Under the pieces are notes generated by a model. That model saw nothing but the letters and a program-made list of their open reading frames with translations, did no database searches and was not told the origin of the DNA. 64,000 bases of DNA from contig NZ_QKSD01000001.1 in assembly GCF_003234085.1 (NCBI RefSeq), positions 379,527-443,526 of the forward strand. Direction: 5' to 3'. Of the stretch, positions 1 to 64,000 are shown one piece after another. The position numbers and the translations under genes are program-made. Within the stretch, counting starts at the first letter, position 1. The number at the start of each line of letters is the position of its first letter. This DNA comes from Curtobacterium sp. MCPF17_052 (GTDB lineage: Bacteria > Actinomycetota > Actinomycetes > Actinomycetales > Microbacteriaceae).

Positions 1-638
1 CCGGTGCGGCGCCGACACCGGACGCTGCCCTCGCCGAGGCCACCCGCCGGGCCGAGCGGCTCGCGGAGCACGGGCCGACCGTCCGCGGGCTGTCGGTGAC
101 CGCCTCGCTGGCGGTGATCTCCGTGTTCATGACCGTCGTCGTGCCCGTCCTGGTGTTCGGCGAGCCCTGGGGGTCCGGTCCGGTCGTCGTCACGGTGGTC
201 GGCATGGTGCTCGCCATCCGCGCCTGGGTCGTCGGACGTCGACGCCACACCCTGCAGCCGTTCCGCATCGCGGCCGAGGAGCGTCCGTTCTCGGTCCTCG
301 ATCGAACGCAGCGACGGCTGCTCTGGCGTCGCATCACCGGTCGGACGTCGGCGACGGCGGACACCGTGCCGCTCGTGCGCGCCTTCCTGGGTTGGCAACG
401 GCGGTCCTCGAGGGGAGCCGTGCCGAGTCTCATCGCACTCGGGGTCGTCATGCTCGGATCCGCCTGGGCGATCGCGCTGTCGTCGGGCGACGTGCTCCTC
501 CTGGTGCTCCTGCTCGTCGTGGCGGTCTTCATCGGCGCGATGACCGCGGTCGAGTCGCGCCGTCGAGAGCGGGTGCTCCGGTCGTTGCCGGATCCGCCGT
601 CCCCGGAATGCTCGGCGGCCGCGATCGACCAGAACTGA
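1..638 (+). CDS. Membrane protein of unknown function, 5' end outside window
   Basis: The reading frame is open from the first bases of the window, so the gene almost certainly begins upstream; the GTG at 96 is only the first start codon inside the window. The visible part has about four hydrophobic segments: two near codons 1-45 counted from the GTG and two near codons 108-150, separated by a polar stretch of roughly 60 residues containing RRLLWRRITGR. The charged upstream part (rich in A, E and R) looks like a cytosolic N-terminus. I do not recognise the family. It ends 17 bp before the convergent MATE gene, so the two genes share a very short terminator zone. Confidence 0.6.
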   Translation, partial: GAAPTPDAALAEATRRAERLAEHGPTVRGLSVTASLAVISVFMTVVVPVLVFGEPWGSGPVVVTVVGMVLAIRAWVVGRRRHTLQPFRIAAEERPFSVLDRTQRRLLWRRITGRTSATADTVPLVRAFLGWQRRSSRGAVPSLIALGVVMLGSAWAIALSSGDVLLLVLLLVVAVFIGAMTAVESRRRERVLRSLPDPPSPECSAAAIDQN

Positions 639-655
639 CGGACCGCACGTCGGTC

Positions 656-1990
656 TCAGCGGGCGAGCGCCGCCGCGATCCACCCCGGCCGGTGCGCCCG
701 TACCCCGAGTGTCACCGCCCGCACCCCGATGTAGCCGAACGAGAAGACAGCCCAGAGCCCCGCGAGTCCGTCCCCGAGCCACCAGAGCAGCGGCAGGTAC
801 ACGACCAGATTCACGACACCGACCAGGGCCAGGTACCGGGCGTCACCGGCACCGATGAGCACCCCGTCGAGGACGAACACGTACCCGGCGATCGGCAGCC
901 CCGCTGCGATGAGGACCAGCACCAGGGGCAAGGCGGACCGAACCTCGTCCGAGTCGGAGAACACCGGCCCGAGCAGGCCGCTCGCGGCCAGTGTCAGCGC
1001 ACCGAGCAGGACGCCACCGGCGAGGCCGAGGACCACGAGCCTCCCGGTCACCAGGCGCACGCGGTCGGCGTCCCGTGCACCGAGCGCGTGGCCGACGAGG
1101 GCCTGCCCGGCGATCGCCAGCGCGTCGAGCGCGAAGGCGAGCGTGCTGAAGACCGTCAGGCCGATCTGTGTCGTCGCCAACCCGATGGTGCCGAGACCGG
1201 TCGCGGCGCCGATCGTGGCGAGCATCGCGACGCGCAGTGACGCGGTGCGCAGGAACAGCCACGCCCCGGAACGCAGTGCCCGGACCACGCCGGATGCTCC
1301 CGGCCGCAACGGAGCGCCGGACGCCCGCGCTGCCCGGACCGCGATGACCACGTACACGGCTGCCATCGCCCACTGCACGACGACGGTCCCGGCCGCCGAC
1401 CCCGCGACCCCCCAGCCGAGGCCGTAGATGAGCAGCGCATTGAGCAGCCCGTTGGCGATGAAGCCGACGGTCGCGACGACGAGGGGTGTCCGGGTGTCCT
1501 GCAGCCCCCGGAGCAGACCCGTCGAGGCGGTGACGACCAGGATGCCGGGCAGCCCGATCAGGGAGACGAGCAGGTACGCGGTCGCTGCGTCCGACACCTC
1601 GGGGGCTGCGCCGAACACGTCGATGAGCAGGCCGGCGACCGGCCAGCCGACCAGTGCCAGGACGACACCGAGGCCGAGTGCGAGCCACATCCCGTCGATG
1701 CCAGCGTGCACCGCACCGCGGCGGTCGCCGGAACCGAGGGCGCGGGCGACGGCCGGGGTGGTGGCGTAGGCCAGGAAGACCAGGAGGCCCGTGACCGTCT
1801 GCAGGACCGCGCTCGCCACACCGACTGCGGCGAGTGATGACGCACCGAGGTGCCCGACGAGGGCGGTGTCGGTGAGCAGGAAGAGCGGCTCGACGACGAG
1901 CGCCCCGAGTGCGGGCAGCGCGAGCCGGACGATGTCGCGGTCGACGGCACGGCGGAGCCGACGGGGCTCGGTCTCGGACACGGTGGGCAC
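656..1990 (-). CDS. MATE family efflux transporter (DinF-like)
   Basis: Predicted multidrug and toxic compound extrusion carrier of the inner membrane, expected to export organic cations by Na+ or H+ antiport. The 444-residue product has the usual MATE size and about twelve hydrophobic helices arranged as two halves; the N-terminal LALPALGALVVEPLFLLTDTA region and the TALVGHLGASSLAAVG stretch are typical of the DinF branch. I chose the GTG at 1990 because the conserved first helix follows about 20 residues later and because the longer frame would overlap the divergent gene at 2023. A CAGGAT box lies just upstream, which would fit a leaderless transcript, but this is weak. Substrate cannot be told from sequence. 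Confidence 0.85.
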   Translation of the reverse strand: MPTVSETEPRRLRRAVDRDIVRLALPALGALVVEPLFLLTDTALVGHLGASSLAAVGVASAVLQTVTGLLVFLAYATTPAVARALGSGDRRGAVHAGIDGMWLALGLGVVLALVGWPVAGLLIDVFGAAPEVSDAATAYLLVSLIGLPGILVVTASTGLLRGLQDTRTPLVVATVGFIANGLLNALLIYGLGWGVAGSAAGTVVVQWAMAAVYVVIAVRAARASGAPLRPGASGVVRALRSGAWLFLRTASLRVAMLATIGAATGLGTIGLATTQIGLTVFSTLAFALDALAIAGQALVGHALGARDADRVRLVTGRLVVLGLAGGVLLGALTLAASGLLGPVFSDSDEVRSALPLVLVLIAAGLPIAGYVFVLDGVLIGAGDARYLALVGVVNLVVYLPLLWWLGDGLAGLWAVFSFGYIGVRAVTLGVRAHRPGWIAAALAR

Positions 1991-2010
1991 CAGGACATCC
2001 TGCCAATGGC

Positions 2011-2016
2011 TACGGT
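2011..2016 (+). promoter_or_regulatory. -10 box of leaderless promoter
   Basis: TACGGT lies six bases before the GTG at 2023, the arrangement expected when transcription starts at the start codon. No Shine-Dalgarno sequence is present. Confidence 0.55.
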
Positions 2017-2022
2017 CGAGGG

Positions 2023-2688
2023 GTGGACATCGTCGCACTGGTCCCCGCCGTGGTGGGGATCGCACTGAGTCCGCTCGTGATCGCCTCGGTCGTGTTCCTG
2101 CTCGGCCATCGCGGTGGGTACGCCTCCGCGGCGGCGTGTGCCACCGGATGGGTCCTCAGCGTCGCGGTGGCGCTCGTCGTGGCTGTCCTGCTCGGTGAGC
2201 GGCTGCCGGCTCCCTCGGACGGTGGGACCGACGTCCGAGCGGTGGTCGAGGTGGTCGCGGGCGTGCTGCTCCTCGGCCTCGCGGTGTGGCAGTGGACCGT
2301 CCGACGGCTGCCCGACGGTCGCCCGAGGAGCGCCGGTTGGTCGGACCTGATGGCGACGATCGGGCCCGCCCGCGCCTTCGCCGTCGGCGTGGCCTGGTTC
2401 GTGACGAACCCGAAGGCGGTGGTGCTGTCGCTGACGGCCGGTCTGGTGGTGGGCGACTCGGATCCGTCGGTCGCGGCCATGGTCGGAACGGGCACCGCCT
2501 ACGTGGTGATCGCGGGGTCCACCGCCGTGCTGCCGATCGCGGTCACGGCCGCACTCGGGCACCGAGCTGAGCCGATCCTCGCGGCGACGAGGCGGTTCAT
2601 CGCACAGAGTGGCTCGGTCGCCCTCGTCGTCGTCCTCGTGGTGCTCGGACTGGTCCAGCTCGTGACGGGCGTCGTCGCGCTGCTCTGA
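2023..2688 (+). CDS. GAP/Sap family membrane protein
   Basis: A 221-residue integral membrane protein with about six hydrophobic helices that resembles the GAP (Sap, sulfolipid-addressing-like) branch of the LysE transporter superfamily. Visible family traits are the N-terminal half beginning VALVPAVVGIALSPLVI, the basic loop after the third helix and an FVTNPKAVVLSL stretch in the middle, comparable to the conserved NPKA in this superfamily. The GTG at 2023 is chosen because a TACGGT box sits six bases upstream and there is no ribosome site; a longer frame from 1909 would run antisense through the MATE start. Its stop codon lies in the first unit of an 18-bp tandem repeat. Transport or lipid-related function is inferred from the family only. 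Confidence 0.7.
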   Translation: MDIVALVPAVVGIALSPLVIASVVFLLGHRGGYASAAACATGWVLSVAVALVVAVLLGERLPAPSDGGTDVRAVVEVVAGVLLLGLAVWQWTVRRLPDGRPRSAGWSDLMATIGPARAFAVGVAWFVTNPKAVVLSLTAGLVVGDSDPSVAAMVGTGTAYVVIAGSTAVLPIAVTAALGHRAEPILAATRRFIAQSGSVALVVVLVVLGLVQLVTGVVALL

Positions 2689-2754
2689 ACCGTCGTCCTG
2701 CTCTGGCCCGTCGTCCTGCTCTGGTCCGTCTTGCTGCTCTGACCCGTCGTCCGC
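2683..2754. repeat. 18-bp tandem repeat, four units
   Basis: Four consecutive 18-bp units (2683-2700, 2701-2718, 2719-2736, 2737-2754) of the type CTCTGxxCCGTCGTCCTG, differing at a few positions. The first unit contains the TGA stop of the upstream gene, so the array begins in coding sequence and spreads into the space between two convergent genes. Confidence 0.8.
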
Positions 2755-2782
2755 GGACCGGGTCGTCGTCGAGGGCCGCGGG

Positions 2783-4135
2783 TCAGTCGCGTTCCGCCGC
2801 GCCGACCCGCGGCTCGACGGGGACCCCGCCGGTCGCCGCGCGCTCGTCGTCGGTCGCCGTGGGCGTCGCCGGGTCGGTGCCGCGCGCCCGACCGATCAGG
2901 TCCATCAGGTGGTAGACGACGATCGCCGCGATGGTGCCGATGATGATGCCGCCGAACGTGGCACCACCGAGCGTGAACGTGAAGTCCGCGATGCCCATGA
3001 TCAGCGCGACGCCCGCCGTCAGCTGGTTCTTCGGCTTGGCGAAGTCGACGCGGTTCTCCACCCAGATCCGGATGCCGATCACGCCGATGAGACCGTAGAG
3101 CGCCGTGGTCGCACCGCCGAGGACCCCGGCGGGGACGGTCGAGATGACCGCACCGATCTTCGGCGAGAGCCCGAGCAGGACCGCGACGATCGCCGCGACC
3201 CAGTACGCCGCCGTCGAGAACACCCGGGTCGCCGCCATCACACCGATGTTCTCGCCGTACGTGGTGGTCGCCGAACCGCCGCCGACCCCCGCAAGCACGG
3301 TCGAGATGCCGTCCGCGAAGAGGGCACGCCCGGTCAGAGGCGTCAGGTCGCGGCCAGTGAGCTGCCCGACGCCCTTGACGTGCCCGACGTTCTCGGCGAC
3401 GAGGGCCAGGACCACGGGCAGGAACCCGAGGTAGACGGCCATCTGCGACGGGTCGAAGGCCGGCGCGGTGAAGGTCGGCAGCCCCACCCAGTCCGCCTTC
3501 TCGATCGCGCTGAGGTCGACCTGACCGGCGACGAGGGCGGCCACGTAGCCGACGACCACCCCGACGACGATCGACAGGCGCCCGACCAGGCCCTTGAAGA
3601 GCACGGTGCACAGGACGATCGCGGCGAGGGTGATGACCGCCACGACCGGGGCCTTCGTGAAGTTGTCACGCGCAGCCGGAGCCAGGTTGAACCCGATCAG
3701 GGCGACGATCGCACCCGAGACCACCGGTGGCATGAGCCGGTCGATCCACCCGGCGCCGGCCAGGTGCACGACGAGGCCCACGACGGCGAGCAGCGCACCG
3801 ACGACGATGATGCCGGACAGTGCGAGCGGGATCCCGCCGATCTTCGTCGCGGCCCCGATCGGCGCGAGGAAGGCGAACGACGACCCGAGGTAGCTCGGCA
3901 GGCGGTTGCCGGTGACGAGCAGGAACAGGATGGTGCCGATGCCGCTGAACAGCAGCGTGGTCGACGGCGGGAACCCGGTGATCAGCGGCACGAGGAACGT
4001 GGCGCCGAACATCGCGACGACGTGCTGCACCCCGAGCCCGACCGTGCGGGGCCAGGTGAGGCGCTCGTCCGGCGCCACGATCGTCGATGCGGAGACGGTG
4101 CGGCCGTCCCCGTGCAGCTTCCACGGAAGTCCCAT
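2783..4135 (-). CDS. Uracil/xanthine permease (NCS2 family)
   Basis: Nucleobase:cation symporter of the NCS2 family, likely taking up uracil or xanthine. The 450-residue product has the normal size and about fourteen helices. Family signatures seen are QHVVAMFGATFLVPL near the N-terminus, the QLTGRDLTP region, the AENVGHVKGVGQLTGRD motif and GGSATTTYGENIGVMAATRVFS, which match the UraA/PyrP subgroup (conserved Glu in AENVGH and the ATTTYGENIG loop). ATG at 4135 is chosen because TACGGT lies exactly six bases upstream, giving a leaderless start; the much longer upstream frame has no coding character and is antisense to the next gene. No pyrimidine gene is adjacent, so the exact substrate stays open. 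Confidence 0.9.
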   Translation of the reverse strand: MGLPWKLHGDGRTVSASTIVAPDERLTWPRTVGLGVQHVVAMFGATFLVPLITGFPPSTTLLFSGIGTILFLLVTGNRLPSYLGSSFAFLAPIGAATKIGGIPLALSGIIVVGALLAVVGLVVHLAGAGWIDRLMPPVVSGAIVALIGFNLAPAARDNFTKAPVVAVITLAAIVLCTVLFKGLVGRLSIVVGVVVGYVAALVAGQVDLSAIEKADWVGLPTFTAPAFDPSQMAVYLGFLPVVLALVAENVGHVKGVGQLTGRDLTPLTGRALFADGISTVLAGVGGGSATTTYGENIGVMAATRVFSTAAYWVAAIVAVLLGLSPKIGAVISTVPAGVLGGATTALYGLIGVIGIRIWVENRVDFAKPKNQLTAGVALIMGIADFTFTLGGATFGGIIIGTIAAIVVYHLMDLIGRARGTDPATPTATDDERAATGGVPVEPRVGAAERD

Positions 4136-4141
4136 GCGATG

Positions 4142-4147
4142 ACCGTA
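4142..4147 (-). promoter_or_regulatory. -10 box of leaderless promoter
   Basis: On the minus strand TACGGT is followed by six bases and then the ATG of the permease gene. The same hexamer and spacing occur at 2011. Confidence 0.55.
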
Positions 4148-4219
4148 GCGGGCACGCGGGACCATGTGACGACGGATGGGCTCCCTGTGGAGAACCGTGC
4201 CCCCGCCCCGCGACCTGGA

Positions 4220-4225
4220 TATGGT
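4220..4225 (+). promoter_or_regulatory. Possible -10 box for surface protein gene
   Basis: TATGGT occurs about 30 bases before the ATG at 4250, leaving room for a short leader with the AGGAG ribosome site at 4240-4244. Confidence 0.35.
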
Positions 4226-4249
4226 GTGTGGAACATCACGAGGAGCACC

Positions 4250-5740
4250 ATGTCGAACCACCTGCACCACCACGTCCTTGTCCCCCCGGTCGTCGCCGCG
4301 CTCACCATCGGTGCCGTCATCGGCCTCCCGGTGCTCGCCGCGGACCCCGCCCTCGCTGCACCCACCGACCGCCACACGACACGGGTCAGTGCTCCCACGC
4401 CGGGATCGTCGTCGGACGGGACGCACGCCACCACGGGCGTCGACTTCACCGCCGGGGTCCGGTCCATCGCACACGGCGCCGGCATCGTGACCCTGACCGG
4501 CTCCGTCCCCACCGGCGCGAGCGTCGAGGTCAGCGGTGACGTCGTCGAGCCCGTCTGGACCGAGGGCGACGCCGCGGGCCACTGGGAGGCACAGGTCCGG
4601 GTCCGACCCGGACAGCACGTCATCCGCGTGACGTCCCAGGTCTCCGGCCAGGCGGTCGACATCCCCGTCGAGTTGCTCATCCTGCTGCCACCGGACATGC
4701 TCGCGACCGTCGACGGCATCGCCCGGACGATCGACCTCGCCGGTTCCGGCCACCCCGGGGCGCACCTCGTGGTGCGGGCCGACGGGACGACCCGGGCCGA
4801 GACCGACGTCGCCGAGGACGGCACGTGGCACGTCCTGCTCCGTGACCTCGCCTTCGGCAGCCATCACGTCGAGGTCTCCCAGTACTTCGACGGCACGCAG
4901 AACGGCGGTGTCGACGACGTCTACGAGATCTCCGGCGCCCCGACGGTCGAGCGGGCACAGGCGTCACGCCAGACCGAGCGCATCACACTCGCAGGCCGCG
5001 CACCGGCAGGCAGCACCCTGACGTTCGAGGACGCCCGTGGTCCGGTCACCGGCCCGGACGGCCAGCCGGTCGAGGTCCGGGTCGGGGACGACACCTCGTG
5101 GCAGGCCACGCTCCCCGTCCCGGATGACGTCCGGTTCGACGTCGTGACGGTCATCGCGCATGACGGCGAGCACGAACTCGGGCGGACGGACGCGCACGTC
5201 ACGATCCCCCTCGCGCTCACCGGCAGCGTGGAGGAGCTGGACGACGGCCGGATCCGCCTGAGCGGGACCGGCGAAGTCGGCGGCACGGTCACGCTCGAGG
5301 ACGAGTCGGGAGCAGAACTCCGCGCTGCCGACGGGAAGCCGCTCCGTACCGGCATCGGCCGGAGCTGGGAACTGGTCGTCCCCCGCCACGACCTGCCCGC
5401 CGGATCCGTGATCGCCCGACAGCGGGTGCAGGACGTCGAGCAGGGCGCGCTCCGACTGGTGCTGCCCGGGCTGCCGGATCGGCCCGGAGCGGGCCACGGC
5501 AGCGGTACCGGAACGGGGGCGTCGGCCGGCGGTGGCATCGTCACGGGGACGGACACCCGGCACCCGGCGGCCGCGCGGGTCCGGTCCGATGCTGCTCGAC
5601 CCGGTACCGACGGTCGGCTCGCCTACACCGGTGCGGACATCGGGCGGCCGACCGCGGCAGCCGTCGCACTGCTCCTCAGCGGTGCGGCCGGACTGCCACT
5701 CGCCGCCTTCCTGCGCCGCCGGGCAGCCTCCCGCCGATGA
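4250..5740 (+). CDS. Sortase-anchored surface protein with Ig-like repeats
   Basis: A 496-residue exported protein. Residues 1 to about 38 form a signal peptide ending near ADPALAAPT. The middle consists of three to four beta-rich modules of about 85 residues with recurring turns such as DGTWHVLLRDL, DDTSWQATLPV and GRSWELVVPR, as seen in bacterial Ig-like adhesin repeats. A Gly/Thr-rich linker follows, then at about residue 457 an LAYTG sorting motif, a hydrophobic helix and a basic tail (RRRAASRR): a class E-type sortase signal, as is usual in high-GC Actinobacteria. ATG 4250 is supported by AGGAG six bases upstream. Adhesion or cell-envelope interaction is inferred. No sortase gene is nearby. 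Confidence 0.75.
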   Translation: MSNHLHHHVLVPPVVAALTIGAVIGLPVLAADPALAAPTDRHTTRVSAPTPGSSSDGTHATTGVDFTAGVRSIAHGAGIVTLTGSVPTGASVEVSGDVVEPVWTEGDAAGHWEAQVRVRPGQHVIRVTSQVSGQAVDIPVELLILLPPDMLATVDGIARTIDLAGSGHPGAHLVVRADGTTRAETDVAEDGTWHVLLRDLAFGSHHVEVSQYFDGTQNGGVDDVYEISGAPTVERAQASRQTERITLAGRAPAGSTLTFEDARGPVTGPDGQPVEVRVGDDTSWQATLPVPDDVRFDVVTVIAHDGEHELGRTDAHVTIPLALTGSVEELDDGRIRLSGTGEVGGTVTLEDESGAELRAADGKPLRTGIGRSWELVVPRHDLPAGSVIARQRVQDVEQGALRLVLPGLPDRPGAGHGSGTGTGASAGGGIVTGTDTRHPAAARVRSDAARPGTDGRLAYTGADIGRPTAAAVALLLSGAAGLPLAAFLRRRAASRR

Positions 5741-5802
5741 GCGTCCCCGAATGAGGTCAGGTCAGTGAACGAGTACCGGGTGGCGGACGAGGAGCCGGTG
5801 GC

Positions 5803-5808
5803 TATCGT
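5803..5808 (+). promoter_or_regulatory. -10 box of leaderless promoter
   Basis: TATCGT is followed by seven bases and the ATG at 5816; no ribosome site is seen. Confidence 0.5.
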
Positions 5809-5815
5809 GGGGACC

Positions 5816-7780
5816 ATGACCGACGTCGCAGGCACCACCGGAATCCGTACCGACGAACTCGACGAGTCGGTGCGACCGCAGGACGACCTCTACCGGCACG
5901 TCAACGGCAGGTGGATCGACCAGACGCCGATCCCGGACGACAAGGCCCGCTACGGCTCGTTCACTGTCCTGGCCGAGGAAGCCGAAGCCGCCGTGCGCAC
6001 GATCATCGAGCGCGCGCAGACCGCCGCGCCGGGCAGTGAGCAGCGCAAGGTCGGCGACCTCTTCACGTCCTTCACCGACGAGACGGCGCTCGAAGCGCTC
6101 GGGTCCGCCCCGATCGAACCGCTCCTCGCGGACATCGCCGCGATCGAGGACAAGAACGACGTCCTCCGCATGGTCGGCCGCTTCGAACGACTCGGACTGC
6201 CGAGCTTCATCCAGCTCTTCGTCGACAACGACCCGGGCGACCCGGACTCCTACATCGTGTTCCTCGAACAGTCCGGTCTCGGTCTGCCCGACGAGTCGTA
6301 CTACCGCGAAGAGCGCTTCGCTGACATCCGCGAGAAGTACCGCGAGTTCGTGGGCTCGATGTTCCCGCTCGCCGGGTACGACGAGAGCGGCGACCGGACC
6401 GAGCACGTGATCGCGCTCGAGACGGCGATCGCGTCGGCGCACTGGGACAACGTCGCCACCCGTGACAGCCAGAAGACGTACAACAAGCTGCCGTGGGACG
6501 AGGTCTCGGCGCTCGCCGAGGGCGTCGACCTGCGCCTCTGGTGGGACGCCATCGCGGCTCCCGCCGGCGCCTTCGACACCGTGGTGGTCCGCCAGCCGTC
6601 CTTCCTGACCGGCCTCGCCCAGCTGTTCCGCGAGCAGCCGTTGCCCGTCTGGAAGGACTGGCTCTGCTGGCAGGTGATCCGGGCCTCCGCCCCGTACCTG
6701 ACGAGCGCGTTCTCGGCGACCAGCTTCTCGTTCTACGGCACCGCACTGACCGGTGCGCCGAAGCAGCGCGACCGCTGGAAGCGCGGTGTCTCCCTGGTCG
6801 AGGGTGCGATGGGCGAGGCGGTCGGACGCATCTACGTCGAGGAGCACTTCGACGAGACCTCGAAGGCGACGATGGACGACCTCGTCGCGAACCTGGTCGA
6901 GGCGTACCGCCAGAGCATCACGGGTCTCGAGTGGATGACCGACGAGACCCGGGCCCGCGCGCTCGACAAGCTCGAGAAGTTCACGCCGAAGATCGGCTAC
7001 CCGGTGAAGTGGCGCGACTACAGCGCCCTGCCGGTCACCGCCGACGACCTGCTCGGCAACGTCCGCGCGATCGCGTCGTTCCAGGTCGACCGTGAGCTCG
7101 GCAAGATCGGCAAGCCGATCGACCGCGACGAGTGGTTCATGACCCCGCAGACGATCAACGCGTACTACAACCCGGGCTTCAACGAGATCGTCTTCCCGGC
7201 CGCGATCCTGCAGTTCCCGTTCTTCGAGGCCACCCGTGACGCCGCCGCCAACTACGGTGCGATCGGTGCCGTCATCGGGCACGAGATCGGGCACGGCTTC
7301 GACGACCAGGGCTCGCAGTACGACGGCGACGGTCGCCTGCAGAACTGGTGGACCGAGGCCGACCGGCAGGCGTTCGAGGAGCGGACGAAGGCCCTCATCG
7401 CCCAGTACGACGCCCTGGTGCCGACCGAGGTGCCGGACGGCCACGTCAACGGCGCCCTCACCATCGGCGAGAACATCGGTGACCTCGGTGGCCTGTCGAT
7501 CGCCTGGAAGGCCTACCTGATCTCCCTCGACGGTGCCGAGCCGCCGGTGATCGACGGCCTGACCGGTGCCGAGCGCTTCTTCCTCAGCTGGGCCCAGGCG
7601 TGGCGGATGGCGATCCGCCCGGAAGAGGCCGCTCGTCTGCTGAGCATCGACCCGCACTCGCCGAACGAGTTCCGCTGCAACCAGATCGTCCGCAACATCG
7701 ACGTCTACTACGACACCTTCGACGTCTCGGACCGTGACGCGATGTACCTGGCTCCGGCCGAGCGCGTCGCCATCTGGTGA
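5816..7780 (+). CDS. M13 family zinc metallopeptidase (neprilysin/PepO-like)
   Basis: A 654-residue peptidase, the normal length for cytosolic bacterial PepO-type M13 enzymes, which cut oligopeptides. The zinc site is complete: H489-E490-I-G-H493 (HExxH) and E552 in ENIGDLGG (ExxxD motif). The substrate-positioning NAYYNPGFNEIVFPAAILQ segment before the zinc site and the C-terminal CNxxxRNIDVYYDTFDV tail with the usual ending in a short W-containing tail are present. There is no signal peptide or membrane anchor, so it is expected in the cytoplasm. ATG 5816 is favoured over the GTG at 5765 because TATCGT lies seven bases before it. The stop overlaps the start of the next gene (TGATG), suggesting translational coupling. 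Confidence 0.93.
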   Translation: MTDVAGTTGIRTDELDESVRPQDDLYRHVNGRWIDQTPIPDDKARYGSFTVLAEEAEAAVRTIIERAQTAAPGSEQRKVGDLFTSFTDETALEALGSAPIEPLLADIAAIEDKNDVLRMVGRFERLGLPSFIQLFVDNDPGDPDSYIVFLEQSGLGLPDESYYREERFADIREKYREFVGSMFPLAGYDESGDRTEHVIALETAIASAHWDNVATRDSQKTYNKLPWDEVSALAEGVDLRLWWDAIAAPAGAFDTVVVRQPSFLTGLAQLFREQPLPVWKDWLCWQVIRASAPYLTSAFSATSFSFYGTALTGAPKQRDRWKRGVSLVEGAMGEAVGRIYVEEHFDETSKATMDDLVANLVEAYRQSITGLEWMTDETRARALDKLEKFTPKIGYPVKWRDYSALPVTADDLLGNVRAIASFQVDRELGKIGKPIDRDEWFMTPQTINAYYNPGFNEIVFPAAILQFPFFEATRDAAANYGAIGAVIGHEIGHGFDDQGSQYDGDGRLQNWWTEADRQAFEERTKALIAQYDALVPTEVPDGHVNGALTIGENIGDLGGLSIAWKAYLISLDGAEPPVIDGLTGAERFFLSWAQAWRMAIRPEEAARLLSIDPHSPNEFRCNQIVRNIDVYYDTFDVSDRDAMYLAPAERVAIW

Positions 7781-8748
7781 TGACGGAGCCGGACGCGCCG
7801 CACTCGTCGCGCCGGCGCCGCCCCGGACGCCCCGCTGACGACGGCTCAGCGGGGAACGGTCCCGTCGGCGGTGGTGGTCGGAGCCGCGGCAAGCACCGTG
7901 GTGGGGCGGACGAGCGCTTCACGGCCACGACACAGGCACTGGGCACCATCGCGCAGGACGGTGCTGGGGTCAGCGCCTCCATCATCGACACCTCCACCGG
8001 TCGTGCGCTGCTGGCGATCGACGACCGGTTGGTGCAACCCGTGTCCGGCCTCGGGCGCGTGCTGCTCCTCATCGAGGTCGCGGCGCAGCTCGAGGACGGT
8101 CGGCTGCACGGCGACCGGCTCCAGCGCATGGCCCGGGACACCGCGACGGGTGCGGGGCTGTGGCAGTTCCTGCAGGAGCCGACCATGCAGGTGTCCGACC
8201 TCGCCACCCTGGTCGGCGCGACCGCGGACGCCTGGGCGACGAACGCCTTGCTCACCACGGTCGGGATCGACGCCGTGCGTGCCCGTGCCGAGTCCCTCGG
8301 GGTCGAACGGTCCGCGCTGATCGACCGGGTGCGGGACCGCCGGGGCCCGGATGACGCCCCGGACGTCTCGGTCGCTGCGTCGGGAGAGCTCAGCTGGCTC
8401 TTCCGCGGGCTGGCGCTCGGTGAGGTCGTGGACCAGACGGTGTCGAACCGGGTCCTCGGATGGTTGTCCCTGGCCGCGGACCTGTCGCTCGTCGCCGGGT
8501 CGTTCGGTCTCGATCCGCTGGCGCACCGGGCGCTCGACCACGGCCTCCAGTCCGTCGCGGTCACGGGGTCCGGGCCGGGCATCCGGGCCGAGGCGGGCGT
8601 GCTCCGGGGGCCGGCGTCGTCGGTCTGCTACGCCGTCACGGTCCGGTTCGAGGACGACTCGCTGCAGCGGCGACTGGCGGTCGTCGAGGCGCTCCGCACG
8701 ATGGGCACCGAGGTGCTCGAGGTCGTGCACACCCCGGCTGAGCGCTGA
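7780..8748 (+). CDS. Degenerate class A beta-lactamase-fold protein
   Basis: A 322-residue protein whose residues from about 45 on follow the class A beta-lactamase/serine hydrolase layout. The three catalytic motifs are recognisable by position but altered. Where SxxK is expected the protein has GLGR followed by the helix VLLLIEVA, so both the nucleophile and the lysine are replaced. The SDN loop reads ADA before the conserved ATNALL. KTG is VTG in VTGSGPGIRAEAG. It therefore probably does not hydrolyse beta-lactams; a binding or regulatory role is inference. The first 45 residues are low-complexity, Arg/Gly-rich, with no signal peptide. It is coupled to the M13 peptidase by a TGATG overlap. 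A GTG at 7777 is an alternative start. The end runs into a 7-bp repeat array. Confidence 0.65.
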   Translation: MTEPDAPHSSRRRRPGRPADDGSAGNGPVGGGGRSRGKHRGGADERFTATTQALGTIAQDGAGVSASIIDTSTGRALLAIDDRLVQPVSGLGRVLLLIEVAAQLEDGRLHGDRLQRMARDTATGAGLWQFLQEPTMQVSDLATLVGATADAWATNALLTTVGIDAVRARAESLGVERSALIDRVRDRRGPDDAPDVSVAASGELSWLFRGLALGEVVDQTVSNRVLGWLSLAADLSLVAGSFGLDPLAHRALDHGLQSVAVTGSGPGIRAEAGVLRGPASSVCYAVTVRFEDDSLQRRLAVVEALRTMGTEVLEVVHTPAER

Positions 8749-8813
8749 GCGCTGAGCACCGAGCGCCGAGCGCCCAGCGCTGAGCACTGCGCGCCGAGCG
8801 CCGAGCGCTGAGG
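8737..8813. repeat. Heptamer tandem array, 11 units
   Basis: Eleven consecutive 7-bp units close to GCYGAGC (for example 8737-8743, 8744-8750, 8751-8757) cover the last codons and stop of the beta-lactamase-like gene and the space up to the convergent gene. Units vary only at two or three positions. Confidence 0.85.
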
Positions 8814-8816
8814 CGT

Positions 8817-9320
8817 TCAGGACACCGAGTCCCGCCGCTGCCGGTCGTAGTCGCCGCGCATCCGCCACCCGGCCATCGCCCGGGTGACCGTCCCGTGGGG
8901 CGAGCGGGTGAGCACGGACCAGAGCCCGACGACGAGCAGGACGACGGGGACGGTCGCGACGGCGAGCAGGATGCGCCGACGGACCTCGCCACCGTCGTCG
9001 AGCCAGCCGAGTTGCACGAGGTGCAGGACCCAGAAGGTCAGCGGCGAGACCACGACGATGATGCTGGTGCGCCAGTACCGCCGGACCGCGTCGCGGAACC
9101 CGGTGTCCAGGACCGCACCCTCGGCGAGCTCGACCGTGTCCCCGACGGTGAAGGTGTGGGCGCCCGCGCGGATCACCGTGCGCTCGGCATCCGGGACGGC
9201 CCGCTGTCCGCGGCGCGGAGGCTGCCACCCGACGTCCTCCAGGTGCTCGACCTCGTCGTCGATGACGAACCACCCGCCCTCGAGGTCCTCGGGTCCGGTG
9301 ACGATGCGGTGGCTGCTCAC
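8817..9320 (-). CDS. Membrane protein of unknown function
   Basis: A 167-residue protein with a soluble N-terminal part (about 85 residues, including AHTFTVGDTVELAEG, which could form a small beta domain) and two hydrophobic helices near residues 88-106 and 118-138, followed by a basic C-terminus. I do not recognise the family. It starts with GTG at 9320; GATGAT six bases upstream is a weak candidate for a leaderless -10. It lies 27 bp downstream of the lipoprotein gene on the same strand, so it may also be read from that promoter. Confidence 0.55.
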   Translation of the reverse strand: MSSHRIVTGPEDLEGGWFVIDDEVEHLEDVGWQPPRRGQRAVPDAERTVIRAGAHTFTVGDTVELAEGAVLDTGFRDAVRRYWRTSIIVVVSPLTFWVLHLVQLGWLDDGGEVRRRILLAVATVPVVLLVVGLWSVLTRSPHGTVTRAMAGWRMRGDYDRQRRDSVS

Positions 9321-9347
9321 CCGCCCATCATCGCGGAACTGGGCCCC

Positions 9348-10079
9348 TCACTGCTGCTGCGGCACGAACGCCCGCACCGACAGCAGTTGCGCCGACCGCT
9401 GCTGGCACGCGGTGTAGGCGGTGGAGGCGATGAACAGCGACTGCTTCGAACCCGGCGGGTAGACGCGGAACCCGTCGGGCTGCTGGGCGGTGCAGTCACC
9501 CGGCTGCAGGTTCTCGGCGCGGACGATCCGGAGTGGCGCGTACGCCGTCTGCCCGGCGGCCAGGGTGACGGTCGGACGTGCACCGCTGCGGTCGAGCGTC
9601 GCCGATGCCCCGACCTGCGTGCCGTTCCCGTCGCCGACGAAGGACAGCCCCGGCCAGCCCTGCAGCGTGCACGACGCGCTGCCGGTGTTCCGTAGCGCCA
9701 GGTCCAGGTACACGCTGCCGGCCCCGCCGCCACCGCCGTCGACGATCGACCCGGTCAACGACGCCGCCGCGCAGGTCCCCGCTCCGGAGGCCGTGCCACC
9801 GTCCGCCGGACCGGCTGCGGCGGCACCCGACGCACTCGACGCCGGGGTGGACGACGGCGAAGACGACGTGGTCGGCGGCGCAGCGGACGCCGGTGCAACG
9901 GACGACGAGGACGAGGTGGAGGTCGTCGGTGCCGAGGCCGCCCCACCGCCGTCCGACCCACCCGTACACCCGGCCAACGCGAGGACGACCGCCCCGAGCA
10001 CGCCCACCGTCCCCACCGCTCCGCGCAGCGACCGCCGTGCCGTCACTTGCGCGCTGGACCCTCGACTGCTCTGTCCCAT
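9348..10079 (-). CDS. Lipoprotein with DUF4232-like domain
   Basis: A 243-residue exported lipoprotein. The N-terminus has a basic region, a hydrophobic core and the lipobox LALAGC, so a lipidated Cys near residue 38 is expected. A Ser/Thr/Pro/Ala-rich linker of about 60 residues spans to the folded part, which begins near GTCAAASLTG and carries four cysteines (GTCAAA, ASCTLQGWPG, GDCTA, ACQQ). The pattern LALRNTGSASCTLQGWPGLSFV is characteristic of DUF4232 proteins of Actinobacteria, a family without known function. ATG 10079 is chosen because the signal peptide starts there; upstream in-frame sequence is arginine-rich and antisense to the divergent gene. Confidence 0.75.
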   Translation of the reverse strand: MGQSSRGSSAQVTARRSLRGAVGTVGVLGAVVLALAGCTGGSDGGGAASAPTTSTSSSSSVAPASAAPPTTSSSPSSTPASSASGAAAAGPADGGTASGAGTCAAASLTGSIVDGGGGGAGSVYLDLALRNTGSASCTLQGWPGLSFVGDGNGTQVGASATLDRSGARPTVTLAAGQTAYAPLRIVRAENLQPGDCTAQQPDGFRVYPPGSKQSLFIASTAYTACQQRSAQLLSVRAFVPQQQ

Positions 10080-10213
10080 GCCCGCCACACAACCACTTCC
10101 ACCGTGGAACTGTCTCGCACGTCCTCCCAGATCCGCACCGCCGTCCAGCGTCTTCGGGCAGGATCGGCAGCGTGCACGTCGACGACGACGTGCCGACACG
10201 GAAGGACAGACCG

Positions 10214-10489
10214 ATGGCAGCAGGTAAGCACGAGGCACCACGCGGCGACGACGACCGGGCGGACGGCGTGGACGCACGCGCCGGCGAGTTCGTGGACAGT
10301 GACATCCCCGGGGAGCACCGCGTCACCGGCGACGAACCGGTCGGCGAGTTCGTGTCGAGTGACATCCCCGGCGAGGCCCGCCCGCAACCGGACGAGGAGA
10401 CCGGCGAGTACGTCGAGTCGGACATCCCCGGTGAGCCGCAGCCGGCCGGTCCCGAGGAGACCGGGCACTACACCGACCGCGACCAGTAA
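10214..10489 (+). CDS. Small acidic protein with SDIPGE repeats
   Basis: A 91-residue, very acidic soluble protein made mostly of three repeats of the form GE[FY]VxSDIPGE (around residues 25-36, 44-55 and 64-75) and a degenerate fourth ending GHYTDRDQ. The repeat spacing is about 20 residues with P/E/D-rich linkers. No signal peptide or membrane segment. GAAGGA lies 8 bases before the ATG. I do not know a described function. It stands alone between a divergent lipoprotein gene and a convergent NUDIX gene. Confidence 0.6.
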   Translation: MAAGKHEAPRGDDDRADGVDARAGEFVDSDIPGEHRVTGDEPVGEFVSSDIPGEARPQPDEETGEYVESDIPGEPQPAGPEETGHYTDRDQ

Positions 10490-10508
10490 CGGTCACCCGA
10501 CCGGTCGG

Positions 10509-10916
10509 TCAGTCGACCAGTCCCGCCCGCGTCAGCAGGCGGAGCGTCTCGACCCCGGCCGGCGGGCAGCGTCCGGCGTCGTCGGAGGTGACCCACTCCA
10601 CCTCGTCGACCTCTGCGGAGGCAACGGGCGTGGCGGAGTCCAACGAGCCTCCCGGCCGTGCCAGGAACAGCGTCATCGCGACGATCGTGCCGGGCGCCTG
10701 CCCGTGCGCCGGTTCGGTGACGACGGCGAACTCGTCGACGTCGTCCGCGGTGAGGCGCAGGCCGGTCTCCTCGTACGCCTCGCGCACGGCGGCGTCCAAG
10801 GCGGTCTCGCCGGGCTCGACCTTGCCGCCCGGCAGGTACAGGACGTCACGTCCGCGGGCACGCACCATGAGCACCCGTCGGTCGCGGACCAGCAGGAGCG
10901 CACTGACGTCCAACAC
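10509..10916 (-). CDS. NUDIX hydrolase
   Basis: A 135-residue pyrophosphohydrolase of the NUDIX family, about the usual single-domain length. The Nudix box is intact: G followed by five residues, E, seven residues, then REAYEETGL, matching the Gx5Ex7REUxEExGU consensus and supplying the metal-binding glutamates. The start is GTG 10916; the frame begins with the first beta strand (LDVSALLLVRDRRVLMV). Substrate (nucleotide, sugar nucleotide or other) is not evident. It ends 19 bp from the convergent small-repeat gene and lies downstream of hemA in the same direction with a 35-bp gap, so some readthrough from hemA is possible. Confidence 0.85.
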   Translation of the reverse strand: MLDVSALLLVRDRRVLMVRARGRDVLYLPGGKVEPGETALDAAVREAYEETGLRLTADDVDEFAVVTEPAHGQAPGTIVAMTLFLARPGGSLDSATPVASAEVDEVEWVTSDDAGRCPPAGVETLRLLTRAGLVD

Positions 10917-10951
10917 GGGTACGGCCGGGAGGCCCGCACCGCCCGAGCCGG

Positions 10952-12247
10952 TCAGCTCGCGTCCGCCTCGTCGTCGCGCACGCGCGCGGCCAGCGGCACG
11001 ACCGGGGACGGCACGTCCGCGACGGGTTCCGGGCGCACCCCGAAGAGCGCGTCGAGCGCCCCGGTGAAGTCGTCGCCGCGACCGGCACGGCCGAGTTCGC
11101 GTGCCCGGACGGAGGGGCGGTGGAGCAGCACACCGACCAGGTGCCGGAGCGCCCGCTCGGTCTGTTCCGCGGACTCGGGCGTGGTGTCACCCCGACGCTT
11201 CACGCGGTCGATCTCGTCGTCCAGGATGTCGAACACGTGCTTGCGCAGCGCGACGAGTGCCGGGGTGGTCGACTGCTCGAGCGCCTGGGCGCGGAACCGC
11301 GAGACCGCGTCGTCGACGATCGCACGCGCCTCGGTCTCGGCGTTGAGTTCGGCGATGGGGGCGTGGATGCTGATCGTCTCGAGGTCGAGCAGCTCGACGC
11401 CCTCGACGTCGGCGGCGCCGGGGTGCACGTTGCGGGGGAGCCCGAGGTCGATGACGATCCGTCGGGCGCCGTCGTCCAGGTCGCAGGCCTCGACGACCGG
11501 GACCTCGCTCGACGTGCAGGTGATGACGACGTCGCTCGTGCCGATCGCGGTGCGCAGGTCGGTGGCGGCGACCAGGTCGTGCTTCGCGGCGAACCAGGGG
11601 GCGCGGCCGGACGGCGAGAAGACCTGGATCTGCTGGGCACCACGGTCGCGGAGGGCGGCGATGGTGGTCGCGGCGTAGCTGCCGGTGCCGACGAGGAGCA
11701 CGCGCGTGGTGGCCCAGTCGGTGAGGCGCGAGGAGGCGAGCTCGAGTCCGAGTCGGACGAGCGACCGGCCGGCGGCGCCGATGCGGGTGCGGGTCTTGAC
11801 CCCGCGGGAGGTGTGGGCGGCCTCCTGGAAGAGGCGTTCGAGCTCCGAGGTGGTGGTGCCGTTCCGGCGGGCGTCCTCGAGGGCCCGTCGGACCTGACCG
11901 GAGATCTCGGTCTCACCGACGACGACGGACTCGAGTCCGCTCGACACGGCGAAGAGGTGCTGCACGACGTCGCCGCCGCCGAGGACCTGCACGGAGTCGA
12001 GGACCTCGTCCGCCTGCAGGTCACTCGCTGCCGAGACGGCCTCGACCGTGGCGCGGACCGCTGCGTCGTCGTCGCCCGCGATGTCGAGGTAGGCCTCGAA
12101 CCGGTTGCACGTGGCGAGGACCACGGCGCCGTCGAGCACGTCCGAGTCCGTGACGAGGTGGCTGGCGGCCGCGGGTGCTCCGATGCTCAGACGCTCCAGG
12201 AGGTCGAAGCTGGCGTTGCGATGCGACGCCGTGAGACAGATGAGCAC
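10952..12247 (-). CDS. hemA: Glutamyl-tRNA reductase
   Basis: First committed step of haem synthesis: reduces glutamyl-tRNA(Glu) to glutamate-1-semialdehyde with NADPH. The 431-residue product has the expected three parts: catalytic domain with the nucleophile C47 in TCNRFE, a Rossmann NADPH domain with the LVGTGSYAATTI glycine motif, and a helical dimerisation domain (ALRKHVFDILDDEIDRVKRR onward). The long acidic C-terminal tail (after LFGVRPEP) is typical of actinobacterial HemA. It starts with GTG 12247; TACCAT lies seven bases upstream, so it is probably leaderless. It is divergent from hemE with only 74 bp between starts, and its partner HemL is at the far end of the haem cluster. Confidence 0.95.
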   Translation of the reverse strand: MLICLTASHRNASFDLLERLSIGAPAAASHLVTDSDVLDGAVVLATCNRFEAYLDIAGDDDAAVRATVEAVSAASDLQADEVLDSVQVLGGGDVVQHLFAVSSGLESVVVGETEISGQVRRALEDARRNGTTTSELERLFQEAAHTSRGVKTRTRIGAAGRSLVRLGLELASSRLTDWATTRVLLVGTGSYAATTIAALRDRGAQQIQVFSPSGRAPWFAAKHDLVAATDLRTAIGTSDVVITCTSSEVPVVEACDLDDGARRIVIDLGLPRNVHPGAADVEGVELLDLETISIHAPIAELNAETEARAIVDDAVSRFRAQALEQSTTPALVALRKHVFDILDDEIDRVKRRGDTTPESAEQTERALRHLVGVLLHRPSVRARELGRAGRGDDFTGALDALFGVRPEPVADVPSPVVPLAARVRDDEADAS

Positions 12248-12254
12248 GTGTTCA

Positions 12255-12260
12255 ATGGTA
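12255..12260 (-). promoter_or_regulatory. -10 box of leaderless hemA promoter
   Basis: TACCAT on the minus strand is followed by seven bases and the GTG of hemA. Confidence 0.5.
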
Positions 12261-12309
12261 ACCCCGCCGTCCCGAGCGCCAGATCGGAGAACGGCCCTGT
12301 TCGCGGTGC

Positions 12310-12315
12310 GAGAAT
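12310..12315 (+). promoter_or_regulatory. Candidate -10 box for hemE
   Basis: GAGAAT is followed by six bases and the GTG at 12322, the same geometry as the leaderless genes nearby but with a non-canonical first base. It would head the whole haem gene block. Confidence 0.35.
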
Positions 12316-12321
12316 CGTCCG

Positions 12322-13452
12322 GTGACCGACGCGCTCCCTGCCACCCATCCGCTCGCCGACGGCCGCACCGCGGGCTCCCGGCTCGTCCGGGCCCTCCGGG
12401 GCGACCGACCGGAGACGCTGCCGGTCTGGTTCATGCGCCAGGCGGGCCGGTCGCTGCCCGAGTACCGGGAGCTCCGGGTCGGGACGGCGATGCTCGACGC
12501 GTGCCTGGACCCGGCCCTGGCGTCCGAGATCACCCTGCAGCCGGTGCGTCGGCACGGGGTCGACGCCGGCATCTTCTTCAGCGACATCGTCGTGCCGATC
12601 AAGCTCGCGGGCGTGGACGTCGAGATCGTCCCGGGCCGCGGCCCCGTCCTCGGTTCCCCGGTCCGGACCTCGGCGGACGTCGACGCCCTGGGTCGGCTCG
12701 AGCCGGAGGCCCTGGCACCGATCTCCGAGGCCGTCGCCCGCACCGTCGCCGAGCTGGGCAGCACGCCGCTCATCGGGTTCGCCGGCGCACCCTTCACCCT
12801 CGCCGCCTACCTGGTCGAGGGTGGGCCGTCGAAGGACCACATCCGTGCCCGGACGATGATGCACACCGACCCGGAGACCTGGTCGCGGCTGCTCGACTGG
12901 GCGGCCGACGTGTCGGGGGCGTTCCTCCGCGCCCAGGTCCTCGCCGGCGCCTCGGCCGCGCAGCTGTTCGACTCGTGGGTCGGCTCGCTGTCCCGGGCGG
13001 ACTACGTCGAGCGGGTCGCACTGCACTCGGCGACGGCGCTGTCCCACGTCGCGGACCTCGGTGTCCCGCGCATCCACTTCGGGGTCGGCAGCGGCGAGGT
13101 CCTGGCGGACATGGCGACGGTCGGCGGCCACGCGGACGCCGTCGACGCGGTCGGGGTGGACTGGCGTCTGCCCCTCGACGAGGCCGTGCAGCGCGTCGGC
13201 ACCGGCGTCACCGTGCAGGGCAACATCGACCCGGCGATGCTGGCGGCGCCGTGGGAGGTCCTCGAAGCACACGTCCGCGCGGTCGTCCGCAGCGGCGGGG
13301 TCGCTCGGGCGCACGTCGTGAACCTCGGGCACGGGGTGCCGCCGGAGACCGATCCGGCGGTGCTCACCCGCGTCGTCGAACTCGTGCACTCGCTGGGCGA
13401 CGGGACCGACGTGGCCGACGGGACCGACGGGGCCGGGAGCGCCGGAGCATGA
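12322..13452 (+). CDS. hemE: Uroporphyrinogen decarboxylase
   Basis: Converts uroporphyrinogen III to coproporphyrinogen III by removing four acetate carboxyls. The 376-residue product shows the family signatures PVWFMRQAGRSLPEYR (with the substrate-binding Arg residues), the FFSDIVVPIKLAG segment, IGFAGAPFTLAAYLVEG, the FDSWVGSLS motif and the C-terminal NLGHGVPPETDP. The start GTG 12322 has no ribosome site but a GAGAAT box six bases upstream. The stop overlaps the ATG of the next gene (ATGA), so hemE and hemY are translationally coupled. It opens a plus-strand run of haem genes that reaches 22.4 kb. Confidence 0.96.
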   Translation: MTDALPATHPLADGRTAGSRLVRALRGDRPETLPVWFMRQAGRSLPEYRELRVGTAMLDACLDPALASEITLQPVRRHGVDAGIFFSDIVVPIKLAGVDVEIVPGRGPVLGSPVRTSADVDALGRLEPEALAPISEAVARTVAELGSTPLIGFAGAPFTLAAYLVEGGPSKDHIRARTMMHTDPETWSRLLDWAADVSGAFLRAQVLAGASAAQLFDSWVGSLSRADYVERVALHSATALSHVADLGVPRIHFGVGSGEVLADMATVGGHADAVDAVGVDWRLPLDEAVQRVGTGVTVQGNIDPAMLAAPWEVLEAHVRAVVRSGGVARAHVVNLGHGVPPETDPAVLTRVVELVHSLGDGTDVADGTDGAGSAGA

Positions 13453-14801
13453 CCGACGTCGTCGTGGTCGGCGGCGGGGTCGCCGGCCTCGTCGCGGCGC
13501 GCGACCTGGCGAAGGGCGGCGCGCACGTGGTGCTGCTCGAGGCCTCCGGCGCGCTCGGCGGCATGATCCGTCGGCACACCGTCGCCGGGCTCGACCTCGA
13601 CATGGCGGCGGACTCGTTCGCGACCCGGACGGACGCCGTGTCCTCGCTGGCGATCGAACTGGGCCTCGGCAACGACATCGTCTCGCCGGACCCCCGGGGT
13701 GCGTGGCTGATGACCCGCGACGGTCGCACCGCCCCCATCCCCTCGACCGGGCTGCTCGGGATCCCGGGCACCCCGATGGCCGCCGACGTCATCGCGGTCG
13801 TCGGGGGCGCCGGGGCCCTCCGTGCGCAGATGGACGCCCTGCTGCCCTCGCCCGTCGGCGCGCGGGCGACGTCGCTCGGCGCGATGGTCCGGCGTCGGAT
13901 GGGCGCGAAGGTGCTCGACGACCTCGTGGTGCCGGTCGTCGCGGGCGTGCATTCCACGCACCCGGACGACCTGGACCCCGACCGTGTGGCGCCCGGACTG
14001 CGCGCGGCACTGCAGCGGGAGGGGTCGCTCGCCCGAGCCGTGCTCGCACTCCGGAAGCGGGCCGTCGCGGGCTCGGCGGTGCAGGGCCTCCGCGGCGGCA
14101 TCGCCCGACTGGTCGACGAGCTCGTCGCCGACCTCGACACCTACCGGGTCGACGTCCGGCTGCACACCCGGGTGACGCGCGTCGAGCGTGCCGCGGTCGA
14201 GGCCACCTCCGCCGACGGCCGGAGCGAACGACTCGCCGCGGACCACGTGTTCGCCACCGTGGCCGACCCTGCCCGTGTCGCCGCGCCGCGACGGTCCGGC
14301 ATCGAGCTCGTCACACTCGTGGTCGACCGGCACGAGTTGGACGCCGCCCCGCGCGGCACCGGCATGCTCGTGCACCCGGCGGCGGTCGGCGTCGCCGCGA
14401 AGGCGCTGACGCACGCGACCGTGAAGTGGCCGTGGCTGGCGGAGCGGGCGGCCGGGAGGCACGTGCTGCGTCTCAGCTACGCCCTGCCCCCGGCAGGTGC
14501 CGTCCAGGCGACCGGAGCTGCCGACGCGACGGCCCCGGACGAGGTCGCCACGAGCCTCCCGGTCGACCCGGCCGGACGGGTGAGCGCCCGCGCGACCACC
14601 GATGCGTCCGCCCTGCTCGGCCTGGAGGTCCGGCCGGAGCACGTCGTCGGCGCCGCTCGTGTGCTGTGGCACGGGCCGGACGCCGAGGCCGCCGGACTGG
14701 CCGAGGGGGTCGTCGGCATCGGTGAGGCGTCGTCGGGGCGGGGCCTCTCGGGCATCGTGACGGCGGCCCGGGCCGCGGCTGAGCGCATCCTGGATTCCTG
14801 A
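13449..14801 (+). CDS. hemY: Coproporphyrinogen III oxidase (HemY/CgoX type)
   Basis: FAD enzyme that oxidises coproporphyrinogen III to coproporphyrin III in the Gram-positive pathway; older annotations call it protoporphyrinogen oxidase. The 450-residue product has the N-terminal dinucleotide-binding motif VVGGGVAGLVAARDL, followed by the GALGGMIRR segment of the amine-oxidase superfamily, and the C-terminal FAD-contact region VVGIGEASSGRGLSGIVTAARAAAE. The presence of hemQ and hemH downstream, and no hemF/hemN here, supports the coproporphyrin-dependent assignment. Coupled to hemE through an ATGA overlap. Confidence 0.93.
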   Translation: MTDVVVVGGGVAGLVAARDLAKGGAHVVLLEASGALGGMIRRHTVAGLDLDMAADSFATRTDAVSSLAIELGLGNDIVSPDPRGAWLMTRDGRTAPIPSTGLLGIPGTPMAADVIAVVGGAGALRAQMDALLPSPVGARATSLGAMVRRRMGAKVLDDLVVPVVAGVHSTHPDDLDPDRVAPGLRAALQREGSLARAVLALRKRAVAGSAVQGLRGGIARLVDELVADLDTYRVDVRLHTRVTRVERAAVEATSADGRSERLAADHVFATVADPARVAAPRRSGIELVTLVVDRHELDAAPRGTGMLVHPAAVGVAAKALTHATVKWPWLAERAAGRHVLRLSYALPPAGAVQATGAADATAPDEVATSLPVDPAGRVSARATTDASALLGLEVRPEHVVGAARVLWHGPDAEAAGLAEGVVGIGEASSGRGLSGIVTAARAAAERILDS

Positions 14802-14934
14802 GCGGACCGCTGATGCCGCGAGGGCTACTGTTGGGACAACCGTCGGACTCATGCCGATCGGTGCATGACCCCGCAACGGTGCATCACCAAGCACAGTGCT
14901 CACACAGCACCCTGACTCAACGGAGGAATCGCTC

Positions 14935-15201
14935 ATGCGAGGAAAGCTCCTTTTCATTGCCGGCGCAGCGCTCGGGTACGTCCTGGGATCGCGAGCCGGA
15001 CGGGCTCGCTACGAGCAGATCAAGACCGTCAGCGGCAAGGTGTGGAACAGCAACGGCGTCCAGAAGAGCGTCCACGACGTCGAGGGCTTCGTGCAGGACC
15101 GCACGCCGGACGTCGCCGACTTCATCGGTGAGCAGACCAAGAAGGTCGTCCGCAAGGTGAGCTCCAAGGCGTCGTCCAACAAGGGCTCGCAGATCTCATG
15201 A
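14935..15201 (+). CDS. YtxH-like small membrane protein
   Basis: An 88-residue protein with one N-terminal hydrophobic stretch (LLFIAGAALGYVLGSRAGRARYEQ), the hallmark of YtxH-like general-stress proteins, followed by a charged helical tail rich in Lys, Val and Ser. GGAGGA lies eight bases before the ATG at 14935, which decides the start; an ATG-less longer frame from 14896 lacks a ribosome site. The stop overlaps the next start (ATGA). Its role is not known; such genes usually occur with holin-like and DUF3618 partners, as here, and are thought to act at the cell envelope. Confidence 0.75.
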   Translation: MRGKLLFIAGAALGYVLGSRAGRARYEQIKTVSGKVWNSNGVQKSVHDVEGFVQDRTPDVADFIGEQTKKVVRKVSSKASSNKGSQIS

Positions 15202-15656
15202 CCGACACACGCGACCGGAAGTCGCGGTCGCTGTTCGGCCTCGTCAAGGAGCTCCCGGACCTCGTCAAGGACCTGGTGAAGGGCGAGATCTCGCTCCTCA
15301 AGGCCGAGATGATCGGCAAGGCGAAGGTCTTCGGCATCGCCGCGGGCATCCTGATCGCCGCGCTCGTCATCGTGCTGTACGCGATCGGCGTGCTCCTCAC
15401 CGCGGCGGTGATGGGCCTCGCGACCGTGATGCCGGCATGGCTGGCGGCGCTGCTGCTCGCCGTGCTGATGCTCATCGTCGCCGGGATCCTCGGACTCGTC
15501 GGCTGGAAGCGCCTCAAGAAGGGCCTGCCGATCACGCCGAAGCGCACGATCGCCAGCGTCAAGAACGACGTCAACGCCGTCAAGGGTCTCGGCTGGAAGC
15601 CGACCCCGGAGACGCAGCGTGGCGCGCGCAAGCCCGACGTCGACGGCCGGTTCTGA
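15198..15656 (+). CDS. Phage-holin-3_6-like (Actinobacterial Holin-X) membrane protein
   Basis: A 152-residue protein with an amphipathic N-terminus (SLFGLVKELPDLVKDLVKGEISLLKAEM), two adjacent hydrophobic hairpin helices at about residues 48-75 and 80-103, and a basic tail. This is the layout of the Actinobacterial Holin-X/DUF1469 family; despite the name these are chromosomal envelope proteins, not phage lysis genes. ATGA overlap with the YtxH-like gene shows coupling. In this window the trio sits inside the haem gene block. Confidence 0.8.
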   Translation: MTDTRDRKSRSLFGLVKELPDLVKDLVKGEISLLKAEMIGKAKVFGIAAGILIAALVIVLYAIGVLLTAAVMGLATVMPAWLAALLLAVLMLIVAGILGLVGWKRLKKGLPITPKRTIASVKNDVNAVKGLGWKPTPETQRGARKPDVDGRF

Positions 15657-15709
15657 GCAGCCGTCCTCCCGCTGACCCCCGTCATCCCCACGAACCCATC
15701 GGAGGACCA

Positions 15710-15949
15710 GTGACCGACCCGAAGGACGAGCACGGCGACATCGCCGACCGCGTCGCCGTCACCCGTGCCCAGCTGTTCGACACCCTCGACGCGATCGAGG
15801 ACAAGCTCAACGTGCCGAAGCAGATCGGCATCGCGGCGTCGAAGGTGAAGCGCGGCGTCGACGAGAACCCCGTGCCCTACCTGGCCGGTCTCGCAGCGGG
15901 AGTGGCAGTGGTCGGGGGTATCGTCGTAGCGGCGCTCCGACGACGGTGA
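15710..15949 (+). CDS. DUF3618 family protein
   Basis: A 79-residue protein with an N-terminal charged helix (IADRVAVTRAQLFDTLDAIEDKLNVPKQ) and a single C-terminal membrane helix followed by RRR, matching DUF3618 proteins, which accompany YtxH-like and holin-like genes in Actinobacteria. GGAGGA ending six bases before GTG 15710 supports the start. Function unknown; membrane-associated scaffold or stress role is inference. Confidence 0.75.
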   Translation: MTDPKDEHGDIADRVAVTRAQLFDTLDAIEDKLNVPKQIGIAASKVKRGVDENPVPYLAGLAAGVAVVGGIVVAALRRR

Positions 15950-16090
15950 TCCACAGGCGGCGAGCCACCGCGAGCCGCTGTGGAACGTCGGTCCGGACGC
16001 CTGCTCGGCGACGGGGACGGGCAGCCCACACCCCTGGCAACCGTGCCGCTGGCGATCGTGCTCGCGGCCACCGTGGAGGACGACCGATCC

Positions 16091-16828
16091 ATGAGCACTG
16101 ACGTGCCCGCACCAGCACCGAACGCACCGCACGAGACCGATCCCGCGTCCGGCATCGACCCGAACCTGCTCACCGCCTACGCCCTGTGGGCGGTCTTCCG
16201 TCGCCCGGTCGGTGCGGTCACCCGCGGCGATGACGAATCGGTCGCCGAACTCGACGCCGTCGTGGCGGCCGGAGCCGAGCGAGGCGTCACCATCCGCGGC
16301 TTCTACGACGTCTCCGGCTTCCGTGCCGACGCCGACGTCATGATCTGGCTGCACGGCGACGACGCGCAGACCATCCAGGCGGTCCTCCGGGACGTGCGTC
16401 GAACGGCGCTCTTCCGCGATGCCGAGCCCGTCTGGCACGCGATGGCCATGCACCGCGAAGCCGAGTTCAACAAGCGGCACACGCCGGCCTTCCTCCGCGG
16501 CAAGGACCCCGAGGCTTGGATCACGGTCTACCCGTTCGTCCGGTCCTACGAGTGGTACCTGCTGCCGGAAGCCGAGCGTTCGGGGATGCTCCGTGACCAC
16601 GGCATCGCTGGCGCCAAGTACCGCCGGGTCCTCACGAACACCATCGCCTCCTTCGCCCTGGGCGACTACGAGTGGATCCTGCCGCTCGAGAGCCCCGACC
16701 TGGTCGACCTCGTCGACCTGATGCGCGACCTCCGCTACACCGAGGCCCGGATGCACGTCCGCGAAGAAGTGCCCTTCTACACGGGTCGTCGCGTGACGAC
16801 CGCCGAACTCCCGGAGGTGCTGTCATGA
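16091..16828 (+). CDS. hemQ: Coproheme decarboxylase (chlorite dismutase family)
   Basis: Last step of the coproporphyrin-dependent pathway: oxidative decarboxylation of coproheme to haem b with hydrogen peroxide. The 245-residue product has the chlorite-dismutase ferredoxin-like repeat fold typical of HemQ/ChdC. Y147 in TVYPFVRSYEWYLL is the expected catalytic tyrosine that forms a radical, and the HREAEFNKRHTPAF segment before it is the conserved HemQ signature. The poorly conserved first 25 residues are common in actinobacterial forms. GGAGG precedes the ATG. The stop overlaps hemH (ATGA). Confidence 0.94.
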   Translation: MSTDVPAPAPNAPHETDPASGIDPNLLTAYALWAVFRRPVGAVTRGDDESVAELDAVVAAGAERGVTIRGFYDVSGFRADADVMIWLHGDDAQTIQAVLRDVRRTALFRDAEPVWHAMAMHREAEFNKRHTPAFLRGKDPEAWITVYPFVRSYEWYLLPEAERSGMLRDHGIAGAKYRRVLTNTIASFALGDYEWILPLESPDLVDLVDLMRDLRYTEARMHVREEVPFYTGRRVTTAELPEVLS

Positions 16829-18060
16829 CCGACACCAGCATGATCACGAACGGACAGCCCGTCCTCGCCGCCACCGCTGCGGCCGCGTCCGGCCCGGAGC
16901 ACGTCGAGGTCCCGACCGCCTACGACGCGATCCTGCTCGCCGGCTTCGGCGGTCCGGAGGGCCAGGACGACGTCATCCCGTTCCTCCGCAACGTCACCCG
17001 TGGCCGCGGGATCCCGGACGAGCGGCTCGAAGAGGTCGCGCACCACTACCGTCACTTCGGCGGAGTCAGCCCGATCAACGCCCAGAACCGCGCGCTCAAG
17101 GCCGCGCTCGAGGCCGAGCTCGCATCGCGCGGCATCGACATGCCCGTGCTCTGGGGCAACCGCAACTGGGAGCCGTACCTCGAGGGCGCGTTCACCGAGG
17201 CCGCCGACAAGGGCTACAACAAGCTCATCGCGATCGCCACGAGCGCGTACTCGTCGTTCTCCAGCTGCCGCCAGTACCGCGAGGACTACGCCCGCGTGCT
17301 CGACGAGACCGGTCTGATCGACACCATCCAGATCGACAAGGTCCGCCAGTTCTTCGACCACCCGGGCTTCGTCCGCCCGTTCATCGACGGTGTCCGCGAC
17401 GGGCTGGCCCGCGCGATCGCCGAGAACGACGGGCTCGACGTCGCGACCGAGCTGCAGGTGCTGTTCTCCACGCACTCGATCCCGTCGACCGACGCCGCCC
17501 GGTCCGGTCCCGACTACCGCGGCTTCGACGAGCACGGGGCGTACGAGGCGCAGCACCTGGCCGTCGGCGAGGTCGTCCTCGACCAGGCGTGGGCGGAACT
17601 GCTCGAGCAGCCCGAGCACGCCCACCTGCAGGGAACGTCGAAGCCCGCCTGGAAGCTCGTCTACCAGTCCCGCTCGGGCCCCCCGACGCAGCCGTGGCTC
17701 GAGCCCGACATCAACGACTACATGAACGAGGAGCTCAAGGGCGGCCCGACCCGCGCCGTGCTCATCGTGCCGCTCGGCTTCGTCAGCGACCACATGGAGG
17801 TCATGTGGGACCTCGACGAGGAAGCCACCGAGACCGCCGGTGAACTCGGTTACTGGTCGCTCCGCACGCAGACCCCCGGCGTCGACCCCGCCTACGTGTC
17901 GGGTCTCGTCGACCTCGTGCTCGAGCGGGTCAACGGGACACCGAAGGCCGAGCGACCGCACATGACCGACATCGGGCCCTGGTACGACGTGTGCCGTCCG
18001 GGGTGCTGCGAGAACGTGCGAGCGGGGTTCAAGCCCGCCGCCGCCGGCGTCGCCCCGTGA
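16825..18060 (+). CDS. hemH: Coproporphyrin III ferrochelatase
   Basis: Inserts Fe2+ into coproporphyrin III (CpfC role). The 411-residue product begins its conserved part at AILLAGFGGPEGQDDVIPFLRNVTRGRGIP, includes the HFGGVSPINAQNR motif, a Cys in SSCRQYRED, the metal-site THSIPS and the FVSDHMEVMWDLDEEA region. The C-terminal CRPGCC cluster together with the internal Cys could hold a [2Fe-2S] centre as in some actinobacterial ferrochelatases, but the spacing differs from the mycobacterial one and this is inference. ATGA overlap with hemQ and GTGA at its end show tight coupling. Confidence 0.95.
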   Translation: MTDTSMITNGQPVLAATAAAASGPEHVEVPTAYDAILLAGFGGPEGQDDVIPFLRNVTRGRGIPDERLEEVAHHYRHFGGVSPINAQNRALKAALEAELASRGIDMPVLWGNRNWEPYLEGAFTEAADKGYNKLIAIATSAYSSFSSCRQYREDYARVLDETGLIDTIQIDKVRQFFDHPGFVRPFIDGVRDGLARAIAENDGLDVATELQVLFSTHSIPSTDAARSGPDYRGFDEHGAYEAQHLAVGEVVLDQAWAELLEQPEHAHLQGTSKPAWKLVYQSRSGPPTQPWLEPDINDYMNEELKGGPTRAVLIVPLGFVSDHMEVMWDLDEEATETAGELGYWSLRTQTPGVDPAYVSGLVDLVLERVNGTPKAERPHMTDIGPWYDVCRPGCCENVRAGFKPAAAGVAP

Positions 18061-18089
18061 CCGACGGCTCCGCACCGGAGGACCCTGCC

Positions 18090-19136
18090 ATGCAGGACCC
18101 CGCATCGTCGAAGTCGTCGGGCGACAAGCCCGCCATCCGGCTGGGGACCCGCGCCAGCCGACTCGCGGTCGCCCAGTCACGGGACATCGCGGACCGGCTC
18201 GCCAAGGCGTCCGGTCGGCCGGTGGAACTCGTCACCGTGACCAGCGAGGGTGACACGAACCGCGCCTCCCTGGCGTCGCTCGGCGGCACCGGCGTGTTCG
18301 CGTCGGCGCTCCGTGAGGCCCTGGTGGCGCACGAGGTCGACGTCCTCGTGCACTCCCTCAAGGACCTGCCGACGGCGCCGTACCCGGGCCTGACGATCGG
18401 CGCGGTCCCGAAGCGCGCTGACGCTCGCGACGTGCTGGTCGCCCGCAACGGCGCGACGGTGGAGACCCTGCCCGAGGGTGCGACCGTCGGGACGGGATCA
18501 CCCCGCCGTGCCGCGCAGCTCAAGGCCGACCGACCCGACCTCGACGTCGTCGACATCCGCGGCAACATCGACACCCGGCTCGCCCGTGTCGAGGACGATC
18601 TGGACGCCGTCGTGCTCGCCGCCGCCGGACTCGGTCGCATCGGTCGACTCGACGCGGCCACCGAGCTGCTCGACCTCGGCTTCTGGCCGAGCGCTCCCGG
18701 ACAGGGCGCCCTGGCCGTGGAGATCCGTGCGGACGAGGACGACCGGAACCTGCTCGCCGCCCTGCGGAAGATCGAGCACGCCCCGACCCGGCTCACCGTC
18801 ACCGCAGAACGTGAGGTCCTGGCGAAGCTCGAGGCGGGCTGCTCCGCACCGATCGGTGCGACGGCGGTCGTCGACGCCGAGATGCTCCTGGTGTCCGCGA
18901 CGGTGTACAGCCCGGACGGGTCCGAGTACCGGACGGCCTCGCACGCGGCGATGCTCGACGGCTCCGCGCAGGACCGCCTCGACGAAGCACTGTCCGTCGC
19001 CGGCCGAGTCGCCGACGAACTCCTCGAGAACGGTGCCGCCGAACTCGCCGACCTGCCCGCGACGACCGGTCCCGGATCCGACGAACCGGACACCGGGCAC
19101 ACCGCCGGCCCCGGGCTGGCGAACCCGGCCGAGTAG
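18090..19136 (+). CDS. hemC: Hydroxymethylbilane synthase (porphobilinogen deaminase)
   Basis: Joins four porphobilinogen molecules to hydroxymethylbilane. The 348-residue product shows LGTRASRLAVAQSRDIAD at the N-terminus, HSLKDLPT, the RAAQLKADRPDLDVVDIRGNIDTRL segment with catalytic arginines, and C251 in LEAGCSAPIGA, the cysteine that carries the dipyrromethane cofactor. The ATG at 18090 is preferred because GGAGGA ends seven bases before it; a GTG at 18057 overlapping the hemH stop is an alternative. The C-terminal 30 residues are low-complexity. A 15-bp tandem repeat separates it from hemD. Confidence 0.95.
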   Translation: MQDPASSKSSGDKPAIRLGTRASRLAVAQSRDIADRLAKASGRPVELVTVTSEGDTNRASLASLGGTGVFASALREALVAHEVDVLVHSLKDLPTAPYPGLTIGAVPKRADARDVLVARNGATVETLPEGATVGTGSPRRAAQLKADRPDLDVVDIRGNIDTRLARVEDDLDAVVLAAAGLGRIGRLDAATELLDLGFWPSAPGQGALAVEIRADEDDRNLLAALRKIEHAPTRLTVTAEREVLAKLEAGCSAPIGATAVVDAEMLLVSATVYSPDGSEYRTASHAAMLDGSAQDRLDEALSVAGRVADELLENGAAELADLPATTGPGSDEPDTGHTAGPGLANPAE

Positions 19137-19185
19137 GGCGGGCACCACGGACGACACCCGGAGCTCCACGGACGCCGCTGCGACG

Positions 19186-19245
19186 GCGACGACGACCGCT
19201 GCGACGACGACCGCTGCGACGACGACCGCGGCGACGACGACCGCT
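19186..19245 (+). repeat. 15-bp tandem repeat (four units) directly before hemD
   Basis: Four contiguous units of GCGACGACGACCGCT (one with a final G) fill 19186-19245 and end exactly at the presumed GTG start of hemD. Confidence 0.9.
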
Positions 19246-20025
19246 GTGCCGAGCGACGGACGGTCGACCCGCCGACCGGTCGTGCTCGTGCCGCGCGGGG
19301 GTCCGTGGGGTGACCGGGTCGCCGAGGCCGCCCGATCGCGGGGGCTTGACGCCGTGGTCGTCCCGCTCATCGCCGACCAGCCCCCCGCCGACACGGGTCC
19401 GCTGGAAGCCGCCCTGGTCCAGCTCGCAGCGGCAGCAGGAGCGCCCGGTTCCGCTGCCCCCTGGCTCGTGGTGACCAGTGCGACCACCGTGCGGGTGCTC
19501 GCGGAACGCATGGCGGGCCTCCCGTCCGGTGTCCGCGTCGCCGCCGTCGGCACCGCGACCGCGCGTGCCGCCCGCACGGTCGGCTGGCCCGTCGACCTGC
19601 TGCCGGACGACGCCTCGGCCGCCGGACTCGTGACCGCCCTGCCCGACGGTGCCCGTCTCGTCGTGCACCCACGCTCCGACCTGGCCGCCCCGACCCTGGT
19701 CGACGGCCTGCACGCCCGCGGCATCGCCGTCGTCGACGTGGTCGCGTACCGCACCGTGGGGACCGGCGATGAACCCATCGCCACGGACCCGGCGCCGGAC
19801 GTCGTCCTCGTGACGAGCGGCAGCGTCGCCCGCGAAGTCGTCCGCCGACTCACCCCCCTCAGCCCGCGCACCCGGATCGCCTGCATCGGCCCGGGCACCG
19901 CCGCCGAGACCCGCGACGCCGGACTGCCCGTGCACGTCGTCGCAGCCGAGCGGTCCGCCGAAGCCCTCCTCGACGCCGTCGTCGAGTCCCTCGCCCCACA
20001 CCCCGAACAGGAAGGTCACTCGTGA
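19246..20025 (+). CDS. hemD: Uroporphyrinogen-III synthase
   Basis: Cyclises and inverts ring D of hydroxymethylbilane to uroporphyrinogen III. The family is poorly conserved; the assignment rests on the two-lobed layout starting [22 protein letters not shown], on [39 protein letters not shown], the [14 protein letters not shown] segment and [14 protein letters not shown] near the end, and on its place between hemC and hemB. The GTG at 19246 is the first start codon in frame after the hemC stop, 109 bp away; no ribosome site precedes it, only a 15-bp repeat array that would read as an Ala/Thr tract. The true start is therefore uncertain. The stop overlaps hemB (GTGA). Confidence 0.85.
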
Positions 20026-21077
20026 CTGGACGCTTCCCCCAGGTCCGCCCCCGACGACTCCGCGCCACCCCCGCGATGCGTCGACTCGTCGCCGAGACCC
20101 GGCTCCACCCCGCCGAGCTCGTGCTGCCGATGTTCATCCGCGAAGGCGCCACCGACGCGATCGACATCACGAGCATGCCCGGGGTCCAGCAGCACTCCCT
20201 CGACTCGTTCCGCCGTGCGCTCAACGAGGCAGCGTCGGTCGGCATCGGGGGCGTGAACCTGTTCGGCGTGCCCGTGCGCAAGGACGCCGTCGGCTCCGGC
20301 GCGACGGACCCGGAGGGCATCCTCAACGTCGCGATCCGGGTGGCGAAGGAGGAGGTCGGCGATGCGCTCGTCGTGCAGTCCGACCTGTGCCTCGACGAGT
20401 TCACCGACCACGGCCACTGCGGCGTGCTCGCGACCGACGGCTCGGTCGACAACGACGCCACGCTCCTGCGGTACCGGGACATGGCGGTCGCGCAGGCCGA
20501 AGCCGGCGCCGAGCTGGTCTGCCTGAGCGGGATGATGGACGGCCAGATCGCCGCCGCCCGCGACGCCCTCGACGTCTCCGGCCACTCCGGCACCGCGCTC
20601 CTCGCCTACGCCGCGAAGTACGCCTCCGCGTTCTACGGCCCGTTCCGGGAGGCCGTCGCCTCCACCCTGCAGGGCGACCGGCGCACGTACCAGCTCGACT
20701 CCGGCAACGGGCGCGAGGGACTGCGCGAGGTCGAGCAGGACATCGAGGAGGGTGCCGACATCGTCATGGTGAAGCCCGCCATGAGCTACCTCGACGTCCT
20801 CGCCCGCACCGCGGACACCTCGCCCGTCCCGGTCTGGGCGTACCAGATCTCGGGCGAGTACGCGATGATCACCGCAGCCGCCCAGAACGGCTGGATCGAC
20901 CGGGACGCAGCCGCGATGGAGGCGCTCATCGGCATCAAGCGCGCCGGTGCCGACGCGATCCTCACCTACTTCGCGGTCGACATCGCCCGCAAGCTCAACG
21001 ACGAAGCGGGCCTGCGCACCTCGGGCAGCACTGCGGACGTCGCCGGCATCGCCACGACCGGGAAGGCCCCCGAATGA
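20022..21077 (+). CDS. hemB: Delta-aminolevulinic acid dehydratase (porphobilinogen synthase)
   Basis: Condenses two 5-aminolevulinate molecules to porphobilinogen. The 351-residue product has the two Schiff-base lysines: K199 in [17 protein letters not shown] and K251 in [11 protein letters not shown]. The metal-site region reads [15 protein letters not shown], which keeps only part of the cysteine-rich zinc motif (Cys in DLCLDE and GHCG), so a mixed or Mg-dependent site is possible. GTG 20022 overlaps the hemD stop and the gene ends in an ATGA overlap with hemL, so translation of hemD-hemB-hemL is coupled. Confidence 0.96.
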
Positions 21078-22417
21078 CCTCGACGACGACCACGAACGAC
21101 CAGCTGTTCGGCCGTGCGAAGAACAGCATCCCCGGGGGTGTGAACTCGCCGGTCCGTGCGTACGGCTCGGTCGGCGGCACACCCCGGTTCCTCGTGAACG
21201 CGAAGGGCGCGTACGTCACCGACGCCGAGGGTCGCGAGTACGTGGACCTCGTGGCGTCCTGGGGCCCGGCGATCCTCGGGCACGCCCACCCCGGCACGGT
21301 CGAGGCCGTCCAGCAGGCGGCGGCCCGCGGGCTGTCGTTCGGCGCCTCCACCCCGGGCGAGACCGAGCTGGCCGAACTCGTGAAGCAGCGGGTGCAGGTC
21401 GACGGCGACGGTCCGATCGAGAAGATCCGCATGGTGTCGACCGGCACCGAGGCCACGATGACCGCGATCCGTCTGGCGCGCGGCTACACCGGCCGTGACC
21501 TGCTGGTGAAGTTCGCCGGGCACTACCACGGCCACTCCGACTCGCTGCTGGCCGAGGCCGGCTCCGGCGTCGCGACGCTCGCCCTCCCGGGCAGCGCCGG
21601 CATCACCGCCGAGACCGCCGCGCAGACCCTGGTGCTGCCGTACAACGACCTGGACGCCGTCCGCCGCGCCTTCGACGAGCACTCCGAACGCATCGCCGCC
21701 GTGATCGTCGAGGCCGCAGCCGCGAACATGGGCGTCCTGGCACCCGAGCGCGGGTTCAACCGGGCGCTCGCGCAGATCACCCGGTCGCACGGCGCGCTGC
21801 TGATCGTCGACGAGGTCCTCACCGGCTTCCGCGTGGGACCCGCCGGCTGGTGGGGCCTCGAGGCGTCGAACACCGTCCCCGACGGCGCCGGGTGGAAGCC
21901 CGACCTGGTCACCTACGGCAAGGTCATCGGTGGTGGCATGCCCCTCGCCGCGCTGGGTGGTCGGCGCGAGGTGATGGACTTCCTCGCGCCGATCGGCCCG
22001 GTGTACCAGGCTGGCACGCTCTCCGGGAACCCGCTGGCGGTCGCCGCCGGCATCGCCACGCTCCGTGCCGCGACGGCCGACGTCTACGCGCACCTCGACC
22101 GCACGGCCGACGTCGTCTCCCGCGCGACGAGCGAGGCCCTGTCCGCCGAGGGTGTCGCGCACACCGTGCAGCACGCCGGCAACCTGTTCTCGTTCGCGTT
22201 CACGGACACCCCGCCGCGGAACTACGACGACGTCCGCGCGCAGGACGTCTTCCGGTACGCGCCGTTCTTCCACAGCATGCTCGACTCCGGCGTCACCCTG
22301 CCGCCGAGCGTGTTCGAGGCGTGGTTCCTCACCGCGGCGCACGACGAGCGTGCGGTCTCGCAGATCCTCGACGCCCTGCCCGCTGCGGCGAAGGCGGCGG
22401 CTGCCGCCACGGCCTGA
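21074..22417 (+). CDS. hemL: Glutamate-1-semialdehyde 2,1-aminomutase
   Basis: PLP enzyme that turns glutamate-1-semialdehyde into 5-aminolevulinate. The 447-residue product has the family opening [25 protein letters not shown], the [19 protein letters not shown] segment, [12 protein letters not shown], and the PLP lysine K283 in [17 protein letters not shown]. It works with HemA, encoded at the other end of the haem locus. It is the last gene of the coupled hemQ-to-hemL run; repeats and a hairpin follow it. Confidence 0.96.
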
Positions 22418-22449
22418 CGGGCCGCCTGCGCGAGACGAGTGCGCCCGCG

Positions 22450-22499
22450 CGAGACGCCTCGGAGTACGCGAGACGCCTCGAAATGTCCGAGACGCCCCT
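22450..22499. repeat. Direct repeat with 19-bp period
   Basis: CGAGACGCCTCG at 22450-22461 and 22469-22480, and a third copy at 22488-22499 with changed last bases, are spaced 19 bp apart; the third copy is also the left arm of the hairpin that follows. A shorter CGAGACG is at 22431. Confidence 0.7.
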
Positions 22500-22517
22500 G
22501 AACTCCAGGGCGTCTCG
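22488..22517. terminator. Bidirectional hairpin terminator
   Basis: Perfect 10-bp stem (CGAGACGCCC / GGGCGTCTCG) with a 10-nt loop, between the convergent hemL and ABC-ATPase genes. No T-run, as is common in high-GC Actinobacteria. Confidence 0.6.
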
Positions 22518-22594
22518 GTGCTTCCGGGGCGTCGTGCGGTGACGGGCCCGTCTCATGGCGGCGGGACGCGGCCCGGCCGGGAGGCGCGGCTCGT

Positions 22595-23380
22595 CTAGTC
22601 CGCGCGGCGCGCGTGCCAGCGTCCACCGCTGCGCTCGACCGCCAGCGGGAAGTCGAACGCCGCCGACACCCGCGCCGAGGTGATGACCTCGTCTGCGTGC
22701 CCCACGGCCACGACCGCCCCGTCTCGCAGCAGCATCGCGTGCGAGGTCGACGCCGGCAGGTCCTCGAGGTGGTGGGTGACCATCACGCTGCCGAGCTCCG
22801 GCTGCCGGACCCGCAGCGCGTCGACGGTCTCGAGCAGGTGTTCCCGCGCCGCGACGTCCAGCCCGGTGGCGGGTTCGTCGAGCAGCAGCAGCCGTGGCTC
22901 GGACATCAGCGCCCGGGCGATCAGCGCTCGTCCCCGTTCGCCCTGGGACAGCACCGGCCAGCGGGCGTCACGACGGGCGGCCAACCCGACGTCGGCGACG
23001 TGCTGCTCGGCGCGCGCGATGTCGGAAGCGGTCGGCTCCCACCGCACCATGAGGTCGGTCGTGCCGGTGAGCCCGGTGAGCACGGTCTCCAGGACCGTGA
23101 GCGGCGAGAGCATGCGGTGCCGCGGGTCGACGTGGCCGATGTGTTCGCGGAGCTCCCGGACGTCGACACGACCCAGGCGGTGCCCGAGCAGCTCGACCGT
23201 GCCCGCGGAGGGGTGTCCGGTCGCACCGAGGACGGCGAGCAGCGTGGACTTGCCCGCACCGTTCGGACCGAGCAGTGCCCAGTGCTCGCCGGCGCGGACG
23301 GTCAGGTCGACGTCGTGCAGCAGGTCCCGGCCGCTGCGGGTGACACGGAGTCCAGAGGTGCGGAGGAGGACGTCGTTCAT
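22595..23380 (-). CDS. ABC transporter ATP-binding protein (YlmA-like)
   Basis: A 261-residue single nucleotide-binding domain. Walker A is GPNGAGKST near residue 40, the signature is LSQGERGRALIARAL, Walker B is LLLLDEPATGL and the H-loop is VTHHLEDLP. There is no permease gene beside it, so it either pairs with a distant membrane partner or acts alone; the closest layout I recognise is the orphan ATPase YlmA. ATG 23380 starts just before the first strand; GAGGAT six bases upstream is a weak leaderless -10. The gene has no obvious link to the convergent haem genes. Confidence 0.8.
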   Translation of the reverse strand: MNDVLLRTSGLRVTRSGRDLLHDVDLTVRAGEHWALLGPNGAGKSTLLAVLGATGHPSAGTVELLGHRLGRVDVRELREHIGHVDPRHRMLSPLTVLETVLTGLTGTTDLMVRWEPTASDIARAEQHVADVGLAARRDARWPVLSQGERGRALIARALMSEPRLLLLDEPATGLDVAAREHLLETVDALRVRQPELGSVMVTHHLEDLPASTSHAMLLRDGAVVAVGHADEVITSARVSAAFDFPLAVERSGGRWHARRAD

Positions 23381-23418
23381 CCCGCCATCCTCGCGCACCT
23401 CGGCGGACGCGGCCGCTG

Positions 23419-24087
23419 TCAGGCCGCTGCGGCCCGGGCGGTGGCCAGGTGCTCGGCCATCGCACGTCCGAGTCCGCGGACGAGGGCTCCGCCGGCTTCA
23501 CCGTCACGGCCCTTCGCGGCGGCACGGAAGCCGTCGAGGGCCTGTTCCACGTCCCAGAAGACGAACTCGGGCTCGCCGATCCGCACGAACTTCGCCCGGT
23601 TCAGCAGGGACTCGCTCGTCTTGATCAGCAGCTCGTTGCCGGACTTCTGCACCATGAACGCGATCGCCCGGTCGATGTCGTCGTTCAGCGCGCGGTCCTC
23701 GGCCTTCGCGTGGGCACGCATGTCGTCGAGGATCGCGCCGAACGCCTTCACGTCGGCGTCCTCGAAGCGGGGGAAGGACCAGCGGGCGGCGAGTTCGCCG
23801 AAGCCGAAGAGCATCTGGAACGCGTCGTCGTAGGCCTCACGCGTGGGGGAGGCGACGCGGGTGTACCGGTTCGCCTCCATCTCGACCAGGCCGTAGTCGA
23901 CGAGCTTGGCGATCGCCTCGCGGATCGGCGTTCGACTCACACCCAGCCAGGCGACGAGTTCGTCGTCGTTCAGGCGTTCGCCGGCCTGCAGCGTGCCGTC
24001 CTGGATGGCGGCGAGCATCTTCTCGAGGACGACGTCCCGGAGGAGCTTCCGGGGCGAGTTCTCGACGGTCGACTTGGGTACCGGCAT
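23419..24087 (-). CDS. GntR family transcriptional regulator
   Basis: A 222-residue repressor-type protein. Residues 15-80 form the GntR winged helix: the helix-turn-helix LNDDELVAWLGVSRTPIREAIAKL followed by YGLVEMEANRYTRV. The C-terminal all-helical part (about residues 85-215) resembles an FCD-like ligand domain but lacks an obvious metal-binding His set. GGAG lies about seven bases before the ATG. A minus-strand TAGGAT box at 24122-24127 could drive it. The effector and targets are not evident; the next genes upstream are the AcuI-like reductase, also on the minus strand. Confidence 0.8.
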   Translation of the reverse strand: MPVPKSTVENSPRKLLRDVVLEKMLAAIQDGTLQAGERLNDDELVAWLGVSRTPIREAIAKLVDYGLVEMEANRYTRVASPTREAYDDAFQMLFGFGELAARWSFPRFEDADVKAFGAILDDMRAHAKAEDRALNDDIDRAIAFMVQKSGNELLIKTSESLLNRAKFVRIGEPEFVFWDVEQALDGFRAAAKGRDGEAGGALVRGLGRAMAEHLATARAAAA

Positions 24088-24121
24088 CCGGGTCTCCTCA
24101 GTGAAGGTGTTCGGAACTCAA

Positions 24122-24127
24122 ATCCTA
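24122..24127 (-). promoter_or_regulatory. Candidate -10 box for GntR gene
   Basis: TAGGAT on the minus strand about 35 bases before the start codon, in a locally AT-rich gap. Confidence 0.35.
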
Positions 24128-24173
24128 ACGTGACATTGTGCAAACGCTTGGCAAAGATGTCGCTGGTCGCGGT

Positions 24174-25151
24174 TCACGCCCGGACGTCGACCACCGTCCG
24201 CCCGTGCACCCGTCCCGCGACCACCTCGGCGCCGACCTCGATCGCCGCCGCCAGGTCCACCGTCCGCGTGACCCCGGCGAGCAGCGTCGGGTCGAGGTCC
24301 GACACGAGCCGGTCCCACGCCCGCTTCCGCAGCGGCAGCGGTGCGTCCACCGAGTTCACCCCGAGCAGCGACACCCCGCGCAGGATGAACGGGAGGACCG
24401 TGGTCGGCAGGGCACTGTCCTGCGCGAGACCGCAGGCGGTCACCGCGCCGCCCCACTTTGTCGAGGCCAGGACGTTCGCCAGGGTCGCACCGCCGACGCT
24501 GTCGACCGCACCGGCCCAGATCGCACGCTGCATCGGCTTCCCGACTTCCGCGATGGCGGCCCGGTCGATCACCTCGGTCGCGCCGAGCGCGCGCAGCGAG
24601 GCGTCGTTCTCCGGTCGCCCGGTCGACGCCGTCACGGTGTAGCCGCGCGCTGCCAGGAGGGCGATCGCCACCGTGCCCACGCCCCCGGAGGCACCCGTCA
24701 CCAGGATCGGCCCGTCCTCCGGCACGACCACGTGCTCGAGGGCCAGCACGCTGAGCATCGCCGTGAACCCCGCCGTCCCGATCGCCGCGGCACGCTCGTC
24801 GGGCATGTCGTCCGCCAGTCGCACCAGGGACCCGGCCGGGGCCAGCGCCCGCTCCGCCCAGCCGCCGTGTCGCGTCTCACCGAGTCCGGCGCCGTTGAGC
24901 ACCACGCGGTCCCCGACGGCGACGTCGGTCACCCCGCTGCCCACTGCTGCGAGCGTGCCGACGGCGTCGATCCCGGGGACGAGCGGATCCACCCGGGCGA
25001 CGCCGGGGTTGCCGGCCAGCGCCAGGCCGTCCTTGTAGTTGACGCTGGACAGGGTGACGTCGAGGAGGGCCTCACCGGGGCCCGGGTCGCCGATCTCGAC
25101 GTCGATGACGGCGGGGGTTGCGGAACGTGAGGCGAGGACGGCGCGGGTCAT
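24174..25151 (-). CDS. AcuI/YhdH-type NADPH-dependent quinone or acrylyl-CoA reductase
   Basis: A 325-residue medium-chain dehydrogenase/reductase without zinc. Hallmarks of the YhdH/AcuI group are the SSVNYKDGLAL motif near residue 37, the PGIDAVGTLAAVG segment, the GTAGFTAMLSVLALE region and the Rossmann motif VTGASGGVGTVAIALL, then the VDSVGGATLANVLAS stretch. These enzymes reduce acrylyl-CoA or enones with NADPH. ATG 25151 is supported by TAGCGT seven bases upstream (leaderless). It precedes the GntR gene by 86 bp on the same strand. Confidence 0.85.
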   Translation of the reverse strand: MTRAVLASRSATPAVIDVEIGDPGPGEALLDVTLSSVNYKDGLALAGNPGVARVDPLVPGIDAVGTLAAVGSGVTDVAVGDRVVLNGAGLGETRHGGWAERALAPAGSLVRLADDMPDERAAAIGTAGFTAMLSVLALEHVVVPEDGPILVTGASGGVGTVAIALLAARGYTVTASTGRPENDASLRALGATEVIDRAAIAEVGKPMQRAIWAGAVDSVGGATLANVLASTKWGGAVTACGLAQDSALPTTVLPFILRGVSLLGVNSVDAPLPLRKRAWDRLVSDLDPTLLAGVTRTVDLAAAIEVGAEVVAGRVHGRTVVDVRA

Positions 25152-25158
25152 GCGCGCG

Positions 25159-25164
25159 ACGCTA
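25159..25164 (-). promoter_or_regulatory. -10 box of leaderless promoter
   Basis: TAGCGT on the minus strand is followed by seven bases and the ATG of the reductase gene. Confidence 0.5.
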
Positions 25165-25220
25165 CCCCGGGCCTCCCGGCCGAAACCGGGCGGACCGGGC
25201 GGACCTCGGGTGGGACGGCG

Positions 25221-26249
25221 TCAGCCGAACATGATGGCGGCCTCGTCGTACCGGTCCTGCGGCACGGTCTTCAGCTCGCCGAGCGCGTCCGCGAACGAGA
25301 CGTGCACGATGTCGGTGCCCTTCAGCGCGACCATCCGACCCCAGCGCTCCTCGACCACCGCGTCGATCGCCGCCAGCCCGAGGCGCGTCGACAGCACCCG
25401 GTCGTACGCCGTCGGCGTACCGCCGCGCTGGATGTGGCCCAGGGTCGTGGCGCGCGTTTCGATTCCCGTCATCTCCTCGATGAGCGGGGCGAGGCGCTCG
25501 CCGATGCCGCCCAAGCGAGGTCGGCCGAAGGCATCCAGGCCGCGCTCGGTGTGGGCGGTGTCCTCGTGGTCCGGGACGAAGCCCTCGGCGACCACGACGA
25601 GCGGTGCGCGTCCGCGGTCGTAGGCGGCCTGCACCCACTCTGCGATCTGCGCCAGGGACGTCTTCTGCTCGGGGATGAGGATCGCGTGCGCGCCCGCTGC
25701 CATGCCCGAGTGCAGGGCGATCCAACCGACGTGCCGGCCCATGACCTCGGCGACCATGCAGCGTGAGTGGGACTCGCCGGTGGTGCGCAGGCGGTCCATC
25801 GCCTCGGTCGCGATCGCCACCGCGGTGTCGAAGCCGAACGTGTAGTCCGTGGCACCGAGGTCGTTGTCGACCGTCTTCGGGACGCCGACGATCTGCAGAC
25901 CGGCGTCGGTCAGGCGCTTCGCGGCGGCCAGCGTGCCCTCGCCGCCGATCGCGACGATGGCGTCGATGCCGTGCCGCCCCAGGGTGTTCGTGATGTTCTC
26001 GACGCCGCCGTTCGGGCCCTCGAAGGGGTTCGTCCGACTCGTGCCGAGGATCGTGCCGCCCTGCTTCGCGATGCCCTGGATGTCCTTCCGGCCGAGCGGC
26101 ACGATGTCACCCTCGACCACACCCCGCCAGCCGTCCCGGAAGCCGACGAACTCGTGGCCGTGGATGGCGATGCCCTTGAGCACGATGGCGCGGATGACCG
26201 CGTTGAGGCCGGGGCAGTCGCCGCCGGAGGTGAGGATGCCGATGCGCAT
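25221..26249 (-). CDS. pfkA: 6-phosphofructokinase
   Basis: Phosphorylates fructose-6-phosphate in glycolysis. The 342-residue product begins with ILTSGGDCPGLNAVIR, has GGEGTLAAAKRL (Gly at the position that usually marks ATP use), the catalytic PKTVDNDL, the MGRHVGWIALHSG motif and GGTPTAYDR near the end. The Lys in PKT and the GGEG combination are usual for actinobacterial PfkA proteins of the mixed ATP/PPi clade; ATP as donor is inferred from the glycine. GGGAG lies five bases before the ATG at 26249. It is divergent from the glycosylase gene. Confidence 0.93.
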   Translation of the reverse strand: MRIGILTSGGDCPGLNAVIRAIVLKGIAIHGHEFVGFRDGWRGVVEGDIVPLGRKDIQGIAKQGGTILGTSRTNPFEGPNGGVENITNTLGRHGIDAIVAIGGEGTLAAAKRLTDAGLQIVGVPKTVDNDLGATDYTFGFDTAVAIATEAMDRLRTTGESHSRCMVAEVMGRHVGWIALHSGMAAGAHAILIPEQKTSLAQIAEWVQAAYDRGRAPLVVVAEGFVPDHEDTAHTERGLDAFGRPRLGGIGERLAPLIEEMTGIETRATTLGHIQRGGTPTAYDRVLSTRLGLAAIDAVVEERWGRMVALKGTDIVHVSFADALGELKTVPQDRYDEAAIMFG

Positions 26250-26309
26250 GGAGACTCCCGTAGTCGGGTCCGAGGGGACGTGCCCATCATGTCTGACGGC
26301 GGTTCCGCT

Positions 26310-26315
26310 TACCAT
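26310..26315 (+). promoter_or_regulatory. -10 box of leaderless promoter
   Basis: TACCAT is followed by six bases and the ATG at 26322. Confidence 0.5.
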
Positions 26316-26321
26316 CCCTGC

Positions 26322-27296
26322 ATGCCCTCCGTCCGTCCCGTCGCCGTCTCGCGGGCGGCCCGTCCCGGTGCGGATGACGGAGCAGACCGGGTGGACACCG
26401 TGTACCGGCCGGGAGGCCCGGTGGACGTGGTCGCGACGCTGCGGCCCCTGTCGCGCGGCTCCGGCGACCCGGCACACCGCGTGGTCGGCTCGGACGTGTG
26501 GCTCGCGCTCCGGACCCCGGAGGGGCCGGCGTCCGTCCTGGTCCGTCCGGTCGGCGACACCGTCGCGATCAGTGCGTGGGGCGCGGGTGCGGCCTGGGCC
26601 GTCGTGCACGGACCGGACCTCGTCGGCCGTGGCGACGACTGGACGGAACTCGACGTGTCCGCGCATGCCTTCCTGGAGCAGGCACGACACCGCCAGCCAG
26701 GGTTACGCCTGCTCCGGACGAACACCGTCGTCGCGATGCTCGTGCCCGCGATCATGGAGCAGAAGGTGACCTCCCGGCAGGCCTGGCGCGCGTGGCGGTA
26801 CCTCGTCCGACGCTTCGGCACGCCCGCACCCGGCCCGGCTCCCGAGGGCATGGTCGTCCCGCCGGACGCCGACACCTGGGCGCGGATCCCGAGCTGGGAG
26901 TGGCACAAGGCCGGCATCGAACCCGGGCGCTCGGCGACGGTGATGCGGGTCGTGAAGGTCGCGCCCGCACTCGAACGGACGCTGAGCCTCGGCCGCGGTG
27001 GGGAGCTCGTCGCGAGTCGGCTGCAGTCGATCCCCGGCGTCGGACCGTGGACCGCTGCCGAGACGGCGCAGCGGGCACACGGCGACCCGGACTCGCCGAG
27101 CGTCGGGGACTACCACGTGCCCGCACTGGTCGGGTGGGCGCTCACGGGCGGCCCCGTCGACGACGACGGGATGCTCGAACTGCTCGAACCGTGGCGGGGG
27201 CACCGGGAGCGGGTCGTGCGGTTGATCGCGGGCTCGGGCTTCCGGAAGCCGGCGTTCGGGCCGCGGATGACGATCCAGGACCACCGGGGGCACTGA
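26322..27296 (+). CDS. AlkA-like HhH-GPD DNA glycosylase
   Basis: A 324-residue base-excision repair enzyme resembling 3-methyladenine DNA glycosylase II. The N-terminal 110 residues form a beta-rich domain; the C-terminal half has MLVPAIMEQKVTSRQAWRAWRYLVRRFG, the helix-hairpin-helix SIPGVGPWTAAETAQRA and the catalytic Asp in SVGDYHVP, which fits the HhH-GPD pattern. ATG 26322 has TACCAT six bases upstream and no ribosome site; this is the clearest leaderless start in the window. No ada-type gene is adjacent. Confidence 0.85.
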   Translation: MPSVRPVAVSRAARPGADDGADRVDTVYRPGGPVDVVATLRPLSRGSGDPAHRVVGSDVWLALRTPEGPASVLVRPVGDTVAISAWGAGAAWAVVHGPDLVGRGDDWTELDVSAHAFLEQARHRQPGLRLLRTNTVVAMLVPAIMEQKVTSRQAWRAWRYLVRRFGTPAPGPAPEGMVVPPDADTWARIPSWEWHKAGIEPGRSATVMRVVKVAPALERTLSLGRGGELVASRLQSIPGVGPWTAAETAQRAHGDPDSPSVGDYHVPALVGWALTGGPVDDDGMLELLEPWRGHRERVVRLIAGSGFRKPAFGPRMTIQDHRGH

Positions 27297-27309
27297 GCAC
27301 CGGTCACGG

Positions 27310-27338
27310 TTGCAGCACGTTCAGGGTCGCACTACGGT
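27310..27338 (+). promoter_or_regulatory. Well-formed promoter with no intact gene behind it
   Basis: TTGCAG (27310-27315) and TACGGT (27333-27338) are separated by exactly 17 bp, and a GTG follows seven bases later at 27346. The frame from that GTG ends after 38 codons, antisense to the 3' end of the next gene. Confidence 0.4.
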
Positions 27339-27345
27339 CGGCAGC

Positions 27346-27462
27346 GTGAGCCCCGCGTGGACCGCTGGTTTTCGGCCATGTCGCCGGGGCACTGCTCTTG
27401 TTGGCCGGCTCTCGCTCTGTCAGGGGTGCCGTGCACCCTCACCGGCCAGCACCGCGCGGTAG
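27346..27462 (+). other. Short frame behind promoter, possible gene remnant
   Basis: The frame opened by GTG 27346 runs 38 codons to a stop and overlaps the end of the minus-strand epimerase-like gene. A neighbouring frame of the same bases reads as a short hydrophobic segment (VAGALLLLAGS), so this could be the start of a membrane protein that was frameshifted and truncated. It may equally be a chance frame. Confidence 0.2.
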
Positions 27463-28283
27463 CCCTCGCGGAAGGTCGGGTAGCGGAACGCGAAGCCGGT
27501 CGACCGGAGGAGCGCGTTCGACAGCCGCTTGTCGCCGCCCGCTTGTCGGTCCGACGCAGGGCCGGACTCCGGTGCCGGCACGCGCAGTTCGACGGCGAGG
27601 AACCGCAGCACGTCGTCGAGCCGGACAGGCTCCTCGTCTGTGCCCAGGTAGGTCGGTGCCGGGTCCTCCAGCGTGGCGAGGTGCACGATCGCGGCGGCGG
27701 CGTCGTCACGGTGGATGCGGTTCGTGTGCGGCGACGCCGAGTCCGTCGGAGCGAGTCGGGCACTGCCGGACCGCACCTGCTCGATCAACCGCTCGCGCCC
27801 GGGCCCGTAGATGCCGGAGAGCCGGAGGAGCACCGCACCCGGAGCTCGCTCACGGAGGAGGGCTTCGGCCCCCACGAGGACCTCCGCCGTGGGCGTCCCG
27901 CCGGTCGCCGGCGTCTCCTCGGTGACCTCGCTCCCGTCCGACACGTCGTAGACCGCGGTGGAGGACACGACGACGATCCGCGGCCTCGCTCCCGACCGGT
28001 CGATGCCGTCCAAGACGTTCCGGAGGCCGTCGACGTAGGTCGCGCGGTACTGGTCCGGGTCACGGCTGCCGGCAGCCAGGGCCACGACGACGATCGCGGT
28101 GTCGGCGTCGATCTCGGGGACGTCCTGCCGCAGGTCCGTGCTCCGACCCTCGATCGGTGCGGGCAGGAGTTCGGCCCGACGCCGGAGTCCGACGACACGG
28201 TACCCGAGGTCGGCGAAGCGGAGGGCGGCTTCGGTGCCGAGGTCGCCGCAGCCGGCGATGACGACGGTCTGGGAGGTGCTCAT
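27420..28283 (-). CDS. NAD(P)-dependent epimerase/SDR-like protein (YeeZ-like)
   Basis: A 287-residue atypical extended SDR. The nucleotide motif is VVIAGCGDLGTEAALRFADLG at the N-terminus, and YDVSDGSEVTEETP follows VVVSSTAVY, where the short-chain Tyr is kept (STAVYD). LLRLSGIYGPGRERLIEQV and the NRIHRDDAAAAIVHL segment are typical of this group, which in Enterobacteria is represented by YeeZ. Substrate unknown. ATG 28283 begins five residues before the first strand. It is probably monocistronic. Confidence 0.75.
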   Translation of the reverse strand: MSTSQTVVIAGCGDLGTEAALRFADLGYRVVGLRRRAELLPAPIEGRSTDLRQDVPEIDADTAIVVVALAAGSRDPDQYRATYVDGLRNVLDGIDRSGARPRIVVVSSTAVYDVSDGSEVTEETPATGGTPTAEVLVGAEALLRERAPGAVLLRLSGIYGPGRERLIEQVRSGSARLAPTDSASPHTNRIHRDDAAAAIVHLATLEDPAPTYLGTDEEPVRLDDVLRFLAVELRVPAPESGPASDRQAGGDKRLSNALLRSTGFAFRYPTFREGYRAVLAGEGARHP

Positions 28284-28413
28284 CCCCCGAGCGTCCCACG
28301 AGGAGTCGCGGAAGACCGGTGAGCAGCACATGTCGGTGCACACATGTCGGCGGCCTACCGTCGGGGTCGGTCGTCGGTCTCGGTGAGCGGCGCAACACAG
28401 GAAGTCGGCGTTC

Positions 28414-28629
28414 GTGAACCGTATGCAGGCCATCACATGGCGACACGACTCCGGGGCGCACTGGACCGCCCGCCGCGACGGGATCGTCGTCGGCACGATC
28501 GACCAGGGCCAGGGGTACGAGTTGCACTCGACCGACGGCACGATCCGCGGATCGCACAACTCGCTCGGCAACGCGCAGGCGCAGCTCGACGCGTGGGCAG
28601 CGTGGACGATCGGACCGGACCGCTCCTAG
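28414..28629 (+). CDS. Small hypothetical protein
   Basis: A 71-residue soluble protein with alternating polar strands (ITWRHDSGAHWTARRDGIVVGTID) and a short C-terminal helix; I do not recognise it. AGGAAG lies nine bases before the GTG at 28414; the ATG at 28423 is the alternative start. TACCGT about 60 bases upstream could be its -10. It is the last ordinary gene before the left island boundary. Confidence 0.5.
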   Translation: MNRMQAITWRHDSGAHWTARRDGIVVGTIDQGQGYELHSTDGTIRGSHNSLGNAQAQLDAWAAWTIGPDRS

Positions 28630-28658
28630 GTCAGTGGTCGGACCCGGGCTGCCCGGTC

Positions 28659-28684
28659 GCAGCCACGCACACCGTCACGAACCC
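28659..28684 (+). repeat. Left copy of 26-bp island-flanking direct repeat
   Basis: The 26 bases starting GCAGCCACGCACACCGTCAC are identical to 55632-55657 in the same orientation. Read on the minus strand they encode the same FVTVCVAA residues found near the end of the DeoR gene at 55.6 kb; here the frame continues with a different short tail (TGQPGSDH) to a stop at 28631. Confidence 0.85.
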
Positions 28685-29038
28685 GGCAAGGGCGGTGTCC
28701 CGCAGACGCCTGCGGCAGCGCAGGCCGGTGTCGTGATCCGCAGCCAGGGCGGCCACAGTGGTGCGATCCGTGTGTATCCGTCGTCGGGGGATCCGAGCTC
28801 CGGCCGGTTGTCGTACTCGCCGGAGGCGTCGAAGACGTCGGTGTCGGCGCAGGTCGCGCTCGGCTCGGACGGCAAGCTCACGATCGACAACACCCAGGGT
28901 GGTGCGACGCTCGATCTCGTCGTCAGCGTGCAGGGTTACTTCACCCCCAGCAACCCCGGTGGCGGGTTCACCCCGCAGACCGGCCGGCTCGCGGACACGC
29001 GCACCGGCTCGAGCACCGGACGCTGTGCCGGTCGGTGA
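28685..29038 (+). pseudogene. Truncated surface/secreted protein fragment
   Basis: The frame shows one module of a repeat protein known from secreted actinobacterial proteins: GAIRVYPS, then VSAQVALGSDGKLTIDNTQGGATLDLVVSVQGYFTP and GRLADTRTGSSTG. No start codon, signal peptide or earlier module is present; the similarity begins right after the 26-bp repeat, so the gene is cut at the island edge. It also stops soon after the module, before the IS3 element. Probably a non-functional remnant. Confidence 0.6.
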
Positions 29039-29165
29039 GGGGCCACGGTAGGCCTCATATTTCCCCTGCTGCCTGGCGCGTCTGCCATCATCCGTGGGGA
29101 CTGCTGCAGGTTTGGTTGACTCCTGACAGGTAGGGGCGTTGGCTCCTGCTGGAAGGATGTGCGCC

Positions 29166-29462
29166 ATGGTGAAGGCGTATCCGGAAGAGTTCCGCCGTGA
29201 CGTGATCGCGGTCGCCCGGAAGGGCGAGACGTCAGTGCGGCAGGTCGCGAAGGACTTCGGTGTGTCCGAGTCCTGCCTGGCCCGCTGGTTGCGCCTCGCG
29301 GACCGCGATGATGGCGTCGGTGTCGCGGCGGTGCCGTCGGTGAAAGCGGTGGAGCAGGCGGAGCTGCGGGACGCGCAGAAACGGATCCGGCTGCTCGAGC
29401 AGGAGAACGAGATCCTCCGCCGGGCAGCGGCGTACTTCGCCCAGTCACAACTCCCAAAATGA
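29166..29462 (+). CDS. IS3 family transposase OrfA
   Basis: A 98-residue DNA-binding subunit. Residues 3-50 form the helix-turn-helix (YPEEFRRDVIAVARKGETSVRQVAKDFGVS), followed by a leucine-zipper-like coiled coil (LRDAQKRIRLLEQENEILRRAAAYF). The last codons contain C CCA AAA, a canonical X XXY YYZ slippery heptamer at 29453-29459, directly before the TGA, so a -1 shift would fuse it to OrfB. Confidence 0.92.
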   Translation: MVKAYPEEFRRDVIAVARKGETSVRQVAKDFGVSESCLARWLRLADRDDGVGVAAVPSVKAVEQAELRDAQKRIRLLEQENEILRRAAAYFAQSQLPK

Positions 29463-30328
29463 TTTACCCGCTGGTCCTCGAACTCGCCGACGACGGTGTT
29501 CCTGTCGCGGTGGCCTGCCGGGTACTGGGCTTCTCGAAGCAGGCGTTCTATCGGTGGCGCGCCAGCCCCGTGTCAAAGCGGGACTGGGACGACGCGCACC
29601 CGACCAACGCCGCCATCGATGCGCACCGCGACGACCCAACGTTCGGGTATCGGTTCATCGCCGACGACCTCGTCGCGGCCAACCACCGGGTTTCGGAACG
29701 GCGGGTGTGGCGGCTGTGTTCACAGCAGCGGCTCTGGTCCCTGCACTCGAAGAAGCGCGACCTGAACCGGAAAGCAGGACCGCCGGTGCACGACGACCGG
29801 GTCCGGCGAGCGTTCACAGCTCCAGACCTCGACAAGCTCTGGCTGACCGATATCACCGAGCACCCGACTGGTGAGGGCAAGCTCTACCTCTGCGCGATCA
29901 AGGACGCCTGCTCGCGCCGAATCGTGGGCTACTCAATCGGCGATCGCATGCGGTCCTCGCTCGCCGTCGCGGCCCTGCAAATGGCAGTGCACCGCCGGAA
30001 CCCGACCGGGACGGTCGTCCACTCGGATCGCGGTAGTCAGTTCCGGTCGAAGAAGTTCGTCCGCTCGCTGGGTGATGCCGGCCTGCTCGGATCGATGGGC
30101 CGAGTCGGTGCGTGCGCGGACAATGCTGCGATGGAATCGTTCTTCGCGCTCCTGCAGAAGAACGTCCTGAACCGGAAGCGTTGGGCGACTCGGGAAGAGC
30201 TCCGGCTGGCGATCATTACCTGGATCGAAGCGACCTATCACCGGAAGCGGCGGCAACGTGGCCTGGGGAAGTTGACCCCGATCGAGTACGAGACGATCAT
30301 CAACCCACAGGTCGCTCTCGCGGCCTAG
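29459..30328 (+). CDS. IS3 family transposase OrfB (DDE catalytic subunit)
   Basis: A 289-residue integrase-fold protein. The DDE triad is complete: D in LTDITEH, D in HSDRGSQF and E in ADNAAMESFFALL, followed by the family C-terminus (YHRKRRQRGLGKLTPIEYE). An HTH_21-like region precedes the catalytic core (ERRVWRLCSQQRLWSLHSKKR). Its ATG overlaps the orfA stop (ATGA); after -1 slippage this ATG is also the next codon of the fused OrfAB. Confidence 0.93.
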   Translation: MIYPLVLELADDGVPVAVACRVLGFSKQAFYRWRASPVSKRDWDDAHPTNAAIDAHRDDPTFGYRFIADDLVAANHRVSERRVWRLCSQQRLWSLHSKKRDLNRKAGPPVHDDRVRRAFTAPDLDKLWLTDITEHPTGEGKLYLCAIKDACSRRIVGYSIGDRMRSSLAVAALQMAVHRRNPTGTVVHSDRGSQFRSKKFVRSLGDAGLLGSMGRVGACADNAAMESFFALLQKNVLNRKRWATREELRLAIITWIEATYHRKRRQRGLGKLTPIEYETIINPQVALAA

Positions 30329-30360
30329 ACGAACGAGTCAACGAAACCTGCAGCAGTCCC

Positions 30361-30695
30361 ACTTGCTGTTCTTCCACGTCGAGCAGCTCCGTTACGTGGT
30401 TATCGAGCTGAAGACCGGCAAGTTCAAGCCGGAGTACCTCGGCCAGCTCGGCTTCTACGTCGCCCTCGTCGACGATAAGCTCCGCCGCCCCCAGCACGCC
30501 GACACCGTCGGACTACTCCTCGTCGCCGACAAGAACAATGCCGTCGTCCGCTACTCACCCGGCGCACACCACACTCCAACCGGAGTAGCCAGCTACGACC
30601 TCCTCCCACCGGCAGTGCAAGCTGCCCTGCCCTCTGAGGCTGCCCTAGCTGAGGCGCTCGAAGCCACTCCTGAAGACGAGACATCTTTGCCCTAG
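30361..30695 (+). pseudogene. C-terminal fragment of DUF1016 (YhcG-type) nuclease
   Basis: The frame LLFFHVEQLRYVVIELKTGKFKPEYLGQLGFYVALVDD and GLLLVADKNNAVVRYS matches the C-terminal PDDEXK-like nuclease domain of DUF1016 proteins; IELKTGKF holds the catalytic ExK. The N-terminal helical half is missing: the frame begins at the right end of the IS3 element, so the gene is broken. Intact relatives occur in defence-related accessory regions. Confidence 0.7.
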
Positions 30696-31090
30696 CTACC
30701 CATCGCTGCCTGGCGAATGGACATGTCCGGACTGATGGCGATCGGCAGAAGCCTGGTGATTGTTCCGGTGCGCTGGGCGATGGTCATGTGCTCTTTCCTC
30801 CACTACGGACCTCATTCCTGGCGCTTCCTGTGAGGAGAGAACGGCCGGCGCGGAGGCCGGAGGGTCTAAGCGGGGTACCGGTCGGGGACGAAGAAATTCG
30901 GGCGATATGAGGGAGCTTGCAACCGCGTCCGAGATTGCTCGTCATCGGCTGGCGCCGTGGGCACCCACGTGGCGCGCAGGGTGGAGCGTTGGCAGGATCC
31001 GACGCAGGAACGCCCAAATGCGCCGAGGCGCGGGCGCGTAAGCGCTCCGATACACCCTGTGAGGTTGCTCGTGCTTTGCCTGCGCCCTCG
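30696..31090. other. Gene-poor stretch
   Basis: No frame here has codon bias, start context or recognisable content. It lies between the nuclease fragment and the divergent membrane protein/protease pair. Confidence 0.5.
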
Positions 31091-31405
31091 CTATGAGCGG
31101 TTCGACCGCACACGGCGTATCGCTCGTGTGATCAGCGGGGTCGACGCGGCCACGGTAGCGACCGCGCCTGCTGCGGTTACCGATGTCCAAAAGATGTGCT
31201 CTCGACCGCGTATGCCGGTGAAAAAGCCGGTGGGGCAGTGCGCCAGGGAGGGGTCGACACACTGCACCAGCAGCAGCGTCCCGGGCGCGTTGAGCATAAC
31301 GATCCCGGCCCACACGGTTAGGAGACCGACGACGAGGACCGCCAGGAGGAGCGCTGTTGGCAGGCGGGATCGACGGCGACGTGCCACCCCATCGTCACTT
31401 GACAT
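31091..31405 (-). CDS. Small membrane protein of unknown function
   Basis: A 104-residue protein with a basic N-terminus (RRRRSR), a strong membrane helix at about residues 17-38 and a second at about 72-90 (WTSVTAAGAVATVAAST). The region between contains two cysteines (VQCVDPSLAHCPTG) that would lie outside the cell. CATAAT followed by six bases precedes the ATG, so a leaderless start is plausible. Divergent from the broken protease gene with 9 bp between starts. Family not recognised. Confidence 0.5.
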   Translation of the reverse strand: MSSDDGVARRRRSRLPTALLLAVLVVGLLTVWAGIVMLNAPGTLLLVQCVDPSLAHCPTGFFTGIRGREHIFWTSVTAAGAVATVAASTPLITRAIRRVRSNRS

Positions 31406-31414
31406 ACGTCGATT

Positions 31415-32712
31415 ATGTACGAATACTCAGCAAATATAACGACGAAGTCTCAGTATCTACGACGACTGATCACGGGAACCGGCATCGCGGTGGCGTTGAT
31501 CGCCACCGCATGCGTGATGGGGGGTGACGTCGCGCCGGCGTCCGCGAGCGGGAAGGGCCCGAGCAAGGCCGGTGTCGACCTCAGTACCAATGCTGCCGGG
31601 GGCATGAGCGATGCGTTGCGTGCGCAGGTGCAGCAGGCGCGCCAGCTTGTCCCGCGTGGCGCCATCAACGTGGTGGAGTGGGACTCCGCGACCGCCGCGC
31701 TCACCGTTCACACTGCGCTCGAAGCGGTGAGCATCGAGTCGCAGCTCAACGCCGCGATCTCGCTCGCTCCGGTGAAGGTTGTCACGGACCGGTTCTCCGC
31801 GGATGAGCTCAACGCGGAGGCAGCTCGCCTGACATCCGAATCTGGATACAACATCACCAGCGTTAGTCCCCGGTCGGACTACTCCGGCTTGGAAGTGACG
31901 ATGCTCGCCGCGAACCCTGGCGCTCGGCAGGCGCCGCCGACAAGCTCGATCCCGTTGAGCATCACGGTCACCGATGAGAATCCGGCCGAGGCCACGAGCC
32001 GCAACCTCGACTCGTCGCCGTTCTGGGGCGGCGGTCTTATGACGCGTACCACCGGCGACCGTTACACGACCTGTTCAGTTGCCTTCCCCGTCGAGACGTC
32101 GTTCACTGGGGGCAGAGCTCGCGCGATGGTCACGGCTGATCACTGCGGAAGCACGGGTGAGGTGTGGAAGACAGGCGAGCCCGGCGCCGGTGGCGGCACG
32201 ATCGGGAAGCTCGAAAGTGGCAACTCCGGGGGGTCGGACTTCCGGCTGCTCAGCGCGCAGGGCCTGTCGGGTGTGGACTACCAAGGGGTGGTCTTCTGGG
32301 GCGGTATCGGTACGAGCGACGGCATCCCAGTCGAGGGCTGGTTCGACTCCGCTGTTGGAGACGTTCGAGTGGATCGCAGTCCGGTTCCGCGTGCAACGTC
32401 AAGATCACCAAGGTCAACGTCACGCAGTGCTTCAACGGGCTCACTCACTGCTACAACAACCTCGTCGAGACGCAGAGCACCGACGGTGGCGCGCTGTGGG
32501 GGAGCGGTGACAGCGGCGGTCCCGTGCTCGCAGGCAGTAGCGGCGGAAGTGTCGTCGGTGGCGTGATTAGTGGTGCCGACACGAACGCCTCGGTGCCCTG
32601 TCGTGGAGTTCCCGCAAGCGAGACCCGTACGTGCACGACGAAGGGCTGGTATGCCAATGCCCGTGCGTTCTTCGAGAACAACCCCGGCTGGTACCCGCTG
32701 AGCTACCAGTAG
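31415..32712 (+). pseudogene. Secreted S1-family serine protease, frameshifted
   Basis: The 5' frame encodes a signal peptide (hydrophobic core LITGTGIAVALIATA, likely cut after SAS), a pro-like region and the start of a trypsin-fold domain with the catalytic His in VTADHCG and a candidate Asp in GGSDFRLL. The remaining part, including CNVKITKVNVTQCFNGLTHCYNN and the nucleophile in GDSGGPVLAG, lies in the -1 frame. The switch must happen at about 32350-32390 and needs a single-base indel. As sequenced, the upstream frame would end at 32566 without the catalytic Ser. Either a recent pseudogene or a sequencing error. Confidence 0.7.
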
Positions 32713-32750
32713 GACGACCGCCGATGTTGGCTTGAGGACGTAGTAAGCAC

Positions 32751-32799
32751 GACCACCGGTGGGTGGTCAGCGCCTTGCGCTGACCACCCACCGGTGGTC
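32751..32799. terminator. Long perfect hairpin
   Basis: Perfect 23-bp arms (32751-32773 and 32777-32799, starting GACCACCGGTGGGTGG) with a 3-nt loop CTT, 38 bp behind the protease stop. Likely a terminator, though it is longer than usual. Confidence 0.6.
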
Positions 32800-33837
32800 T
32801 GTGATTGGCACTGTTGATAGCAGACCCATACGACCACGCAAACACGGCGAACTGATGTCGCGGTACGGGACGGATGTGTCAGCGGGCGCGCCGAACGAAC
32901 GAGGTGCGGAGCACCGGGCAATCGGTGCTCCGCATCCGCCAGCCCGAAGGGGGTAGCACCAGCACCGACCTCGAGAAGTTTGAGGTGCCTTTGGGGGCAG
33001 GGAGGAACGTGCGCTGGCCTCAAAGGGCAACGGAACCGGCCCCCTCAGCTGTGTGCTGCGGCTCGCGACGACCGACGGATATACCTCAATAATGTATGGT
33101 ATGTCACATGTGCGGAAGGGAGCTCCTGCCACTCTTTTGCCTTGACCAGTGTCATGAGATCGGTGCAAGCCGCGGAGCTGCTCGGGTACGTGGCGTTTGA
33201 CGCGCCTCCACTGGGCATCTTTGTGGGACAGGCACGCCGGAATCCCCCGGTCAAGGAGGCAGGCTCGTCCGCCTGACCTGAACAATCAGGATCGCGATCT
33301 GCGCAGTGTTCGGGATGGGGGGAGTGGACCTTGTCCCCGGCTGATGTCGTCCGCCAGATAATTTGTCCGACTGCCACCCAACGTGTCTGAGATACGAAGA
33401 TGGACACGTATTTGGCAGTGCGGACGGGTTACGTCGACGGCGGTCCCGCTCAGTTCGTTCGCTGCGAGGCGTCCTATCGGTTCCCAAGAGATCTGTCGAT
33501 TGCCCGTGCTGCTTGTCGAGGTCGCCTTGGGCGGCCGAGCAGACTATCGCTGCGAACCGGCAGCGGCACTCGCTCCCGGGGGGCGTTTGACGGACCGTCA
33601 CTCCGAACGCCAGGGGACCTAACCGAAATTGCGTCTGTCGATCTCGAAGAGCGTCAAGGCGCCCGGCCGCCGCCCTCACGCGTACGGGACCGGCTAACGG
33701 GACGGCGGGGTGGGCCAGTGCTCGGAGGAGGGCGCGGGTACAGCCACGACCTGCGCGTCGTCTTGATAGATGATTAAACCCGGAGCTCGAGTCGACAGCC
33801 GGGCTACTGACACTCGCTGCGCGGACTCTGCTTGCAA
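32800..33837. other. Gene-poor stretch with dif-like repeat
   Basis: About 1 kb without a credible gene: frames on both strands are short, overlap each other and lack ribosome sites. It contains the left copy of an imperfect 60-bp repeat (33088-33147). Local base composition is lower in GC than neighbouring coding DNA. Confidence 0.5.
33088..33147 (+). repeat. Left copy of imperfect direct repeat framing rhamnoside cluster
   Basis: AATAATGTATGGTATGTCAC and the following 40 bases align with 49772-49828 in the same orientation at roughly three quarters identity, ending in CCTTGACC in both. The first 25 bases resemble a Xer/dif core (ATAA, six-base centre, TATGTCA). Confidence 0.55.
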
Positions 33838-33874
33838 CAGGTAGGCGCAGTGAGTGTCGCACTGCGCCTACCTG
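33838..33874. terminator. Hairpin terminator behind GH3 gene
   Basis: Perfect 15-bp arms (CAGGTAGGCGCAGTG and its complement) with a 7-nt loop, 16 bp beyond the stop of the minus-strand GH3 gene. Confidence 0.65.
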
Positions 33875-33889
33875 TCCCGAAGGTTCCGA

Positions 33890-36145
33890 TCAGCGGACGG
33901 ACACCGTCGTGCTCAGCGGCGTCGCGTCAACGGCGTCGCCGACGGAGATGCCATAGGTCCCGAGGGCGACCGACCAGTCGTGCGTCGTCGTATCCCAGAT
34001 CGAGAGCGGTTCGTCGGGCGATCCAGCGTCCACCGTCGCTTTCACGGTCCGGCGCTCACCCGGCCGCAGCGTGACGTCCGAGAAAGCGACCAGCCGCTTG
34101 CCCGGCTCCGCCGCCGCGGTCGGCAGCGTCAGGTAGACCTGCGGTGTAGCCGTGCCGGCCGTCGACCCGGTGTTGCGGACCGAGAACCGGACCGTCAGGC
34201 GGGTGTCCGCGCCGGACCCTCGCCGGTCGACGCGGAGGTCGGACCACGAGAACGACGTGTAGGACAGGCCGTGGCCGAAGGCGAAGAGCGGTTCGATGCC
34301 CTTGCTCTCGTACCACTTGTGACCGACCGCGAGCCCCTCAGAGTACGCGACCTGCCGGATCACGGTGCTGCCGGCGGGCCGGGTGACCTCGCCGTTGACA
34401 AGGCCGGGGTACTGCGACGGGGTCGACGTCGGGATGTCCGCGAGCGACTTCGGGAACGTCATAGGGAGCTTGCCGCTGAAGTCGACGTCCCCGTAGAGCA
34501 GGCGAGCGAGCGCGTTGCCCTGCTGCTCGCCCGGGTACCAGGCCTCGACGACCGAACGGACGTCCGCCAGCCACGGCATGGTGGTCGCACTCCCGGTCTC
34601 GAGCACTACCACGGTGTCCGGGTTGGCCGCGGCGACCGCGCTGATGAGGGCATCTCCGTCGCCGTCGAGCGCGAGCGTCGTGCGGTCGGCACCCTCACCC
34701 TGCAGCGCGTACCCGAACACGACCACTGTGTCGGCAGCAGCGGCCACCGCGGCGGCCTTCGCCTTGTCCGTGCCCGGGTCGAACGTCACCGTCGCACCGA
34801 CCGCCGCTGCTCGCTCGCGGATTGCGTCGAGCGGCGCGACGACGTTCGGGCAGCTGACGGGCGGTCCGAAGTTCGGCATCGCACAGACGCTCGCGGCGCT
34901 GATGCCGTTGGTCGCGGTGGCGGACGCGGTGGCGCCGATCACAGCGATGGTTCTGTTCGACTTGGTCAGCGGCAGCGCGTTCGCGCTGTTCTTGAGCAGC
35001 ACGCTGCCCTGTTCCGCCACCTGCCGGGCGACGGCCTTGTTGGCCGGGGTGCTCGACGAGGTCGACGGCGTCGTCGGCAACGGGTGGTCGAACAGCCCGC
35101 TTGCGATGTACGACCGGACGACCCGGTGCGCAGCCGCGGTGACCTGTGCCTCCGTCACTTGGCCGGTGTCAATCGCCGCGCCGATGTTCGCCGGCGTGTA
35201 GAACCGCGGACGGTTGAGTTCTTGGTCGAGTCCGGCATTGAGCGACGGCGCGGTCGAGTGCACAGCGCCGAAGTCGGACACGACGTACCCGCGGAATCCG
35301 TCGTCCTTCTTGAGGACGTTCTTGAGGAGGGGGTTCTCGCAGCCGTAGACGCCGTTGATCTGGTTGTAGGAGCACATGACGCCGGCCGGGTCGCCCTTCG
35401 CGATGGCGATGCGGAACGGCAGGTCATACACCTCCCTGAGCGTGCGGCCGTCGACGTTCGACGAGCTGGTCTGCCGGTCGAGTTCCTGCTCGTTGGCGAT
35501 GTAGTGCTTGACCACGGCCATGACGGGTTCCGTCGGATTCCCGGTCTGGATGCCGTCGACCGCGGCCCCGGCCATCGTCCCGGCGAGGTACGAGTCCTCG
35601 CCGAGGTAGTCGGGAGTGCGGCCGGAAAGCGGTGTGCGTCCAGAGTGGAGCCCCGGGGCGAGCAGGCCGTTCTTCCCGGACCGGAAGGCCTCGTCAGCCT
35701 GGGCAGCGCCCTTGTCGTACGCGAGTCCGGAGTCGAAAGTCGACGCGAGTGAGATCTGCGACGGGAACACCGTGACGCCGGCGGGCCCCCTGACGTAGTC
35801 CGGTCCGTCGGCGTACGACACGAGCGGCGTGCACGGTACCTGCGCGGGATAGGTGACGCCACTGAACACGGTCTGAGCGGGGTTGTTCGCGGCCTGTTCG
35901 TCGAGCCAGCGGAGCTGCTGGCCGAGCGAACTGGCCCTGAGGAGGCGGTCGGCCCGCTTGTCCGCGGATTCCCGGGGGTTCATCCACGGGCACTTCTGAA
36001 GGTCTGCGGTGGACGCGCCGGCCGACTTCCCTGCGGTGGACGGGGCAGCTGCGGCAGGAAGGACGTGGAGCCCTCCGAACACGAGCCCCAGGGTGACGAG
36101 TGTCGCGCCGACCGCGGCACTCCTCCCTCGTGGGTGCGATGACAT
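33890..36145 (-). CDS. Secreted GH3 beta-glucosidase
   Basis: A 751-residue exported glycoside hydrolase of family 3. Residues 1 to about 38 are a signal peptide (core AAVGATLVTLGLVFGGLHVLPAAAA). The catalytic barrel includes KHYIANEQELDR, the RTLREVYDLPF segment and the nucleophile Asp in GYVVSDFGAVHS; the second domain contains GSVLLKNSANALPL and VVLETGSATTMPW; a C-terminal FnIII-like domain carries the YTSFSWSDLRV and LVAFSDVTLRPGE segments. It likely removes glucose from plant glycosides in concert with the GH78 enzyme. ATG 36145 is preceded by GGAGAGG. A LacI-type operator lies 74 bp upstream, so it probably belongs to the rhamnose regulon. Confidence 0.9.
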   Translation of the reverse strand: MSSHPRGRSAAVGATLVTLGLVFGGLHVLPAAAAPSTAGKSAGASTADLQKCPWMNPRESADKRADRLLRASSLGQQLRWLDEQAANNPAQTVFSGVTYPAQVPCTPLVSYADGPDYVRGPAGVTVFPSQISLASTFDSGLAYDKGAAQADEAFRSGKNGLLAPGLHSGRTPLSGRTPDYLGEDSYLAGTMAGAAVDGIQTGNPTEPVMAVVKHYIANEQELDRQTSSSNVDGRTLREVYDLPFRIAIAKGDPAGVMCSYNQINGVYGCENPLLKNVLKKDDGFRGYVVSDFGAVHSTAPSLNAGLDQELNRPRFYTPANIGAAIDTGQVTEAQVTAAAHRVVRSYIASGLFDHPLPTTPSTSSSTPANKAVARQVAEQGSVLLKNSANALPLTKSNRTIAVIGATASATATNGISAASVCAMPNFGPPVSCPNVVAPLDAIRERAAAVGATVTFDPGTDKAKAAAVAAAADTVVVFGYALQGEGADRTTLALDGDGDALISAVAAANPDTVVVLETGSATTMPWLADVRSVVEAWYPGEQQGNALARLLYGDVDFSGKLPMTFPKSLADIPTSTPSQYPGLVNGEVTRPAGSTVIRQVAYSEGLAVGHKWYESKGIEPLFAFGHGLSYTSFSWSDLRVDRRGSGADTRLTVRFSVRNTGSTAGTATPQVYLTLPTAAAEPGKRLVAFSDVTLRPGERRTVKATVDAGSPDEPLSIWDTTTHDWSVALGTYGISVGDAVDATPLSTTVSVR

Positions 36146-36218
36146 GTCGATTCCTCTCCGTTGAGTGAACGCATCGGCGGCGAGCTCCCCGTCGTGCCAA
36201 ATGGCGGCCGGGGCTCCC

Positions 36219-36232
36219 TTGAAACGCTTCAA
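36219..36232. promoter_or_regulatory. LacI-type operator, copy 1
   Basis: TTGAAACGCTTCAA, a near-perfect palindrome with central CG, lies upstream of the minus-strand GH3 gene and is identical to copy 2. Confidence 0.7.
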
Positions 36233-36366
36233 GTCCGCGCGGTGAAGGTACCGCCGGCCGTATCGCCGCGCAAGGGTCAACGGGAGCTGCGACGCAATCA
36301 GGCCCAGACCGCGGCGGTCGCGGTGGCCGCCGCGCCGTCCGACCATGGTCTGCCGACCGCGCGCGC

Positions 36367-36396
36367 TTGACAGGCTCCAGCCGCGAGGCCTAGCGT
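36367..36396 (+). promoter_or_regulatory. Promoter of rhamnoside transport operon
   Basis: TTGACA (36367-36372) and TAGCGT (36391-36396) separated by 18 bp; operator copy 2 begins at the next base, so repressor binding would cover the start of transcription. Confidence 0.6.
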
Positions 36397-36410
36397 TTGA
36401 AACGCTTCAA
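36397..36410. promoter_or_regulatory. LacI-type operator, copy 2
   Basis: TTGAAACGCTTCAA directly after the -10 box of the transporter operon. Confidence 0.75.
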
Positions 36411-36439
36411 TCCCTGCACCACATTTCAAGGAGGAAATT

Positions 36440-37753
36440 GTGTCAAAGAACCGACCGTTGCGCCGGAAGGCACTCACGGCCCTGGCCGGAGCGGGGATCG
36501 CAGCCCTCGCCCTGAGCGCCTGCTCTTCCGGGAGCTCGGGGGCATCGGCAGACCCCAAGGCCTTCACGTTCCTCAGCATCAACGAGAACACCACGATCCC
36601 CTCGGTGCTCACAGACCTGAGCAAGAACCAGTGCTCCGCCGAGAACAAGGCGCTGCCGCTGAAGATCAACAAGCAGGCGCAGGGCACGCTCGACCAGCAG
36701 CTCCAGCTGCTCGCCGGGCAGAACGCCCTCCCGACCGCCTTCGTGAGCGCGAACTCCCCGGACCTCACGCAGAAGCTCTTCACCTCGGGCAAGGTCGTCG
36801 ACTTCGGCGCTTCCGGCAACAGCGCCGTCAGCGACAACCTCGTCCCGACCGCCCAAGACGCCGTCAAGGCGCTCTACGACGACAAGACGATCGTGCTCCC
36901 GACCGAGCTCAACATCGAGGGCATCTGGTACAACAAGAAGCTCCTGTCCGACAACGGCATCTCCGAGGCGCCCACCACCTGGGACGACCTCACGGCCGAC
37001 ATGGCCACGCTGAAGGCAGCAGGCGTACAGCCCGTCTCCGACGCCGGTAAGGCTGGAGACGGCTGGGGCATCACCCGCTGGGTCGGCGCGTACCTCTACA
37101 GGACCCTAGGACCGGATGCGCTCGCGGACGTGCAGTCCGGCAAGGCGAAGCTGACCGACCCAAAGTACGTGGCAGCCGCCGACGAGATCGCAGCCCTCGG
37201 CAAGAAGGGCTACTTCGGCTCGTCACCCAACTCCGTGGACTACGCCACGGCCCTCAATACGTTCCTCTCCGGCAAGGCCGGCTTCTACTACATGGGTTCG
37301 TGGGCCGTCTCGGCGTTCAACGACCCGAAGCAGAACAAGATCGGCGCTGACAACATCGGCTTCGTCCCCTTCCCGACCGTTGATGGTGGTAAGGGCTCCG
37401 CGGATCAAACCCCAACGAACGTCGGGACGGACATCGCCGTGTCGGCCTCGCAGTACAAGAACGCCAAGGTGAAGGCCTGGGTCGACTGCATCGGGAAGAA
37501 CTACGGGACGGTCGCGCTCAAGAACTACGGCCAGATCACCGGCATCAAGGCGGACTCGAGCGTGAAGGTGCCGGCGCTCACGAAGCTCACGCAGGATCAG
37601 ATCGACAAGACGACGTCGAGTGTCCAGTGGTTCGAGGCGCTGTTCCCGGCCGCCGCGACGACGGCCAGCCAGAACAACGGCGGTCTGCTCGGTGCCGGTC
37701 AAGTCACCGGTTCCCAGTTCATGCAGACTGTCTCGTCGAGCCTGTCGAACTAG
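36440..37753 (+). CDS. ABC transporter sugar-binding lipoprotein
   Basis: A 437-residue extracellular solute-binding protein (family 1). The lipobox is LALSACSS at about residue 28. The mature part has the two-lobe layout with WYNKKLLSDNGISEAPTTWDDLTADMATLK, the MGSWAVSAF motif of carbohydrate-binding members and a usual length. The start GTG 36440 has an excellent AAGGAGGA site. It heads an operon with two permeases and the GH78 gene and follows a LacI-type operator; rhamnose or a rhamnoside such as a flavonoid glycoside sugar is the inferred ligand. No ATPase is encoded here, so a shared MsiK-type ATPase is likely used. Confidence 0.88.
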   Translation: MSKNRPLRRKALTALAGAGIAALALSACSSGSSGASADPKAFTFLSINENTTIPSVLTDLSKNQCSAENKALPLKINKQAQGTLDQQLQLLAGQNALPTAFVSANSPDLTQKLFTSGKVVDFGASGNSAVSDNLVPTAQDAVKALYDDKTIVLPTELNIEGIWYNKKLLSDNGISEAPTTWDDLTADMATLKAAGVQPVSDAGKAGDGWGITRWVGAYLYRTLGPDALADVQSGKAKLTDPKYVAAADEIAALGKKGYFGSSPNSVDYATALNTFLSGKAGFYYMGSWAVSAFNDPKQNKIGADNIGFVPFPTVDGGKGSADQTPTNVGTDIAVSASQYKNAKVKAWVDCIGKNYGTVALKNYGQITGIKADSSVKVPALTKLTQDQIDKTTSSVQWFEALFPAAATTASQNNGGLLGAGQVTGSQFMQTVSSSLSN

Positions 37754-37832
37754 CACCAGTCACCCGATCCGGAAGCGGAGGTCGGCCAGCACAGCGCTGG
37801 TCGACCTCCGTCGCTCATCGAAACGAGCAGTC

Positions 37833-38717
37833 ATGAAAAGCGTCCTCGGCGACCGCCGTGCCATCGTCATCCTCCTGGGCCCCGCCCTCCTCATCTACTC
37901 CCTGGTCATGCTGGTGCCACTGCTGTGGTCGCTCGGGTACACGTTCTTCTCCGGCAGCGTCGTCGAGGGGTTCACCTTCGCCGGTGGATCGAACTTCGTC
38001 CGTCTCTTCCATGACCCGAACATCGGTCCCGCCGTCGTCTTCACCCTCAAGTACGCGGTGATCATCACGGTGGGGCAGGTCCTGTTCGGGTACCTGCTCG
38101 CCCTCCTCTACAACTTCTTCCTCAAGCGGGCTTCCGGAATCATCCGCACGTTGGTGTTCTTCCCCGTGGTGCTCCCGACGGTCGCCGTCGCACTCCTCTT
38201 CCAGAAGCTCTTCGAGTTCGCCCCGCAGACCGGCCTCGTCAACAGCATCCTGAATGCGTTCGGGCTGCATTCCGTGGACTGGTTCGGCACCGCCGGGCAC
38301 GCCTTCATCGTGATCGCCCTCCTGGACATCTGGCGTTCCATGGGGTTCTACGGCGTGCTGCTCTACACCGGTCTGCTCGACATCCCCGATGACATCCTCG
38401 AGTCAGCGCGGCTCGACGGTGCCTCCGGCATCCGGCTCGTCCGCCACATCGTGTTCCCGCTGTCGTTGCCGGTGCTGGTGTCGAGTCTGATCTTCAGCAT
38501 CAACGGCACGCTCAAGGTGTTCGACTCCATCTACGCGCTCACCGGTGGAGGCCCGGGCACCTCGACGACACCGCTGACGCTGTACATGTACAGCACGTCC
38601 TTCGCCGGAGGGCAGTACGGGTACGGGGCGACCGTCGCCCTGCTGCTGACCATCATGTGCCTCATCGTGACCGCGTTCATCCTCCGCGGCACCCGCTCCG
38701 ACGCTGTCAAGGACTGA
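37833..38717 (+). CDS. ABC sugar transporter permease 1
   Basis: A 294-residue MalF-type permease with six helices, starting at ATG 37833 just before the first helix (IVILLGPALLIYSLVMLVPLLWSLGYTFF). The EAA loop reads DDILESARLDGASGIRLVRHIVFPLSLPVL, which contacts the ATPase. The gap of 79 bp from the binding-protein gene includes no obvious terminator. Operon partner of the next permease, which starts three bases after its stop. Confidence 0.9.
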   Translation: MKSVLGDRRAIVILLGPALLIYSLVMLVPLLWSLGYTFFSGSVVEGFTFAGGSNFVRLFHDPNIGPAVVFTLKYAVIITVGQVLFGYLLALLYNFFLKRASGIIRTLVFFPVVLPTVAVALLFQKLFEFAPQTGLVNSILNAFGLHSVDWFGTAGHAFIVIALLDIWRSMGFYGVLLYTGLLDIPDDILESARLDGASGIRLVRHIVFPLSLPVLVSSLIFSINGTLKVFDSIYALTGGGPGTSTTPLTLYMYSTSFAGGQYGYGATVALLLTIMCLIVTAFILRGTRSDAVKD

Positions 38718-38719
38718 TC

Positions 38720-39619
38720 ATGACCGCCACACTCGAACGGCCGACCACCCGACCCGCCTCGGCCCGCGGTCGGCGCCCGATGCGGAGCCGAGCAGTCCGG
38801 CACCTCAAGCGCCTCCCGGTGTACCTGATTGTCGCGGTCCTGCTCGTGGTCTTCGTCTACCCGCTGGTCTGGCTCTTCCTCGGCTCGCTGAAGACCCAGG
38901 ACGAGTTCCTCAACGACCCGACCTGGTCCCTCCCGCGCAACTGGCTGAACTTCAGCAACTACACCGACGCCTGGTCCTCGGTCGCGCTCTACTTGCGCAA
39001 CTCGGTGCTCGCCGTGGTCCCCGCGTTGCTCATCACGATTGCGATCGGGACCGCCGCGGGCTTCGCACTCGAGGTGATGGTCTGGAAGGGGCGGGGCCGC
39101 GTCCTGCTGCTCTTCCTAGTCGGGATCCTCATCCCCGGACAGATGATCCTGCTGCCCCTGTTCACGGTTTACTTCAAGATCGGACTCTCTTCGAGCCTGT
39201 GGCCGCTCATCATCACCTACACGGCGACGGCCCTGCCGCTCACCGTTTTCATGATGGCGACGTACTTCCGATCGGTCCCGCGTGAGGTCTTCGAGGCGTC
39301 CACCCTCGACGGCGCGAGCATCATCCGGTCCTTCATCTCCATCGGCTTCCCGATGATGCGGAACGCCGTGTTCACGATCGCGCTCGTGCAGTTCTTCTTC
39401 ATGTGGAACGACCTGCTCATCGCCCTGACCTTCACCACGGACGAGAACCTCCGCACGGTGCAGGTGGGGCTCCTGAACTTCACCGGGCAGTTCGGTGTCG
39501 TCCAGTACGGGCCGACGTTCGCCGCCATCTGCATCAACGTGTTCATCATCTTGATCCTCTACGTGTTCTTGAATCAGCGGGTCATGAAGGGCCTCGCCGC
39601 GGGGAGCGTGAAGGGATGA
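38720..39619 (+). CDS. ABC sugar transporter permease 2
   Basis: A 299-residue MalG-type permease with six helices after a basic N-terminal extension of about 30 residues. The GSLKTQDEFLNDP segment after helix 1 and the EAA loop PREVFEASTLDGASIIRSFISIGFPMM are typical. The stop overlaps the GH78 start (ATGA), so uptake and hydrolysis are translationally coupled. Confidence 0.9.
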   Translation: MTATLERPTTRPASARGRRPMRSRAVRHLKRLPVYLIVAVLLVVFVYPLVWLFLGSLKTQDEFLNDPTWSLPRNWLNFSNYTDAWSSVALYLRNSVLAVVPALLITIAIGTAAGFALEVMVWKGRGRVLLLFLVGILIPGQMILLPLFTVYFKIGLSSSLWPLIITYTATALPLTVFMMATYFRSVPREVFEASTLDGASIIRSFISIGFPMMRNAVFTIALVQFFFMWNDLLIALTFTTDENLRTVQVGLLNFTGQFGVVQYGPTFAAICINVFIILILYVFLNQRVMKGLAAGSVKG

Positions 39620-42288
39620 CGTCACCGGGCATCTCGATCGGAGGCGTGCACGTCGGACGGCAGGCTCCCGGCCGGGCGCTCGGCGAAGCGTCGCCGCCGA
39701 TCACGTGGACCCTGACGCCCGGCAGCGAGGAGCAGACCGGGTACGAGATCCGGATCCTGCGCGGGGACCGCCCGGAGCGGAGCACCGGTCTCGTCCGGGG
39801 CGCAGAGTCCCTCCTCGTCGACTGGCCCGACGTGCCCCTCGGATCACGAGAGACCGCTGTCGTGCAGGTCCGCGTGCAGTCGGAGACGGGCGAGGTGTCC
39901 GCGTGGAGCGAGGGGGTGACCGTCGAGGCACCGCTGCTGCGCCGCGAGGACTGGCGCGTCGACTTCGTCGTGGCCTCGCTCGACGCCGACGTCCCGGATG
40001 TCGGCGGGCGACCCGCCGTGCTCCTGCGCGCTGACTTCGACCTCCCCGGCGACGGCCCCAGCCGCGTCCGCCTGTACTCGACCGCCCACGGGGCGTACGA
40101 GCTGGAGGTGAACGGCCGACAGCCGACCGGCGAAGTGATGGCGCCCGGCTGGTCGAGCTTCGAACACCGCATCCGCTACCAGACGACCGACCTCGACGCG
40201 GTCACACGCCCCGGCGCGAACACGATCGGCGTCTGGCTCGCGGATGGCTGGTACCGCGGTCGGCTGGGTTTCAACGGTGGGCTCTGGGACAACTACGGGT
40301 CCGACGCGGGCATCCTCGCGCAGCTCGAGGTGACGGACACGCAGGGTGACGTGGTCGTGGTCCCGCTCGACTGGCGCTGGTGCCCAGCGCCGGTGACGGC
40401 GACCGCGCTGTACGACGGTGAGCGCCATGACGCTCGCTTGCTGCAGGACGGCTGGAGCAGTCCCGGGTTCGACTGCAGCGCCTGGGCCGTGCCGCAGACA
40501 CTGCCGCTCGACCACTTCCCGGCCACCCTCGAGCCGGCGACGGCGGGGCCGGTCACCGTCACCGAGACGCTCGGGCCGGTCGCCGTGGAGGAACGGGCCG
40601 ACGGGCGTGTCCGCTTCGACTTCGGCCAGAACATCGCCGGCCGCCTCCGCTTCCGGCTCGCCGGCGAGCGGGGATCGAGCGTCTCGCTGCACCACGCGGA
40701 GGTCCTGGAGGACGGCGAACTCGCGGTCCGGCCGCTCCGGGCCGCGCCGAGCGTCGACCACTACGTCTTCGCCGGCACCGATGTGGAGGAGTGGGCCCCG
40801 AGGTTCACGTACCACGGCTTCCGGTACGCGGAACTGGCGGGTTGGGAGGGGGACCTCGACGACCTGAGCGTGACGGCCGAGGTCCTGCACACCGAGATGG
40901 AGCGGACCGGCTGGTTCAACTCCTCGCACGAGCTGCTCAACCGGCTGCACGAGAACACCGTGTGGGGCATGCGCGGGAACTTCCTCGACCTGCCGACCGA
41001 CTGCCCTCAGCGGGACGAGCGTCTCGGGTGGACGGGCGACATCGAGGTGTTCGCGCCGGCTGCCGCGTTCCTCTACGCATCCGGGCCGCTGCTTCGGAGC
41101 TGGTTGCGCGACCTCTCCGCCGAGCAGAACGCCGACGGGGCGGTCCCGAACTTCGTGCCGTGGATCCCGTGTGGCTTCCCGGAGGCGCCCGCGGCCGCAT
41201 GGGGCGACGCCGCCGTGATCGTGCCGTGGACGCTCTACGAGCGGAGCGGGGACGCGAGCATCCTCGCTGACCAGTACGACAGCATGGTCGGCTGGGTCGA
41301 GTACGTGGAACGGCGGAGCGCGGGGACGGGCCTGTGGCGCGGCGACTTCCAGCTGGGGGACTGGCTCGACCCAACGGCGCCGCCTGACCACCCCGGCGAC
41401 GCTCGCACCGACAGTGACCTCGTCGCGACCGCCTACTTCGTCCGGTCCGCCGATCTCCTCTCCAGGGCAGCTACCGTCCTGGGCAGGACCGACGACCTGA
41501 CCCGCTACGCGGCCATCGCAGCGAAGGCCCGCGCGGCGTTCCGGACCGAGTACACGACGGCATCGGGACGTTTGGTGAGCGACACCCCGACGGCGCTCTC
41601 ACTCGCCCTAGTCTTCGACCTGCTCGAGAGCGACGAGCAGCGGAGGAGAGCGGGTGAGCGTCTCGTCGAGTTGGTCCGGTTCACGAACCATCGGATCCAG
41701 ACGGGATTCGTCGGGACCCCGATCATCTGCGACGCCCTCGTCCTGGCCGGTGCGGTCGACACGGCCTACGACCTGCTGCTGCAGGAGCGCTTCCCGTCGT
41801 GGTTGTTCCCGGTGACCATGGGGGCGACGACGATCTGGGAGCGCTGGGACAGTCTCCTGCCGGACGGCCGGGTCAACCCCGGGGAGATGACCTCGTTCAA
41901 CCACTACGCGCTCGGGGCCGTGGTGGACTTCCTCCACCGTCGCGTCGCCGGGCTCGCGCCCGGGGAACCCGGGTACCGGAGCATCCTCGTCGAACCACGG
42001 CCGGGGGGCGGGCTGGAACGCGCGAGCGCTCGGCACCTGACGCCGTTCGGTGAGGCCGAAGTCTCCTGGACGCGGGGAGCCGGCCTCCTGCAGGTCGCGG
42101 TGACCATCCCGCCCGGAGCACGCGGCATCGTCCGGCTGCCGGTTGCGGGCTGGACCGAGCAGCTCGTCGGGCCGGGGACGCACTCCTTCGCCGTCCCGTT
42201 CCGGGCGCCGGAGGGCGACCCCGCGCGTCCGGTGCGCATCGACCCGCACGCGCATCCCGACCCGGATGCGCCGGACGAAGGAGCGTGA
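39616..42288 (+). CDS. Alpha-L-rhamnosidase (GH78)
   Basis: An 890-residue glycoside hydrolase of family 78 that releases terminal L-rhamnose. Domain order is as usual: N-terminal beta domains (DWRVDFV start, GHGAYELEVNGRQ-type region near residue 155), the catalytic (alpha/alpha)6 barrel with LPTDCPQRDERLGWTGDIEVFAPAA and WIPCGFPEAPAAAWGDAAV, the SFNHYALGAVVDFLHR segment and a C-terminal beta domain. There is no signal peptide, so it acts in the cytoplasm on imported rhamnosides, unlike the exported GH3 enzyme. It sits in the transporter operon through an ATGA overlap. Confidence 0.92.
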   Translation: MTSPGISIGGVHVGRQAPGRALGEASPPITWTLTPGSEEQTGYEIRILRGDRPERSTGLVRGAESLLVDWPDVPLGSRETAVVQVRVQSETGEVSAWSEGVTVEAPLLRREDWRVDFVVASLDADVPDVGGRPAVLLRADFDLPGDGPSRVRLYSTAHGAYELEVNGRQPTGEVMAPGWSSFEHRIRYQTTDLDAVTRPGANTIGVWLADGWYRGRLGFNGGLWDNYGSDAGILAQLEVTDTQGDVVVVPLDWRWCPAPVTATALYDGERHDARLLQDGWSSPGFDCSAWAVPQTLPLDHFPATLEPATAGPVTVTETLGPVAVEERADGRVRFDFGQNIAGRLRFRLAGERGSSVSLHHAEVLEDGELAVRPLRAAPSVDHYVFAGTDVEEWAPRFTYHGFRYAELAGWEGDLDDLSVTAEVLHTEMERTGWFNSSHELLNRLHENTVWGMRGNFLDLPTDCPQRDERLGWTGDIEVFAPAAAFLYASGPLLRSWLRDLSAEQNADGAVPNFVPWIPCGFPEAPAAAWGDAAVIVPWTLYERSGDASILADQYDSMVGWVEYVERRSAGTGLWRGDFQLGDWLDPTAPPDHPGDARTDSDLVATAYFVRSADLLSRAATVLGRTDDLTRYAAIAAKARAAFRTEYTTASGRLVSDTPTALSLALVFDLLESDEQRRRAGERLVELVRFTNHRIQTGFVGTPIICDALVLAGAVDTAYDLLLQERFPSWLFPVTMGATTIWERWDSLLPDGRVNPGEMTSFNHYALGAVVDFLHRRVAGLAPGEPGYRSILVEPRPGGGLERASARHLTPFGEAEVSWTRGAGLLQVAVTIPPGARGIVRLPVAGWTEQLVGPGTHSFAVPFRAPEGDPARPVRIDPHAHPDPDAPDEGA

Positions 42289-42325
42289 GGGGCGCGGTCG
42301 CCGCCCAGCGGGAGGCGTTCAGTGT

Positions 42326-42331
42326 CAGGAT
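42326..42331 (+). promoter_or_regulatory. Candidate -10 box of leaderless LacI gene
   Basis: CAGGAT is followed by six bases and the GTG at 42338; the first base departs from the TANNNT form. Confidence 0.3.
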
Positions 42332-42337
42332 GACCAG

Positions 42338-43348
42338 GTGGCAGTGAGCATCCGGGAGGTCGGCGAGCGGGCGGGCGTGTCGATCGGCACCGTCTCCAAC
42401 GTGTTGAACCACCCCGAGAAGGTCGCCCCGGACACGGTTGAACGCGTCAGGTTCGCGATTGAGGAACTCGGCTTCGTCCGCAACGACTCCGCGCGGCAAC
42501 TCCGGGCGGGCCGCAGTTCGACGGTCGGGTTGATCGTCCTCGACGGCGGGAACCCGTTCTTCACGGACCTCGCCCGTGGCGCCGAGGACGCAGCGCTCGC
42601 ACGTCACTTCGCAGTGCTGATCGGCAACTCCGACGAGTCCGCCGACCGTGAGCGCACGTACGTGGACCTGTTCGAGGAGCGGAGGGTCGCCGGGTTGCTG
42701 GTGTCACCCGCCGGCGACGACCTGAGCCGTCTCGCCCGGCTTCGGGACCAGGGCACCGCCATCGTCCTCGTGGACCGTCGCGCGAGCGACGGCGAGTTCG
42801 CCTCGGTCTCCGTCGACGACGTCGCGGGCGGCAGCGTCGCGGTCGAGCACCTCGTGGCCATCGGCAGACGACGCATCGCCTACGTCGGCGGTCCGTTCGG
42901 CATCCGGCAGGTGGCGGACCGCCATGCCGGTGCCGTGGCGGCTGCGGCGGTCGCGGGTGCGACGATCGAGGTGCTGCCCACCGCGTCACTGTCGGTGCTC
43001 GAGGGGCGACGGATCGGCGAGCAGATCGCCCGTCGTCCCGCAGCCGACCGCCCGGACGCGGTGTTCGCAGCCAACGACCTCCTCGCGGTGGGACTCGAGC
43101 AGGCGTTCGTCATGCGCGGGTCTGTGGCCGTCCCCGACGACATCGCCCTCGTCGGCTACGACGACATCGCGTTCGCCGAGGCCGCGGTCGTCCCCCTCAG
43201 CTCGGTCCGCCAGCCCGCCCGCGACCTCGGACGGCGCGCGATCGAGCTCCTCCTCGACCAGGTCGAGCACGGCCGCCGCGGCGCGCTCGAACAGGTCGAG
43301 TTCACGCCCGAGCTCGTCGTCCGGCAGAGCTCGGTGCGCCAGCCCTAG
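42338..43348 (+). CDS. LacI family transcriptional regulator of rhamnose genes
   Basis: A 336-residue repressor. Residues 1-50 form the LacI helix-turn-helix (IREVGERAGVSIGTVSNVLNHPEKVAPDTVERV); residues 60 on are the periplasmic-binding-like domain, with VGYDDIAFAEAAVVPLSSVRQPARDLGRRAIELLLDQ at the C-terminus. The only gene of its type in the cluster, it is the obvious candidate for binding the TTGAAACGCTTCAA sites at 36219, 36397 and the variant at 43448; this is inference from location. The start GTG is supported only by the weak CAGGAT box. Confidence 0.88.
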   Translation: MAVSIREVGERAGVSIGTVSNVLNHPEKVAPDTVERVRFAIEELGFVRNDSARQLRAGRSSTVGLIVLDGGNPFFTDLARGAEDAALARHFAVLIGNSDESADRERTYVDLFEERRVAGLLVSPAGDDLSRLARLRDQGTAIVLVDRRASDGEFASVSVDDVAGGSVAVEHLVAIGRRRIAYVGGPFGIRQVADRHAGAVAAAAVAGATIEVLPTASLSVLEGRRIGEQIARRPAADRPDAVFAANDLLAVGLEQAFVMRGSVAVPDDIALVGYDDIAFAEAAVVPLSSVRQPARDLGRRAIELLLDQVEHGRRGALEQVEFTPELVVRQSSVRQP

Positions 43349-43441
43349 CAAGCGCGCTGCTGCCGGCGCGACCGGCGCAGCGTCTGGGTGGCCAGCACGT
43401 CGCGGCGCGTCGTGGCCTTGCGCACCGGGGGCGACCCGGCG

Positions 43442-43461
43442 TACGTTATGAAACGATTCAA
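43442..43461 (+). promoter_or_regulatory. -10 box and LacI-type operator of rhaI
   Basis: TACGTT (43442-43447) is followed at once by ATGAAACGATTCAA (43448-43461), which matches the operator at 12 of 14 positions. The -10/operator arrangement is the same as at 36391-36410. Confidence 0.65.
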
Positions 43462-43480
43462 GTCACAAGGAAGCGACAAC

Positions 43481-44653
43481 ATGACATCGACCCCGACGTT
43501 CGCCGGCATCGCCGGCCAACTCGCCCGCCAGCAGATCGAACTCCCAAGCTGGGCGTTCGGCAACTCCGGCACCCGCTTCAAGGTGTTCACCACGCCGGGC
43601 ACCCCGCGGGATCCGTACGAGAAGGTCGCGGACGCGGCGCAGGTGCACCGGTACACGGGCCTCGCGCCGACGGTGGCGCTGCACATCCCGTGGGACCTCG
43701 TCGACGACTTCGCCGACCTGAAGCGGCACGCCGAGGAGCACGGTGTCCGGCTCGGGACTGTGAACTCGAACACCTTCCAGGACGACGACTACAAGTTCGG
43801 TGCGCTGACGCACACGGACGCCGCCGTCCGCCGCAAGGCGATCGAGCACCACCTCCGCTGCATCGACGTGATGGACGAGACCGGCAGCCGTGACCTCAAG
43901 GTCTGGCTGGCGGAGGGGTCGAACTACCCGGGCCAGGCCGACATGCGGGAGCGCCAGGACCACCTGCACGAGAGCCTGTCGACGATCTACGACCGCCTCG
44001 GGGACGACCAGCGGCTCGTGCTCGAGTACAAGTTATTCGAGCCGGCGTTCTACCACACCGACGTGCCGGACTGGGGGACGAGCTACGTGCAGACGAGCGC
44101 GCTCGGCCCGAAGGCGATGGTGTGCCTCGACACGGGCCACCACGCGCCGGGGACGAACATCGAGTTCATCGTCATGCAGCTCCTCCGCCTCGGCAAGCTC
44201 GGCAGCTTCGACTTCAACTCGCGCTTCTACGCGGACGACGACCTCATCGTCGGGGCGGCCGACCCGTTCCAGCTGTTCCGGATCCTCGTCGAGGTCATCC
44301 GCGGCGGCGGGTACGACGACCCGGACGTGGCCTTCATGCTCGACCAGTGCCACAACGTCGAGGACAAGATCCCCGGGCAGATCCGCTCGGTGCTCAACGT
44401 GCAGGAGATGACGGCCCGCGCGCTGCTCCTCGATCGCGTCGCGCTCACAGCCTCGCAGGAGGCTCACGACGTCCTCGCCGCGAACGCCGTCTTCATGGAC
44501 GCGTTCCAGACCGACGTCCGTCCCGACCTGGCCGCCTGGCGCGAGTCCCGCGGTCTGCCCGCGGACCCGATGCGCGCCTACCTCGACTCCGGCTACCAGC
44601 AGCGGATCGCCGAGGAGCGCGTCGGCGGCGTGCAGGCGGGATGGGGCGCCTGA
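43481..44653 (+). CDS. rhaI: L-rhamnose isomerase (actinobacterial type)
   Basis: A 390-residue TIM-barrel isomerase that converts L-rhamnose to L-rhamnulose. It resembles the RhaI type found with bifunctional aldolase genes: LPSWAFGNSGTRFKVFTTPGTPRDPYEKVADAAQVH near the N-terminus, the metal-site LEYKLFEPAFYHTDVPDWGT, CLDTGHHAPGTNIEFIV, FDFNSRFYADDDLIVGAADPFQLF and MLDQCHNVEDKIPGQI. ATG 43481 is used because AAGGAAG lies ahead of it; an upstream in-frame ATG at 43451 falls inside the operator. Followed by rhaD after 37 bp. Confidence 0.92.
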   Translation: MTSTPTFAGIAGQLARQQIELPSWAFGNSGTRFKVFTTPGTPRDPYEKVADAAQVHRYTGLAPTVALHIPWDLVDDFADLKRHAEEHGVRLGTVNSNTFQDDDYKFGALTHTDAAVRRKAIEHHLRCIDVMDETGSRDLKVWLAEGSNYPGQADMRERQDHLHESLSTIYDRLGDDQRLVLEYKLFEPAFYHTDVPDWGTSYVQTSALGPKAMVCLDTGHHAPGTNIEFIVMQLLRLGKLGSFDFNSRFYADDDLIVGAADPFQLFRILVEVIRGGGYDDPDVAFMLDQCHNVEDKIPGQIRSVLNVQEMTARALLLDRVALTASQEAHDVLAANAVFMDAFQTDVRPDLAAWRESRGLPADPMRAYLDSGYQQRIAEERVGGVQAGWGA

Positions 44654-44690
44654 GCGGCGCCCCGGGAACCGCGACGAGGAACGAACGAGC

Positions 44691-46772
44691 ATGACCAGCC
44701 TGGAGGCACGGGTGGACCCCGCAACGCAGCACACCACGGCAGACGAGACGGTCAGCGCGCTCATCGCGCGCTCGAACGCGCTCGGCGCCGACCCGCGGAT
44801 CACGAACTACGCGGGCGGGAACACGTCCGCGAAGGGCACCGACACCGACCCGGTGACGGGCGAGCCGGTCGACCTGCTTTGGGTGAAGGGGTCCGGCGGA
44901 GACCTCGGCACCCTAACCTCGGAGGGCCTCGCGGTCCTCCGGGTGGACCGGGTACGCGCGTTGCGGGACGTATACCCGGGCGTCGAGCGTGAGGACGAGA
45001 TGGTCGCCGCCTTCGACCACACCCTGTTCGGCAAGGGCGGCGCTGCACCGTCGATCGACACCGCGATGCACGCCCTCGTCGACGCCGCACACGTGGACCA
45101 CCTGCACCCCGACGCCGGCATCGCAATCGCGACCGCCGCCGATGGTCCCGAGCTGACCGAGCGGATCTTCGGCAATAAGGCCATCTGGGTGCCCTGGCGT
45201 CGCCCGGGCTTCCAGCTCGGCCTCGACATCGCGGCGATCAAGGAGCAGCACCCCGATGCGGTCGGCGCGATCCTCGGCGGGCACGGCATCACCGCGTGGG
45301 GGGACACCAGCGGCGAGGCCGAGGCGAACTCGCGCTGGATCATCGACACCGCCGAGGCGTACGTCCGTGAGCACGGAGCAGCGCAGCCCTTCGGTGCCGT
45401 CCGCGACGGGTACGCCGCACTGCCCGACGACGAGCGTCGTGCCCGGGCCGCGGCCCTCGCACCGACGATCCGCGGCATCGCCGGGCACGACAAGCCGGTT
45501 GTCGGCCGCTTCACCGACAGCGACGTCGTGCTCGACTTCCTCGCGGCCCAGAAGGCGCCGGCACTCGCGGCGCTCGGCACGAGCTGCCCCGACCACTTCC
45601 TCCGCACGAAGGTGAAGCCGCTCATGCTGGACCTGCCCGCGTCGGCGAGCGTCGAGGACCAGATCGCACGCCTCCACGAGCTCCACGAGACCTATCGTGC
45701 GGACTACCAGGCGTACTACGACCGTCACGCCAACGCAGGCTCCCCGGCGATCCGCGGGGCGGACCCGCTCATCGTGCTCGTTCCGGGCGTCGGCATGTTC
45801 TCGTACGGCAAGGACGCCCAAACCGCCCGGGTCGCGGGCGAGTTCTACGTCAACGCGATCAACGTCATGCGCGGTGCCGAGGCACTCAGCACGTACGCCC
45901 CGATCGACGAGGCCGAGAAGTTCCGCATCGAGTACTGGTCGCTCGAAGAGGCGAAGCTCCAACGCATGCCAAAGCCCAAGCAGCTCGCGACCCGCATCGC
46001 GCTGGTCACCGGTGCGGCGAGCGGGATCGGCAAGGCGATCGCGAAGCGCCTCGCCGCTGAGGGCGCCGCCGTCGTCATCGCCGACCTCGACCTCGCCAAG
46101 GCGCAGGACGCGGCCGCCGAGATCGGCGGCCCGGACCAGGCCATCGGCGTCGTCGCGAACGTCACGAGCGCGGACGCCATCGACCAGGCGATCCAGGAGA
46201 CGCTGCTGCACTTCGGCGGCCTCGACCTCGTCGTCAACAACGCCGGGCTCTCGCTGAGCAAGAGCCTGCTCGAGACCACCGAGCAGGACTGGGACCTGCA
46301 GCACGACGTCATGGCGAAGGGCTCGTTCCTCGTCTCCAAGGCGGCGGCGAAGGTCCTCATCGAGCAAGGCCTCGGCGGCGACATCGTCTACATCTCCTCG
46401 AAGAACTCCGTCTTCGCCGGGCCGAACAACATCGCGTACTCCGCGACGAAGGCCGACCAGGCACACCAGGTCCGGCTCCTCGCGGCCGAGCTCGGCGAGC
46501 ACGGGATCCGGGTCAACGGCATCAACCCCGACGGCGTCGTCCGCGGGTCGGGCATCTTCGCCTCGGGGTGGGGTGCGAACCGGGCGGCGACGTACGGCGT
46601 GGACGAGCAGGACCTCGGGAAGTTCTACGCGCAGCGCACCATCCTCAAGCGCGAGGTCGTGCCCGAGAACGTCGCCAACGCCGTGTACGCCATCTGCACC
46701 GCGGACTTCTCCCACACCACGGGTCTGCACGTGCCGGTGGACGCCGGTGTCGCCGCAGCCTTCCTGAGGTAG
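44691..46772 (+). CDS. rhaD: Bifunctional rhamnulose-1-phosphate aldolase/short-chain dehydrogenase
   Basis: A 693-residue fusion. Residues 1 to about 420 are a class II aldolase domain (YAGGNTSAKGTDTDPVTGEPVDLLWVKGSGGDLGTL, with metal-site His in HVDHLHPDAG), which cleaves L-rhamnulose-1-phosphate to dihydroxyacetone phosphate and L-lactaldehyde. Residues from about 437 are a classical SDR domain (VTGAASGIGKAIAKRL, NNAGLSLS, YSATKADQ) that oxidises lactaldehyde to L-lactate. This fusion is known from Gram-positive rhamnose pathways. The L-lactate made is the substrate of the dehydrogenase encoded two genes downstream. Confidence 0.93.
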   Translation: MTSLEARVDPATQHTTADETVSALIARSNALGADPRITNYAGGNTSAKGTDTDPVTGEPVDLLWVKGSGGDLGTLTSEGLAVLRVDRVRALRDVYPGVEREDEMVAAFDHTLFGKGGAAPSIDTAMHALVDAAHVDHLHPDAGIAIATAADGPELTERIFGNKAIWVPWRRPGFQLGLDIAAIKEQHPDAVGAILGGHGITAWGDTSGEAEANSRWIIDTAEAYVREHGAAQPFGAVRDGYAALPDDERRARAAALAPTIRGIAGHDKPVVGRFTDSDVVLDFLAAQKAPALAALGTSCPDHFLRTKVKPLMLDLPASASVEDQIARLHELHETYRADYQAYYDRHANAGSPAIRGADPLIVLVPGVGMFSYGKDAQTARVAGEFYVNAINVMRGAEALSTYAPIDEAEKFRIEYWSLEEAKLQRMPKPKQLATRIALVTGAASGIGKAIAKRLAAEGAAVVIADLDLAKAQDAAAEIGGPDQAIGVVANVTSADAIDQAIQETLLHFGGLDLVVNNAGLSLSKSLLETTEQDWDLQHDVMAKGSFLVSKAAAKVLIEQGLGGDIVYISSKNSVFAGPNNIAYSATKADQAHQVRLLAAELGEHGIRVNGINPDGVVRGSGIFASGWGANRAATYGVDEQDLGKFYAQRTILKREVVPENVANAVYAICTADFSHTTGLHVPVDAGVAAAFLR

Positions 46773-46776
46773 CGCG

Positions 46777-48267
46777 ATGCACACCAGCGGCAGCGTCGCC
46801 GCGGTCGACCTCGGTGCAACCAGCGGCCGGGTCATCGTCGGGCACGTCGACGAGGACGGCGTGCGGATGGAGCATGTCGCTCGGTTCCCGAACGGTCCCG
46901 TGTCGGTGTGGGAGGGCGACCGCGAGGCCCTGCACTGGGACGCGCTCGAGCTCCACCGACAGCTGCGGGCGGGCCTCCGGGACGCCTTCGCCCGGCACCG
47001 CGACGTCGTCAGCATCGGCATCGACTCGTGGGCGGTCGACCACGGCATCGTCCGTGCGGGCCGCCTGACCCACCAGCCGTACCACTACCGCGACGAGCGG
47101 AACGAGGCGGCGGTGCGGTCGATGCTCCGACGGTCGGGCAAGCCAGAGCTCTTCCGGCGGAACGGCCTGCAACACCTGCCGTTCAACACGGTGTTCCAGC
47201 TCCACGCGGACCTCCGCGACGGACTCTTGCAGCCGGGCGACCGCGTCCTGCTCATGCCGGACCTGTTCGGTTACTGGTTGACCGGCGTGCAGGTGGCGGA
47301 GCGCACGAACGCCTCGACGACGGGGTTGCTCGACGTCACGACCGGCAGGTGGTCGGACGACCTGCGCTGGTCCCTCGGGCTGCCGGCGGGTCTGCTCCCG
47401 GATCTCGGCACGCCCGGCGACGAGGTCGGTGAACTCCTGCCCGCGGTCGCCGACGCCCTGGGCGCTCCGCCGTCGACGCCGCTCACTCTCGTCGGCTCGC
47501 ACGACACCGCGTCCGCCGTGGTCGCGGTCCCCGCCGCCGAGCCGGACTTCGCTTACATCTCCTCCGGCACCTGGTCGCTCGTCGGGGTCGAGCTCGACGC
47601 ACCCGTCGTGACCGACGCGGCGCGCGCGGCGAACTGCACGAACGAGGGCGGCGTCGACGGGCGGGTCCGGTTCCTCAAGAACGTGTCCGGACTGTGGTTG
47701 CTTTCCGAGAGCGTCCGCTCCTGGGAGCGCACGGGCGAGCGCATCGACCTGGAGGCCCTCCTCGCCTCCGCCGCGGCCGTCACCGCCCCGGTCGCCGTCT
47801 TCGACGTCGCCGACGACGTCTTCACCGCGCCGGGGGACATGCCGGCCCGCATCGCGGCCTGGTGCGCGGGGCACGGGCTGCCGGTGCCGGCCGGTCGTGC
47901 GGAGCTGGTGCGGTCGATTCTCGAGTCGCTCGCGGTCGCCTACGCCGAGACGCTCCGCACCGTCGTCGACGTTACCGGCAAGGACGTCCGCGTCGTGCAC
48001 GTCGTCGGCGGTGGCTCGCAGAACCGCCTGCTCTGCCAGCTCACCGCCGATCGCACCGGCCTGCCCGTGCTCGCCGGACCGGTCGAGGCGACCGCGCTCG
48101 GCAACGTGCTCGTCCAGGCGCGCGCCCGCAGATTGGCCGGACTCGGCGGAGCGTCACTCGAGGCGCTCCGCGTCCTCGTCGCCCGCACCGTCGAACCCGT
48201 CCGGTACACCCCCGCTCCGGGCTCGGACGCCCGACCCCACCGCACCACCGTCAGGAGCCACGCATGA
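46777..48267 (+). CDS. rhaB: Rhamnulokinase
   Basis: A 496-residue FGGY-family sugar kinase that phosphorylates L-rhamnulose at C1. The N-terminal phosphate-1 motif is [27 protein letters not shown], the [14 protein letters not shown] region and the adenosine motif [21 protein letters not shown] match rhamnulokinases. The start ATG 46777 lies four bases after the rhaD stop with GAGG ahead of it. The stop overlaps the next gene (ATGA). Confidence 0.93.
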
Positions 48268-49586
48268 CAACCACCGACGACCAGCACCGCGTCGACCCCG
48301 CGACCGGAGCCCCGGCGGCATCGACCGGCGCCGCATCGGACGCCCGCGTCCGCATGCAGCGCCAGATGCCGAGCATCCGCGACCTCGCACCGCTCATGCA
48401 GTTCAAGAAGCCGGACGTCAACGCACGCCGTCGGCGGCTCGACGCCGCGCTGACCATCTGGGACCTCCGCCGCATTGCCGCGCGGCGCACCCCGAAGGCG
48501 GCGTTCGACTACACCGAGGGTGCCGCTGAGGCCGAGATCTCCCTGTCACGGGCACGCCAGGCGTTCGAGGACATCGAGTTCACGCCCGCGATCCTCCGCG
48601 ACGTGTCGCAGGTGTCGACGGCCCGCGACGTCCTCGGGGCGCCGACCGCGATGCCGTTCGGGATCGCACCGACCGGCTTCACCCGGATGATGCAGACCGA
48701 GGGGGAGCGGGCCGGCGCCCGCGCCGCCGGGCGGGCCGGCATCCCGTTCTCCCTGTCGACGATGGGTACCACCGCGATCGAGGACGTCCGCGACGCCAAC
48801 CCGCACGGGCGGAACTGGTTCCAGCTGTACATGTGGAAGGACCGCGACAAGTCGATGGCACTCGTCGACCGCGCGGCGAGGGCCGGCTTCGACACGCTCC
48901 TCGTCACCGTCGACGTCCCCGTCGCCGGCGCTCGTCTGCGCGACAAGCGGAACGGCTTCTCGATCCCGCCGCAGCTCGGCGTCAAGACGGTCGTGAACGC
49001 GATCCCGCGTCCCTGGTGGTGGTTCGACTTCCTCACTACCGAGCCGCTCGCGTTCGCGTCCCTTGACCGGTGGTCCGGGACGGTCGGGGAGCTCCTCGAC
49101 CACATGTTCGACCCGACCGTGACCTACGAGGACCTCGCGTGGATCCGCGACCAGTGGCCGGGCAAGGTCGTCGTGAAGGGCGTGCAGTCCCTCGCGGACG
49201 CGAAGCGCCTCGCGTCGATGGGCGTCGACGGCATCACGCTGTCGAACCACGGCGGCCGCCAGCTCGACCGCGCGCCCGTCCCGTTCCACCTGCTCCCCGA
49301 GGTGGTCAAGGAGGTTGGGAACGACACCGAGGTGCACCTCGACACCGGCATCATGTCGGGCGCGGACATCGTCGCCGCGGTCGCCCTCGGCGCACGGTTC
49401 ACGATGGTCGGTCGGGCTTACCTCTACGGGCTGATGGCGGGCGGCGAGGCCGGTGTCGATCGGATGATCCAGATCCTGTCCGAGCAGATCGAGCGGACTA
49501 TGCGTCTGCTCGGGGTCACGAGCCTCGACGAGCTCGAGCCGGGCCACGTCACTCAGCTGCAGCGGCTGGCTCCGATCAGCCGCTAA
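48264..49586 (+). CDS. lldD: FMN-dependent L-lactate dehydrogenase (LldD-like)
   Basis: A 440-residue alpha-hydroxy-acid oxidase family enzyme that turns L-lactate into pyruvate. Conserved features are [35 protein letters not shown], the [13 protein letters not shown] segment, [42 protein letters not shown] with the active-site His, and [20 protein letters not shown]. The 40-residue N-terminal extension is not conserved. Placed last in the rhamnose operon through an ATGA overlap, it would finish the rhamnose-to-pyruvate route. Confidence 0.9.
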
Positions 49587-50052
49587 AGCGCCAGTCGGCG
49601 GAGCTCAGATCGCGACGCCTCGAGCCAATCCCACGCGCCGGCAACGGGCGCGGCTCGACCCCTCCGGCCATAACCTTTGAGGACTCCTTTCGGAGCAGTA
49701 CGAGATTCAAGTTGTCCCCAAAGGAGCGGACCGACGGCTCACGAGGCGCATCACGGTCGAGCTCATGTGCCGATAATCTGTTATGTCAGATTGCGTGAAG
49801 GCGAGCTCTGCACTCTCTTACCTTGACCCCGTACGTGGAGACGTCCGGCACGGCTATGAGCGTGAGGATGAACGATCCCACAAGCTCTCGCATGCGAGGT
49901 CGGTCAGCCGTTCTCGGTCAGCGTGATCCACCCATCCCGCGGTTCGGGTCCGCGTACTTACCGGTCGTCCTCAGCCCCGACGAACCTCGAAGCCCAGGCA
50001 GCGTTCGTCATGCTCCACGACGAAGGCTTGTGAGGTTTCTTGCTCCGACGAG
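49587..50052. other. Gene-poor stretch with right dif-like repeat
   Basis: No credible gene. It marks the change from the well-biased rhamnose genes to lower-GC accessory DNA and holds the right copy of the imperfect repeat (49772-49828). Confidence 0.5.
49772..49828 (+). repeat. Right copy of imperfect direct repeat framing rhamnoside cluster
   Basis: GATAATCTGTTATGTCAGAT and the following bases align with 33088-33147. Its first part (CCGATAAT, then TTATGTCA) resembles actinobacterial dif half-sites but the centre is two bases shorter than usual. Confidence 0.55.
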
Positions 50053-50544
50053 CTACCGCGAGAGCAAGCTGTACACGTAGACGAGAGACGTGGTTTTCGT
50101 CTCGCCACGCAACACCACTAGCTGGTCCCGTTGCCGCAGCGTCTTCACGTCGGTCGCGCCGAGACGCCGGAGAACGCGTTCTCCCTCATCTGTGCTGAGC
50201 TTCTGCCCGGGCTGGGGTGCCGGGTAAGACGCCCCGTTGCCGAGGCTGGCGCCGTCGCCGACGTTGTGCAGTTCGAGGACCCCGCTGACGATCTCGGGGC
50301 TGCCCAGCAACCCATGAGACGTAGATGCGGAGGACTCCAGGACTTTCGCTGAGGCGCCGTCCCACCGCAGCCCAGCAACTAACTCGAGCGTCTCTACTGG
50401 TACGTCGTGGCATTGGTCGGTGACCGAGTTGCAGATGCCGAACATCGTTTCCCGTGCAACGACGTGCTTCACGCCGTAGAAGCCGAGAAGCACCATTGTT
50501 GTCGCAAGCGCCGTGACTCCGATCGTCCACATCCGCTTGCGCAT
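50053..50544 (-). CDS. Membrane-anchored CX6C protein, paralogue 1
   Basis: A 163-residue protein with a short basic N-terminus (MRKRM), one membrane helix at residues 6-25 and an extracytoplasmic domain. After the helix comes ICNSVTDQCHDVPVETLELVAGL, the same CX6C-x3-P-x2-T-[IL]-E pattern found in the two genes that follow on the other strand. GGAGG five bases before the ATG at 50544 sets the start. Family not recognised; function unknown. Confidence 0.6.
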   Translation of the reverse strand: MRKRMWTIGVTALATTMVLLGFYGVKHVVARETMFGICNSVTDQCHDVPVETLELVAGLRWDGASAKVLESSASTSHGLLGSPEIVSGVLELHNVGDGASLGNGASYPAPQPGQKLSTDEGERVLRRLGATDVKTLRQRDQLVVLRGETKTTSLVYVYSLLSR

Positions 50545-50726
50545 GTACGCCTCCCTGCTGCTCCCGTCACCCTGCCACACGGGCCGGTACGACCGCGGCG
50601 TCAAGACAGTCTGCGGCTGCTCAACCCACGACGGCCGCCGCGTACGGCGGTTGGTCACCCTCCGCAGGTGGGCGTTCCTTCCGAAGCCGAACATGTTCCG
50701 ACTTCCGTAGGACGCGGAGACAAGCG

Positions 50727-50759
50727 AGCATCGCGCATGGTGGGACCATGCGCGATGCT
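50727..50759. repeat. 15-bp palindrome covering a start codon
   Basis: AGCATCGCGCATGGT, GGG, and the exact complement of the left arm. The ATG of the next gene (50748-50750) lies in the right arm. Confidence 0.8.
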
Positions 50760-51245
50760 TCGTTCCCGAGGTCCCCCCTCCGGCGGGGTGTCGTGGCCGC
50801 GCTCGTGGCACTGCTGCTGGTTGCGGTGGCTTTCGGCGGGTATCGAGTGCTCAACCCGCGCGGGGAACTTGGGACCTGTTTCGTGTTGTCAGATACGTGC
50901 CGGAGCGTGCCGATGAGCACCATCGAGCGGTACAGCGGCCTGCAGTTCCCACCCGGGACGCGGACAGAGCAGTCGATGGCGAGGATCCCGGGCGTCGTCG
51001 GCTTCCGGCCGGCGTTCGTGAGCGCCGTCCTGCAACTCCCGCCGCAAGGCGCCGTGCAGGTGGTCGGGTACGGTCTCGGCTTGGACTGGGACGGGCAGGC
51101 CGACGCCTCGCCGTACGAGCAGCAACTCAGAGCTGCAGGCGTCACACGCATCCGTATCGATACGAACGGCGATGGCATGATCGTGCTCACCGGGCGCCGA
51201 GACGGACAAAGGATGCTACTCGTCTACGTCAACTACCATGACTGA
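50748..51245 (+). CDS. Membrane-anchored CX6C protein, paralogue 2
   Basis: A 165-residue protein: basic N-terminus, one membrane helix (residues 14-31) and a soluble domain with TCFVLSDTCRSVPMSTIERYSGLQFPPGTR, which aligns with the other two paralogues, then FVSAVLQLPPQG and a C-terminal strand pair ending VYVNYHD. No ribosome site precedes the ATG; instead the start lies inside a perfect palindrome. Its last eight bases overlap the next gene, suggesting coupled translation. Confidence 0.55.
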   Translation: MRDASFPRSPLRRGVVAALVALLLVAVAFGGYRVLNPRGELGTCFVLSDTCRSVPMSTIERYSGLQFPPGTRTEQSMARIPGVVGFRPAFVSAVLQLPPQGAVQVVGYGLGLDWDGQADASPYEQQLRAAGVTRIRIDTNGDGMIVLTGRRDGQRMLLVYVNYHD

Positions 51246-51783
51246 CGGCGATTGGTTCCCGCTCGCTTCGAGATTCAGCCCTGAAACGATGCGCGAAGAA
51301 CAAGCAGCCGCGACAAGCATTCGTCTGTTGGTGCAGCTCGCGGGCGTGCTCGCCGTTGTGGCAGCGCTCATCGTCGGATTCGTGTTCGCGGTGCTCTCCT
51401 GGGTGACGGCTGCACCGGACCGCGGCATCTGCCGAGTCAGCGAAGACGCCTGCGACGTCTCGCCCCTTGCGACGATCGAGCAGTACACGGATGTGCGGTT
51501 CCCCGCGGGAACGCGAGTAGTCCGTTCGGACGCTGACCCCGGAGGTCAAGGCGGCTTCGGGGTGCAAAGCGTTTCCGCGGTTCTTCGGCTCCCCCAAGGA
51601 AGCCGAGTCCCCACGCTCGACAACGCCACGCCCGCAGCTCCCGAGGACAAGGCGCGTGCAGCACTCCGCGAAGAAGGAGCAACCAGTATCACCGGCTTGG
51701 AGTCCGACGGGACGAACCTCTTCGCCGGAACGGCAGACGACAGAATCCTCATCTACGTCTGGACTGCTTATGGGCAACTCTGA
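51238..51783 (+). CDS. Membrane-anchored CX6C protein, paralogue 3
   Basis: A 181-residue protein with a longer cytoplasmic N-terminus (about 30 residues), one membrane helix (residues 31-58) and the family motif ICRVSEDACDVSPLATIEQYTDVRFPAGTR, followed by VSAVLRLPQGSR as in paralogue 2 (VSAVLQLPPQG). The C-terminus ends with ILIYVWTAYGQL, like VYVNYHD and VYVYSLLSR of the others. The start overlaps the end of paralogue 2. Confidence 0.6.
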   Translation: MTDGDWFPLASRFSPETMREEQAAATSIRLLVQLAGVLAVVAALIVGFVFAVLSWVTAAPDRGICRVSEDACDVSPLATIEQYTDVRFPAGTRVVRSDADPGGQGGFGVQSVSAVLRLPQGSRVPTLDNATPAAPEDKARAALREEGATSITGLESDGTNLFAGTADDRILIYVWTAYGQL

Positions 51784-51875
51784 CGGCTTCGCTCCACGTC
51801 CGATAGCCGATCGGCTTACGACACACCGCTCCCGTCTGACCGCTCCTGGCCGGAACCCACACCCGGTCGGAGACC

Positions 51876-51881
51876 TAGCAT
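51876..51881 (+). promoter_or_regulatory. -10 box of leaderless promoter
   Basis: TAGCAT is followed by six bases and the ATG at 51888. Confidence 0.5.
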
Positions 51882-51887
51882 CAGGGG

Positions 51888-52292
51888 ATGGACGACGCGG
51901 TGGGGACACGGCTCAGCGGCCGGCAACGCAAGGCCAGAGTGGTCGCGTTCTGGCCGCTCACTGTGCTGGGTGCGCCGATCATGTGCGCGGCCTGGATCTG
52001 GCTCACTCTGGCTTCCACGGAGCAGGTGACGGAGTCAGCCAAAGCGCCGCCCGGCGACACCTCGACCGACGGTCTCTTCGTGACGTTCGGCGTCGTACCG
52101 CTTGTGCTCGCACACCTGCTCGGACTCGTCATTCTGCGATCGATTGCGCCGCGCGAACGAGACGAGCGAGGCGCGAGCTGGGCAATTGCAGCCGTTGCGG
52201 TTCTCGTCACGTCTGGTATCGGCCTTGCCTTGGCACTGCAGTTCAACGGTGGGGTCCTCCTCACCCCCAATGACGGCGGCTACACGCCATAG
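51888..52292 (+). CDS. Small four-helix membrane protein, unknown
   Basis: A 134-residue protein with about four hydrophobic segments (residues 19-41, 66-86, 96-116 and a short last one) and a polar loop QVTESAKAPPGDTSTDG. No family recognised. A leaderless start is indicated by TAGCAT six bases before the ATG and the lack of a ribosome site. Confidence 0.5.
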   Translation: MDDAVGTRLSGRQRKARVVAFWPLTVLGAPIMCAAWIWLTLASTEQVTESAKAPPGDTSTDGLFVTFGVVPLVLAHLLGLVILRSIAPRERDERGASWAIAAVAVLVTSGIGLALALQFNGGVLLTPNDGGYTP

Positions 52293-52393
52293 AGGCCCCT
52301 GATACTTACTTTTCCGTCAAGGCGTCAGAGTTAAGCCGGAGTCAGCGTCCCGTAGACGATCGGTGATCGGACGACTGCGCTCATCCCGGCGCC

Positions 52394-52399
52394 TAGGCT
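52394..52399 (+). promoter_or_regulatory. -10 box of leaderless promoter
   Basis: TAGGCT is followed by six bases and the GTG at 52406. Confidence 0.5.
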
Positions 52400-52405
52400 C
52401 TGCCC

Positions 52406-52816
52406 GTGGAGCAAACGGAGACACCGGTCCTGCACAACCGCGTGACGTTGGCATGGATCCTGCCGACCCTCGCGCTTGTCCTCCTGGCCGCACAGATGCT
52501 CGCATGCGTCCTTGCCCACGTCCACACCTCCCCGATTGATGCTGCGTACGACGTCAGCGCTGAGCGTGGCCGGGGCCTCCTCCACGCTCGTCCCGCCGAC
52601 GTCACAGCAGCCGGATGGAGTCTCGGCCTCACGTGGATCGCCACGGTCCCCGTGGCGCTGGCAGCGACACTGCTAGCAGCATCAGCCATCGACCGGTTCG
52701 GCGCGGAGGGGAACCTTCGCGCGTACGCGCAGTCGGTGACGCTGGTCGGGCTCGTTGGGTGCATCGCCGGCGTCGTTCTCGCCGTACTTGGCGTCCTCGA
52801 GCTCCTGCGGGTCTGA
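52406..52816 (+). CDS. Small membrane protein, unknown
   Basis: A 136-residue protein with three hydrophobic helices (about residues 16-36, 68-90 and 106-132). The loop between the first two carries HVHTSPIDAAYDVSAERGRG. Not recognised. The GTG start follows a TAGGCT box by six bases. Confidence 0.5.
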   Translation: MEQTETPVLHNRVTLAWILPTLALVLLAAQMLACVLAHVHTSPIDAAYDVSAERGRGLLHARPADVTAAGWSLGLTWIATVPVALAATLLAASAIDRFGAEGNLRAYAQSVTLVGLVGCIAGVVLAVLGVLELLRV

Positions 52817-52962
52817 TGGCTGGCAGCTCCGGCACGAGCCGCCGTCGTTCGTTCCGAGACGCAGCGTTGCCCCGTTTGACGATCGGCTATTGAGACAGCA
52901 GAACCTGGCTGAGGCCAAGGATGTCGGAACAGTCCTCTTGACCGACTTGGTCGGTTGTATCG

Positions 52963-53265
52963 GTGTCTTCGTTCCTGCGATCCTTCGCTGTGACCACTCA
53001 GCACTTCGAGCTCGACAGCGCCGCCTTCCTCTGGGCACTGGCGCTCCGCGCAGAGACCGAGCCGGTGGTCGCAGCAGACCTGCTGTCGACGATCGAGACT
53101 CTGATCCCGCTCTTGGCGCGAACAGACCGTGCGGTGACGGATGACCTCAGGGCACAGTCGGACCGGCTCGACCTCTCGGTCCACGGCGGCTACGGGGACC
53201 CGAAGCGAGTGACGCAATCGGTCGGCCGGGAAGTACGCAGGATCCTGGCTCGCCTCGAAGCATGA
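52963..53265 (+). CDS. Small hypothetical soluble protein
   Basis: A 100-residue, mainly helical protein; the convincing part starts at about VTTQHFELDSAAFLWALALRAETEP, so the GTG at 52990 (91 residues) is an alternative start. It has no signal peptide. It ends in an ATGA overlap with the next gene, the best evidence that both are real. Function not known. Confidence 0.45.
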   Translation: MSSFLRSFAVTTQHFELDSAAFLWALALRAETEPVVAADLLSTIETLIPLLARTDRAVTDDLRAQSDRLDLSVHGGYGDPKRVTQSVGREVRRILARLEA

Positions 53266-53684
53266 CGACTTCGCTAGAACTGCACGTCTGCCCGGGCCAC
53301 CGAGCTGTCTCGACAGCCGATCGGCTACCGGGACGCCGTGCTTGGCTGGCGCACGTGGCAGATAAACCTCGTGGCACTGTGCTTGTCGATGCGGCACTGG
53401 AGCACGTGCCCGCCCTCATCCGGTCCGCAGTGGCAGGGATACCACGGTCCTCGATTACCGACATTGATGGCAGCACTGCGGTCATCACTCAACGCTCGGG
53501 CGTCCTGATCCCCCGTGCCGAGGTCATCACCCTCGGGTTTCGCCGCGCGGAAGACGGTCGGGCGGAGGTTGTGATTTTGGCCGCTCGGCGCGGAGGGCTC
53601 GCTGCTCCCGACGCAGTGCCGTCTCAATTTGAGAGGGCTCTCTTGGCGTCGATCCGCACAGCCTCGAAGAAGGCGACGCACTAG
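53262..53684 (+). CDS. Hypothetical protein coupled to upstream gene
   Basis: A 140-residue protein with an alternating strand/helix pattern (AVITQRSGVLIPRAEVITLGFRR, AEVVILAARRGG); no transmembrane segment. ATGA overlap with the preceding gene. Not recognised. A short repeat motif (AGCCGATCGGCT) lies within its 5' coding region at 53315. Confidence 0.45.
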   Translation: MTTSLELHVCPGHRAVSTADRLPGRRAWLAHVADKPRGTVLVDAALEHVPALIRSAVAGIPRSSITDIDGSTAVITQRSGVLIPRAEVITLGFRRAEDGRAEVVILAARRGGLAAPDAVPSQFERALLASIRTASKKATH

Positions 53685-53777
53685 GCGTACGGTGACCGAT
53701 TGGCTAACGAGAAGGGCCAAAGGCATTCCGGTACCCTCGAGCCGAGCGCTCACTTACGCGCTCGACGAGAGGACACC

Positions 53778-53888
53778 GTGGTTGCTGCGTTTACTGGGGT
53801 GGGATTTGAACCAATCCCGACGGCGATCGTCGCCGTACTGGCTGCTGCGATCGTCGTCAGCGCCATCATCAGGAGTCGCCGCCGCTGA
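53778..53888 (+). CDS. Very small membrane protein, possibly anchor remnant
   Basis: From GTG 53778 a 36-residue product reads as a short lead, AFTG, a 15-residue hydrophobic stretch (TAIVAVLAAAIVVSAII) and RSRRR. This resembles the C-terminal sorting signal of a cell-wall protein with the rest missing, or it is a genuine single-helix small protein. No ribosome site. A longer frame from TTG 53700 exists. Confidence 0.25.
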   Translation: MVAAFTGVGFEPIPTAIVAVLAAAIVVSAIIRSRRR

Positions 53889-54221
53889 GTGGTGCCTCAC
53901 TGGCCGATCCCCTATCGGAACCCTGCCTCCCCTCCCCCCGCTCGCGTTTCGCAGTAACCGACGGTGACAGGGTCTGGAGCCGATACTCATCCTTATGTCA
54001 GGCCTAGAGGTGCTACCTCGATGCCACAAGGGCCCGCGCCCCGCATCGAGGTCGCTTTTCGCCGGTTGCGGTCGATCCTCGGCATAGCGCCTGAAGCAAT
54101 CACACGACAGCGGTCGGTCGCCCGGCGGTGACCGACCGTTGTACCTATCGGGGCGTCGTGTCGATCTGCTTCGCCATTGTTGCAGGCCGCAGACCGGTAC
54201 GGGGCTTTGTCAACGCCGACC
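53889..54221. other. Intergenic stretch with hairpin
   Basis: No gene seen. It contains a terminator-like hairpin at 54015-54052. Confidence 0.5.
54015..54052. terminator. Hairpin followed by T-run
   Basis: Perfect 10-bp arms ACCTCGATGC and GCATCGAGGT with an 18-nt loop, followed by CGCTTTTC on the plus strand. Confidence 0.5.
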
Positions 54222-54377
54222 TCACGCGCCCTTGTCGCCACTCATTCGAGTGGCTATTCCGTGGATGATGAACAGCGCTCCGGGAATGATGAACATCGCG
54301 GCGATGAACAACTTCGCATCATCGCCCATCCAAATCATTTCGAGGACGCCGATCAGGACGAATATCACGCCCATCAC
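54222..54377 (-). CDS. Small two-helix membrane protein
   Basis: A 51-residue product, too short for most gene callers. Two hydrophobic helices (MGVIFVLIGVLEMIW and LFIAAMFIIPGALFIIHGIA) are joined by MGDDAK, and the C-terminus is polar (TRMSGDKGA). The frame remains open upstream for about 20 codons with protein-like content (HRRDTNLKARRPVGAI) but without a start codon, so an unusual start or a frameshift is possible; GTG 54377 is the first standard start. Not recognised. Confidence 0.4.
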   Translation of the reverse strand: MMGVIFVLIGVLEMIWMGDDAKLFIAAMFIIPGALFIIHGIATRMSGDKGA

Positions 54378-54545
54378 GATCGCACCGACCGGCCGTCTAG
54401 CTTTGAGGTTCGTGTCTCTCCGATGGTCACTCAGATCCGCAAGCCCCGGGGCTACTCAAACTTTTCATGAGAGATCACCGACGACGGCGTCACCCGCCCG
54501 CCCTGCGACGAGATCGCAGACAACGCCGTCACGGTCGGCGCGCGG

Positions 54546-55643
54546 TCAGTCGTCGATCGTCGATCCTCCGTGGACGGTCGCGAATGCGTCGACCGCACGC
54601 CGGCAGTCGCGGATCTCGGCTCTTGTGACCTGCAGCGGCAGGTTCCGGAGAGCGTGGATGCGCCCGTTCCGTGCCCAGGCTTCGAGTGCCAGTCCGCGGG
54701 AGAACAGCCAGCCGAGGCTGCCGCCCTGGAAGTCGCCGTCCATCTCCGTGAGGTCGATTCCGATCTCGAGTCCGTAGGGCTGGAGGAGCGTCAGGACGTC
54801 CTGCGCCGGGAGGCCGGGGCCGGCCATCAGGTTGAAGTCACTCGCGCCCGGGGCGAGGAGGGTGAAGTCGTTGTCTCGCTCGAGCTCTGGTCGGCGCGGA
54901 GCTCTCCTGTCCTCGAGGTTCGGGACGACGGGTTCGATGCGCGCTCTGCCGACACGAGGCTGGAGGACGGACTCGGAGCCGGCGGCCCACTGTCGGGTTG
55001 CCAAGTCGGGGAGTAGAGACGTCAGGAGATGCTGGAGGCCGGTGGGTGCGAATGCGGTGGCTAGACCCTCGAGCGCTTGCCGGAGCATGCTCGGGAGGTT
55101 GCCTTCCAGTGGGATCCAGTGATCGCCGATCTGGATCCCGGTTTCCTGGTGGTGAACGTCGACGACTCGGCCGCCTGGGGAGGATGGGTACAGGGCCCAG
55201 CGGGTGGAGTCGTCTTCGCAGCGGAGCACCTCGAAGACGTAGTGCACGAGGTCCTCGGCCACGGCCGCGATCGGTCTTGCGGGCAATGGAAGACCGAATG
55301 CCGTGGCGCGGCTCGGCGGCCGGATCTTATCGTCGTACTGCGCGGAGCCAAGACGTCCAGTGAAGTCGACAGCCCAGCTCCAGACCGTCTGCAGGCTCGA
55401 CCAGCTCGCGTCTGCCCGCGCCACGGGGCCGGAGTCCCGGCTCATCCAATCGGCCAACTCCGTCAACCGCGCCTCGTGGGATGCGATCGTGAACCGCAGC
55501 CACTCAGCGGCGTCCTGGGGTTCCAGGTCTGCGAAGTCGATGGATCTCGTGTCGGCGATCGTCCCATTCTCCCGATGGCCTTCCTGCCCGAGTTCCGTCA
55601 GGAGGTACCCGTCGGCGCCCGGGTCTCGGTTGCAGCCACGCAC
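54546..55643 (-). CDS. Hypothetical protein beginning inside the right island repeat
   Basis: A soluble protein of about 365 residues, acidic, without signal peptide; recognisable stretches are IDFADLEPQDAAEWLRFTIASHEARLTELADWMSRD and TVWSWAVDFTGRLG. I know no family. The only standard start in frame before the conserved-looking part is GTG 55643, which lies in the 26-bp repeat and inside the DeoR gene (different frame, 46-bp overlap). The gene may therefore have lost its original 5' end when the island inserted. Codon use is less biased than in the chromosomal genes. Confidence 0.5.
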   Translation of the reverse strand: MRGCNRDPGADGYLLTELGQEGHRENGTIADTRSIDFADLEPQDAAEWLRFTIASHEARLTELADWMSRDSGPVARADASWSSLQTVWSWAVDFTGRLGSAQYDDKIRPPSRATAFGLPLPARPIAAVAEDLVHYVFEVLRCEDDSTRWALYPSSPGGRVVDVHHQETGIQIGDHWIPLEGNLPSMLRQALEGLATAFAPTGLQHLLTSLLPDLATRQWAAGSESVLQPRVGRARIEPVVPNLEDRRAPRRPELERDNDFTLLAPGASDFNLMAGPGLPAQDVLTLLQPYGLEIGIDLTEMDGDFQGGSLGWLFSRGLALEAWARNGRIHALRNLPLQVTRAEIRDCRRAVDAFATVHGGSTIDD

Positions 55644-56386
55644 ACCGTCACGAACCCCGATGCCCGGAACGGTGCCAACTGCTCCTCCGTCGCCCCGTCG
55701 TCGGTGACGAGCGACCACGGCCGTTCGACCCGCGTCCACCAGTGCGACGACGCGACACCGAGCTTCGTCGAGTCCGCCAGCACGTACAACTCCCGCGCCC
55801 GCTCGACCATCACGCGTTTGAGTGATGCCTGCTCCGGCGTCTCCTCGCAGAGCCCGAACTCCGCCGAGACCCCGTCGGCACTGAGGAACGCCACGTCGGC
55901 GGAGACGTCCGCCATGATCCGCTCGGCGAAGGGGCCGACGAACCCCGAGCTGATGTGCCGCAGCCGTCCGCCGACGACGATGAGCTCGACGCCCGTGCTG
56001 TGCTCGAGCGCGTTGGTGGTCGTCAGCCCGGTGGTCACGACGGTGATGCCCTCGCGGTACACGAGGTTCCGCGCGAGGGCTCCGACGGTTGTCCCGGCGT
56101 CCAGCACCGCGACTGCTCCGGCTGGGACGAACGTGCTCGCGAGCCGTCCGATGGCGGCCTTCTGCTCGATCGCGATCGCCTCGCGCTCCCGCAGGCTCCG
56201 CTCCGGGCCGCCGATGGTCTGGGCGCCGCCGTAGGTCCGGACGATGGCGCCGTCCCGCGTCATCGTGTCGAGGTCCCGCCGGATCGTCGACGCGGAGACC
56301 GAGAACACCGCTGCGAGCTCGTCGACGGTGACGGGCTTCTCCTGCAGCAGGCGGCTGATCTCGCGCCGACGGTCGCGGGCGTTCAC
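55598..56386 (-). CDS. DeoR family transcriptional regulator
   Basis: A 262-residue repressor. Residues 1-57 are the DeoR helix-turn-helix (RRREISRLLQEKPVTVDELAAVFSVSASTIRRDLDTM), followed by TYGGAQTIG and the sugar-phosphate-binding domain (LDAGTTVGALARNL, VVTTGLTTTNALE, VFLSADGVS-like AFLSADGVSAEFGL). The C-terminal codons contain the right 26-bp repeat, and the last residues (ETRAPTGTS) come from island DNA. GTG 56386 follows the pdxA stop after one base, so it is the last gene of the four-carbon acid operon and likely its regulator. Confidence 0.88.
   Translation of the reverse strand: MNARDRRREISRLLQEKPVTVDELAAVFSVSASTIRRDLDTMTRDGAIVRTYGGAQTIGGPERSLREREAIAIEQKAAIGRLASTFVPAGAVAVLDAGTTVGALARNLVYREGITVVTTGLTTTNALEHSTGVELIVVGGRLRHISSGFVGPFAERIMADVSADVAFLSADGVSAEFGLCEETPEQASLKRVMVERARELYVLADSTKLGVASSHWWTRVERPWSLVTDDGATEEQLAPFRASGFVTVCVAATETRAPTGTS
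55632..55657 (+). repeat. Right copy of 26-bp island-flanking direct repeat
   Basis: Identical to 28659-28684, same orientation. It lies in the 3' part of the DeoR gene, the usual position for an attachment site that restores a gene end. Confidence 0.85.
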
Positions 56387-56387
56387 G

Positions 56388-57383
56388 TCAGCCTTCGCGC
56401 TCCGGGGAGAGGTCGGCGGCCTGACGGAGCGCTTCGAGCAGCGGTTCGTGGTCCACGATGTCCTTCCCGGCGATGTCGAACGCCGTTCCGTGGTCGACCG
56501 AGGTCCGGACGAACGGCAGGCCGACGGTGACGTTCACACCGTTCTTCAGCCCGAGCACCTTCACCGGGATGTGGCCCTGGTCATGGTACTGGGCGACGAC
56601 CAGGTCGTAGTCGCCACGGCTGGCGAGCATGAAGAGGGTGTCGGCGGGCAGCGGACCGATGACGTCGAGGCCCTCGGCGCGGGCGCGGTCGACACCGGGC
56701 TGGATCTTCTGGGCCTCCTCGTCGTTGCCGAACAGACCGTTCTCGCCACCGTGCGGGTTGATGGCCGCGACGGCGATGCGCGGACGCTCGTTGCCCGAGC
56801 GGACGAGCAGGTCGTTGCCGCGCGTGATGGTTCGGTAGACCCGGTCGCCGTCGATCGCGGCGACGGCGTCGACGAGGCCCAGGTGCGTGGTGACGTGGAT
56901 GACGCGCATGTTCGGCGCGGTGAGCATCATCGAGACCTCGTCGATCCCCGCGAGTTCGGCGAGCATCTCGGTGTGGCCGGGGTACTGGTGCCCGCCCATG
57001 TGCAGCGCGGCCTTGTTGAGCGGACCGGTGCAGATGGCGTCGATCTTGCCGGCCATGGCGAGCTCGACGGCCTTCTCGATGAACAGGAAGGCGCCGTGTC
57101 CGGCCTCGGCCGAGAGCTCACCCCAGGCCAGGTCCTCGGGGATGCACGGGATGTCGAGGACGTCGATGGTGGTCGGGTCCTCGGTCACCTCGGACGGGTC
57201 GCTGATGCGGTTGAGGGTCAGCGTGCTCGAGACGACGTCCATGGCGAGCTGCAGGCGGCGCAGGTCGCCGATGACGAACATCGTCGCCAGCGACCGGGTC
57301 GCCTGGTCAGCCATCGCCTTGGCGATGATCTCGGGTCCGACGCCGGCGGCGTCACCCATCGTGATCGCGATGATCGGCTTCAT
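56388..57383 (-). CDS. pdxA2: PdxA2-type 4-phospho-D-threonate/erythronate dehydrogenase
   Basis: A 331-residue member of the PdxA family: GDAAGVGPEI at the N-terminus, ICTGPLNKAALH, GHTEMLAELAG with a metal-binding His, INPHGGENGLFGNDE, and YHDQGHIPVKVLG. Its place between a DUF1537 kinase and a DeoR regulator, rather than with vitamin B6 genes, indicates the PdxA2 role: NAD-dependent oxidation and decarboxylation of 4-phospho-D-threonate or erythronate to dihydroxyacetone phosphate. GGAAG precedes the ATG. Gene symbol by context. Confidence 0.85.
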   Translation of the reverse strand: MKPIIAITMGDAAGVGPEIIAKAMADQATRSLATMFVIGDLRRLQLAMDVVSSTLTLNRISDPSEVTEDPTTIDVLDIPCIPEDLAWGELSAEAGHGAFLFIEKAVELAMAGKIDAICTGPLNKAALHMGGHQYPGHTEMLAELAGIDEVSMMLTAPNMRVIHVTTHLGLVDAVAAIDGDRVYRTITRGNDLLVRSGNERPRIAVAAINPHGGENGLFGNDEEAQKIQPGVDRARAEGLDVIGPLPADTLFMLASRGDYDLVVAQYHDQGHIPVKVLGLKNGVNVTVGLPFVRTSVDHGTAFDIAGKDIVDHEPLLEALRQAADLSPEREG

Positions 57384-57392
57384 TGTTCTTCC

Positions 57393-58577
57393 TTACTGCT
57401 CTGTGTTCTGCTGTCGGAGGGCCCGGACGGTGCGGGCGAGGGTGCCGGCGTCGCCGAACGCCCCCGCCTTCGTCACGAGGACCGGCCGGTGGTCGGGGTG
57501 GCTGCTGAGGACGACGCCGGGTTCGACGGTGCCGTGCACGCGGACGGTGTCGATGCCGAGCGCGTCCAGGACGGCTCGGGCGGTCTCCCCGCCGGTCAGG
57601 ACGAGGGCCCCGAAGCGGTCGGCGCTCCGGGTGACGGTCGCCGCGAGGGCCGCGGCGACGTCGAGGGCGTTGTCCTTGTCGACCGGCACGCCCAGGTCGG
57701 GGGTGAGGACGACGTCCGAGACGGAACGGGCGATCTGGTCCGTCGCCGCCTGCTCACCGTCGTCGCGGTGCCGCAACTCGACGTGCTCGGCACCGCGCCG
57801 GACGAGTTCGTCGATCTGCGATCGAGCGGGTCCGGAGTAGCTCCCGACGACGACGAGGACGCGGTCGACCGGCGCCAGCGGTGCCGTCGGTGTCGCCCCA
57901 CTGTCTGCGAGCGACAGCATGTGCGCGGCGAGTCCGCCGGAGCCGGTCACGAGGACGGGGCCGGTGACCAGCCGGGAGGCCCGGGCGATCGTCTCGAGGT
58001 CGGCGTCGGTGACCGCGTCGAGGACGACCGCGTCGACGCCGTCGGCGTGCAGGCGGTCCAGCTGGGCCGCGATGTCCGCAGGGCTGTCCGTCGGAGCGGG
58101 GCTGAGCCTCCCGGCCTGGAGGCCCGCTGCGGTGAGCGATGCGGCCACGTCACCGGCGTGGTCGCCGTCGATGTTGGGCGCGCCACCGACGTGGACGACG
58201 CCTCCGACGGTGGTGCGGCCGGTGCCGGGGAAGGCCGGTGCGACGACCGCCAGGGCGCGCTCCGGTCCGGAGACGGCATCGAGTGCTGCCGCGACCTCGG
58301 CGCCGACGTTGCCGCGGAGCAGGGAGTCGATCTTCTTGAAGACCGGCCGACCGAGGTCCACCGAGCGGCGGACGACGGAGCCGACGAGCGAGGCGGCCTC
58401 CTGGCCGGACAGGTACCGGCTCTCGGTGTCGACCGCGAGCACGTCAGCGGCAGGCCAGGGGACCTCCGGGCCGAGGACGACCGCGCTGGTGCGGATCGCG
58501 CCGTACCCGGCCGCGGCGTCAGCGGCACCGGTCAGGTCGTCGGCGACGATCGTCAGGGTGGCTGCGGCGTCGCTCAC
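57393..58577 (-). CDS. Four-carbon acid sugar kinase (DUF1537 family)
   Basis: A 394-residue kinase that phosphorylates D-threonate or D-erythronate. The N-terminal domain has TIVADDLTGAADAAAGYG and VFKKIDSLLRGNVGAEV; the C-terminal nucleotide domain has VVVGSYSGPARSQI, LTGGETARAVLDALG and TKAGAFGD. The start GTG 58577 overlaps the permease stop (GTGA), so the two are translated together. Substrate cannot be settled from sequence: threonate and erythronate kinases look alike. Confidence 0.88.
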   Translation of the reverse strand: MSDAAATLTIVADDLTGAADAAAGYGAIRTSAVVLGPEVPWPAADVLAVDTESRYLSGQEAASLVGSVVRRSVDLGRPVFKKIDSLLRGNVGAEVAAALDAVSGPERALAVVAPAFPGTGRTTVGGVVHVGGAPNIDGDHAGDVAASLTAAGLQAGRLSPAPTDSPADIAAQLDRLHADGVDAVVLDAVTDADLETIARASRLVTGPVLVTGSGGLAAHMLSLADSGATPTAPLAPVDRVLVVVGSYSGPARSQIDELVRRGAEHVELRHRDDGEQAATDQIARSVSDVVLTPDLGVPVDKDNALDVAAALAATVTRSADRFGALVLTGGETARAVLDALGIDTVRVHGTVEPGVVLSSHPDHRPVLVTKAGAFGDAGTLARTVRALRQQNTEQ

Positions 58578-59584
58578 GAGGCGGCCCGATCGACGGCGAC
58601 GGCCGCGACGCCGGACGTGTCCCCACCGGTCTTCTTCGCGGCGAGGCGACGGGCGTACCAGGCGACGATGAGCGGGGTGCCGATCGACGTCACCACGATG
58701 GCGGCGGAGACGAGGACGGTCGCGGGACCCGCGGCCTCCTTGTACGCCGGGTTCGCGGCGGCCACGAGCATCGGTACCGCCGCCGCGTTGCCGGCGGTCG
58801 ACGACGCGGCGAGTCCGCCGAGGCCGGTGCCGCCGGTGAAGCGGTCGGCGAGGAACAGCACAGCACCGCTGAGGAACAGCACGACCAGGCCGAGCAGGAC
58901 GCCGACGAGGCCGGCGCTGAGGACGGTCTGCAGGCTGATGCCGAAGCCGAGCGCCAGGCCGAAGAAGAAGATGAGCACCGGCGACGCCGACGACAGGAAC
59001 TTGCGCATCGCCGGGTCGAGCGAGCCGAGGACCATGCCGAGCACCAGGGGGATCAACGCGCCGACGAGTGCCTGCCACGGGAACGCGGAGAGGCCGGCGA
59101 CGCCGAGGATGAGCATGGTGAGGAACGGGCCGGACTCGATCGTCATGATCGAGTACGCCGCGACGTCCTTGGGCTTGCCGTACTGGCCCATCAGCGCCAT
59201 GTACAGGCCGCCGTTCGTGTCGCTGAACGCGGCGACGAGGGCCAGGACGGACAGGCCGGCGAGGAAGCCGCCCTGGATGGGGAGCTCGGACATGAACTGC
59301 CCGGCGACCACGCCGATGACGACGGCGAGCAGCACCTTCGAGCCGAAGAGCGCCCCGCCCTTCTTGAGGATGTAGGGCGTCGCGCGGAGGTCGATGCTCG
59401 CGCCCATGCAGACGTAGAAGACGGCCAGGATCGGCGTGCTCCCGGTGAGGAGGCCTCCCGTGAAGGAGCCGAAGAAGTCCGCGGTTCCCGGGGCGACCGT
59501 CGCGAGGACGGCACCCACGAGGAGCGGGACGAGCATCATGCCGCCGGGGACCTTCTCGATGGCGGCCTTGATCGGAACGGACAT
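58574..59584 (-). CDS. 2-keto-3-deoxygluconate permease family transporter (KdgT-like)
   Basis: A 336-residue carrier with about ten helices. Family features are the IEKVPGGMMLVPLLVGAVLAT start, AVFYVCMGASIDLRATPYILKKGGALFG, AFSDTNGGLYMALMGQYG, the LIPLVLGMVLGSLDP segment and AASSTAGNAAAVPMLVAAANP. In this operon it most likely imports a four-carbon sugar acid rather than ketodeoxygluconate. ATG 59584 is chosen for the GGAG six bases ahead; an ATG four codons upstream (59596) is possible. Confidence 0.88.
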   Translation of the reverse strand: MSVPIKAAIEKVPGGMMLVPLLVGAVLATVAPGTADFFGSFTGGLLTGSTPILAVFYVCMGASIDLRATPYILKKGGALFGSKVLLAVVIGVVAGQFMSELPIQGGFLAGLSVLALVAAFSDTNGGLYMALMGQYGKPKDVAAYSIMTIESGPFLTMLILGVAGLSAFPWQALVGALIPLVLGMVLGSLDPAMRKFLSSASPVLIFFFGLALGFGISLQTVLSAGLVGVLLGLVVLFLSGAVLFLADRFTGGTGLGGLAASSTAGNAAAVPMLVAAANPAYKEAAGPATVLVSAAIVVTSIGTPLIVAWYARRLAAKKTGGDTSGVAAVAVDRAAS

Positions 59585-59600
59585 ACGCAACTCCATCGTT

Positions 59601-59619
59601 TCGTTCCGGGTCGTTCCGG
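59601..59619. repeat. Direct repeat TCGTTCCGG x2
   Basis: TCGTTCCGG at 59601-59609 and 59611-59619, a 10-bp period just upstream of the operon start; a third partial copy TCGTT lies next to it. A DeoR binding site is possible. Confidence 0.35.
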
Positions 59620-59635
59620 CCCGGTACGACAAGAG

Positions 59636-59673
59636 TTGCACACAACGCGCAGATGCGTGCGCATTGTGTGCAA
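59636..59673. promoter_or_regulatory. Large palindrome upstream of four-carbon acid operon
   Basis: Inverted 16-bp arms (TTGCACACAACGCGCA; one mismatch in the other arm) around GATGCG. Its outer parts read TTGCACACAA and TTGTGTGCAA. It lies about 50-90 bp before the kdgT-like start and is a good candidate operator. Confidence 0.55.
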
Positions 59674-59853
59674 AAAGCGAGGACGGAGTCGCTCGTTCTG
59701 CGCGACGCAGCCGAGCTCCTGCTCAGCGGGATGGCTCCGGGTTCTGCACGGCCGGACGGGCGGTTGCCGCGAGACGGAGACGAGCCGAGCCTCCCGCCCG
59801 TCATCGTGACGGACGGGAGGCTCGGCTCACACGGTCGGGTCAGCGCGCGTCCG

Positions 59854-61728
59854 CTACTGCACCACCTTGTTCGAGTACCGCGTCACGGTCTGCGGCTGCC
59901 CGGACACCGCGCCCGTCGCCGCCGATCCCTGCCCGTTGACGACGTGGTCGATGGTCCCCGCATTCGTGTTGAGCGCGACGGTGGTCATGTCGTGCATGAC
60001 CACGCCCGGACGGTCCGGGACCTCGAACGACTGCGTCGCGTGGAGCGTCGGGTTCACGTTGGTGAAGATGTAGCTGCCGAGACCCCAGGCTTCGTGCGTC
60101 TTGACCTTGTCCGAGACCTTGTACGCCGCCCAGCCGTTGACCTTTTGGTGCCGCCACGATGCCTGGTCCGGTGCGTCGTAGGGCAGCTCGTTCTGGAAGA
60201 ACACGGTCCGCCCGCGCTCGCCGTTCCAGATCACGTTGTACTTCTGGTAGTGCTCGACGAACAGGCCGGTGGCGGTGACGTCGTCACCGTTCACGACGAC
60301 TCCGGTGTCGGCCGTGTTGACGGTCCAGCCGACGGATCCGGCGACGCCGTGGTCGGCGCGCCAGGCCCAGATGTCGTCGAGGATCGTGTGGCTGCTGTTG
60401 ACCTCGAGGCTCGTCGTGGCCTTGCCGACGTGCGGACCGCCGATGCGGAAGAACACGTCCTGCAGGGCGGTCGGATCGGCGGCGCTGCCGGCGGTGGCCG
60501 GGTTCCGGTCGACCTTGTGGTGGCCGCTGCCGATCTTCAGCAGCGTCGGCGAGTTGACGGTGCCGGCGTCGAAGGTCAGGCCGGCGATGTCGACACCGGG
60601 CACGTCGCCGACGACCATCGGGACGGCGCCGTTCTGAGCGGTGAGCGTGGCCAGGCCGAGCCCCAGCACGACGATGTCGGCGCGCTTCACGGCGATGCTC
60701 TTCGCGACGTCGTAGACGCCCGGCGTGACGAGCAGGTTCTTGCCCTTCGCGAGGGCGGCGTTGATCGTCGTCACCGAGTCCGTGGGGTGCGCGACGAAGA
60801 AGTCACTGAGGGGCAGCGACCGGCCGGGCGTGTGCCCGTCCGCCCAGCTCGGTCCGACGGAGTTCGTCGCGGCGCTCGGCACGAACACGCGGTACGCCCC
60901 GTGGTCGTCGACGTAGAGGTACGGCTTCTCGCGGGAGACCGGCGTCGCTGTCAGCGTCGTGTACGGCGGCACCGGGAAGGACTGGGCCGGGGCGTTCAGG
61001 TCGCCGGAGAACACCTGGTTCCAGACGCCGTTCGACCATCCGGCACCGAGGTCGGTGTTGCGGACGTAGAACTGCTGCTGCGACCCGTTCAGCGCGCCGC
61101 CCTCGAGCTTCGAGTCGGCGACGAAGCCGCCACTGGCGTAGTTCGGGTCCTCGCAGTACGGCATGAAGGACGTGTAGTCCTTCACGTCCACACGACGCAT
61201 CGGCGCAGCCTGCGAGACGGCCCACATCTCGTTGCCGGTGTGGCAGGCGTCGGCCGTCGGGACCACGTGGATCGTCAGGTTCGACACCGACCGCCAGAAG
61301 GTGTCGAGGGAACCGCTGCCGTTGCGTCCGGTGGCCGTGACACCGCCGTTGATGGTCACGCCGCTCGGGTCCTGGCCGAGGCCGTCGACCTCCGTGTAGT
61401 ACCCGACCCGGATGTCGAGCGGGTTCGTCGCCGAACCGTAGGTGCCCGGCTTGAACAGCAGCGCGTACCGAGCCGTGCCCATCTCGTTGTCGACCTGCTG
61501 CTCGTAGACGGCGTCGACCTTCGCCTGGATGTCGGCCTGCGGCATGTCCGGAGAGAAGACGAGCACGTTCTGGCCGAGGTCGGTCGTGGGCGGGACCGGT
61601 GGTGCCGCGACCGCGGTCTGGGTCGTGGCGAGGACGCCGAGTGCGGCCGCGCTCACCGCGACGGTCGCGCCGATGACGCGCCTGCGGGTTCGTGCCCGTC
61701 CGAGGGGCGATGGGGAGAGGGGGATCAC
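59854..61728 (-). CDS. Secreted parallel beta-helix protein (often misnamed adenylyl cyclase)
   Basis: A 624-residue exported protein. Residues 1 to about 48 form a signal peptide with a twin-arginine-like RRR before the hydrophobic core (VIGATVAVSAAALGVLATTQTAVAA). The mature part has NVLVFSPDMPQADIQAKVDAVYEQQ, YALLFKPGTYGS, ENLTIHVVP-type turns, AVSQAAPMRRVDVK, SREKPYLYVDDHGAYRVFVP, and right-handed helix rungs (LVTPGVYDVAKSIAVKRADIVVLGLG). This is the family annotated in Streptomyces as adenylyl cyclase or F5/8-type protein; it has no cyclase motif and looks like a polysaccharide-active beta-helix. GTG 61728 has AGGAAG ahead. Confidence 0.75.
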   Translation of the reverse strand: MIPLSPSPLGRARTRRRVIGATVAVSAAALGVLATTQTAVAAPPVPPTTDLGQNVLVFSPDMPQADIQAKVDAVYEQQVDNEMGTARYALLFKPGTYGSATNPLDIRVGYYTEVDGLGQDPSGVTINGGVTATGRNGSGSLDTFWRSVSNLTIHVVPTADACHTGNEMWAVSQAAPMRRVDVKDYTSFMPYCEDPNYASGGFVADSKLEGGALNGSQQQFYVRNTDLGAGWSNGVWNQVFSGDLNAPAQSFPVPPYTTLTATPVSREKPYLYVDDHGAYRVFVPSAATNSVGPSWADGHTPGRSLPLSDFFVAHPTDSVTTINAALAKGKNLLVTPGVYDVAKSIAVKRADIVVLGLGLATLTAQNGAVPMVVGDVPGVDIAGLTFDAGTVNSPTLLKIGSGHHKVDRNPATAGSAADPTALQDVFFRIGGPHVGKATTSLEVNSSHTILDDIWAWRADHGVAGSVGWTVNTADTGVVVNGDDVTATGLFVEHYQKYNVIWNGERGRTVFFQNELPYDAPDQASWRHQKVNGWAAYKVSDKVKTHEAWGLGSYIFTNVNPTLHATQSFEVPDRPGVVMHDMTTVALNTNAGTIDHVVNGQGSAATGAVSGQPQTVTRYSNKVVQ

Positions 61729-61932
61729 CGTGACCTGCTTCCTTGCAGACGTGCGGTCCGCGTCGGGCCGGGTGACGTCGCTGTCACCGGGCGGACGACG
61801 ACGGCCGCGCTGGTTGGGGTGGCGGCAGCGTAGCGCCGGCCAGGCGGTTCGCAGGGGACGGATCCGTCGGGACTCGTTGCGCGGATGATCCGTGCCCGCC
61901 ATCCGGCGGGGACGTGTGGTAGACCCCTCCCC

Positions 61933-62871
61933 ATGAGCAGTCCTTCGTTCCTCGACGCGGAGACGACGAATGCCGACGAACTCACCGCAGCGATCAGCAC
62001 GGGGTTCGGGTACCGCATCGCGCCCACCACGCGGGCACTGTCGCACCGGCAGCACGTGATCGTCGGCGACCCGGTCACCGTCGCCGACGTCGAGTGGGAC
62101 ACGGAGGTGCGCGTCGCCGTCGACTCCACCGACGAGGTCATGTTCGTCCAGGTGCACTCCGGTGCCTACGCGTTCAACCCGTGGGGAGCCGAGCACGTGA
62201 TCGGCGAAGGGGAGGCGTTCGTGATGCCCCCGGACCAGGAGCTCGATTTCGTCATCGACCACGCCTACGCATCGACCTGCTCGTTCTCCGCCCAGGTGCT
62301 CCGCCGGGTCGCCGGCGAGATCTGGGACGACGAGGACGTGTGCCTGGCGGAAGGTGCCGTGCGTCCGGTCGACGCTGCCCGGCACTGGCTGTGGCGGCGG
62401 ACCGTGCAGGAGTACCGGCAGCAGGTGCTCGAGACCCCGGAGGTCTACGGCAACGAGCTGCTGCGCGCGCAGGCGACGCGGTTCGTGGTCGTGAGCGCCA
62501 TCTCCGCCTTCGGACTCGTCACCGAACCCCGGGGCGGTGCGGAGGAGAGTGCCGCCGTCCGCCGTGCGACCGCCTGGGTCGACGAACACCGCCGCGAGCC
62601 GATCACGGTGCAGGACATCGCCGCTGCCGCGCGCCTGTCGACCCGTGGGCTGTCCCTGGCCTTCCGCCGGGAGCGCGGGCAGACGCCGATGGAGTACGTC
62701 CGGCTGGCGCGGGTCGACGGTGCCCGGGCGGACCTGATCGCCGGCGACCCGACGCGGGGCGACACCGTCACGAGCATCTCGGCCGACTGGGGTTTCAGCA
62801 ACGCCGGACGGTTCACGGCGCTCTACCGACAGACCTACGGAGAGACGCCGCGCCGGACGCTGATGCGCTGA
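61933..62871 (+). CDS. AraC family transcriptional regulator
   Basis: A 312-residue regulator. The last 100 residues form two AraC helix-turn-helices: ITVQDIAAAARLSTRGLSLAFRRERGQTPMEYVRLARVDGAR and ISADWGFSNAGRFTALYRQTYGETPRRTL. The N-terminal 190 residues form an AraC-binding-like beta domain (FVQVHSGAYAFNPWGAEHVIGEGEAFVMPPD). ATG 61933 is chosen as it begins the structured part; no clear ribosome site. Divergent from the beta-helix gene, which it might control. Confidence 0.85.
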   Translation: MSSPSFLDAETTNADELTAAISTGFGYRIAPTTRALSHRQHVIVGDPVTVADVEWDTEVRVAVDSTDEVMFVQVHSGAYAFNPWGAEHVIGEGEAFVMPPDQELDFVIDHAYASTCSFSAQVLRRVAGEIWDDEDVCLAEGAVRPVDAARHWLWRRTVQEYRQQVLETPEVYGNELLRAQATRFVVVSAISAFGLVTEPRGGAEESAAVRRATAWVDEHRREPITVQDIAAAARLSTRGLSLAFRRERGQTPMEYVRLARVDGARADLIAGDPTRGDTVTSISADWGFSNAGRFTALYRQTYGETPRRTLMR

Positions 62872-62888
62872 GCGTGCTGCCACCGCCG

Positions 62889-62918
62889 CCTCCGCCCGGA
62901 GGGTGCAGAGGGCGGAGG
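62889..62918 (+). terminator. Hairpin behind AraC gene
   Basis: 9-bp arms CCTCCGCCC and GGGCGGAGG with a 12-nt loop, 18 bp after the AraC stop. Confidence 0.5.
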
Positions 62919-63100
62919 TTGGTGAGGCCCCCGCCCTCTCTTCCCAGGACCCTGATCCGGCCCCGGGGCACCCCCATTGTGCCAGGAGCACGCCGTCGAC
63001 GCAGGCCGTTCGTTCTGCGGCGACACTGATTCCGAGCAGTGTGCCGATGGCGTCTGAGTGCTACCGTCAGCGTCACGCCCCGGTCCCTGGCCGGGCGTCC

Positions 63101-63139
63101 GCGGGACGGGGTGGCTCCTGATCCGTCACCCCGTCCCGC
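63101..63139. terminator. Second hairpin
   Basis: Perfect 13-bp arms (GCGGGACGGGGTG and complement) with a 13-nt loop; its last base is the first of the 43-bp inverted repeat. Confidence 0.5.
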
Positions 63140-63181
63140 CCCACTTCCGCGCCGCGGTGCCGCCCGCTACCGTTCTCGACG
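63139..63181 (+). repeat. Left arm of 43-bp perfect inverted repeat
   Basis: The 43 bases beginning CCCCACTTCCGCGCCGCGGT are the exact reverse complement of 63958-64000. They include GCTACCGT. Confidence 0.9.
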
Positions 63182-63238
63182 GGGGACGTCGCGCAGGCGT
63201 GGACGGGTCTCCCGCCGCCGCAGACGAGGGGACGCACC

Positions 63239-63721
63239 ATGCGCTGGACCACCGCGATCGCCGCCATCGCACCCCTCGTCGCCGTGCTGGTGCTCGGCGG
63301 CTGCACGCAGGAGCCGTTCGACCCCGCGGCGGTCGGACGCTGGAGTGCCTCGAGCAAGGCTGCCGTGCAGGGCGACGACGACGTGCTCGTCGTGCTCAGC
63401 GCCGAGATCAGCGCGGGGCAGACCGAGGAGCACGCGCACGGTTCCGTCGCGTCGACGTTCGCGGGGCCGGTGGAGATCGACGCGCTGGAGCTCTCGTGCT
63501 TCGGTGACGGCACGATGTCAACCGAGGTCGAGCTCGAGTCCCACGGCTCCACGGTGACGTACGGCGCGGAGCCGATGCAGTGCGGCGGACGGCCGCAGCG
63601 CCTCCGGGTCCCGGCGAAGTGGCGGCACGACGTCGACCGCGTCGGGTTCGGTGGCGGTGACAGCACGGCGGACAGCGCCTGGCAGCTGACCGTCCGCGGG
63701 TCCGGCGGCCAGGCGGACTGA
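63239..63721 (+). CDS. Small lipoprotein of unknown function
   Basis: A 160-residue exported lipoprotein: short basic start, hydrophobic core and lipobox VLGGC at about residue 21. The mature domain has two further cysteines (ELSCFGDG, PMQCGGRPQ) and a beta-rich pattern (VEIDALELSCFGDGTMSTEVELESHG), suggesting a small immunoglobulin-like domain stabilised by a disulphide. GAGGGG lies ahead of the ATG. Family not recognised. It lies between the two arms of the 43-bp inverted repeat. Confidence 0.6.
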   Translation: MRWTTAIAAIAPLVAVLVLGGCTQEPFDPAAVGRWSASSKAAVQGDDDVLVVLSAEISAGQTEEHAHGSVASTFAGPVEIDALELSCFGDGTMSTEVELESHGSTVTYGAEPMQCGGRPQRLRVPAKWRHDVDRVGFGGGDSTADSAWQLTVRGSGGQAD

Positions 63722-63772
63722 CACACCGCCGCGCCGGAACCGCCCTGCTGCCACGACGACACGGCGAGGGGC

Positions 63773-63778
63773 TACGCT
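63773..63778 (+). promoter_or_regulatory. -10 box of leaderless promoter
   Basis: TACGCT is followed by seven bases and the ATG at 63786. Confidence 0.4.
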
Positions 63779-63785
63779 CGCCGGC

Positions 63786-64000
63786 ATGGGCCGACACGCC
63801 GCAGTGCCATCGACCGAGCCGGCGATCGTGGCCGCGCCGGCGCCCCTCGAGCGTCCGGTCGCAGGACCACGGTCGGTCTCGGTGTCGACCGCGCGCGCCC
63901 GTCGAGGCCCCGGCCCGTTGCCCCGTCCACCGCTGCCGTCCCGGTCATCGACACCCTCGTCGAGAACGGTAGCGGGCGGCACCGCGGCGCGGAAGTGGGG
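63786..64000 (+). CDS. Possible gene start running off the window
   Basis: From ATG 63786 the frame stays open to the end of the window. Its first 50 codons are Pro/Ala/Arg-rich; near the end another frame gives a more protein-like reading (VIDTLVENGSGRH), so a sequencing shift or a wrong frame cannot be ruled out. Supported mainly by the TACGCT box seven bases upstream. No function can be given. Confidence 0.3.
   Translation, partial: MGRHAAVPSTEPAIVAAPAPLERPVAGPRSVSVSTARARRGPGPLPRPPLPSRSSTPSSRTVAGGTAARKW
63958..64000 (-). repeat. Right arm of 43-bp perfect inverted repeat
   Basis: Exact reverse complement of 63139-63181, ending at the last base of the window, so the repeat may be longer. 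Confidence 0.9.

Follow-up and report, generated by a model that had tools for sequence, protein, structure and literature searches.

A probable accessory island at the end of a DeoR gene in Curtobacterium sp. MCPF17_052, with gene cassettes bounded by a genus-wide 28-bp site

How did some 27 kb of DNA come to lie between two copies of the end of a single gene in Curtobacterium sp. MCPF17_052? In the stretch of 64,000 nucleotides that we analysed (the window), positions 28685-55631 are best read as an accessory island that recombined into the chromosome at the end of a gene coding for a DeoR-family regulator and whose right part is an array of cassettes with 28-bp sites, a reading to which we give a probability of roughly 0.58. 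The source assembly is a draft (31 contigs, completeness of 76.6%) and the comparison set was made up of 65 other Curtobacterium genomes (66 with its own).

The two copies of the repeat (28659..28684 and 55632..55657, both on the plus strand) are direct and identical in 26 of 26 bases, and exact matching confirmed the pair, which had been pointed out in an earlier note made from the letters alone. In random sequence of the window's size and composition, one would expect about 2e-5 such exact pairs of 26-mers. Extended outward, 28654-28684 and 55627-55657 still agree at 30 of 31 positions. The genome-wide search that the note had proposed gave no unrelated copies, only the two at the island ends in the 3.54-Mb assembly and no third one at up to 3 mismatches. 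With the same tolerance 64 of the other 65 genus genomes had no copy and G037 had one, at 3 mismatches, while 24 bases of the 26-mer sought in viral contigs gave 0 matches. The right copy is located inside the last codons of the DeoR gene (55598..56386, minus strand), which is 92% identical to that of G036 and 91% to that of G040 and codes for a C-terminal tail, TETRAPTGTS, from which the tails of the relatives differ. On the minus strand as well, the left copy translates into FVTVCVAATGQPGSDH followed by a stop, as the note had read it, and the translation of the joined flanks places what appears to be the displaced old 3' end of DeoR at 28631..28684 (minus strand). Just outside the 26-mer, the left copy has CCGGTC, as in the DeoR gene of MCJR17_055, and the right copy has TCGGTT.

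The chromosomal backbone at the left is marked by an NAD-dependent epimerase-like gene (27420..28280, minus strand, Pfam PF01370) with 87-91% DNA identity in G036, G040, PS02332, G021 and G044. Its neighbour, a gene of 71 residues (28414..28629, plus strand), has DNA matches in G021, G012 and G044 (87-91% identity over 28327-28634), and is found downstream of the epimerase-like gene at 1.2 kb in G021 and at 7.8 kb in G044. The relatives vary at the interval taken by the island. It is nearly empty in G036, where 94 bp separate the left-flank gene from DeoR and both the island and the 71-residue gene are absent, it is occupied by an NRPS-like gene at the DeoR end in G040, and in the other 65 genomes of the genus the island was found only as separate pieces. 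The precise empty site that the note had predicted, with the 71-residue gene directly beside a DeoR gene ending in TGQPGSDH, was not seen in the 66 genus genomes or in 7 named loci. An insertion at the 3' end of DeoR with a displaced gene end fits this comparison. The reading as an integrative element is weaker, given a left end in the middle of a gene, a contig without an integrase match, island ends that do not restore the RHS frame when joined, and four relatives in which the DeoR end is not repeated nearby above background.

At this left end, homology to an intact RHS gene of G001 begins at 28683; the sequence of G039 is similar from the same position by eye, with a BLAST match that begins at 28710. 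Neither of these two RHS genes has the 26-mer at the corresponding point, and the RHS gene and the DeoR tail have 2 bp (CC) in common at the junction. The note had described both outermost genes as cut at the repeat, which holds for the left one and was not demonstrated for the right one. The latter (54546..55604, minus strand, no Pfam match) has distant relatives in 6 of the 298 other family genomes searched that align from residue 14-25 inward, so that it lacks no conserved portion, although no clear start codon could be recognised at that end. In agreement with the note, a profile search of contig C1 in six frames detected neither PF00589 (E<=0.1) nor PF00239 (E<=1e-5), and joining the island ends in silico into a circle did not restore the RHS frame. 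The DeoR end was also compared as a recurrent attachment site, and no nearby repeat above background was found in G040, G036, G039 or G002 (direct-repeat scores of 11-14 in these four relatives and 10-11 in reversed controls, against 28 in the window); nor is the DeoR end repeated in what G040 carries in this interval. A tRNA as insertion target was discarded because the window contains none. A plasmid origin of the block was rejected after searching the parts 28400-52400, 49600-55631 and 28600-36400, with no record covering >19% of the query, and a phage origin after comparing 28600-52600 with phages, the best record covering <=19%.

In the mosaic that makes up the island, RHS, IS3 and nuclease debris at the left gives way to a central cluster for rhamnoside and rhamnose utilisation, with at least five cassettes near the right end. 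Large parts of 29-40 kb and 49-56 kb have a GC content of 0.63-0.68, and the flanks mostly one of ~0.72. The gene cut at the repeat (28683..29018, plus strand), a broken surface gene in the note, is more precisely a fragment of an RHS/YD-repeat gene that matches the interior of long RHS-like frames in G001 and G039 (its identity was assigned by eye). It is followed by an IS3-family element (29097..30360, plus strand, Pfam rve and HTH_Tnp_1) with terminal repeats at 29097-29122 and 30335-30360, 89% copies of which are found on Curtobacterium plasmids. The element has no 3-bp target duplication (flanks GTG and ACT) and the repeat search of 28000-56500 found no second IS copy, for which reasons a composite IS3 transposon was discarded. 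Right at the IS end starts what the note had called a nuclease fragment (30363..30680, plus strand), which can be specified as the C-terminal part of a YhcG-type PDDEXK nuclease (positions 63-142 of 157 in PF06250); many genomes of the genus have matches to it, at up to 86%. The central cluster includes a glycoside hydrolase of family 3 (33890..36346, minus strand, PF00933 and PF01915) and, all on the plus strand, a sugar ABC transporter with a binding protein and two permeases (36440..39619, PF01547 and PF00528 twice), an alpha-L-rhamnosidase (39403..42288, PF17389, PF08531 and PF05592), a LacI-family regulator (42143..43348, PF00356 and PF13377) and a rhamnose catabolic block (43388..49586) coding for an isomerase, a bifunctional aldolase/dehydrogenase, a rhamnulokinase and an FMN-dependent dehydrogenase. 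Homologues of this block, mostly at 82-85%, are present in many other Curtobacterium genomes, and no match was found in G036, G040, G039, G021, G012 or G044; for the rhamnose cluster, 45 of the 65 genomes have some match (E<=1e-20). G036, G040 and G039 have the DeoR orthologue without the cluster, and in G033, G052, G059 and G002 both are present on different contigs.

In the reading that we prefer, recombination at the last DeoR codons would have brought the foreign DNA into a chromosomal interval of variable content, leaving the old DeoR end behind at the left and supplying the gene with a new tail at the right, as the comparison supports. Most probably a circular or excised form would have joined the chromosome through one crossover over a core of ~30 bp, and the integrase may since have been lost, perhaps by a deletion around the IS3 element. 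Islands of this kind, at the 3' end of a protein gene, include PAISt of Streptomyces at bacA (PMC4057263). The direct repeats at both ends, the accessory cargo and the insertion at a gene end are common to both, whereas here the contig has no integrase, the left end falls in a broken gene and the target is unused in the four relatives tested. It is possible, if rather unlikely, that no integrase ever took part and that a linear fragment carrying a related DeoR end was acquired by homologous recombination at the right and by an illegitimate join of RHS to DeoR tail at the left. The left junction in the middle of the RHS gene with its shared CC, the contig without an integrase match, the variable neighbours 3' of DeoR among relatives and a repeat of 30/31 with one mismatch, as in two related gene ends, would all fit such a fragment. 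So, more ambiguously, would a step at 56232, where sliding identity to G036 rises from 84-93% to 98-99%, though a similar, smaller step is seen in the other two relatives compared. Against it, the DeoR 3' ends of the three relatives compared have no more than 82-85% identity in their first 150 bp, so that a run of 26 identical bases next to unrelated tails would take some luck, and no donor with the tail TETRAPTGTS was found among the relatives compared. A staggered break, filled in and closed by end joining over captured foreign DNA, would make the 26-bp repeat a target duplication and would fit both a left end inside a gene and the missing integrase; a stagger of 26 nt is unusual, however, and four extra matching bases (CGGT) past the one mismatch have a chance of ~0.007 at the window's composition, making this quite improbable. 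An assembly error is the least credible source of the repeat, in spite of the draft state and incompleteness of the assembly, since the repeat is unique and the left junction can be interpreted as a plausible DeoR tail joined to RHS.

The right part of the island, at 51.8-53.9 kb, contains five one-gene cassettes with a 28-bp near-palindrome (GTCTCGGTAGCCGATCGGCTACCGAGAC) between them. Part of what the note had listed as unknown small membrane proteins are cassettes of a genus-wide system, which it had overlooked. All five are on the plus strand and none of their proteins matched Pfam above the cut-off. Cassette A (51810..52358, site at 51810 with a score of 28.6) has an ORF at 51888-52292 for a membrane-like protein of 134 aa, and is found together with cassette B at 95% in G055:C19. 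Cassette B (52358..52882, ORF 52406-52816, 136 aa), whose left site at 52358 is under the matrix threshold and was placed by homology ends, recurs five times, twice on the strain's own contig C7 (98% and 96%), once in G055 and twice in G037 (93%), with the homology ending in the site. No copy elsewhere was found of cassette C (52882..53320, ORF 52990-53265, 91 aa), which is bounded by sites scoring 38.0 (at 52882) and 39.4 (at 53320). Cassette D (53320..53699, ORF 53355-53684, 109 aa) has a 74% relative on the own C7, each of the two being flanked by a site on either side, and cassette E (53699..53907, sites scoring 19.9 and 19.1; ORF 53778-53888 for a membrane-like protein of 36 aa) has copies on the own C7 (88%) and in G036, G054 and G001.

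Beyond this island, one arm plus the core of the site has close matches in 65 of the 66 Curtobacterium genomes. With a matrix trained on sites selected by one arm, 26 loci gave 136 matches >14 against 0 in reversed sequence, counted strand-wise so that a palindrome may count twice, and with the training sites included. The 6 matches >4 in the window all fall inside the island (5 at 51.8-53.9 kb), against 1 in the control. Homologies between loci tend to end at the site: 84 of 567 end points were <=20 bp from one (mean of 9.6 and maximum of 22 in 300 shifts), in 38 cases at a site in both sequences (shifts: mean 0.04, maximum 1). Both ends were at sites in 26 of 305 homologies among 53 loci (shifts: mean 0.11, maximum 4), although these are non-independent and represent ~11 distinct units by manual count. 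In an earlier version of the end-point comparison, in which tandem repeats of the same genome were retained, the count was 59 of 423 (shift mean 7.5, maximum 66), with 20 at a site in both sequences (shift mean 0.025, maximum 1). Paired loci were also compared for a cassette cleanly present in one and absent from the other at a single position, and none of the 14 candidate gaps was at a site. On plasmid D40 (coding fraction 0.72-0.76), 27 of 28 site matches are intergenic, and the cargo includes GNAT, NUDIX, phosphotransferase, GrpB and barstar proteins. The cassettes are bounded by a genus-wide 28-bp site and recur elsewhere with their ends in it.

Sites that are palindromic, intergenic and often right at stop codons (in D40 the stop codon of the neighbouring gene falls inside 10 of the 28 site matches) could also be transcription terminators or REP-like intergenic palindromes. 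This seems improbable, given that homologies end within them far above the shifted controls, that they are concentrated in accessory arrays (5 in 520 kb of background, none in the next 50 kb beside the D40 array), that shuffled sequences fold almost or just as well as the single (top) strands of five island sites (z of +0.5 to -1.4) and that Rfam has no match in the window or in L224. Another known arrangement is that of the dif (pdif) modules of Acinetobacter plasmids, where 28-bp sites bound small modules that move as units (PMC13141974). The cassettes have this in common with them, and a transfer by XerC/XerD would agree with a length of 28 bp as 11+6+11 and with sites nearly universal in the genus, in parallel to the spread of Xer, which is present in nearly all bacteria. 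We regard it as a poor candidate too, because the sole dif-like sequence in 400 kb of G040, CGCGCCGATAATGCATATTATGTCAACT, a candidate of unconfirmed dif identity, is unlike the cassette site, and because the orientations of the sites, ill defined as the site is a near-palindrome, do not alternate strictly in D40. Furthermore, the centre is the best conserved part of the cassette site, whereas in proteobacterial dif, according to one study, the centre varies more between species (PMC2731167).

In integrons, too, cassettes with mostly one gene each are lined up, separated by a repeated site, and recur in different contexts. The core motif of the integron attC site is GTTRRRY / RYYYAAC, and here the 28-bp symmetric site lacks it and genes are found in both orientations. 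No integron integrase (PF00589) was detected on the own C1 or C7, nor was an integrase annotated in 140 kb of D40, where the gene table is possibly incomplete. With the crossover sites of small serine recombinases the cassette site has in common a symmetric length of 28 bp and a palindromic 2-bp centre; resolvase and invertase crossover sites are 28 bp long. To our knowledge, the res and hix sites described act within one element and not as cassette separators in arrays. Our best guess for the enzyme is a small serine recombinase of resolvase/invertase type acting in trans, in view of the symmetry of the site, its palindromic AT centre and the presence of genes in both orientations. A site-specific recombinase would exchange DNA in the GATC centre of the site, so that a cassette would be excised and re-inserted with half of each site. 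Of 30 serine-recombinase loci, 8 contain the site, with 11 sites in 99 kb and, for comparison, 5 in 520 kb of background; the loci come from 14 genomes chosen for having sites, and recombinases near sites may be cargo themselves. Among 24 entries (18 distinct genes by manual count), 2 have a site located 120 bp upstream of the recombinase gene, and weaker matches are found at 40 and 134 bp from recombinase genes. G004, G006 and G034 have sites and no PF00239 match. The literature search found no such cassette system in Curtobacterium among the matches listed, which is weak evidence of absence.

The odds are about even that Curtobacterium, and probably other Microbacteriaceae, have a cassette-shuffling system distinct from integrons and from Xer/dif, with a symmetric site, cassettes in either orientation and a presence on both plasmids and chromosomes; the right part of the island would then contain one of its arrays. 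Like integrons, the arrays carry acetyltransferases, phosphotransferases and barstar-type immunity genes. Cassette arrays similar to those of integrons are known chiefly from Gram-negative bacteria. If the reading is true, a cassette system of Actinobacteria with its own site would account for the gain and exchange of small adaptive genes by Curtobacterium plasmids. The island itself illustrates the arrival of a rhamnose-utilising trait in an interval whose content varies by species.

The 26-bp direct repeat that the earlier note had placed around the island (28685-55631) is exact (28659-28684 equals 55632-55657), with its right copy in the last codons of a DeoR gene (55598-56386, minus strand). 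The outward extension is identical at 30 of 31 positions, and the chance expectation for such repeat pairs in a sequence of the same size and composition is about 2e-5. The genome-wide search suggested in the same note gave two copies only in the host assembly (3,539,297 bases in 31 contigs, completeness 76.6%; the window is C1:379527-443526), with no third copy at up to three mismatches. Close relatives place the host in Curtobacterium; of the 65 other genomes of this genus (G numbers here), 64 lacked the 26-mer and G037 had a single match, with 3 mismatches.

DeoR orthologues (65-92% identity) were found in 7 of the 65 other genomes. In strain MCJR17_055 (G036) only 94 bp separate the left-flank gene (27419-28279, epimerase-like) from the DeoR end and the 71-residue gene (28414-28629, plus strand) is missing. 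In the Microbacteriaceae strain PS02332 (L038) the two genes are 1.2 kb apart, with a response-regulator gene and a small membrane gene, read by eye, between them, and in G040 they are separated by 13.8 kb, mostly one open frame of 3502 residues named by eye as NRPS-like (locus L040, 4764-15272). Beside the DeoR genes of G039, G033, G052 and G059 no left flank was detected; the contigs of all these but G039 stop shortly past DeoR. About 210-470 bp remain there after the DeoR end (L006, L007 and L009, from G059, G033 and G052), a stretch that in G033 and G052 resembles by eye the start of a secreted-protein gene, so that the neighbour in these may be a repeated gene. In G021 and G044, where this DeoR has weak relatives only, the distance from the left-flank gene to the 71-residue gene downstream of it is 1.2 and 7.8 kb, respectively, and the backbone picks up again at window position 59.7 kb. 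This comparison of neighbours indicates that the interval differs from species to species and that the 71-residue gene is part of the backbone.

The insertion reading is partly supported, by the variable interval, the nearly empty site in MCJR17_055 and the matching of the island in the 65 other genomes in separate pieces only. Against it, the exact empty site that had been predicted, with the 71-residue gene next to a DeoR gene with its original end, was not found among the relatives compared, and the route is unproven. Directly beside the 26-mer the left copy reads CCGGTC, as does the DeoR of MCJR17_055, and the right copy TCGGTT, which modestly supports the left copy as the old DeoR end.

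The integrase that had not been visible by reading was not detected by profiles either, with no PF00589 (E ≤0.1) or PF00239 (E ≤1e-5) match on this contig. The left island end falls inside an RHS/YD-repeat gene whose homology to a gene of G001 starts at 28683 (by eye, the similarity to G039 begins there too), and the 26-mer is absent from the RHS-type genes of both at the corresponding point. Of the claim that both outermost genes are cut at the repeat, the left half therefore stands and the truncation of the right gene is not supported. Furthermore, no nearby repeat of their own DeoR end rose above background in G040, G036, G039 and G002. The lack of a recombinase match, the left end in mid-gene and the missing DeoR-end repeats in relatives all count against a tidy integrase-borne element; the 26 identical bases with their 30/31 extension are compatible with a crossover at a common core. 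No target duplication flanks the IS3 element (29097-30360), and the genes on its two sides are both broken: the RHS fragment on one and a YhcG nuclease, of which the C-terminal part is left, on the other. This is the picture expected after a deletion, which could have taken out an integrase. A crossover with a since-lost integrase is slightly favoured over entry as a linear fragment by homology-assisted illegitimate recombination, two routes that the sliding identity across DeoR does not separate. Elsewhere in the genome, C29:67342-69335 combines, within 2 kb, a serine recombinase match in a frame of 667 residues with a tyrosine recombinase match in one of 602.

The Pfam-supported cargo comprises a GH3 enzyme, a sugar ABC transporter, an alpha-L-rhamnosidase, a LacI regulator, an aldolase/dehydrogenase, a sugar kinase and an FMN-dependent dehydrogenase, and a Frondihabitans plasmid match supplies the names rhamnose isomerase, rhamnulokinase and bifunctional aldolase. 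Some match to the rhamnose cluster (E ≤1e-20) exists in 45 of the 65 other genomes, the long matches to the catabolic block being mostly of 82-85% similarity. None was found in G036, G040 and G039, which have the DeoR orthologue, nor in G021, G012 and G044; in G033, G052, G059 and G002, also with the orthologue, it lies on contigs other than that of DeoR. The GC content is 0.63-0.68 across much of 29-40 kb and across 49-56 kb, whereas the rhamnose core, at 40-49 kb, is host-like with 0.70-0.73. As a whole the island is a mosaic, and its low-GC left part contains a perfect 23-bp inverted repeat with a 3-bp loop (32751-32799). Three short secreted or membrane proteins at 50053-51783, alike by eye in their Cys and Pro motifs, had no Pfam match.

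The surprise, not foreseen in the earlier note, was an array of cassettes inside this island. Its right part (49600-55631) gave short, sharp-ended matches in 16 of the 65 other genomes, each over at most a fifth of the query, with ends at a palindromic motif. The segment 52349-52888 has five further copies, spread over three genomes (twice on contig C7 of the host, twice in G037 and once in G055, there with the preceding unit), and 53687-53910 recurs on C7 and in G036, G054 and G001. With up to one mismatch allowed, 65 of the 66 genomes contain one arm with the core, CGATCGGCTATYGAGAC, and the backward control gave no hit. A 28-column matrix from 41 distinct training sites gave 136 strand-wise hits above 14 in 26 loci, training sites counted, against 0 on reversed sequence. 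Its hits in the window (51810, 52882, 53320, 53699 and 53907) are all within the island, with one small ORF per unit between sites; the boundary between cassettes A and B (52358) is below threshold and was set by homology ends. At a lowered threshold of 4 the only addition was a weak hit at 33689, still within the island; the control then had one hit.

Movement was assessed in 53 loci that total 1.18 Mb and contain 227 sites, on the 305 homologies with lengths of 100-4000 bp; same-genome pairs counted only if they involved the window. Of the 567 end points, 84 fell within 20 bp of a site, whereas 300 shifted sets of site positions averaged 9.6 and never exceeded 22; 38 were at sites in both sequences (shifted mean 0.04, maximum 1). 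In 26 of 305 homologies, one or both partners had a site at each end (shifted mean 0.11, maximum 4); these 26 are not independent and represent about 11 distinct units by our count. For example, a site-bounded GrpB cassette of D40, a plasmid of Curtobacterium sp. MCBD17_040, recurs in G024 as an 83% copy, one end of which is at a site, and a 0.8-kb unit of a C. flaccumfaciens plasmid (L229), annotated as alpha/beta hydrolase, is shared at 91% with G013 and G032 and is also in G007. In an earlier run with same-genome tandem repeats kept, the end-point measure alone (59 of 423; shifted mean 7.5) did not clear its control maximum of 66; end points at sites in both sequences were 20 (mean 0.025, maximum 1). 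Counting against cassette movement, a search for clean presence/absence at one position yielded 14 candidate gaps, of which none was at a site.

D40 had been kept out of matrix training. Two annotated stretches gave 28 hits above 10, two of them overlapping, and the controls gave 1 hit for one stretch and none for the other. Of the 28, 27 fall between annotated genes, at a coding share of 72-76%, and in 10, counted from distances, the neighbouring gene's stop codon is within the site. Positions 2582-26395 of L224 (NZ_CP126274.1:158841-198869) form a dense array with about one site per gene over 24 kb, and the 50 kb after the array (L227) had no site above 10. The genes, in both orientations, include GNAT acetyltransferases, NUDIX, phosphotransferases, GrpB, MFS and barstar proteins. 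The symmetrised consensus of 27 sites (threshold 12) is GTCTCGGTAGCCGATCGGCTACCGAGAC, with near-ties at positions 4 and 25, and the arms match at a mean of 8.5 of 14 positions against 3.8 for random 28-mers. In addition, a Clavibacter sp. A6099 plasmid (L225) carries a strong copy at 8014 (score 40.4), so the system probably extends to other Microbacteriaceae.

By the features tested these arrays are not integrons: unlike those, the arrays read have no integrase and the site no GTTRRRY core, and the strand folded gave weak folds. Xer/dif is not obviously the mover either. The sole dif-like candidate in 400 kb of G040, CGCGCCGATAATGCATATTATGTCAACT, is an unconfirmed dif and unlike the cassette site, whose centre is conserved, whereas that of proteobacterial dif varies between species according to PMC2731167. 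Small serine recombinases were enriched near sites: of 30 fetched loci, drawn from 34 matches in 14 genomes chosen for having sites, 8 contain one, and the total of 11 sites over 99 kb compares with 5 over 520 kb of background. In two loci (G033 and YC1), recombinases of one subfamily are each preceded by a site 120 bp upstream. G004, G006 and G034 have sites and no small serine recombinase (PF00239) match, and these enzymes may be cargo of site-rich plasmids. No description of such a cassette system was found among the literature matches listed. The island alone is judged ordinary, and the cassette system a variant among cassette arrays and possibly more than that.
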